This document shows positions 1 through 23,101 of a stretch of DNA of 23,101 nt, one piece after another. The stretch lies in IMG/VR virus record IMGVR_UViG_3300042879_002127, positions 1 to 23,101 of that record. One strand, written 5' to 3'. Source of the stretch: a virus. The first letter of the stretch is position 1, and each line of letters opens with the position of its first letter. The translations under genes and the position numbers were made by a program. The notes under the pieces were generated by a model that did not search any database, had not been told where the DNA came from, and was given only the letters and a program-made list of their open reading frames with translations.

Positions 1-689
1 TCTCCCTGCTTCCTTGTAGCCCCCTTCCAGAAGGAATAGAACATATTCAGTCCGTTTGGGGTTGATACCATGAATACCTTCGTGGTTTGACCGGAGGTAA
101 TTGTAGGGTAAACTGAACTGAAGAACTCTTCTGCTATGTTTTGAGAGACATGGGCAAATTCGTCCAAGAAGATGAGGTTGAATGATCCACCACGAACTGC
201 CGATGAGGATGTGGCGGATGCCATGACTTTTGAGCCATTCTCAAGCTGAATGGATGTTTTATTCCATTCGATGATACCTTGCTGGAGCCACTTGGGAAGA
301 TACTCATAGGCCAGACGAAGACGGCCAAGAATTTCTCTAGCCGTATTCATCTTGTTGGCTAGAATACCAACGCTCATGCTCTGATTGAAAAGAATATAGT
401 GAAGAATGAATGCAACAATCGTTGTGCTCTTACCAGACTGACGCGGCAGTTTAGCAATAAGATAACGGTTATTGTGCATTTTATTGATCATGTCCTCTTG
501 GTAATCATACAAATCAAAAGGAACAAGACCTTTATCAAGAGATACTACCTTGACATATTTCTTAATAAAGTAAATTGGATCTTGGGAGCAACGAACATAT
601 TCCCGAATCTGTTCTTCGGTGAAGTCAATCTTTACTCCAGCTTCTTTTAAATTTGGATTACCTAAGTAACCCTTAAATTTCCTTGACAT
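1..689 (-). CDS. gp17: Terminase large subunit, gp17-like (partial, C-terminus beyond window)
   Basis: This is the ATPase of the DNA-packaging motor, which works at the portal vertex of the prohead. Reading the minus strand from the ATG at 687-689 gives 229 residues, open to the left edge. Residues 82-90 (PRQSGKSTT) are the Walker A loop, 172-179 (LIFLDEFA) the Walker B strand with its catalytic acidic pair, and 205-213 (VFMVSTPNG) the coupling motif. These come in the order and spacing of T4 gp17. T4 gp17 is about 610 residues, so the end of the ATPase domain and the whole nuclease domain lie outside. The first 17 bases overlap the end of the small-subunit gene, as expected for translationally coupled 16-17. 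Base composition is clearly more balanced than in the genes to its right, and Ile codons are almost all ATT or ATC with a single ATA. Confidence 0.96.
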   Translation of the reverse strand, partial: MSRKFKGYLGNPNLKEAGVKIDFTEEQIREYVRCSQDPIYFIKKYVKVVSLDKGLVPFDLYDYQEDMINKMHNNRYLIAKLPRQSGKSTTIVAFILHYILFNQSMSVGILANKMNTAREILGRLRLAYEYLPKWLQQGIIEWNKTSIQLENGSKVMASATSSSAVRGGSFNLIFLDEFAHVSQNIAEEFFSSVYPTITSGQTTKVFMVSTPNGLNMFYSFWKGATRKQG

Positions 690-1089
690 CCTCTACCACC
701 TTCGCATCAATCATTTCTATAGCTTTATTCTTACTTCTTTCAGGATTGATTAAGTCCTGTAGATCACTAGTGGAACCTATGAAGAATGAATTATTATTTG
801 TTGTTTTAATAGTAGTCTTATTTGTTTCGTTTTTGATCTTTTCAAGATCTATTAGATCTTTGTTAATCTCAGACATAGTCTTCAGCATTTGAGTTACCAC
901 TTCATATGCTCTTGGAGAATCACCTTCAGTCGCAACTTTCATTATACCTTCAAGAGCAAGTTTTGACTTCTCAATGATATCGTACATATTACGCTTGGCA
1001 TATTCAAAATCCTTTTCTGGAGATTGTTGTATTTCTTTATTAGCGTTTTCTGTCGGTTCTATATTAAAAAAATCGTTCAAATAATTCAT
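673..1089 (-). CDS. gp16: Terminase small subunit, gp16-like
   Basis: The small terminase subunit recognises DNA and regulates gp17 during packaging. The protein is 138 residues from the ATG at 1087-1089; T4 gp16 is about 164. Its central helical part contains a run around SPRAYEVVTQ followed by MLKTMSEINKDL, which matches the conserved core I know from gp16 of marine T4-like phages, and it lies directly before gp17. An in-frame ATG at 1099-1101 would add MPII and overlap gp15 by 10 bases. I prefer 1089 because MNYLNDFF looks like the usual N-terminus and it starts just 2 bases after the gp15 stop. No Shine-Dalgarno site is visible for either start. The C-terminal third is rich in Asn, Thr and Lys and looks flexible. 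Confidence 0.85.
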   Translation of the reverse strand: MNYLNDFFNIEPTENANKEIQQSPEKDFEYAKRNMYDIIEKSKLALEGIMKVATEGDSPRAYEVVTQMLKTMSEINKDLIDLEKIKNETNKTTIKTTNNNSFFIGSTSDLQDLINPERSKNKAIEMIDAKVVEDVKEI

Positions 1090-1091
1090 AA

Positions 1092-2177
1092 TTATTGGCA
1101 CACTTTTATTGTGGATATATTTGCTTTAAATGTTGTACTTACTTCGCCATTAATAATTTTAAAATAATATTTTGGTTTTTGATAATCTATAAGTAAAAAT
1201 TCATCAATACATGGAATTGTATCTAAAGGATTTGCTCCAATATAATAAGTTAGTTCTCTTAGTATTACATTTACATCACTTTGAGATAAAGATAAACTAT
1301 TTGCATTTTTTCTAATTTGAGAAACAATACTATTATTTATCGAATCAAATAATTGTATTGTTGTTCTAGAATCAGTGACATTATTTTCTGTCCAAGTAAA
1401 ATTAGAAATAAAATTTGTAGCATTATCGGAGAGATAATAAGTTTGATTCAAATAATTGGGATTCATAATAATATTTGTTGATTGTGCATTTAACAGTGCT
1501 GCATACTCAACAGGATCTGGATTTGAATCTTCTGTAAAAACAAATGATTGTGAAGAAGAACCAGATTTTATTTCTCCAAAAAGATAACTAAAAACTATGA
1601 ATGATATAGATCCTACTATTGTTCTTTTAGAATTAAATGCTCCTTCGTGATCATCACTTAATCTTATTTCTTTTAAAGAAACAGAAACATTAATATTTTT
1701 AAAGATTTCATTAAAATTTAACCTCATGTTAAATTCTGGATTAAAATATGAAACTATTTGTTCAATTATTTGATAACCTTCATCCAGATTTCTAACATAA
1801 AAATATAAATTCATATTTAATACAATTGGGGTTTCAGAAAAAGTTTTATATGTTATAGAATCATCTAAACTCTCTCCTTCAACCACAGTGCTTGAAACTC
1901 TAAGTTTATTTCTTTTTCTAGAATTATCATATTCCATAGCAGAAATATCAAAACTCATATAAGGAAGATTTATTTGAGTTTTGATATTATCACTAATAGA
2001 CGAATTTTGTTCTAATCTTCGTAAAAATTTTTCTTTTGAGGAAAAAGTAATAGGCACTTTTATTTTTTCCTCTACATCTGTTGTTTCATTTTTTCTTATA
2101 ATATAAATTTCATCAAATAATGAACCAAAAGCAACAACTAATTTTCTAATTGATTGGTTATTAAATGTACTAAACAT
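1092..2177 (-). CDS. gp15: Tail sheath stabiliser / tail completion protein, gp15-like
   Basis: gp15 caps the distal (head-side) end of the tail sheath and tube and makes the joint to the neck. The N-terminus (MFSTFNNQSIRKL, then FGSLFDEIYIIRKN) and the following KVPITFSSKEKFLRRL match T4 gp15 (VPITYASKEHFM) in order. So does the later block VRNLDEGYQIIEQIV-SYFNPEFN (T4: bedDMFQIVEQILPYFQPHFN type). The protein is 361 residues against 272 in T4; the extra length is a C-terminal Asn/Ser/Thr-rich extension after about residue 215. The start ATG overlaps the gp14 stop by one base (TAATG), implying coupled translation. The neighbours gp14, gp13, gp16 and gp17 keep the T4 order. Confidence 0.93.
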   Translation of the reverse strand: MFSTFNNQSIRKLVVAFGSLFDEIYIIRKNETTDVEEKIKVPITFSSKEKFLRRLEQNSSISDNIKTQINLPYMSFDISAMEYDNSRKRNKLRVSSTVVEGESLDDSITYKTFSETPIVLNMNLYFYVRNLDEGYQIIEQIVSYFNPEFNMRLNFNEIFKNINVSVSLKEIRLSDDHEGAFNSKRTIVGSISFIVFSYLFGEIKSGSSSQSFVFTEDSNPDPVEYAALLNAQSTNIIMNPNYLNQTYYLSDNATNFISNFTWTENNVTDSRTTIQLFDSINNSIVSQIRKNANSLSLSQSDVNVILRELTYYIGANPLDTIPCIDEFLLIDYQKPKYYFKIINGEVSTTFKANISTIKVCQ

Positions 2178-3115
2178 TAGTAGTTACCTTCTGAGAATGG
2201 GTCTTTTTCGCTAAAATTAATTATAGGTTCAGTATATTTACTACCAGAACCAGTAAATCCTCTTTGATAATCTAGAGGTGGTGTTTCCCCTTCAATATCG
2301 TCAAGAACTATATTTACTGGACCATAACTATTTGAAGTATCTAAAGCATGTATTCTAAATGTTATTCCACTTGTTGTACTTGTTACTGTTGTTGGAAGCG
2401 AGAATGTAGTTCCATCCAAAGATTGCATTTCAGATGTCATCGTAGAACCAGAAATATCAAAATCTAAGATTCTAAAATATGCAGCTGAACCCGATATAAC
2501 ACCCGGCAATTCAAATTTATCTCCACGAATTATCTTATTATAAGAAGCAGTAAGACCAGAATCTGATGTTGTGGTTTTAAATATATAAATTTTTTGCTTG
2601 AAGTCGTTAATAGCATCCACAGCTTCTGTACCTGTATTGAAATTTTCCATAGAATATGCAAAGGTTTCACATGTTAAAGTAAACACATAATTTTTATCTA
2701 ATTGATAAAAAGGAAGTTCGTGTTCGACAAAAGTAATCTCAAACATCGTTTTTGACAACGGAAAATATAAAATATCACCTTCTCTTGGTCTTATTATATT
2801 AGAAGATTTTTCTGTAATTTCTTTTATAAATCTTTTTTTACTAACAATTAAATTTAAAGTATCTTTTACTTCAAGGCCAAATTTTCCTATAGTATCTCCA
2901 CCACCAAATCCAGATGTTGAAGCAACATACATTTCAATTTGATAAGTTTTAGTAAATTTATTTAATGGATCTTCCCCAAAAAGTCTATCTAGATTTACAT
3001 TTTCTCTAGGAATATACCATAGATTTTTACCCATCATTCGAATAATTTCTATGATGTTGTCTTCGACAACATTTTGCTCTGTTCCTTGAAATCTAAAATA
3101 GGGATTAAGGGCCAT
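2177..3115 (-). CDS. gp14: Neck protein, gp14-like
   Basis: gp14 forms part of the neck that closes the filled head and receives the tail. The N-terminus MALNPYFRFQGTEQNVVEDN is the hallmark of T4 gp14, followed by a block around MMGKNLWYIPRENVNLD. The C-terminus carries a Gly/Ser/Thr-rich beta segment and ends in SEKDPFSEGNY. At 312 residues it is longer than T4 gp14 (256), probably by insertion in the beta-rich region at about residues 160-280. It starts 2 bases after the gp13 stop and its own stop overlaps the gp15 start. The sequence ATAAATATG overlaps the start codon but has no 5-base spacer like the other start motifs described here. Confidence 0.93.
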   Translation of the reverse strand: MALNPYFRFQGTEQNVVEDNIIEIIRMMGKNLWYIPRENVNLDRLFGEDPLNKFTKTYQIEMYVASTSGFGGGDTIGKFGLEVKDTLNLIVSKKRFIKEITEKSSNIIRPREGDILYFPLSKTMFEITFVEHELPFYQLDKNYVFTLTCETFAYSMENFNTGTEAVDAINDFKQKIYIFKTTTSDSGLTASYNKIIRGDKFELPGVISGSAAYFRILDFDISGSTMTSEMQSLDGTTFSLPTTVTSTTSGITFRIHALDTSNSYGPVNIVLDDIEGETPPLDYQRGFTGSGSKYTEPIINFSEKDPFSEGNY

Positions 3116-3117
3116 AT

Positions 3118-3921
3118 TTATCCTGTCATCATATCAGGAGGAAGTTCGTAAGAAGAAATAATTTGTTCTTCTAAAATAGCTATTTCTCTTTCAGCTTCTC
3201 CAAATATTGTTCCTCCACGAAGCTGTACTCCACCTGGAAGGGCAACACCATCAAATTTGGACAAATTTGCTCCCCATTGTCTTTTAATAAGAGCAGTAAA
3301 ATATTTTTTTAACATTCTGTCATTGTAAATTTCTGGATACTTATCTGGATCTAAATTTACATATGCCTCTATAGCTAAATAAGTTCCTGCCTTTAAAACA
3401 GTCCAGTCAGTTTCGATGTATATTTTATTTGTTACTTTATTGAATCTTATTGTTCTTTCTGGATCGAACATCATTTCAATAAGTCTAATATATCTTTTAG
3501 TTAAATCAAAATTTGCTATTGGAGTAGAATTTATGAATCCTAAATTAGTATTAATCCCATAAACATCGTTTAGTGCTAATTGATATCTAATATCAAACAA
3601 TTCATTAGCATTAAGAGAGCCAAATGGAAATATTCTCAATACGGAAAGAATATCATATCCAGTAGGAGATCCGGCAGATGATCCTACGATAGGACCCAAA
3701 TTATTTGTATTAAGATACTTATTTGCTATATCTTCTTCTGTAAGATTATAAGAAAAATATGCTCTCTCTACACCATCATAGTGTCTTTCTGAAAAAAATT
3801 GAAGAGCGTCGTCTAATCTATCTAATGCCTGCTGATGATCTACATTTATTTCTACTACTGGTGCTCCCAGAGTTCTAAATGCGTAATCAATTAGAGTTTG
3901 TTTGGAATTTGGTTGTGCCAT
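3118..3921 (-). CDS. gp13: Neck protein, gp13-like
   Basis: gp13 is the head-completion protein that works with gp14 as the neck. The N-terminus (QTLIDYAFRTLGAPVVEINV, then DRLDDALQFFSERHYDG) is the strongly conserved start of the gp13 family. Later blocks around DLTKRYIRLIEMMFDPERTI and YLAIEAYVNLDPDKYPEIYN fit as well. It has 267 residues against 309 in T4. It follows a 19-base gap (3922-3940) that contains the octamer CATAAATA, 6 bases from the ATG, so it may begin its own late transcript carrying 13-14-15-16-17. There is no Shine-Dalgarno site. Confidence 0.94.
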   Translation of the reverse strand: MAQPNSKQTLIDYAFRTLGAPVVEINVDHQQALDRLDDALQFFSERHYDGVERAYFSYNLTEEDIANKYLNTNNLGPIVGSSAGSPTGYDILSVLRIFPFGSLNANELFDIRYQLALNDVYGINTNLGFINSTPIANFDLTKRYIRLIEMMFDPERTIRFNKVTNKIYIETDWTVLKAGTYLAIEAYVNLDPDKYPEIYNDRMLKKYFTALIKRQWGANLSKFDGVALPGGVQLRGGTIFGEAEREIAILEEQIISSYELPPDMMTG

Positions 3922-3927
3922 TACATT

Positions 3928-3935
3928 TATTTATG
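3928..3935 (-). promoter_or_regulatory. Late-promoter-like octamer before gp13
   Basis: The minus strand reads CATAAATA, then 6 bases, then the gp13 ATG. The octamer differs from the T4 late consensus TATAAATA only in the first base, which is variable in marine T4-like phages. It lies in the gap after the cysteine-rich gene. Promoter function is inferred. Confidence 0.5.
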
Positions 3936-3940
3936 CACAT

Positions 3941-4534
3941 TTATTCCTTCTCTATTTTTCTTTTTTCTTCAGCTTCAATTATTTTATCAAAAATTTTTTG
4001 TAATTCTTCTGGAGCATCTGGAGTAGTTATAACAACATTTTCAACATCTTCAATACTTAATTTTTCTATTTTATTTTTTCTATTATCTGGATTATTTGTT
4101 TCAGATATAGTACATGGAATATAATTAGTAAACCCTGGCATTTTAAGAGGGCAATTTAATTTTGGAAAATCTAATTTACTATATTCATCATCAGAACCAT
4201 TGAGCCATGTTTGTTTTCTATCTCCGCAACCACAACCACCGCAAAAAAATTTTCCTTCTGTAGTAGATTTGCTCAAATGCTCACATGGAGGAATTGAGCC
4301 TCCATTACCGAAGCAGCTCAAAACTCGTAATTGTTTTGTTTCTTTTTCTACTTTTTTATTAGTAAATCCCTTTGAAATAAGAGACATAGCATAACTTTGA
4401 ATCATATTAAATGGGTTTGGTATAGTCATAGGTTCTTCCCTTGTGGGAAGCTCTATCTTTTCTACTGGTTTTCTATTAAATAGTAATTTTCCGCTTGAAT
4501 TTTTTCCGCAGTTGCAAGGCTTGTTTTCAGCCAT
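3941..4534 (-). CDS. Cysteine-rich protein of unknown function in the neck/baseplate cluster
   Basis: I do not recognise a family with a known function. The 197-residue protein has four cysteine groups: CNCG at residues 7-10, a CFGNGGSIPPCEH block near the middle, FCGGCGCGDRKQTWL after it, and NCPLKMPGF followed by IPC in the last third. Spacings of CxC, CxxC and CxCG suggest a bound metal (zinc or iron-sulphur) or disulphides. The last 50 residues are charged (Lys/Glu) and probably helical. A GAGG Shine-Dalgarno core stands about 8 bases before the ATG, unlike most neighbours. It starts 10 bases after the stop of the upstream fibre-like gene and precedes gp13 in the same direction. Its place in the cluster suggests a virion or assembly role, but nothing in the sequence proves that. 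Confidence 0.75.
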   Translation of the reverse strand: MAENKPCNCGKNSSGKLLFNRKPVEKIELPTREEPMTIPNPFNMIQSYAMSLISKGFTNKKVEKETKQLRVLSCFGNGGSIPPCEHLSKSTTEGKFFCGGCGCGDRKQTWLNGSDDEYSKLDFPKLNCPLKMPGFTNYIPCTISETNNPDNRKNKIEKLSIEDVENVVITTPDAPEELQKIFDKIIEAEEKRKIEKE

Positions 4535-4544
4535 AATTAAAACC

Positions 4545-5255
4545 TCATATTGTTAAACCATTAATATATTGCACCGAAAAAGTAGATCCTGATAAACCAA
4601 ATTTAATTACTTTTTGAAATAGATTATTATTGTAACTAGTAGTACCAGTTATTTGAGCCGTACTGAATGATATCTTATATCTATCAGCACCGCATATAGA
4701 TTCTGAAACTATTCCAGAAGAATTATCCATCAGTGTTGTATCTTCCGAGCAATCGATATAATCAGTAGTTAAAGATAGTCCAGCATAATATTCTGTATTA
4801 TTTGTAGGACTTATTCTAACAATAGAGTCACTATTTAAGTAAACCCATTGCTTTATTCCAGAATTTAGAGTAGAAAGATACCATCCTTCATTAAAAGTAA
4901 AAGTAACTCCTCCTGTACCAGTATAAGAATATGTTACCATATTTTCATAGGTTAAACCATCTGGATGAGTTTTTGGATAAAGTGGGGTTGCTCCTTCCCA
5001 TGCTGGTCCATCACATGTAGTGCCATTTAATTCATTAAACCATTCTCTTATAAGATTTAAATTTAATGTATTTTGCATTGCAAAAATTTCTTGCAATTCA
5101 TTCAATTCTGAAGCCTGAAGTCTTGTTTTTGGCTTAAATCCAATAAATGCGTAGTTCTTTCTTGGATCTAAATCAACATTCGAACCCCAGAATCTACTAG
5201 AATAAGGATAATTGGTTAAAGGAAATTGGTTTTCGAAAGGATAATTGTTGCTCAT
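4545..5255 (-). CDS. Baseplate or tail-fibre attachment protein, DUF4815-like N-terminus
   Basis: The 236-residue protein has an N-terminal block (PRKNYAFIGFKPKTRLQASE, then LNELQEIFAMQ) like the entry segment of phage fibre and baseplate proteins that read roughly F.PG..LQ..ELNELQ. I relate it to DUF4815-type proteins by eye only. After this helical start, residues 70-236 are beta-rich with many Thr, Ser, Gly and Tyr. It starts 1 base after the gp8-like stop and precedes the cysteine-rich gene by 10 bases, so it belongs to the same transcript. The position next to gp8 fits a wedge protein that holds a fibre, comparable in place but not in sequence to T4 gp9 or gp10. Confidence 0.6.
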   Translation of the reverse strand: MSNNYPFENQFPLTNYPYSSRFWGSNVDLDPRKNYAFIGFKPKTRLQASELNELQEIFAMQNTLNLNLIREWFNELNGTTCDGPAWEGATPLYPKTHPDGLTYENMVTYSYTGTGGVTFTFNEGWYLSTLNSGIKQWVYLNSDSIVRISPTNNTEYYAGLSLTTDYIDCSEDTTLMDNSSGIVSESICGADRYKISFSTAQITGTTSYNNNLFQKVIKFGLSGSTFSVQYINGLTI

Positions 5256-5256
5256 T

Positions 5257-7128
5257 TTAGATATTGAAAATTAAAGTTACTGTGTTCTTGTCTTGATTAA
5301 ACGCACTATCTGTTGCAAATAAAACATCACAATCTGACATATTTATTTGAGATGTAGTTACTCCATTTATTCGAATAACTCCATATGTTGCTCCTTGTGT
5401 CTGGAAGAAATATGTTCCTCCACTTGTCAAGCCATAAGCATTATATTTGCTAATTTCAAATGTTCCACTAGTTTGTCCAGAAGAAACATTATCAAAAGCA
5501 AAATTATAACTAAAAACTGGTTTGCCTGGTTCAAATTGAGTTTCATCAGATCCAATTTTTTTATTCTGCGAATCTCTATTGACTAGATAATTTGTAGAAA
5601 TATCACTAGATACTATATCTGTTGCTACAGTATCAAATGATATACTATTCAAATCTCCCTGTATTACTTCAATAGAAGCAGTAGTACTGGTCTTTAAATA
5701 TTCCGTAAAGTCTCTATAGATCTTTGGTGCAAATTTATAGCCAGAGGAATTTTTAATATTTGAAGTTAGGAATGCACTTGAGAATGAATATGTTGCTCCT
5801 ATTGTAGGAATAAGTGTTTGTAGATTTGCACTAGTAATAGATGCAGAAATAGAAATCTTATCTGTTCTAAGTAAATCCATTATAGAAAGATATGATTCTT
5901 GAGTTTTTGTAATTGGTGATAAATTAAATTGTATTGAAGCTAAAAGATTAGAAAAATCACCAGAAGATGCAGAACCAGTACAATCGATAACATTTACTGC
6001 CTCTGCATAAGTTATATTACTACTTGATAGTTGATTTTCAAGTTCAATACCAGTTACTTTCCATCCATAATTTCCACCAATATATTCAGTTTTTAAATAT
6101 CCTTTACATGAGCCTAATGTCCCATCAACTTTAATATTTAATTCTGGTCGTTCAGCACTCACATAATATGATGTAGACGAAACATCATTTATTATTGCAT
6201 TTAATATACATCCAGATGGAATAGATGTTAAAATTTCATAATTTTTTCTATAGGTGTTGGTTGATGAATAACCAGCAGATCCACCCGAAGCAAATGATAA
6301 GAATGGAGTTACATCTGTATATGATGCCTCACACGGAGTACATCCGCTGGTTGATGAAATATTATAAAATCCACCATATTCTGAACCAGTTATATTTGGT
6401 TTAAATACAGAATGTAAACTTGTTAATTGACCTAGATGGTCACATGACCAAGCATTAGCTACTTTATAAGCTGCTAATATATCTCCAGAAGAATAGGTCT
6501 TATTTGTTATTGGTTCTACAAAAGCTTCTTTAACATATAGGCAACATGTGCCATAAGTGAGGCCAGAAGCACCATGTAATTCGTTTATTGCTGCTGTTGG
6601 TCCAGAATTATCAGCAGTAAATCCTTTAAAGTTTTGCATTCCCTCTATTCCAAAAATTCTAATATAATTTGTAGATAGAGGAGATGGATCATAATTAATT
6701 TTTAGCCACTTATAACCATCATTTGTATCAATTATAGTACCATTAGATCCTGAAGGAGCAAATTTGGATCTTGATGCAAAATTTCTATTGTAAAATTTAT
6801 TTTGACTTGAATTTTCGATACATAAAAACAATTCATTTGTATTTGTATTATAGCATGTACTGCTTGATATGTCTGGGTCCGTAGTATCAAAAACTTTGAA
6901 TGTTTTTCCTTCGTACCAATCGTTTCTTTTAAATGCAGAATTTATATCGCTTAATTTTACCCTTTTAATAAAACTAGAAACATTTGCTATTTTTTTATTT
7001 AATCTCGTATCTTTAGCTTCATATCCGACTGAATCTACACCAAGACCAATGTAAAAATCGTTGGTTAGAGCAGAATTTATAAATTTCTCTATAGCAAAAG
7101 AATATCTAGATGAAGAGTCATTTGGCAT
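5257..7128 (-). CDS. gp8: Baseplate wedge subunit, gp8-like, enlarged
   Basis: gp8 is one of the wedge proteins that surround the baseplate hub. The N-terminal 170 residues fit its plan: an opening RYSFAIEKFINSALTNDFYI, then a stretch leading to FKRNDWYEGKTFKVFDTTDP, a CYNTNTNELFLCIEN strand, and DTNDGYKWLKINYD, which parallels the GDGYVWEYLFEI region of T4 gp8. At 623 residues it is nearly twice T4 gp8 (334); marine T4-like gp8 proteins are also long. The middle holds inserted beta-rich domains with cysteine pairs (SGCTPCEAS, TGSASSGD-type loops). It begins after a 15-base gap containing TATACATA 5 bases before the ATG. The assignment rests on position plus weak motif similarity. Confidence 0.75.
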   Translation of the reverse strand: MPNDSSSRYSFAIEKFINSALTNDFYIGLGVDSVGYEAKDTRLNKKIANVSSFIKRVKLSDINSAFKRNDWYEGKTFKVFDTTDPDISSSTCYNTNTNELFLCIENSSQNKFYNRNFASRSKFAPSGSNGTIIDTNDGYKWLKINYDPSPLSTNYIRIFGIEGMQNFKGFTADNSGPTAAINELHGASGLTYGTCCLYVKEAFVEPITNKTYSSGDILAAYKVANAWSCDHLGQLTSLHSVFKPNITGSEYGGFYNISSTSGCTPCEASYTDVTPFLSFASGGSAGYSSTNTYRKNYEILTSIPSGCILNAIINDVSSTSYYVSAERPELNIKVDGTLGSCKGYLKTEYIGGNYGWKVTGIELENQLSSSNITYAEAVNVIDCTGSASSGDFSNLLASIQFNLSPITKTQESYLSIMDLLRTDKISISASITSANLQTLIPTIGATYSFSSAFLTSNIKNSSGYKFAPKIYRDFTEYLKTSTTASIEVIQGDLNSISFDTVATDIVSSDISTNYLVNRDSQNKKIGSDETQFEPGKPVFSYNFAFDNVSSGQTSGTFEISKYNAYGLTSGGTYFFQTQGATYGVIRINGVTTSQINMSDCDVLFATDSAFNQDKNTVTLIFNI

Positions 7129-7133
7129 ACAAT

Positions 7134-7141
7134 TATGTATA
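7134..7141 (-). promoter_or_regulatory. Late-promoter-like octamer before gp8
   Basis: The minus strand reads TATACATA, 5 bases, then ATG. It differs from TATAAATA by one base and sits in the 15-base gap between the gp7-like stop and gp8. Promoter function is inferred. Confidence 0.42.
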
Positions 7142-7143
7142 GA

Positions 7144-7899
7144 TCAAGAAATTATGATTTCTTTTGGCTCTATGTCCAACGAACTTGTTACTGTACCAGA
7201 GAATAAAGTATTTTCACTATTAACTAAATCAAAATAAAATCCCATTGGTTTAAGTAGAGATATTAAATCATCTTGATATTTTTCATCAATATTTGCTTCT
7301 AATTTTATAGAAAATTCTTGATTATATCTACCATCTGATAATATTTCAGTATTTGTATTGGATTGATTTAATAAAAATGTACCATTTGAACCATATTCAA
7401 TTTTAAAATCATTAAAAGCAGAATTGAAAAAAGTTTGTATGAATATCTTAAAAGATTCTTCTGTACCTTTTTTTTCTATAAATTTTTGTTTATTTGAAAT
7501 TAAAAATTCTCTTAAAATTTTTATATCATTAAAATCAGAAAAATCAAAATTAGAAAATAATGACGAATATATTTTTTTTAATGATTCTTCATTTGTATAA
7601 AATGGATTTTGTAGATTTTCAAAATTTGGATAAAGATCAAGACCGTTTTTTGAAAAAATCCAATTGTATAATTCTTGTACCAAATTTATAGTGTTATATG
7701 AAGAATTATCTTCTGATTCAGTTATTAGCCAAGAAGGAAATTGATTTTGTACTCTATAGGAGTAATTTCTATTATTTCTAACTTCTTGTGTATTATGCGT
7801 TTGGTTTAATATAGCAATTGCATATTCGGCTCCAGCATTTAAATCCAATTCGGCGGGAGTCAGATTTTGATTTTTATTTTGATTAAAAAATAATATCAT
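7144..7899 (-). CDS. Baseplate wedge protein in gp7 position
   Basis: The 251-residue protein lies between gp6 and gp8, where T4 has gp7, but it is far shorter than T4 gp7 (about 1030 residues). The segment IEKKGTEESFKIFIQTFFNS near residues 138-157 resembles a motif (KGTE.SF.FLFR..F) of baseplate proteins related to P2 gpI that I have seen in T4-like marine phages. The N-terminus is rich in Asn and Gln and the rest in Phe, Asn and Lys. The first ATG overlaps the gp6 stop (ATGA), so translation is coupled to gp6. A wedge role is inferred from place and this one motif; a profile search against gp7 and tail protein I families would decide. Confidence 0.5.
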   Translation of the reverse strand: MILFFNQNKNQNLTPAELDLNAGAEYAIAILNQTHNTQEVRNNRNYSYRVQNQFPSWLITESEDNSSYNTINLVQELYNWIFSKNGLDLYPNFENLQNPFYTNEESLKKIYSSLFSNFDFSDFNDIKILREFLISNKQKFIEKKGTEESFKIFIQTFFNSAFNDFKIEYGSNGTFLLNQSNTNTEILSDGRYNQEFSIKLEANIDEKYQDDLISLLKPMGFYFDLVNSENTLFSGTVTSSLDIEPKEIIIS

Positions 7900-9623
7900 G
7901 TGATTGTAACTGAATCTACTTCATAATCTATAGCCATATTGTTTATAGCTGTTATGGAAGAGCTTGCTGGTGTTATAGTAAATGTTAAAGAATCATTTGT
8001 AGTAATATGATCATATATTTGAATAAACCCAGTAGTAGGATTATAAATTCCCACTTTACTGTTTATAACTGTATCCGATGAATCTCTAGCTTCAATATAT
8101 TTGAATCCATTTAATTCTGGAACTTCAATAGTAGAATTTACAAATTTAATTTGTGATGTTGATAAATTTGTTGTTATAAAATTGGTGTATAAAGATTGAA
8201 TTTCGTTATAGAATCTTATTATTTTTTGTGTTGATAAATCGAGAGTTTTATCAAAAATAATTGTTATACTAGAATCAGATACTGAAATATTAGAATCAAT
8301 TCCAACACAAATGTTGATTAATTCAGATTTAGAAATATTATTAAAAAATAATTTCTTTGAATAAATATCTGTTATACTATTTGTTATTTGAGATTGTAAA
8401 TTTGCTTTAGTATTTGTAGTTTTTTTGGTATCCAACTTACACGATAAAGCTATTTTTCCTATAAAGTCTTGTGATTCAATATAATCAAGATTTAATCCAA
8501 CGATCATTTTTGCTTTTAATAATTGAATCAATGAAGAAACTTCATTAGATGTAACGCCCAAATCTATTATTGAAAAATATACTGTTCCATAACGATCATT
8601 ATATTCTTGACCATCAAAAACCGATACTCTTTGATCAATTTCTGTTATAGTTGGGAGTAATCCAGAATTTGCTATTACATATTCAAAATCGCTCTTTGTA
8701 ACTAGAGATGAATAACTATATGATCTAGGACTAATATACTTTAAATATTCATTGTCAATTTGTGAATAACCGCCAGAAGAAGTATTTGAGCTTATTGATA
8801 TAGATGGTATATTTAAAGAACCATTTTGCACAAATTGTGAAATAGAATTAAATGATGTATTATTTCCTTTTTCTCCATTGGAAACAACATAAGATACCGT
8901 TATAGTATCAGTAGGAAGCACAGATTTTCCTATAGTTGCATCAGATGATTGAATATTTTTACCAAATTTTACGAATATTTTTGAACCTTTATTTACAGTA
9001 AAAAATATTTTTGATGTTTCATTTGTTCCTATTATTGGTTCATTTGTATAATTAGTCCAATATTCATCATTAATATTTACAACAATTGTTCTAATATCAA
9101 CATTAGAATCTGGTAATTCTATTTCCTGATTATCATAATCTACAGTTGGAATTAAATTTTTAACTAATTTAGAACCAGAATAAAATTGTAATGTTGTTGA
9201 AATATCAACGGTTGTTCTTGGACCAACATAATAAAAATTTATTAAATTATTATTTGAATTTTTATTTTGTAAAACGGCAAATCTATCGATTTCAGCAACA
9301 GAGCTATTAATCTTACTAAACGATACAAGACAAGTTGAAGATTTGTATCTATTGGCAGTAAAACCATTTGTCTGTAATAATTTTACCAAAGAACTTGTTT
9401 TTTGAGCACTATCAATAAAACTTTCATTATTAAGAGCATGCAAATAATGCAACCAAATTAAATTGTTATATGTAAATATCCCCAGCAACATATCAATTGC
9501 TGTACCTTCACTATTAAAATCAAAAGTATTTGCGTAACTAGTTGATTTTAAATATGTTCTTAGATTTTCTTTTAGATCATTATAATCAAGATTGATAAGA
9601 TCTATATTTTTTGGTTCATTCAT
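7896..9623 (-). CDS. gp6: Baseplate wedge subunit, gp6-like (baseplate J family)
   Basis: gp6 builds the dimeric inner ring of the baseplate wedges. The N-terminal block (DYNDLKENLRTYLKST, FDFNSEGTAIDMLLGIFTYN, NNESFIDSAQKTSSLVKLLQ) is the characteristic start of the gp6/baseplate-J family. A later segment (SPRSYSYSSLVTKSDFEYVI) matches the conserved 'APR.Y..Q.RAVT..DYE' region. It has 575 residues against 660 in T4. It follows gp25, as in other T4-like phages, after only 4 bases. The octamer AATAAATA stands 5 bases before the ATG, inside the end of gp25. There is no Shine-Dalgarno site. An ATG 4 bases further in (ATGAATG) is in another frame. Confidence 0.93.
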   Translation of the reverse strand: MNEPKNIDLINLDYNDLKENLRTYLKSTSYANTFDFNSEGTAIDMLLGIFTYNNLIWLHYLHALNNESFIDSAQKTSSLVKLLQTNGFTANRYKSSTCLVSFSKINSSVAEIDRFAVLQNKNSNNNLINFYYVGPRTTVDISTTLQFYSGSKLVKNLIPTVDYDNQEIELPDSNVDIRTIVVNINDEYWTNYTNEPIIGTNETSKIFFTVNKGSKIFVKFGKNIQSSDATIGKSVLPTDTITVSYVVSNGEKGNNTSFNSISQFVQNGSLNIPSISISSNTSSGGYSQIDNEYLKYISPRSYSYSSLVTKSDFEYVIANSGLLPTITEIDQRVSVFDGQEYNDRYGTVYFSIIDLGVTSNEVSSLIQLLKAKMIVGLNLDYIESQDFIGKIALSCKLDTKKTTNTKANLQSQITNSITDIYSKKLFFNNISKSELINICVGIDSNISVSDSSITIIFDKTLDLSTQKIIRFYNEIQSLYTNFITTNLSTSQIKFVNSTIEVPELNGFKYIEARDSSDTVINSKVGIYNPTTGFIQIYDHITTNDSLTFTITPASSSITAINNMAIDYEVDSVTIT

Positions 9624-9627
9624 AAAA

Positions 9628-10005
9628 TTATTTATTTAAATAAAATTTGAACGAAGAATTAGTCAATGAAGAAGAATCGGAATTTTTGCTATAATTGACA
9701 TTAAAATAGATTTTTCTATTAAAAATATCAGATCTATCCACAGAAAATGCAATAGTTTGTAATCCTTTTATAAGTAATTTACATTTTGATTCAAGATAAT
9801 TTAATAAATAAATTTGTCTAGATTTACTATTGTTGAATTTTAATTCATCTAGTGCAGAGCCAATATTTTTATTAAATCTAAAACCATTAATTTCAGTTAC
9901 ACATATATTTTTTATTTGTTGTTTTACAAAAAATGTTTGTGAAATGCTATTTATGTCGTTTTGAGCATTCGTTCTAAAGTAAATATCTAAATCCTTTAAG
10001 CTCAT
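9628..10005 (-). CDS. gp25: Baseplate wedge subunit, gp25-like
   Basis: gp25 is the small wedge protein with the fold shared by T4 gp25 and P2 gpW. The 125-residue length (T4: 132) and the sequence both fit: an N-terminal LKDLDIYFRTNAQNDI, then VKQQIKNICVTEINGFRFNK and NIGSALDELKF. This is the family pattern of a helix, 'I..L..T..GE..F...IGS.L' and a C-terminal strand pair (IYFNVNYS). It overlaps the hub C-terminal gene by 4 bases (ATGA) and is followed after 4 bases by gp6. A full TATAAATA lies 7 bases upstream of the ATG, within the upstream gene. Confidence 0.88.
   Translation of the reverse strand: MSLKDLDIYFRTNAQNDINSISQTFFVKQQIKNICVTEINGFRFNKNIGSALDELKFNNSKSRQIYLLNYLESKCKLLIKGLQTIAFSVDRSDIFNRKIYFNVNYSKNSDSSSLTNSSFKFYLNK
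9629..9636 (-). promoter_or_regulatory. Late-promoter-like octamer before gp6
   Basis: The minus strand reads AATAAATA, 5 bases (ATTTT), then the gp6 ATG. It lies inside the last codons of gp25. Promoter function is inferred from position and likeness to the T4 late consensus. Confidence 0.48.
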
Positions 10006-10721
10006 GTCTGTATATTTATATCTTGAATATTTGATTTAAAAGAATTAAAGAAACCAGAATTTGGAAGAGCAGATAATATTAAAGTAGTTTCATGATGTCT
10101 ATCTTTAAAAATTCTATGAGACATACTTAAAACTAACCATTTTCCATTTAATTTACGATCTGCTATTTGATATTCTGGATGGGGAGGATCAATTATTTCA
10201 ACAATATTACCAGGCCAAACTCTAAATGTTCCAGTTACTCTTATTTTAATTTTATAAGCATCTAATAAAGTTTTAAATGCTCCGCGCATAAGAGGAACTT
10301 TTAAATCAGTATTCCAAAATGTTGCATTTTTTGTTGCTATTTTTAATAGTTTTGGATATTTAGTTCCAACTATGGGGCAATTGCAACTAAAAACAGCATC
10401 TGGATCTGAAAAATTACATCCAAGGTACTCATATCCCAATTCGGTTTCTAAAAATGTGCAACCATTTAAACTTTTAAATGCAGTATCTATATCAATATTT
10501 GATGGTTCTGGTTCTTTTGGTCTAAATGTTATTCCCGGTAACCATTCGCCATCTAAATCTTTAAAAAATAAATCTTCGCATTGGTTTATTGTTGAAATTT
10601 TTCCGCCAACTGCTCCAGGATTTGCACATTTATAGTTCTTGTGCTCTGCATATTTTTCATTTATTTGCCCAACAAGACCCGGAGCTTGTATTAAAGATTG
10701 TAAAATAAAGTTGCTAGACAT
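10002..10721 (-). CDS. Baseplate hub, C-terminal component (late-control-D-like domain)
   Basis: The 239-residue protein from the ATG at 10719-10721 ends in a block (VTGTFRVWPGNIVEIIDPP, then IADRKLNGKWLVLSMSHRIF and a TTLILS strand). This is the pattern of the last beta domain of phage hub proteins (P2 gpD, T4 gp27 type: 'G.....G..I.I.....DR.L.G.Y.V..V.H'). The N-terminal 110 residues have seven cysteines, including SCNCP. An upstream in-frame TTG start at 10754 is rejected because it would read through the hub stop region and lacks any start signal, whereas AATAAATA stands 5 bases before this ATG. It follows the larger hub gene by 14 bases. I infer that the two genes together make one gp27-like hub. 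Confidence 0.65.
   Translation of the reverse strand: MSSNFILQSLIQAPGLVGQINEKYAEHKNYKCANPGAVGGKISTINQCEDLFFKDLDGEWLPGITFRPKEPEPSNIDIDTAFKSLNGCTFLETELGYEYLGCNFSDPDAVFSCNCPIVGTKYPKLLKIATKNATFWNTDLKVPLMRGAFKTLLDAYKIKIRVTGTFRVWPGNIVEIIDPPHPEYQIADRKLNGKWLVLSMSHRIFKDRHHETTLILSALPNSGFFNSFKSNIQDINIQT
10013..10020 (-). promoter_or_regulatory. Late-promoter octamer TATAAATA before gp25
   Basis: This is an exact T4 late consensus on the minus strand, 7 bases before the gp25 ATG. It lies within the last codons of the hub C-terminal gene. Exact copies also occur by chance inside gp53 (13253-13260) and gp48 (14065-14072), so function is not certain. Confidence 0.45.
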
Positions 10722-10726
10722 AACAA

Positions 10727-10734
10727 TATTTATT
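10727..10734 (-). promoter_or_regulatory. Late-promoter-like octamer before hub C-terminal gene
   Basis: The minus strand reads AATAAATA, 5 bases (TTGTT), then ATG. It fills the 14-base gap after the hub N-terminal gene. Promoter function is inferred. Confidence 0.48.
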
Positions 10735-10735
10735 A

Positions 10736-13156
10736 TTAACAAGTACATCCACAAAGAGCACTAGCAAAAAACGCACAAGTTTCAGACCAACAATTTATAC
10801 AAGTATCATCATAAGATATTACTAGATTATAACAAGCTACATCCACACAGTTTAAAGGATATCCGCTAGATGATTGCTGGCACTCTATTGAAGCATCATA
10901 AATGCAACAGCAATATTGAGGATCAGCTTCAGGTGGAATACAAATAGATTCTGATGCCAATACAGTAGCAGTTAATGCTGTTGATACATCGCAAGTTCCT
11001 TCCTTATCATTAGCAACATCAAAAACATAAATGAACGGCATTAATTCGTATGATTGTCTATTAAAAGTTATTCCTGGTATAGATGCAATATCTATTTGAT
11101 ACATTCTAACTATTTGACCAGCTATTCCATAGTCATATCGATTTGAAAGAGCTGGATGAAATCCGCCAATAGGAACATTAAAAAAGTTTACTGGATAGTC
11201 AGAAACACTAAAATTGGTTCCAGGACCAGCGTAATTTCCTGCATTAGCTGTCGGACCATTAAAAAATTCATTTATATTATAAGCATAAGTTGCATATTCA
11301 AGAGTTGTTCCTATTGGCCAAGCAGATGGATCTTGTTCATCAAAAATTACTGGACTCGGATTCGGTCCACCATCATCTGGCTGAAAAATAGGATCTTCTC
11401 CTTCTTGCACAATTTCATATAAATTTGTGGTAGAAATTCTAGAACCAAAATTAACAGCAAATTTTGGATTTCTAAGAGAAATAGAACTACCCAAAGTAAA
11501 TCCAGAAATACCTGTCGGGAAAAAATTTACTTCTGACCAACCATATTCATATGCAACTCCCTGTCTCCATGTTTGTCCTGGTATTTGTCTAGCACCAGTA
11601 ATTAATGCCCAGAAAGATTCTATAGCTGGCCTATAAATGCAACAAATAACATATTTGTATACATTCCATTTTTCTTTTAATGATCTAAGTTTATAATAAT
11701 GTGCAGTATTTTCTGCATTTATTTTTTTAAATTGAATATATTTTTTTGCAACTTCTTTTAAGCTGTCTCCACCAGCATCTTCTACTATTTCATTTGGATT
11801 TTCTTCCTCTATATCAAACATAGATTGCCAATAATTAGTCGAAGCTCTTGATGAATACTCACTAGAAAGAGTAAAACCAGAATTTGTTCTATAAGTATAG
11901 ATTGGTTCTGAATAAGATGAATTTTCAGTAAAATTATCAAAATAACCATATCCATCGGGATCATAAAATCTTTTTACATATATTGGATCAGATGGTTTTT
12001 CTGGAGGTATTACAATATCATTTAAGTCTAATGGAAAATTTTCAGCCTCTGGTGCATCTGCGACTTTCCATTTTGTAGTAACGCTATCGTAAAAGTTATA
12101 TGTTGATATTGGAGCAAAATCAGTAATATTATAATAGACATTCTTTTTTGTTAAAGAATTTCTTTGATCTAATAAAAATGCAATAGGATCATCTAGATTA
12201 GGATCTATTCTTTCATAATAAGAAGCAAATGCTCCATTGTTTTCCAAATCCATAAATGAAGTTGTATATTGTTCAATGTAATCTATTTTAATTGGAGTAG
12301 ATACAGAACTAATAGGACCACTATATGCTTCTGTTTCTGTTACAGAAAATGTAGAAACAGGATCTGTATCAATCAATTCTCTTACTGAAGCAAAATTAAT
12401 AGTATGCAAGTCCTTCCAGAAAAACATATCTGGAAATGGTTCTTGTGTTGATTCTGTTCCTTGTTTTGTTGAAGTCTCTACTAAAGATGAATCATATAAA
12501 AAAGATCTTTGTTTTGTCTTTTCAGTTGTTATAGGTGGTGTTGATGTAGCATATTCAGAAAGATAATTTAATAATGTTAAAAATTTAGTATTATCAAATC
12601 TTCTTCCTATTGGATAAGTAAGATTTTTATTTTTTAACCAAGCATAATTTGAACTTTTTGTAACCCAAAATTTATCCTGTTGATTTGGAAAATATTGCAG
12701 AAAAATATCTTTTATCCAATTATCAGTATCATTTACTGCTGAAATAAGCTTTATATCTTCTTCAAACTCAAAAGATACTTTTGAGTTTGAAAAATAACAA
12801 CCATCGACAAATTTTAAAGAAATTACTTTTGGAGATTCTTTGGATTGATAATTTGTTAGTCTATTTACTTGGTAGATATAAAAATTATCAAATGTTCTTT
12901 CTTGTCCACTAATATCAATTATTACTATTGTTAATTTATCTTTTCCTGTAAAATTAAAATCTGCTGCTATATCCCCCTGATCTTTTAATATTAGAGTCCC
13001 AGTAGGAACTGTACCCAACATACTTTCTTCTATAATAATATCTTCAAAATAACCAAAACTTTGATTATCTTTAATTATTTCCCATTTAATGTTATCGGGA
13101 TCTCTGCCATGTGTTATGGTTAATTCTTTAATTATAATAGGATCAGCTACTGCCAT
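10736..13156 (-). CDS. Baseplate hub, N-terminal component (gp27-like), cysteine-rich C-terminus
   Basis: The first 200 residues have the hub-protein plan: IIKELTITHGRDPDNIKWEI, an ESMLGTVPTGTLILKDQGDI strand pair, FNFTGKDKLTIVIID, a VISLKFVDGC strand and a helix-rich segment. This resembles gp27-like proteins of T4-like marine phages, in which a tube-like domain opens the protein. At 806 residues it is twice T4 gp27 (391), the excess being Tyr/Ser/Pro-rich inserts between residues 200 and 700. The final 90 residues hold 14 cysteines, including CCC and a CGCTC end just before the stop. The family's usual last beta domain is missing and seems to be supplied by the next gene. The start overlaps gp53 by 14 bases. 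The hub role is well supported by context and moderately by sequence. Confidence 0.7.
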   Translation of the reverse strand: MAVADPIIIKELTITHGRDPDNIKWEIIKDNQSFGYFEDIIIEESMLGTVPTGTLILKDQGDIAADFNFTGKDKLTIVIIDISGQERTFDNFYIYQVNRLTNYQSKESPKVISLKFVDGCYFSNSKVSFEFEEDIKLISAVNDTDNWIKDIFLQYFPNQQDKFWVTKSSNYAWLKNKNLTYPIGRRFDNTKFLTLLNYLSEYATSTPPITTEKTKQRSFLYDSSLVETSTKQGTESTQEPFPDMFFWKDLHTINFASVRELIDTDPVSTFSVTETEAYSGPISSVSTPIKIDYIEQYTTSFMDLENNGAFASYYERIDPNLDDPIAFLLDQRNSLTKKNVYYNITDFAPISTYNFYDSVTTKWKVADAPEAENFPLDLNDIVIPPEKPSDPIYVKRFYDPDGYGYFDNFTENSSYSEPIYTYRTNSGFTLSSEYSSRASTNYWQSMFDIEEENPNEIVEDAGGDSLKEVAKKYIQFKKINAENTAHYYKLRSLKEKWNVYKYVICCIYRPAIESFWALITGARQIPGQTWRQGVAYEYGWSEVNFFPTGISGFTLGSSISLRNPKFAVNFGSRISTTNLYEIVQEGEDPIFQPDDGGPNPSPVIFDEQDPSAWPIGTTLEYATYAYNINEFFNGPTANAGNYAGPGTNFSVSDYPVNFFNVPIGGFHPALSNRYDYGIAGQIVRMYQIDIASIPGITFNRQSYELMPFIYVFDVANDKEGTCDVSTALTATVLASESICIPPEADPQYCCCIYDASIECQQSSSGYPLNCVDVACYNLVISYDDTCINCWSETCAFFASALCGCTC

Positions 13157-13886
13157 TTATTTCATTCTCAAAATTTGTTAAAGAAAAAGAATCAATAAAA
13201 TATAATATTTCTTTATTTTGTTTATATGTTTCTTGACTCGATATGAACAAACTATTTATACCAGAAATACCATTTTTAAAATCATAATATTCATTTAATT
13301 TACTTTCATTATTTTTTTCTTCTATACCATTATTAATAAAATATTCAACTGAATCAGAAAAATTTTCTACTAGTTTTAATTCAAAGGAATATTTTTGATT
13401 CCACTGGTTATCTTCTTTTCTAAAAACATAGTTAATTCCAGTTCCTAAAGAACCAACTACAAAGGCTTTTAATTTATTTAAATTTTCTTGTTTATCGATT
13501 ATGTAACCAAAATTTTGAGACACATCAAAACCTGCACAAAATCCTGCTGTGGCTGCTGCAATTAAGTCTCCAGAAGAAAAAGATGAACCAGAAATTCCAC
13601 TATAAAAAATAGCCTTATAAGAATCTATTTCCTCTTCAACATCCTTTTGGGATTTAGGAAATTCTAAAAATGGATTTATTATTTCTCCACAATAAAATGG
13701 TACATAATAATATTTAAAGTCAGAATAATTTTCTATTGATATTTTATCTAATAATAAATCATAATTTAATTTTTTAGAAAAAATATTATTTTTAAATTTT
13801 TCTATAGAATACCCATTAGAAAAATTAAACATTTTTAATTCTTTTCCTTGAAAATTATATGAAATTTTATTAAAATTATTAAACAT
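13143..13886 (-). CDS. gp53: Baseplate wedge subunit, gp53-like
   Basis: The 247-residue protein starts MFNNFNKISYNFQGKELK, which fits the 'YF..FP.I.Y.G' opening of gp53 homologues in marine T4-like phages. The block GEIINPFLEFPKSQKDVEEE parallels the family's '.N.I.DP...WP.S...F...I' region just after the helix, where the polypeptide passes to the hub. T4 gp53 has 196 residues. It lies between gp48 and the hub gene, as expected for 53 in this group. A good Shine-Dalgarno run (AAGGAAA) lies 4-10 bases before the ATG. The C-terminal half (from about residue 120) is Asn/Glu/Lys-rich and not recognisable. A glycine- and serine-rich stretch (ISGSSFSSGDLIAAATAGFC) interrupts the middle. Confidence 0.6.
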   Translation of the reverse strand: MFNNFNKISYNFQGKELKMFNFSNGYSIEKFKNNIFSKKLNYDLLLDKISIENYSDFKYYYVPFYCGEIINPFLEFPKSQKDVEEEIDSYKAIFYSGISGSSFSSGDLIAAATAGFCAGFDVSQNFGYIIDKQENLNKLKAFVVGSLGTGINYVFRKEDNQWNQKYSFELKLVENFSDSVEYFINNGIEEKNNESKLNEYYDFKNGISGINSLFISSQETYKQNKEILYFIDSFSLTNFENEINGSS

Positions 13887-13894
13887 TACTTTCC

Positions 13895-14683
13895 TTAAAT
13901 ATCAGTTGATGATTCTAAAGCATCAGCTGCTAATTCAGATTTACTCAATATTCTTCCACCTTTATTTGTACCTGTTTCATGTTCTTGAAACACCAAAGTT
14001 AAAGCAGTGACCATTGGCCCACCATCTTCAAAAAATCTAGGAACATCTTGTGGTATTGGACTTTTATTTATATGTACAGATCTAAGTACACAAACTAATG
14101 GATCTGAAAGCCAAGAAGCACTTAAAAATTCAGTTGATCCTTCTCCTGCTACTGCCACTCTCCATAAATCTGGGGGAAATGTTCTTTCGGGTGTTGAAGT
14201 CGCCGCAGGATAGGAATTTGTTCTAAAATAATTACACATATCAGTTATAGTTCTAGACTCAAGTAAGCTTCTAGGAACTAAAACATATTCAAATATAAAA
14301 ACTCTTCTAGCTTCATTTACTAATGTTAATTCGTTTGTATTTCCAAATCGTCTATATGTTGAAGTAGTAGCTGCCTTTTCTAAAGAATATAATGCTCTAT
14401 CAACAAAGAACTTTTTATATAATGCTGGTCTTCCTCCAACTGTATTTAATTCATTTGCTTTTGATAATTGATTTCCACCAACAGTACCTGCCGTTGCATT
14501 ATATTCGTGTTCAGTTTTAATTAAAAGTTCTTGCGGTAGAGGAAGTTGAATATATCCATCAGACCTAGAAACTATAGCATCTCTAGTTCTTTCTTTTGCT
14601 AAAACACTATATGGTGCATGATGGAATATTAACCAATATGGTATTTCTGTTAAATCGTCTTGTGGATATACAAAATTTGCCAT
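13895..14683 (-). CDS. gp48: Baseplate tail-tube cap, gp48-like
   Basis: gp48 sits on the hub and starts the tail tube with gp54. The 262-residue protein contains RRVFIFEYVLVPRSLLESRT followed by ITDMCNYFRTNSYPA, then LVCVLRSVHINKSP and FFEDGGPMVTALTLVFQEHE. These match in order the gp48 pattern 'F.F...L.PR...E..TI..II..FR', a disc strand, and the closing 'F..GAPV...L.L.F.E.E'. T4 gp48 has 364 residues. It is the first gene of the long minus-strand block and stands back to back with gp4, with 25 bases between the two starts. The 5' flank is A-rich (nine A before the T of ATG) and has only a weak AAAG, no real Shine-Dalgarno site. Confidence 0.82.
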   Translation of the reverse strand: MANFVYPQDDLTEIPYWLIFHHAPYSVLAKERTRDAIVSRSDGYIQLPLPQELLIKTEHEYNATAGTVGGNQLSKANELNTVGGRPALYKKFFVDRALYSLEKAATTSTYRRFGNTNELTLVNEARRVFIFEYVLVPRSLLESRTITDMCNYFRTNSYPAATSTPERTFPPDLWRVAVAGEGSTEFLSASWLSDPLVCVLRSVHINKSPIPQDVPRFFEDGGPMVTALTLVFQEHETGTNKGGRILSKSELAADALESSTDI

Positions 14684-14695
14684 TTTTTTTTCTTT

Positions 14696-14703
14696 AATAT
14701 ATA
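14696..14703 (+). promoter_or_regulatory. Late-promoter-like octamer before gp4 in the 25-bp divergent gap
   Basis: The plus strand reads AATATATA, 5 bases (TTTAC), then the gp4 ATG. It has one mismatch to NATAAATA. The same bases read on the minus strand give TATATATT, about 12 bases before the gp48 ATG. Both divergent operons must therefore start within 14684-14708 or inside the opposite gene. Function is inferred. Confidence 0.38.
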
Positions 14704-14708
14704 TTTAC

Positions 14709-15137
14709 ATGGCATATAAGACAAAATTTACTCCACAAAACATAAAAAAATATGTTGGTAATTTGGATAAAATTTTTTGCAAATCTTTGTGGGAAAGAAA
14801 ATTATGCAAGTATTTTGATTCACAAGAAAATATAATTAAGTGGTGTTACGAATGTATAAAAATACCTTACATATCTCCTGTTGATAATAAAAAACACAAT
14901 TACTATCCTGATTTTTTAGTTCTTCTTAAAGAAAAAAATGGAAAAGAAAAAACTTTAATTGTTGAAGTAAAACCAGAAAAACAAACAGAAGCTCCAAAAA
15001 ATATTAAAACTAAATCATATAAAAATGAAATGAAAACATTTTTAGTAAATGATGCTAAATGGAAAGCAGCTAAAAATCTTTGCGAGAATAACAGTTGGAA
15101 TTTTAAAATACTAACAGAAAAAAATTTATTCAGATGA
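14709..15137 (+). CDS. gp4: Head completion protein, gp4-like (nuclease fold)
   Basis: T4 gp4 (also called 50/65) completes the packaged head before tail joining. The 142-residue length (T4: 150) and sequence agree: CKSLWERKLCKYFDSQENII, IPYISPVDNKKHNYYPDFLV and LIVEVKPEKQTEAP. Glu30, Asp68 and the pair Glu86-x-Lys88 form the E...D...ExK set of the PD-(D/E)xK nuclease fold that this family shares with TnsA, so the active site looks intact. It opens the plus-strand group, and its stop overlaps the next start (ATGA). No Shine-Dalgarno site is present, and AATATATA lies 5 bases before the ATG. Confidence 0.93.
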   Translation: MAYKTKFTPQNIKKYVGNLDKIFCKSLWERKLCKYFDSQENIIKWCYECIKIPYISPVDNKKHNYYPDFLVLLKEKNGKEKTLIVEVKPEKQTEAPKNIKTKSYKNEMKTFLVNDAKWKAAKNLCENNSWNFKILTEKNLFR

Positions 15138-15769
15138 GCAATTCTATAGACACAATTAGATCATTAATAATAAATTCTGGAGGAATTCAAAGATCCAATA
15201 GATTTAATGTCATTGTATATACTCCTAGTGGAACAAATACAATGACTGCATTGGAAGTATCATTTGGCGGAAGACAAATAGATGTTGTTACGGATAGAAT
15301 TGGTAGTACAGGATTGGGGAGAAGTATACCAATTGCACAATCGTATAATGATACTGGATTTTCACGGTCAATTACCCAATATCAATCAAATCTTCTTATA
15401 ACATTTCCAATAGAACAAAATTGGTCAACATATTCTAAAATAGAAAATTGGATGAATCTTATAGTACAAGATGGATTAATACCATTTCCAAATTCTAGTA
15501 TTTCATTTGCTAGATCATATAACGATTATGCAAGACCTGGATTAGTAGAAGTAGAATGTTTAGATATGAATGGGAATGCTAGAGGGCTATTTACATTTAG
15601 AGAAGCATATCCTATAAAATTAAATCCAATCACAATGAGTGCTAAAACAGGAGAACCAGCAAAGTTTGATGTATTTTTTGTTTTTAGATCATATGAATTT
15701 ACAATACCAACTGGAGTTGGTATTAACGCGCAACAATCCCCAGCACTTCAAACACAGCCCGAATTTTAA
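15134..15769 (+). CDS. Tail-tube-like baseplate protein, probable gp54 (tube initiator)
   Basis: The 211-residue protein has the tail-tube fold pattern of T4 gp19 and gp54: GIQRSNRFNVIVYTPSG, then VSFGGRQIDVVTDRIGSTGL, an ITFPIEQNWSTYSKIENWMN helix, and the closing YPIKLNPITMSAKTGEP with DVFFVFRSYEFT. gp19 is usually near 165 residues and T4 gp54 is 320. The size, the location beside gp4, gp48 and gp26, and the Gln/Pro-rich C-terminal tail all favour the gp54 role at the hub end of the tube. A tail tube proper is expected near the sheath gene, outside the window. Its ATG overlaps the gp4 stop, so the two are translationally coupled. Confidence 0.6.
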   Translation: MSNSIDTIRSLIINSGGIQRSNRFNVIVYTPSGTNTMTALEVSFGGRQIDVVTDRIGSTGLGRSIPIAQSYNDTGFSRSITQYQSNLLITFPIEQNWSTYSKIENWMNLIVQDGLIPFPNSSISFARSYNDYARPGLVEVECLDMNGNARGLFTFREAYPIKLNPITMSAKTGEPAKFDVFFVFRSYEFTIPTGVGINAQQSPALQTQPEF

Positions 15770-15795
15770 TATCAAATATATTTAAGATTTAAACT

Positions 15796-16482
15796 ATGAA
15801 ATTTCAAAGATCATATCCAAAGTATCAAACCGTTTTACCTTCAACTGGAGAAAAAATTTATTTTAGACCATTTTTAGTCTCTGATGAAAAATCTTTATTA
15901 ATTATAAAAGAAGAAAAAAATTCATCTCTGATAATTAAAAATGTTTTAGAATTGATTGAAAAATGTTTTGATGGTATTAATAAAGAAAAAATAACATTAC
16001 AAGATATGGAATATCTTTTTTGTTCACTCAGATCAAAATCAATAGGTGAAATTGTAAAAACTAATTTTACATGTCCTATAACACAAGAAAAAATTAGAAC
16101 TAGTTTAGATTTATCTAATTTATTTTTAAAAGAGGGTAAAACATCCTTCGAATTGCAATTAGATGATAATTTAAAAATAAAATTTGAATCTCCAACTATA
16201 GTTAAAATACTTTTAATAGATGGAAAATTTGATATGGATCATTTTATAAAATGTTCGATATCACAAATTCAAAAAGAACATTCAATTTATAACTTTGAAG
16301 ATTTGAGTAGTTCTGATATAGAAGAAATTTTTTCTTTATTTACTAAAAAAGAATACAATGAAATAAAAAAATTTATTAATGATTTACCTAAAGTTTGTGC
16401 AGATGTAAAATACATCACAGCAGATGGAGTAGAAAGAACACTCAGATTGGACGGAGTACTTAATTTTTTTACTTTAATTTAA
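15796..16482 (+). CDS. gp26: Baseplate hub assembly protein / tail chaperone, gp26-like
   Basis: The 228-residue protein matches the T4 gp26 family (T4 gp26: 208): an opening TVLPSTGEKIYFRPFLVSDE followed by KSLLIIKEEKNS, a CPITQEKI block in the first half, and a C-terminal acidic, helical part. The 'FRPF.V..EK.L..A' motif is its most conserved part. In T4, gp26 and gp51 assist hub and tape-measure assembly. The gene follows the tube protein after 26 bases containing AAATATATTTAAGATTTAAA but no octamer at the 5-base spacing. The small gene after it fits gp51. Confidence 0.85.
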   Translation: MKFQRSYPKYQTVLPSTGEKIYFRPFLVSDEKSLLIIKEEKNSSLIIKNVLELIEKCFDGINKEKITLQDMEYLFCSLRSKSIGEIVKTNFTCPITQEKIRTSLDLSNLFLKEGKTSFELQLDDNLKIKFESPTIVKILLIDGKFDMDHFIKCSISQIQKEHSIYNFEDLSSSDIEEIFSLFTKKEYNEIKKFINDLPKVCADVKYITADGVERTLRLDGVLNFFTLI

Positions 16483-16511
16483 ATCATATAGATTTATTAG
16501 TTTATTACAAG

Positions 16512-16658
16512 ATGAATTTCTTTTTATGTTCTAATAAAATTCTTTCTGTAGATGAACTTGAAAGTATGTTTCCGTGGGAAAGAGATATTTATTTCAATCA
16601 GTATAAAAATAAATTAGAAGAGGACGCAGAAAATGCCAGAAACAGAAATGTTTTCTAA
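16512..16658 (+). CDS. 48-residue gp51-like hub assembly protein
   Basis: A short open frame starts at the ATG 16512-16514 and ends at TAA 16656-16658. The product contains LSVDELESMFPWERDIYFNQ followed by a charged helix. Small proteins with '..L..MPW.ER..Y......L' and an acidic helix commonly follow gp26 in T4-like phages, where T4 has gp51. In other long-tailed phages the equivalent is the second half of the tail chaperone. It begins 29 bases after the gp26 stop and overlaps the next gene by 26 bases. The assignment rests on this motif and on position. Confidence 0.6.
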   Translation: MNFFLCSNKILSVDELESMFPWERDIYFNQYKNKLEEDAENARNRNVF

Positions 16659-17307
16659 CGAAGAAGAAACACCAAAAGATAATCGTTCTACTGAAATGAT
16701 GGATGAAAAAAAAGAAGTTTTTTCATCGGCAAATTACTCTTCTATTATTGATGATGATGAAAAAAATTCATCTATCGAAATTGTTCAAGAAAAAGAATCA
16801 ATAACAATACCAGAAAAAAAAGATTCTTTACCAGAAGAAAATTCTAATCAAAGTACCGAAAAAGAAAAAAGTCCAGAAGGACCATCATCAGAAAATTTAA
16901 CAAACAAACAAACTCTTAAGCCAGTTAGTTTTCCGACAGATTCATTGACTCCAAACAATGAAAATGATATACCAGAGCAAAAACAAGCAGAAGAAAACTC
17001 TGAAAATTTTATGTTATCTGATGTGGTAAAAGATAATACAGAAGCAAATGAATTATCCACAATATTAAATGAAACACAAGCTTTAACTAATGTACAAAAA
17101 GATGTAATAATAGAAAGAATAGATTCTATAGAAAAGATGCAAACGGAATCTAGTGGTGTTTCTGATTTTGATACACGATTAAATACTATGGCAGGAACTG
17201 TTATGGATTTTGATGACGGTGGTATAATAGATGTAAATAGCGGCCATATTTCTGATTTAAAATATTTTATGGATGAAATAAAAAGTCCTCCTGAGTGGAG
17301 GACTTAA
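16633..17307 (+). CDS. Acidic, low-complexity protein of unknown function
   Basis: I do not recognise it. The 224-residue protein is rich in Glu, Ser, Asn, Asp and Lys through residues 1-130 and looks intrinsically disordered. The last part (ALTNVQKDVIIERIDSIEKM, then VMDFDDGGIIDVNSGHISDL) looks folded and could be a partner-binding tail. An AGAGG Shine-Dalgarno core lies 9 bases before the ATG, within the gp51-like frame. It ends the plus-strand group, and its last codons (KSPPEWRT) are also the stem of the terminator. Location after gp26 and gp51 would suit a hub or tape-measure assembly factor, or a scaffold-like protein, but the sequence does not show which. Confidence 0.7.
   Translation: MPETEMFSNEEETPKDNRSTEMMDEKKEVFSSANYSSIIDDDEKNSSIEIVQEKESITIPEKKDSLPEENSNQSTEKEKSPEGPSSENLTNKQTLKPVSFPTDSLTPNNENDIPEQKQAEENSENFMLSDVVKDNTEANELSTILNETQALTNVQKDVIIERIDSIEKMQTESSGVSDFDTRLNTMAGTVMDFDDGGIIDVNSGHISDLKYFMDEIKSPPEWRT
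17283..17305. terminator. Hairpin terminator between convergent gene groups
   Basis: AAGTCCTCC (17283-17291), loop TGAGT, GGAGGACTT (17297-17305) is a perfect 9-bp stem. On the minus strand the stem is followed by TTTATTTC, extending the T run to five, so it is a good intrinsic terminator for gp32 transcripts. On the plus strand it is followed by AATATC, so termination there is weaker. The plus-strand stem encodes the last residues of the acidic protein. Confidence 0.85.
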
Positions 17308-17310
17308 TAT

Positions 17311-17332
17311 CTAATATTTAAAAAAATATTAG
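17311..17332. other. AT-rich palindrome across the gp32 stop codon
   Basis: CTAATATTT, AAAA, AAATATTAG form a 9-bp inverted repeat. Its right arm includes the gp32 stop (17329-17331). With the adjacent terminator it makes a two-hairpin boundary, and it may protect mRNA 3' ends. Function is not shown. Confidence 0.6.
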
Positions 17333-18201
17333 TCTTCTTTAGCCAGTCGCTTGAAGTACTCAAGCGCATCTTCATCCTCGTCAGGCTTTGGAGCCTTACG
17401 AGCAGCAGCAGCCTCAACATCGTCCTCATCTTCCGCTCTCTTTGCGGCAGGGGCAACGCTGCGAATGTCGCCACCGAGAACATCATTGAGCTTCTTCTTG
17501 AGTTCGTCATATGACTTGAACTCACCAGGAGCAACAAAGTCCTGAAGCTTGTAAAGAGTCTTCCAGAGCTTTTCTAGCTTCTCATCATCGCCCTTGTAGA
17601 GTTCGCTAGCACCATCAAACTCAGACTTATCGTAGTTGGTGTAACCAGCAACCTTACGAATCTTTAGCTTGAAGTTAGCACCCTTCCAGAAGTCGAATGG
17701 GTTGATGGCTTCTTCGTCTTTGAACTGAGGCTGCATGGCCTCCTGGACCTTCTGGAAGATCTTAGTCCCGTACTTGAAGAGGAACACCTTACCTTCGTTC
17801 TGGGGGTTGGAGGGATCGCTAACAACCAGAATGTTGCTGATATAGGTTAGCTTACGCTTACGGGTACGAGCAAGATCCTTATCCTTCTCAACTCCGCTAT
17901 TCCAGAGTTCACTGTTGGCTTCGCAGATCGGACACTTCTGGCCGATGGTGGTCGGGCAGTTATCGATTAGCCAGCCACCCTTGCCCTGAAAGCCGTGTGA
18001 GTAGACCTTGGCCCACGGAACATCTTCACCTTCACACGCAGGCAGGAAGCGAATAACGGCATAGCCATTGCCAGCCTTATCAACTTCCGGTCGCCAGAAC
18101 CGATCATCCTTGTAATCGGCAGTCTTGTTTAGGTCTTCGATCTTCTTGGTTAGATCTTCAATGCTTGACTTCGAACGCTTCTTAAAATCGCTAAATGACA
18201 T
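17329..18201 (-). CDS. gp32: Single-stranded DNA-binding protein, gp32-like
   Basis: gp32 coats single-stranded DNA in replication, recombination and repair. The 290-residue protein (T4: 301) has all three parts. The N-terminal basic cooperativity motif is KKRSKSS (residues 7-13). The zinc site has His69, Cys82, Cys90 and Cys93, with the T4-like H-x12-C and C-x2-C spacing. The C-terminus is acidic and includes DEDEDALEYFKRLAKED, which recruits replication partners in T4. An AAGGAG Shine-Dalgarno sequence stands 5 bases before the ATG, with its own sigma70-like promoter upstream. Composition is near-balanced, and every Ile codon I read is ATC or ATT, never ATA, unlike the virion genes around it. 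It lies directly after gp33, as in other T4-like phages. Confidence 0.97.
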   Translation of the reverse strand: MSFSDFKKRSKSSIEDLTKKIEDLNKTADYKDDRFWRPEVDKAGNGYAVIRFLPACEGEDVPWAKVYSHGFQGKGGWLIDNCPTTIGQKCPICEANSELWNSGVEKDKDLARTRKRKLTYISNILVVSDPSNPQNEGKVFLFKYGTKIFQKVQEAMQPQFKDEEAINPFDFWKGANFKLKIRKVAGYTNYDKSEFDGASELYKGDDEKLEKLWKTLYKLQDFVAPGEFKSYDELKKKLNDVLGGDIRSVAPAAKRAEDEDDVEAAAARKAPKPDEDEDALEYFKRLAKED

Positions 18202-18206
18202 ATAGT

Positions 18207-18237
18207 CTCCTTATATTAACCCAAGGAACTCCCTTGG
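18207..18237 (-). promoter_or_regulatory. gp32 leader: Shine-Dalgarno plus hairpin, possible translational operator
   Basis: On the minus strand CCAAGG, GAGTT, CCTTGG (18237-18221) is a 6-bp hairpin ending 8 bases before the AAGGAG Shine-Dalgarno sequence (18212-18207). TTCCTT in its 3' arm is complementary to AAGGAG (one G-U pair), so opening the first hairpin could let the Shine-Dalgarno be masked. T4 gp32 represses its own translation through a leader structure; an equivalent here is inferred. Confidence 0.5.
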
Positions 18238-18247
18238 CCGATGGTGT

Positions 18248-18275
18248 AGTATACCAAAGATTGGTGTTTAGTCAA
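18248..18275 (-). promoter_or_regulatory. Sigma70-like promoter for gp32
   Basis: The minus strand has TTGACT (18275-18270), a 16-base spacer, then TATACT (18253-18248). The -35 box contains the TGA stop of gp33 (18274-18272). The spacer includes the dyad CCAA-TCT-TTGG. The transcript would start about 40 bases before the gp32 ATG. It has one mismatch in each box to the bacterial consensus. Confidence 0.7.
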
Positions 18276-18496
18276 AAAGGAAGTTTGGCCTTTTTGGGTA
18301 ATAGATGCAGATCTCTACCCTCTTCGACTAGTTTTTCGATTATTGGTTTTGTTAAAAGCTTGGATGCGCCCTGCGGTTCCATATTGTAATCTTCACACAA
18401 TTTCAATATGGCATCCATATAAGTTGAATTGTGTTTAGAAACATATTCTATTACAAGCTTCGAAAATTCGTTTTTAAATGTTGGTTCTATTAGCAT
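18272..18496 (-). CDS. gp33: Late transcription coactivator, gp33-like
   Basis: gp33 binds host RNA polymerase and links the late sigma factor gp55 to the sliding clamp gp45 for late transcription in T4. The 74-residue protein has the conserved core STYMDAILKLCEDYNMEPQG and a C-terminus (RDLHLLPKKAKLPF) like gp33 of marine T4-like phages, where it is shorter than in T4 (112). It sits right before gp32, the usual place. The start is the first ATG; upstream on the minus strand lies CTATATAGGGTATTCATT with no clear Shine-Dalgarno site. Its presence means this phage is expected to use gp55/gp33-type late promoters, which bears on the octamers found at several starts here. Confidence 0.85.
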   Translation of the reverse strand: MLIEPTFKNEFSKLVIEYVSKHNSTYMDAILKLCEDYNMEPQGASKLLTKPIIEKLVEEGRDLHLLPKKAKLPF

Positions 18497-18535
18497 AATG
18501 AATACCCTATATAGTTAAGTTAAATTGGAGAAAAT

Positions 18536-19588
18536 ATGGCCGTAAATGACGCAAATTTGCAGATTAATGTTGCTGGTGGAGCTACTGCTACCATTTCCAC
18601 AGATTTTGTTATTGATTCTTACGGGGCTACTTCTCATGTTCAGCTCTTTAAATTAGTCTGGGGAAATACTAGTGATGCAAACAGAATCACTACATCAAAT
18701 CCTTTACCAGCATACTTAGCATCTACTGGCGTTACTTTAAATACTAATGCTAGTATTAGTGGTGGTGGTACTGGTGGTTCAGTACCAGTTGTAAATTATA
18801 CTGGAACTTCACTAAAAGTAAATGGTTCTGGTCTAAATAGCGCAGTTATTACCCAGGATCAAGCCGGGAACACTTTACTGACTGATATACTTGCTGACAC
18901 TGCAAATATGGACAGCAAATTAACCAGTGGCGATTTTATAATCAAAACAATAGCTGTTGGCCCAACTGGAGCTACTAGCGGATCTTATGTAAGACTATTT
19001 GATCCAACAACCAATCTAATTGCCGGGGTTTCAAATGGTGGTGGCAGTCCAGCATTAATGGTCCAGGTTCTTGGTGCTCCTATCACTCTAACAGCAAATG
19101 TAAATCCTGCTGTTGCTGTTTATAACTCTGCTACTGGCCCAGTTTATATTCAAGGCTCTACTGGTTCTCCAGTAAGCATTACTGGCGTAACTTTAGAATC
19201 TTTATTAACTACTATAAACAATTCTGGTATTTCTGGGGCAACATATACATCCAGAATTCCAGTAATAGAAACTTTACTTACTGCTGGAACTGCAAAGGTA
19301 ACAGTAAATTCTGAAACTTTACCTAGTTCACTCTTGACTGGTTTATTTAATGCAACTACTACTGCTACTGGCATGTATCCAACAGGATTTACATGCTCAA
19401 AGGGAGTAAATGTAAAATCATATCCCACAAACACACAATATGTGTTCATCGGTGAATCTGGATTTACTTATGGATATCCTCTTGATGCAGGAGAAGAAAT
19501 ATTCCTAGAAATTTCAAATATGAATAAACTATTTGCCAAGAGCGGTGGTGGTAGCACTGTTCAGAGTATTTACTTCATAGCAAGATAA
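18536..19588 (+). CDS. Beta-rich virion surface or fibre-like protein
   Basis: The 350-residue protein is dominated by Gly, Ser, Thr, Val and Ala with alternating hydrophobic strands, as in phage head-fibre or surface proteins. It has a GGGTGGS linker near residue 75, collagen-like GPTGATSG and TGSTGSP pieces, and a C-terminal block from TQYVFIGESGFTYGYPLDAG to KLFAKSGGGSTVQSIYFIAR. That block resembles a small beta-sandwich found at the end of structural proteins ('vyVG..GVT..nGYPL..GE.i.l'). There is no signal peptide or membrane segment. A GGAG Shine-Dalgarno core lies 7 bases before the ATG. It starts a two-gene plus-strand group, divergent from gp33 with 39 bases between. The precise role is unknown. 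Confidence 0.6.
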   Translation: MAVNDANLQINVAGGATATISTDFVIDSYGATSHVQLFKLVWGNTSDANRITTSNPLPAYLASTGVTLNTNASISGGGTGGSVPVVNYTGTSLKVNGSGLNSAVITQDQAGNTLLTDILADTANMDSKLTSGDFIIKTIAVGPTGATSGSYVRLFDPTTNLIAGVSNGGGSPALMVQVLGAPITLTANVNPAVAVYNSATGPVYIQGSTGSPVSITGVTLESLLTTINNSGISGATYTSRIPVIETLLTAGTAKVTVNSETLPSSLLTGLFNATTTATGMYPTGFTCSKGVNVKSYPTNTQYVFIGESGFTYGYPLDAGEEIFLEISNMNKLFAKSGGGSTVQSIYFIAR

Positions 19589-19589
19589 G

Positions 19590-20843
19590 ATGGCAAAAAA
19601 TAGTAACATTGTTCTTACTAAGACTTTTAGTTCTTATGGTATTAATATAGTTAATACCTATTCTGATTTTGATCTTATTGGAAAAGAACTAATATCAAGT
19701 CCGCTTGTTTATTTTTATAATTCGTTTGGTAAAGCAATATTTGATTATTCTGGAACGGTAAATACGGACGATTTAGATCTTTTAGAACTTTTTTTACAGG
19801 GAATAACAAATGGAAACACTTTTTCTGTTTCTAATGGTTACTATGTAAAAGAACAAGACGGAATAACCTCAAACATAAATGGAATTTATCAGTTTGACGG
19901 TGCTACTGGAAACAATATAATTCTAACTACTGTTATTTCTGCTACTGGTATAAATAATGCGGAATACAGATATGAAAACGAATATTTTACAAATCCACCA
20001 AAGCTTGATCTAAATACTGGATTTACCGGGGATATAGCTTATATAATTAAATCAGTAACTAATAAAGGAGAAATAGTTAAACTAGGTCTTTATGAAGATG
20101 ATTTAATCGAAATATCATATGCAGGAAATACGGCAAATATTGATAGATTAAATGTAGAAAAAGTAGAAAATTCTACAGATGGAGAAGAATTTATTTTTGT
20201 CAAAGAGCCTTTAATAAATGATAATAGAATAGGAACTTGGACAACTATTAATGTTTATACTAGAGGCGATGCCACAACAGAATTATTATCATCTGATAAA
20301 TCCTTATTGGGTTCTTCAAATGTTTTTGATAAAAATGGAAATTTTTTAGCGTGTTATAATAATCAAAACGAACTTCAAAGTTATTTGCGAAAATTTGCTT
20401 ATGCGGATAAAGAAAGTTACTCAATCTGGGGTTATGGCGGATCTTGTAGAACTGTTGCAGTAGAATCAAATGGAATAGGATCTAATTTAGCATATGATAA
20501 AATATATTCAGTAAAATATAATACAAACGGATTTATTATTAATGATATTGTTCGCGGAACTATAGACGTAGAAATAGGCAAAAAAATTCTATTATACCAA
20601 GGACACTTTTCCAATTTTTCTTTAACTCCGGCTCAAATAGTTTTTACCAGAGTAAAGGGGAGTGTGTCTTCTAAAAATTTAATGTCTGAATATTATTTTT
20701 CGAATGGGATTCCCGGAAAAGATAATTCATATACTATATTGACTGTAGATTCTAAAACCCCATCAATATTTTATTATGAAAATTTAAATTCGCCGGATAA
20801 AGGCGGAATGATAAGAGTACTTAGAAATTCTTTTTTAACTTAA
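19590..20843 (+). CDS. Probable virion protein of unknown function
   Basis: I do not recognise a family. The 417-residue protein is rich in Asn, Tyr, Ser, Ile and Gly, with many predicted short strands and GxTG turns. It has no transmembrane segment, signal peptide or enzymatic motif. It follows the fibre-like gene after one base (TAAGATG) and so is cotranscribed and probably coupled. Both proteins look like surface structural components. Its stop codon overlaps, on the opposite strand, the stop of the nucleotidyltransferase-like gene by 2 bases, and no clear hairpin terminator is visible at this convergence. Confidence 0.55.
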   Translation: MAKNSNIVLTKTFSSYGINIVNTYSDFDLIGKELISSPLVYFYNSFGKAIFDYSGTVNTDDLDLLELFLQGITNGNTFSVSNGYYVKEQDGITSNINGIYQFDGATGNNIILTTVISATGINNAEYRYENEYFTNPPKLDLNTGFTGDIAYIIKSVTNKGEIVKLGLYEDDLIEISYAGNTANIDRLNVEKVENSTDGEEFIFVKEPLINDNRIGTWTTINVYTRGDATTELLSSDKSLLGSSNVFDKNGNFLACYNNQNELQSYLRKFAYADKESYSIWGYGGSCRTVAVESNGIGSNLAYDKIYSVKYNTNGFIINDIVRGTIDVEIGKKILLYQGHFSNFSLTPAQIVFTRVKGSVSSKNLMSEYYFSNGIPGKDNSYTILTVDSKTPSIFYYENLNSPDKGGMIRVLRNSFLT

Positions 20844-21550
20844 ATCGACAATTTTTTATCGGTTATTTTAAGGATAAATTCTCTTATCTTATCGATATAT
20901 CCACGATTTCTCAATTCCTTAAAAACTAGATTGTCCTGAGTAAATTCACCACTCTTTGCTATGGCGTGTTTTCTCAGTTTTTGAAATTTTTCTAATAGCT
21001 TCTCTGCTGCTTTTGTATCAGTCGTATTCTCCAAAGCATGATCGATTTGGTAAACAGCATCATCTATTTTTTTCTTTAAAAGATCATCGTGCTCAAAATC
21101 AAGTTCAAGATTTTCTGGCTTAACTACCCATTTTCCAGTCTTCAGAGAATAGACTCCTTGATTCTTGGGAATATTCACCTCTCCCAATTGAGCATATACT
21201 TCTATCTCTGCTCCATAAATTGAGATATCATGGGTCAAAGACCAAATTAACTTTTTATCTTTGAAATATTCTTCGTCTGAACAATTTGGTATCTTCGATT
21301 TGTCTAGAATGATATGGACATCTATATCAGAATCTTCAGTATAATTATAATTTGCATTTCCGCCAGTAAAGACTACATCCTTTACTGCTGAATTTGGTAT
21401 TTCCGCAAATTTTAGCCATTCTTTGGAAATCTCAAGAAGTTTCTTACGAACTTCTTCCTTCAAAAAAATATTTACCCAGAACTTGGGATTAAGTTCGGAG
21501 TGATATTGAAGGGTTAAAGATTCCCTCAAGAATTTGGTCAAATATTGCAT
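20840..21550 (-). CDS. Nucleotidyltransferase-fold protein
   Basis: The 236-residue protein has the polymerase-beta-type nucleotidyltransferase signature FTGGNANYNYTEDSDIDVHI. Gly63-Gly64 stand where the family has GS or GG, Asp75 and Asp77 form the DxD metal pair, and Glu115 or Glu117 in AEIEVYAQ is a candidate third carboxylate. The substrate cannot be told from sequence; such domains transfer nucleotides to RNA, proteins or small molecules, or are inactive. A helical C-terminal half (residues 140-220) could be the substrate-recognition helical bundle. The gene is third in a minus-strand group behind two small virion-like proteins, its start overlapping the preceding stop by one base (TAATG). 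Confidence 0.75.
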   Translation of the reverse strand: MQYLTKFLRESLTLQYHSELNPKFWVNIFLKEEVRKKLLEISKEWLKFAEIPNSAVKDVVFTGGNANYNYTEDSDIDVHIILDKSKIPNCSDEEYFKDKKLIWSLTHDISIYGAEIEVYAQLGEVNIPKNQGVYSLKTGKWVVKPENLELDFEHDDLLKKKIDDAVYQIDHALENTTDTKAAEKLLEKFQKLRKHAIAKSGEFTQDNLVFKELRNRGYIDKIREFILKITDKKLSI

Positions 21551-21861
21551 TAATTGAAACCGATTATAATTAAATTATTGGTAGATGAAAAACCAGCAGG
21601 AGGATTCCACTCGTAAGAAGTGACTTCGAAAGGAATTCTATATGCTTGTTGTGTTCTTGCTGTTCTTATAGTAACAGTACCATTTAATGTTAAACTTCCT
21701 CCACCACCACCATCACTAATAAAAATCATACAATGCTTATGTGGTTTAGTTATTGTTCCACTTGATGCAAATTCAAAACTTGATGCTAATATAGTAAGCA
21801 AAATATCAGCAGCTTTAAAATGCTGCTCTGAAGCATTATAATTTCGTGCTATTGCTTTCAT
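21550..21861 (-). CDS. Small beta-rich protein, related to its upstream neighbour
   Basis: The 103-residue protein has KPHKHCMIFISDGGGGGSLT in the middle and the ending TNNLIIIGFN. The upstream gene (21868-22116) has KHKACMLVASSSASGFTL and ends SSIITFN. The common pattern, KHxxCM, a Gly/Ser loop, an arginine-proline strand (YRIP / VRIP) and the closing I-I-x-F-N, makes the two look like diverged copies. There is no signal peptide or membrane segment. It resembles a small capsid-decorating or fibre-capping beta sandwich in composition only; function is not shown. It begins 6 bases after the upstream stop. Confidence 0.6.
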   Translation of the reverse strand: MKAIARNYNASEQHFKAADILLTILASSFEFASSGTITKPHKHCMIFISDGGGGGSLTLNGTVTIRTARTQQAYRIPFEVTSYEWNPPAGFSSTNNLIIIGFN

Positions 21862-21867
21862 TTTATA

Positions 21868-22116
21868 TCAGTTAAATGTTATTATGGAAGAGTTGGCAGG
21901 TCCAGTCGCTCCATAAATTCTGGCTGGAATATAGCAACTATCGTTGGCTGGAATTCTAACATGAGTTGTATTTAGAACCTGGTCAACTCCTCTAAAATCG
22001 AGAGTAAAGCCAGATGCTGATGATGAGGCAACTAGCATACATGCCTTATGTTTTTGGAATGTAACGCCAGTGGCGGAAGCAAAATTGGTTGTTGATGCTG
22101 CTTTAAAGTTTTCCAT
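21868..22116 (-). CDS. Small beta-rich protein, paralogue of the following gene
   Basis: The 82-residue protein is rich in Ala, Ser and Thr (MENFKAASTTNFASATGVTF) and shares the KHxxCM, VRIP and C-terminal IxFN features with the 103-residue protein encoded at 21550-21861. It is the first gene of its group: an exact TATAAATA lies 5 bases before its ATG, and a terminator for the gene upstream lies just before that. There is no Shine-Dalgarno site. The late-type start and composition suggest a virion protein. Confidence 0.6.
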   Translation of the reverse strand: MENFKAASTTNFASATGVTFQKHKACMLVASSSASGFTLDFRGVDQVLNTTHVRIPANDSCYIPARIYGATGPANSSIITFN

Positions 22117-22121
22117 ATAGC

Positions 22122-22129
22122 TATTTATA
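22122..22129 (-). promoter_or_regulatory. Late-promoter octamer TATAAATA at gene start
   Basis: This is an exact T4 late consensus on the minus strand, 5 bases (GCTAT) before the ATG at 22114-22116. It begins 2 bases after the terminator of the preceding transcript. It is the best single example of the octamer-5-ATG arrangement, because upstream transcription is blocked and a new start is needed. Confidence 0.65.
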
Positions 22130-22131
22130 TT

Positions 22132-22160
22132 AAAAAACCCCCTGCTGGAGCAAGGGGTTT
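22132..22160 (-). terminator. Intrinsic terminator after the membrane-protein gene
   Basis: On the minus strand AAACCCC pairs with GGGGTTT. One mismatch and an inner TGCT/AGCA stem follow, the loop is CC, and then a T run (GGGGTTTTTTAATA). It ends the transcript of 22183-22678 and stands directly before TATAAATA. Confidence 0.87.
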
Positions 22161-22182
22161 GAAAACTAACTATTCAGTTGTA

Positions 22183-22494
22183 TTAGATACGACTCTTTGC
22201 CTTAGTGCAGCTGTTTGAGCACTGCTCAAGGCGAGTGTGAAGTTCATCCACATTTCGCCACATATCATTTCGGACGCTGTGGATTTCATTATTGAAAGTC
22301 ACATTGTCAAATTCCTTTTGGAGTTGGCAAATGTGCTTCTGAAGAGCACGAATTTCACAAACAAGCAGGAAGACAGTCAGGCCAACAAATGACCAAACCA
22401 GAGGGGCCTTTGCATTATCAAGATGCAAAAGCAGAGCACCGAACGCAGTAAACACAGCAAGCCAACGCAAACCAAAAATATTAGAATTAATCAT
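22183..22494 (-). CDS. Small membrane protein with coiled coil
   Basis: The 103-residue protein has two hydrophobic segments near the N-terminus, about residues 7-24 (FGLRWLAVFTAFGALLLH) and 31-48 (PLVWSFVGLTVFLLVCEI). These are followed by a long polar, heptad-like helix (QKHICQLQKEFDNV onward) and two cysteines near the end. It therefore looks like an inner-membrane hairpin with a cytoplasmic coiled coil. AAGGAG lies 8 bases before the ATG. It overlaps the gene upstream by 8 bases. No T4 counterpart is recognised; it is not clearly a holin or spanin because no lysis genes are adjacent. Confidence 0.65.
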   Translation of the reverse strand: MINSNIFGLRWLAVFTAFGALLLHLDNAKAPLVWSFVGLTVFLLVCEIRALQKHICQLQKEFDNVTFNNEIHSVRNDMWRNVDELHTRLEQCSNSCTKAKSRI

Positions 22495-22639
22495 TTTTAT
22501 TCTCCTTTTGAATAATTTTACTTAAAACTGAAACAATTTGGTCAATTTTGCGATTCTCCAGAATCATATTGACCTTGATCTTTTCAATCTCATCCTTGAG
22601 AAGTAGTACGATTTTTCTATCTTCTTCTGTCATAATCAT
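22487..22639 (-). CDS. 50-residue helical protein of unknown function
   Basis: The product starts MIMTEEDRKIVLLLKDEIEK and is a continuous charged helix with Leu/Ile heptads, likely a coiled coil. I chose the ATG at 22637-22639 because GGAG lies 8 bases upstream. The longer frame, from 22678, would run through the 3' part of the tRNA. It shares its transcript with the tRNA upstream and the membrane protein downstream, which it overlaps by 8 bases. Since both products are coiled-coil types, they may interact, but that is only a guess. Confidence 0.6.
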   Translation of the reverse strand: MIMTEEDRKIVLLLKDEIEKIKVNMILENRKIDQIVSVLSKIIQKENKND

Positions 22640-22653
22640 ACTTATGTCTCCAA

Positions 22654-22726
22654 TGAGTAGGGTGGGGATCGAACCCACACATCTACCGTTATAAGCGGAA
22701 GGTTCTGCCGATTGAACTACCTACCC
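22654..22726 (-). tRNA. tRNA-Ile (anticodon UAU), reads AUA
   Basis: The minus strand folds as a full cloverleaf. The acceptor is GGGTAGG/CCTACTC with one G-U pair, the D stem GTTC/GAAC, the anticodon stem TTCCG/CGGTA with one U-U mismatch, the loop CTTATAA with anticodon TAT, the variable loop GATGT and the T stem GTGGG/CCCAC with TTCGATC. The discriminator base is A, and CCA is not encoded. The anticodon 34-36 UAU matches codon AUA, abundant in the AT-rich virion genes here and absent from the gp32 gene. It lies in the 5' part of the early transcript that begins at the sigma70 promoter at 22829-22856. Confidence 0.9.
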
Positions 22727-22731
22727 AATTC

Positions 22732-22775
22732 CAACCCGGCTGTCGAGTCAACCGGGTTGCCAACCTAATGGTTGG
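22732..22775 (-). promoter_or_regulatory. Two tandem hairpins just upstream of the tRNA
   Basis: On the plus strand CAACCCGG (22732-22739) pairs with CCGGGTTG (22752-22759) around a 12-base loop: 8 bp. CCAACC (22760-22765) pairs with GGTTGG (22770-22775) around TAAT: 6 bp. Both lie in the leader RNA between the sigma70 start and the tRNA 5' end. They have no T run, so they are not terminators. They may guide tRNA processing, block a ribosome, or be the remnant of a lost tRNA; I cannot tell. Confidence 0.6.
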
Positions 22776-22828
22776 TCAGCTAACATCATCGACGCGACAA
22801 GGCATCTAGCTAGCTGTTTGTTAGTCCC

Positions 22829-22856
22829 ATTATACAGAAGATTGCTCGTCTGTCAA
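22829..22856 (-). promoter_or_regulatory. Perfect-consensus sigma70 promoter
   Basis: The minus strand has TTGACA (22856-22851), a 16-base spacer and TATAAT (22834-22829), both boxes exact. The -10 box contains the TAA stop of the upstream small gene. It would transcribe the structured leader, the tRNA-Ile and the genes down to the terminator at 22132-22160, using host polymerase early in infection. Confidence 0.88.
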
Positions 22857-23093
22857 TAGGATTTTACACTTTTGGTTAGTAACATGCCCAGAAGGAGTCA
22901 AAACCAAATAATTGCTCTTCTGGCGATCAGTATCGTCACCAAGGCGATAGTTGACCTGTGTGCCACTATGGGCCTTTACGCACTCTAGGGCCTCTGGGGA
23001 GGCTAGACGCTCCATGATGGCCTTAGCAGCCACCACAGCCTCCTCTTGGGAGGAGGACATGAGAGGAATATCAATGTGGATTCGATATGCCAT
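22830..23093 (-). CDS. Small conserved-looking phage protein of unknown function
   Basis: The 87-residue protein reads MAYRIHIDIPLMSSSQEEAV, then an alpha helix (VAAKAIMERLASPEAL) and a YRLGDDTDRQKSNYLVLTPS segment. I recall similar short proteins with 'YRLG.D.DR..SNYL' in other T4-like phages, without a function. A beta-alpha-beta arrangement seems likely. Composition is near-balanced, as in the other early-type genes here. The upstream flank is cut at the window edge, so its start signal cannot be judged. Its final codons hold the sigma70 promoter for the next transcript. Confidence 0.6.
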   Translation of the reverse strand: MAYRIHIDIPLMSSSQEEAVVAAKAIMERLASPEALECVKAHSGTQVNYRLGDDTDRQKSNYLVLTPSGHVTNQKCKILLTDEQSSV

Positions 23094-23101
23094 TAGTCGA
23101 T

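Follow-up and report, generated by a model that had tools for sequence, protein, structure and literature searches.

Where would a late mRNA begin if its promoter abuts the start codon? This question is raised by the stretch of viral DNA analysed here (23,101 nucleotides, hereafter the window; GC 31%), in which a preliminary description had noticed a T4-late-promoter-like octamer directly before the ATG of seven genes and had suggested that late polymerase may start at the start codon itself. The late promoters of T4 are textbook material, and phages of its type abound in the ocean.

Octamers and Genes of the Window

Read directly from the sequence, all seven octamers lie where the preliminary description had put them, with the spacers given below. 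Their likeness to T4 late promoters holds exactly for five of the seven sites (class TATAAATA or xATAAATA); the other two, before gp4 and the gene called gp8, carry one mismatch each and are therefore not NATAAATA.

3928..3935, minus strand: late promoter octamer CATAAATA before gp13, spacer 6
7134..7141, minus strand: degenerate octamer TATACATA before the 623-aa gene, spacer 5 (read from the sequence)
9629..9636, minus strand: octamer AATAAATA before gp6, spacer 5, overlapping the gp25 stop codon
10013..10020, minus strand: octamer TATAAATA before gp25, spacer 7
10727..10734, minus strand: octamer AATAAATA before the hub C-terminal gene, spacer 5
14696-14703: degenerate gp4 octamer AATATATA, spacer 5
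14696..14705, no strand assigned: palindrome AATATATATT between the divergent gp48/54-like gene and gp4
22122..22129, minus strand: octamer TATAAATA before the 82-aa gene, spacer 5

The palindrome offers one degenerate octamer per strand, with a spacer of 5 to gp4 and of 14 to the gp48/54-like gene.

It had been argued that position, not presence, is the signal, and this was confirmed. ATAAATA as such is not commoner in the window than chance (15 occurrences on both strands of the 23.1 kb vs 22.3 ± 4.5 in shuffles), and the frequency proposed earlier, about one per 1–2 kb per strand, was somewhat too high. It precedes 5 of 27 window starts at spacers 4–7, where 0.035 were expected (Poisson P ~4e-10), the actual distance being 5–7 bases in these five. 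Of the 27 starts, 26 open ATG-first ORFs of 60 aa or more (four with ATAAATA); the other is the hub ATG at 10721, which is masked in the ORF list by a longer frame and was therefore included manually.

3118..3921, minus strand: gp13-like head-tail adaptor (PHROG 211, E 5.3e-36), predicted near-leaderless (5'-AAUG)
5257..7128, minus strand: 623-aa gene, the earlier gp8, without profile hit
7896..9623, minus strand: gp6 baseplate wedge (PHROG 219, E 3.5e-45)
9628..10005, minus strand: gp25-like baseplate wedge (weak PHROG 261, E 4.1e-4)
10002..10721, minus strand: hub C-terminal gene (weak PHROG 350 tail protein, E 7.7e-5; searched against PHROG as 10002-10715)
14709..15137, plus strand: gp4-like head completion protein (PHROG 218, E 1.1e-48)
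17329..18201, minus strand: gp32 with a strong Shine-Dalgarno (SD) site (AAGGAGA)
18272..18496, minus strand: gp33-like late transcription coactivator (PHROG 254; PF16805, E 2.8e-16)
21868..22116, minus strand: 82-aa gene of unknown function, predicted 5'-AUG
22135..22160, minus strand: intrinsic terminator-like hairpin of 11 pairs, ending 18 bases before the 82-aa ATG

The octamers thus stand, as in T4, before late structural genes (gp13, gp6, gp25-like, hub and gp4). The 623-aa gene, labelled gp8 earlier, matched no PHROG (E up to 0.05) and no Pfam profile, and the profile search gave no Pfam match for the gp25-like protein. The presence of gp33 was borne out by both profiles. Its partner in a T4-type late system, the gp55 sigma factor, is not found in the window fragment; it is encoded in 8 of 16 close contigs (fragments), including G001, and in all seven farther contigs, so both the sigma factor and the coactivator are accounted for. 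SD starts are used in this genome too, as gp32 demonstrates.

Spacer Counts and Orthologous Sites

The preliminary description had proposed counting spacers over the whole genome and comparing relatives, and both checks came out in favour of the arrangement: enrichment is restricted to spacers 4–7 (hereafter the short form), and the short spacing recurs at orthologous genes. A lack of enrichment at spacers 5–7, which was to have refuted the idea, was looked for and not observed. In 17 close contigs (515 distinct starts), ATAAATA was found 50 times at spacers 4–7, once at 8–12 and 28 times at 13–22, while 20 rearrangements of its letters gave a mean of 2.7 at spacers 4–7; the highest of these control words (22 and 8) overlap a shifted ATAAATA. 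Two pelagiphages (371 starts) have 15 starts with the word at 4–7, 14 of them at exactly 5 (rearrangements: mean 0.95, highest 6), and seven farther contigs (633 starts) have 25 (mean 2.2, highest 12). A first comparison of loci, with 1 of 219 starts at spacers 5–7, had suggested that farther relatives lack the short form; the fuller farther contigs overturned this, and the short form is thus wider than the window's group. At spacers 8–12, the counts (1, 3 and 4 in close, farther and pelagiphage genomes vs word means of 2.75, 2.0 and 1.15) are at background, not below it. Spacer 4 accounts for 3 close and 9 farther starts, and spacer 8 for 3 pelagiphage starts, HTVC008M gp13 among them. One has to keep in mind that these counts rest on our own ORF caller, which takes the first ATG and the longest frames, mostly without overlap, and not on deposited starts, and that orthologues inflate counts and P values in the close group.

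The start codons themselves follow suit. At spacers 5–7 in the close contigs we counted 66 ATG, no TTG and 7 GTG, the latter being a single family deep inside a long frame and not credible starts; the ATG rule is nevertheless not exceptionless, since in close contig G014 ATAAATA stands four bases before the GTG opening a gp53-like frame. Spacer-5 starts favour a pyrimidine at -1 in close, farther and pelagiphage genomes (21/23, 11/13 and 13/14 vs 48, 46 and 48% elsewhere; P 2e-5, 0.009 and 8e-4).

Site by site, the gp13 short form is present in all 17 close contigs, including the window. The gp6 octamer recurs at the same spacer in 11 further contigs, with CTAAATA at spacer 5 in G007-G009; that of gp25 in nine (eight at spacer 7, one at 4); that of the 82-aa gene in six. 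The hub octamer is exact only in the window, G001 and G002, with CTAAATA in G010. For the 623-aa gene, 10 of the 14 close contigs listed have an exact ATAAATA at spacers 4–6, G014 has it at spacer 10, and G001, G002 and G010 share a one-mismatch site like the window's. No exact ATAAATA precedes any gp4 orthologue listed, several of those starts being evidently miscalled; an alternating AT core of the palindrome is seen in several relatives.

SD Leaders and Switches at gp13

The same octamer also occurs in a longer arrangement: gp23, and gp22 in most contigs, have it 13–22 bases before the ATG, and their very short leader contains an SD. When the octamer lies at 13–22, the start nearly always carries an SD-like word at -18 to -3 (27/28 close, 17/18 farther, 12/13 pelagiphage); those with the octamer at 4–7 seldom do (7/50, 3/25 and 2/15), the figures for other starts being 163/435, 277/584 and 185/339. 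The low rate in the short form is to some extent inevitable, since there the octamer takes up the SD stretch.

The gene gp13 has both arrangements. From 211 genes found, 58 duplicates were removed, and the 153 unique upstream regions comprise 36 short forms and 70 with promoter plus SD leader; in sister gp13 genes, the same octamer stands 13–23 bases upstream, before an SD leader. As expected of leaderless genes (AUG, no SD), 35 of the 36 short forms are without an SD-like word, with the reservation that here too the octamer itself occupies the SD stretch. A quick tree was made from 143 proteins, without the short fragment L263 and 9 near-identical rows; on it, the gp13 short form requires six changes, the number that the starred branches force; the two forms have been exchanged several times. 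The tree has SH-aLRT support only, its starred branches deserve less trust and its root was not inferred.

Cultured Pelagiphages and Other Phages

Deposited features were compared only for matches in HTVC008M, Mosig and part of Melnitz. ATAAATA-N5-ATG has 17 matches in HTVC008M and Mosig, of which 16 coincide with deposited CDS starts; at N6-N7, 1 of 5 does so. The reversed pattern at N5-N7 has 2 and 1 matches. Three of the four spacer-5 matches of Melnitz are deposited starts (54825, 62263 and 121041, not 129255); at N6-N7, 125263 and 131820 are not, and match 50064 lies outside the compared stretches. Whole-genome counts at N5-N7 (pattern/reversed) were 7/3 for Melnitz, 3/2 for T4, 3/4 for S-PM2, 2/3 for Syn9, 4/1 for P-HM2, 1/2 for DSL-LC03 and 0/1 for phiM12; as matches outside HTVC008M, Mosig and Melnitz were not checked against gene starts, a few short-form genes in P-HM2 are not excluded.

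A phage bS21, considered as a possible helper of leaderless initiation, was found in 3 of 40 records (HTVC008M, Mosig and Melnitz) and not in G018 (113 kb), in which nine starts have the octamer at 4–7. As a look at possible leaderless starts in a Pelagibacteraceae MAG, TATAAT-N6-ATG was counted there 40 times vs 24 for the reversed pattern. The host of the window's group is not settled: one TerL scan of genome contigs confirmed no relative, and another gave six loci of 32–59% identity in MAGs of assorted taxa. No psbA-type protein was found in 24 records, mostly fragments.

Probable Late Promoters at the Start Codon and Competing Explanations

We hold it quite probable that the octamers are gp55-type late promoters giving leaderless or near-leaderless mRNAs (0–3 nt), with gp22 and gp23 keeping SD leaders. 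From a gp55/gp33-type promoter, +1 would fall on the AUG or up to about 3 bases before it. According to the part of PMC1524935 available, the T4 late promoter octamer occupies -13 to -6; a spacer of 5 would therefore place +1 on the A of ATG (5'-AUG), a spacer of 6 would leave one leader base and a spacer of 7 two. Of the earlier wording, "leaderless or near-leaderless", the second term is the better one for the spacer 6 and 7 sites (about 1–2 nt, predicted). This start-site rule is transferred from T4 by analogy. Under this rule, gp55-dependent initiation would take place at position 6, the sixth base after the octamer. That base is A in all 9 close gp13 variants at spacer 6, with T in the 5 other variants at this spacer; for gp25, at spacer 7, all 4 variants have A, and three farther and pelagiphage starts at spacers 6–7 have T or C. 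The pattern fits T4, Melnitz, gp13 and gp25 but not the other spacer 6–7 starts, and "A at position 6 in every case" was rejected as a rule.

Short-form late mRNAs would then be translated as leaderless messages, while other late genes of the same genomes combine the same octamer with an SD-bearing, very short leader. If SD-less read-through mRNA is poorly translated, a short-form gene would open only when gp55 fires. That late polymerase may start at the start codon is supported by the spacer enrichment, the recurrence at orthologues and the deposited CDS starts. The data show where the octamer lies, that it recurs and is conserved at orthologues, that gp13 has switched repeatedly, and that gp33 is present in the window and gp55 in relatives; the 5' ends, leaderless translation and poor translation of read-through mRNA are inferred in the absence of RNA data. 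In packed clusters such as gp25-gp6, re-initiation after upstream translation remains possible.

A/U-rich unpaired upstream stretches aid SD-less initiation in many bacteria, and the octamer could be such an enhancer of translation (e.g., an S1 or 30S standby site) on longer polycistronic mRNAs, with no promoter involved. The lack of SD at short-form starts would suit this; we consider it very unlikely. The idea of a translation aid is weakened because sisters of the same gene carry the same word before an SD leader; moreover, ATAAATA is enriched and its rearrangements are not, the word is a known late promoter (PMC2984593 and PMC1524935, both available in part), and terminator-like hairpins end just upstream of six short-form starts. 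Such hairpins, ending 17–22 bases before the ATG, accompany 6 of the 94 short-form starts, as against 2 among 1350 starts that have the octamer in neither range; that of the window (z -3.7) has its T-run adjoining the promoter of the 82-aa gene.

Genome compaction could also bring a late promoter in the end of the preceding gene against an ATG by chance, the gene being translated by coupling or re-initiation and the promoter serving downstream genes. The tight packing of gp25, gp6 and the hub gene speaks for it, as does the gp6 octamer overlapping the gp25 stop codon. Compaction, however, predicts a smooth spread of spacers, whereas counts drop from 50, 25 and 15 at 4–7 to 1, 3 and 4 at 8–12, and the 82-aa gene and four others come after terminator-like hairpins; we therefore judge it very unlikely. 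Chance matches, to which the low GC and the 15 copies of ATAAATA would lend themselves, are practically negligible given the P value in the window alone and the conservation across contigs.

Known Systems Compared

The short-form arrangement, present in this uncultured T4-like phage and several relatives, is new; the T4-type late promoter class itself is known. T4 gp55/gp33/gp45 late promoters (TATAAATA) have the same octamer before structural genes, and the likeness extends to gp33 in the window and gp55 in relatives. The difference lies in placement: in a 49-kb stretch of T4, the octamer is mostly 20–29 bases before the ATG (11 of the 15 octamers that lie no more than 60 bases from a start), and before none of 53 starts does it stand at 4–7, whereas here it directly adjoins the ATG. 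In bacteria and archaea, leaderless genes have a core promoter element a few bases before the AUG and no SD, and such a fixed short distance is found here; they differ in using host sigma factors or TBP. To our knowledge, the leaderless mRNAs of Thermus phage phiYS40 do not come from a gp55-type promoter. That phage, of another host and lineage, shares with our proposal leaderless late mRNAs, its middle and late mRNAs being so described in the available part of a review (PMC3594737). A system of the phiYS40 type would further involve host initiation factors shifting in favour of leaderless mRNA.

Late promoters of cyanomyoviruses S-PM2 and Syn9 have the same motif NATAAATA (PMC2984593, as far as available). 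No start with the octamer at spacers 4–7 was found in 49-kb stretches of S-PM2, Syn9, P-HM2 and DSL-LC03, a weak control since these hold only 6–10 ATAAATA each. Translation of T4 gene e and of I-TevI is made to wait for late transcription by a late promoter placed close to the ribosome-binding site (PMC3014915, seen in excerpt); in these cases, the longer message is shut off by an RNA hairpin and the late message retains its ribosome-binding site, unlike here.

Implications

A wider proposal can be offered only tentatively, as one we doubt somewhat more than we believe: several T4-like lineages may have repeatedly joined late promoter and start codon into a device for both timing and dosage. 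As read-through mRNA would lack any ribosome site, low-copy assembly proteins would come only from their own gp55-initiated leaderless mRNAs, with high-copy capsid and scaffold genes keeping SD leaders behind the same promoter. The portal protein gp20 is low-copy in T4. Against such a rule, gp20 keeps an SD-like leader in the contigs listed, and gp14 and gp15 of the window have neither arrangement.

Late promoter prediction failed in pelagimyophages, according to the accessible part of PMC7029224, and we infer that abutting promoters may explain this failure. The arrangement is directly testable in cultured ocean phages, two of which give exact predicted 5' ends, and, if true, it would improve start-codon calling in viromes. 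These predicted ends, each on the A of an ATG, are 6280, 7562, 19456, 31132, 49760, 75559 and 142360 (plus strand) and 18916 and 16007 (minus strand) in HTVC008M, and 60990 and 94129 (plus) and 106670, 92996, 92381, 60328 and 24964 (minus) in Mosig. The repeated gp13 switches offer a natural series in which one can ask when a leaderless start gives way to an SD start and vice versa. If the proposal is true, late infection would run two translation classes from one promoter type, and a set of late genes translated without leaders would tell how host ribosomes must behave.

Late-Promoter-Like Octamers in the Window

The window (23,101 bases, GC 31%) is a fragment of an uncultured T4-like phage, held as a virus record, that encodes terminase subunits, the neck proteins gp13 and gp14, gp6, a gp25-like protein, hub parts, gp4, a gp19-like tube protein, gp32, and gp33. 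Megablast of the window against 50,697 phage records, a set that may leave out very near ones, gave no match; among the matches listed, its terminase is closest to those of Melnitz and cyanophages (63–66%), and 46 IMG/VR loci carry a terminase 90–100% identical to it. In addition to gp33, encoded within the window, gp55 was found in 8/16 close contigs and 7/7 farther ones, using the annotated proteins of HTVC008M and Mosig as queries.

The preliminary description had placed a T4-like late promoter octamer just before the ATG of seven genes (gp13, a 623-aa gene it labelled gp8, gp6, gp25, hub C-terminal, gp4, and an 82-aa gene). All seven are present with the spacers (bases between octamer and start codon) it reported, five as exact xATAAATA and two with one mismatch. 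The window holds no excess of the word ATAAATA (15 occurrences vs. 22.3 ± 4.5 in shuffles), but the word lies 5–7 bases before the ATG at 5 of 27 starts, where 0.035 would be expected for spacers 4–7.

Several other features of the window deserve mention. A tRNA-Ile (anticodon TAT) lies at 22653–22727. The gene at 20840–21550, amid structural genes, encodes a nucleotidyltransferase domain (PF01909); both its orthologue in contig G021 and a gene of G018 that clusters with this orthologue have octamers abutting the ATG. At 10002–13156, an 806-aa and a 239-aa gene, which flank a late promoter octamer, each weakly match PHROG 350; in G017 and G021, two of the farther relatives, a single long frame matches both. 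The 25 bases separating the divergent gp4 and gp48/54-like genes (14684–14708) contain the palindrome AATATATATT, so a single element could serve both strands; the alternating AT core of this region is retained in several relatives. The divergent pair formed by gp33 and a 350-aa gene, the latter with a Shine–Dalgarno (SD) site, has a common palindrome, CTATATAG, within 18497–18535, found in the window and 6/7 close contigs listed, with ATATATAG in G014; it may be a bidirectional promoter of the early or middle class.

Spacer Distribution across Relatives

Across the window and 46 close loci (359 distinct upstream sequences), ATAAATA occurs 49 times at spacers 5–7 (20, 21, and 8, respectively), once at 8–13, and 12 times at 13–17; the 20 other rearrangements of its letters give 0–11 at spacers 5–7, the top two being words that overlap ATAAATA. 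Counted over full contigs, the close set (the window and 16 others, with 515 distinct starts) has 50 at 4–7, one at 8–12, and a second group at 14 or more; in seven farther contigs, ATAAATA stands at 4–7 in 25 of 633 starts, nine of them at spacer 4. At spacers 8–12, the counts for close, farther, and pelagiphage sets (1, 3, and 4) are about what control words give (2.75, 2.0, and 1.15). An SD-like word accompanies the octamer at 13–22 in 27/28 close, 17/18 farther, and 12/13 pelagiphage starts, vs. 7/50, 3/25, and 2/15 when it is at 4–7 (hereafter, the short form), a contrast that is partly forced because the short-form octamer fills the SD stretch. This pattern is what two working arrangements would leave, with leaders either of 0–3 nt or long enough for an SD site. 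The T4 stretch (53 ORFs) has no octamer at 4–7 and 11 at 20–29; the stretches from S-PM2, Syn9, P-HM2, DSL-LC03, and phiM12 have none at 4–7, but contain few octamers, and that of Melnitz has one.

In close contigs, the start codon at spacers 5–7 is ATG in 66 cases, TTG in none, and GTG in 7, the latter forming a single family deep within a long frame. The sole credible non-ATG case seen in these contigs is in G014 (24596–25354, − strand), where GTG opens a gp53-like frame four bases after ATAAATA.

In HTVC008M and Mosig, two cultured phages of Pelagibacter, the octamer precedes 15 of 371 distinct starts at spacers 4–7, spacer 5 accounting for 14 of these. Genome-wide matches to ATAAATA-N5-ATG fall on deposited CDS starts in 9/9 cases for HTVC008M and 7/8 for Mosig (N6–N7: 1/4 and 0/1); the deposited starts were called by others. 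The genes concerned include the annotated baseplate wedge (gp25), tail tube cap, DNA end protector, and tape measure of HTVC008M, and the DNA end protector and a tail tube protein of Mosig. As a side observation, ribosomal protein bS21 is encoded by three cultured T4-like phages (NC_020484, 91237–91392; MT647606, 9983–10132; MZ577096, 35461–35619), and the Mosig annotation also has tmRNA and peptide deformylase.

Orthologues and Repeated Switches at gp13

The short form of gp13 is found in 17/17 close contigs, window included, with N-termini aligning from residue 1 or nearly so; at gp6, the octamer stands at spacer 5 in the window and 11 other contigs (CTAAATA in 3 more), and the 82-aa gene has the short form in 7. 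We surveyed 211 gp13 genes from the loci at hand, giving 153 unique upstream sequences: 36 have the short form, here taken to include spacer 8 (ATAAATA in 10 cases at spacer 5, 23 at 6, and 3 at 8), 70 a promoter with an SD-like leader (60 exact, 10 xTAAATA), 37 an SD only, 7 a promoter beyond 8 without SD, and 3 neither, two of which have ATACATA at spacer 5. Mapped onto a quick tree of 143 proteins, the short form requires six changes, as many as the starred branches force; support is by SH-aLRT only, and gain and loss of the short form cannot be distinguished. Between sisters, the octamer is kept and the leader changes, as in loci L201, L209, and L210 (ATAAATACTATTA-ATG) vs. L197 (ATAAATACTATTGAGGAGTATT-ATG), L341 (ATAAATAGTATT-ATG) vs. 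Mosig (ATAAATA and a 20-base SD leader), or L347 (ATAAATAGTATT-ATG) vs. L331 (18-base SD leader). An odd intermediate is seen in four loci with related upstream sequences (L194, L196, L199, and L200), where ATAAATA is 12 bases from the ATG without an SD-like word.

Terminators and Predicted Transcription Start

Before the 82-aa gene lies a hairpin of 11 pairs, with its T-run directly beside the octamer and 18 bases from stem to ATG. Terminator-like hairpins precede 6/94 short-form starts, 1/74 promoter-with-leader starts, and 2/1350 others. The short-form cases are:

82-aa gene, in the window and contig G005
gp3-like gene, in contigs G020 and G021
another gene of G021
DNA end protector gene of Mosig

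A message starting after such a terminator has little space for a leader. In G018, 30 bases are shared by two divergent short-form genes.

The T4 late octamer occupies −13 to −6 (PMC1524935). At the sixth position past it, A is present in 11/14 T4 leaders, 8/8 Melnitz leaders, and 22/23 spacer-6 gp13 starts (counts derived from rounded fractions), and a purine in 88% of 59 gp13 SD leaders. This base is T, followed by the A of ATG, in 5/5 non-gp13 spacer-6 starts of close variants, and T or C in the farther and pelagiphage starts at spacers 6–7 (n = 3); one base of play in +1 must therefore be assumed. A pyrimidine just before the ATG of spacer-5 starts (21/23, 11/13, and 13/14 vs. 46–48% at other starts) is in the excess expected for an initiator, keeping in mind that orthologues in the close set make the data less independent than the P value implies.

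Two Classes of Late Gene

All seven close contigs listed have AGGAG at gp23 with ATAAATA 15–19 bases before the ATG, and CGGAG at gp22, with ATAAATA at 14–17 in four, at 26 in one, and absent in two; HTVC008M gp18, gp19, and gp23 retain SD-like words. The short form occurs at gp13, gp6, gp25, the 623-aa gene, and a gene just before gp55. Our impression, which is not a count, is of scarce proteins with the short form and abundant ones with an SD leader, but the SD-like leader of the portal gene speaks against it. A conserved 238–242-aa gene (METTCRLFKLRSGEEVL; 36638–37357 in contig G001, 16638–17357 in locus L087), with a weak PHROG 471 match, lies about 100 bases before gp55; given this position and its own short-form promoter, present in 9 contigs, a connection with expression of the late sigma factor is possible.

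Searches of the open-access literature, as far as its text was available, turned up no description of leaderless late mRNAs for T4-like phages, and late promoter prediction was unsuccessful in one study of pelagimyophages (PMC7029224). Leaderless late mRNA has a precedent in phage phiYS40 (PMC3594737), and the T4 genes e and I-TevI show how a late promoter placed close to the ribosome site can delay translation until late transcription (PMC3014915). The earlier proposal that late transcription may start at the start codon gains support from the position and recurrence of the octamers, from gene calls made independently, and from the repeated switches and the terminators. A variation on the way T4 late promoters are placed, this arrangement would yield leaderless late mRNAs, whose 5′ ends are inferred.
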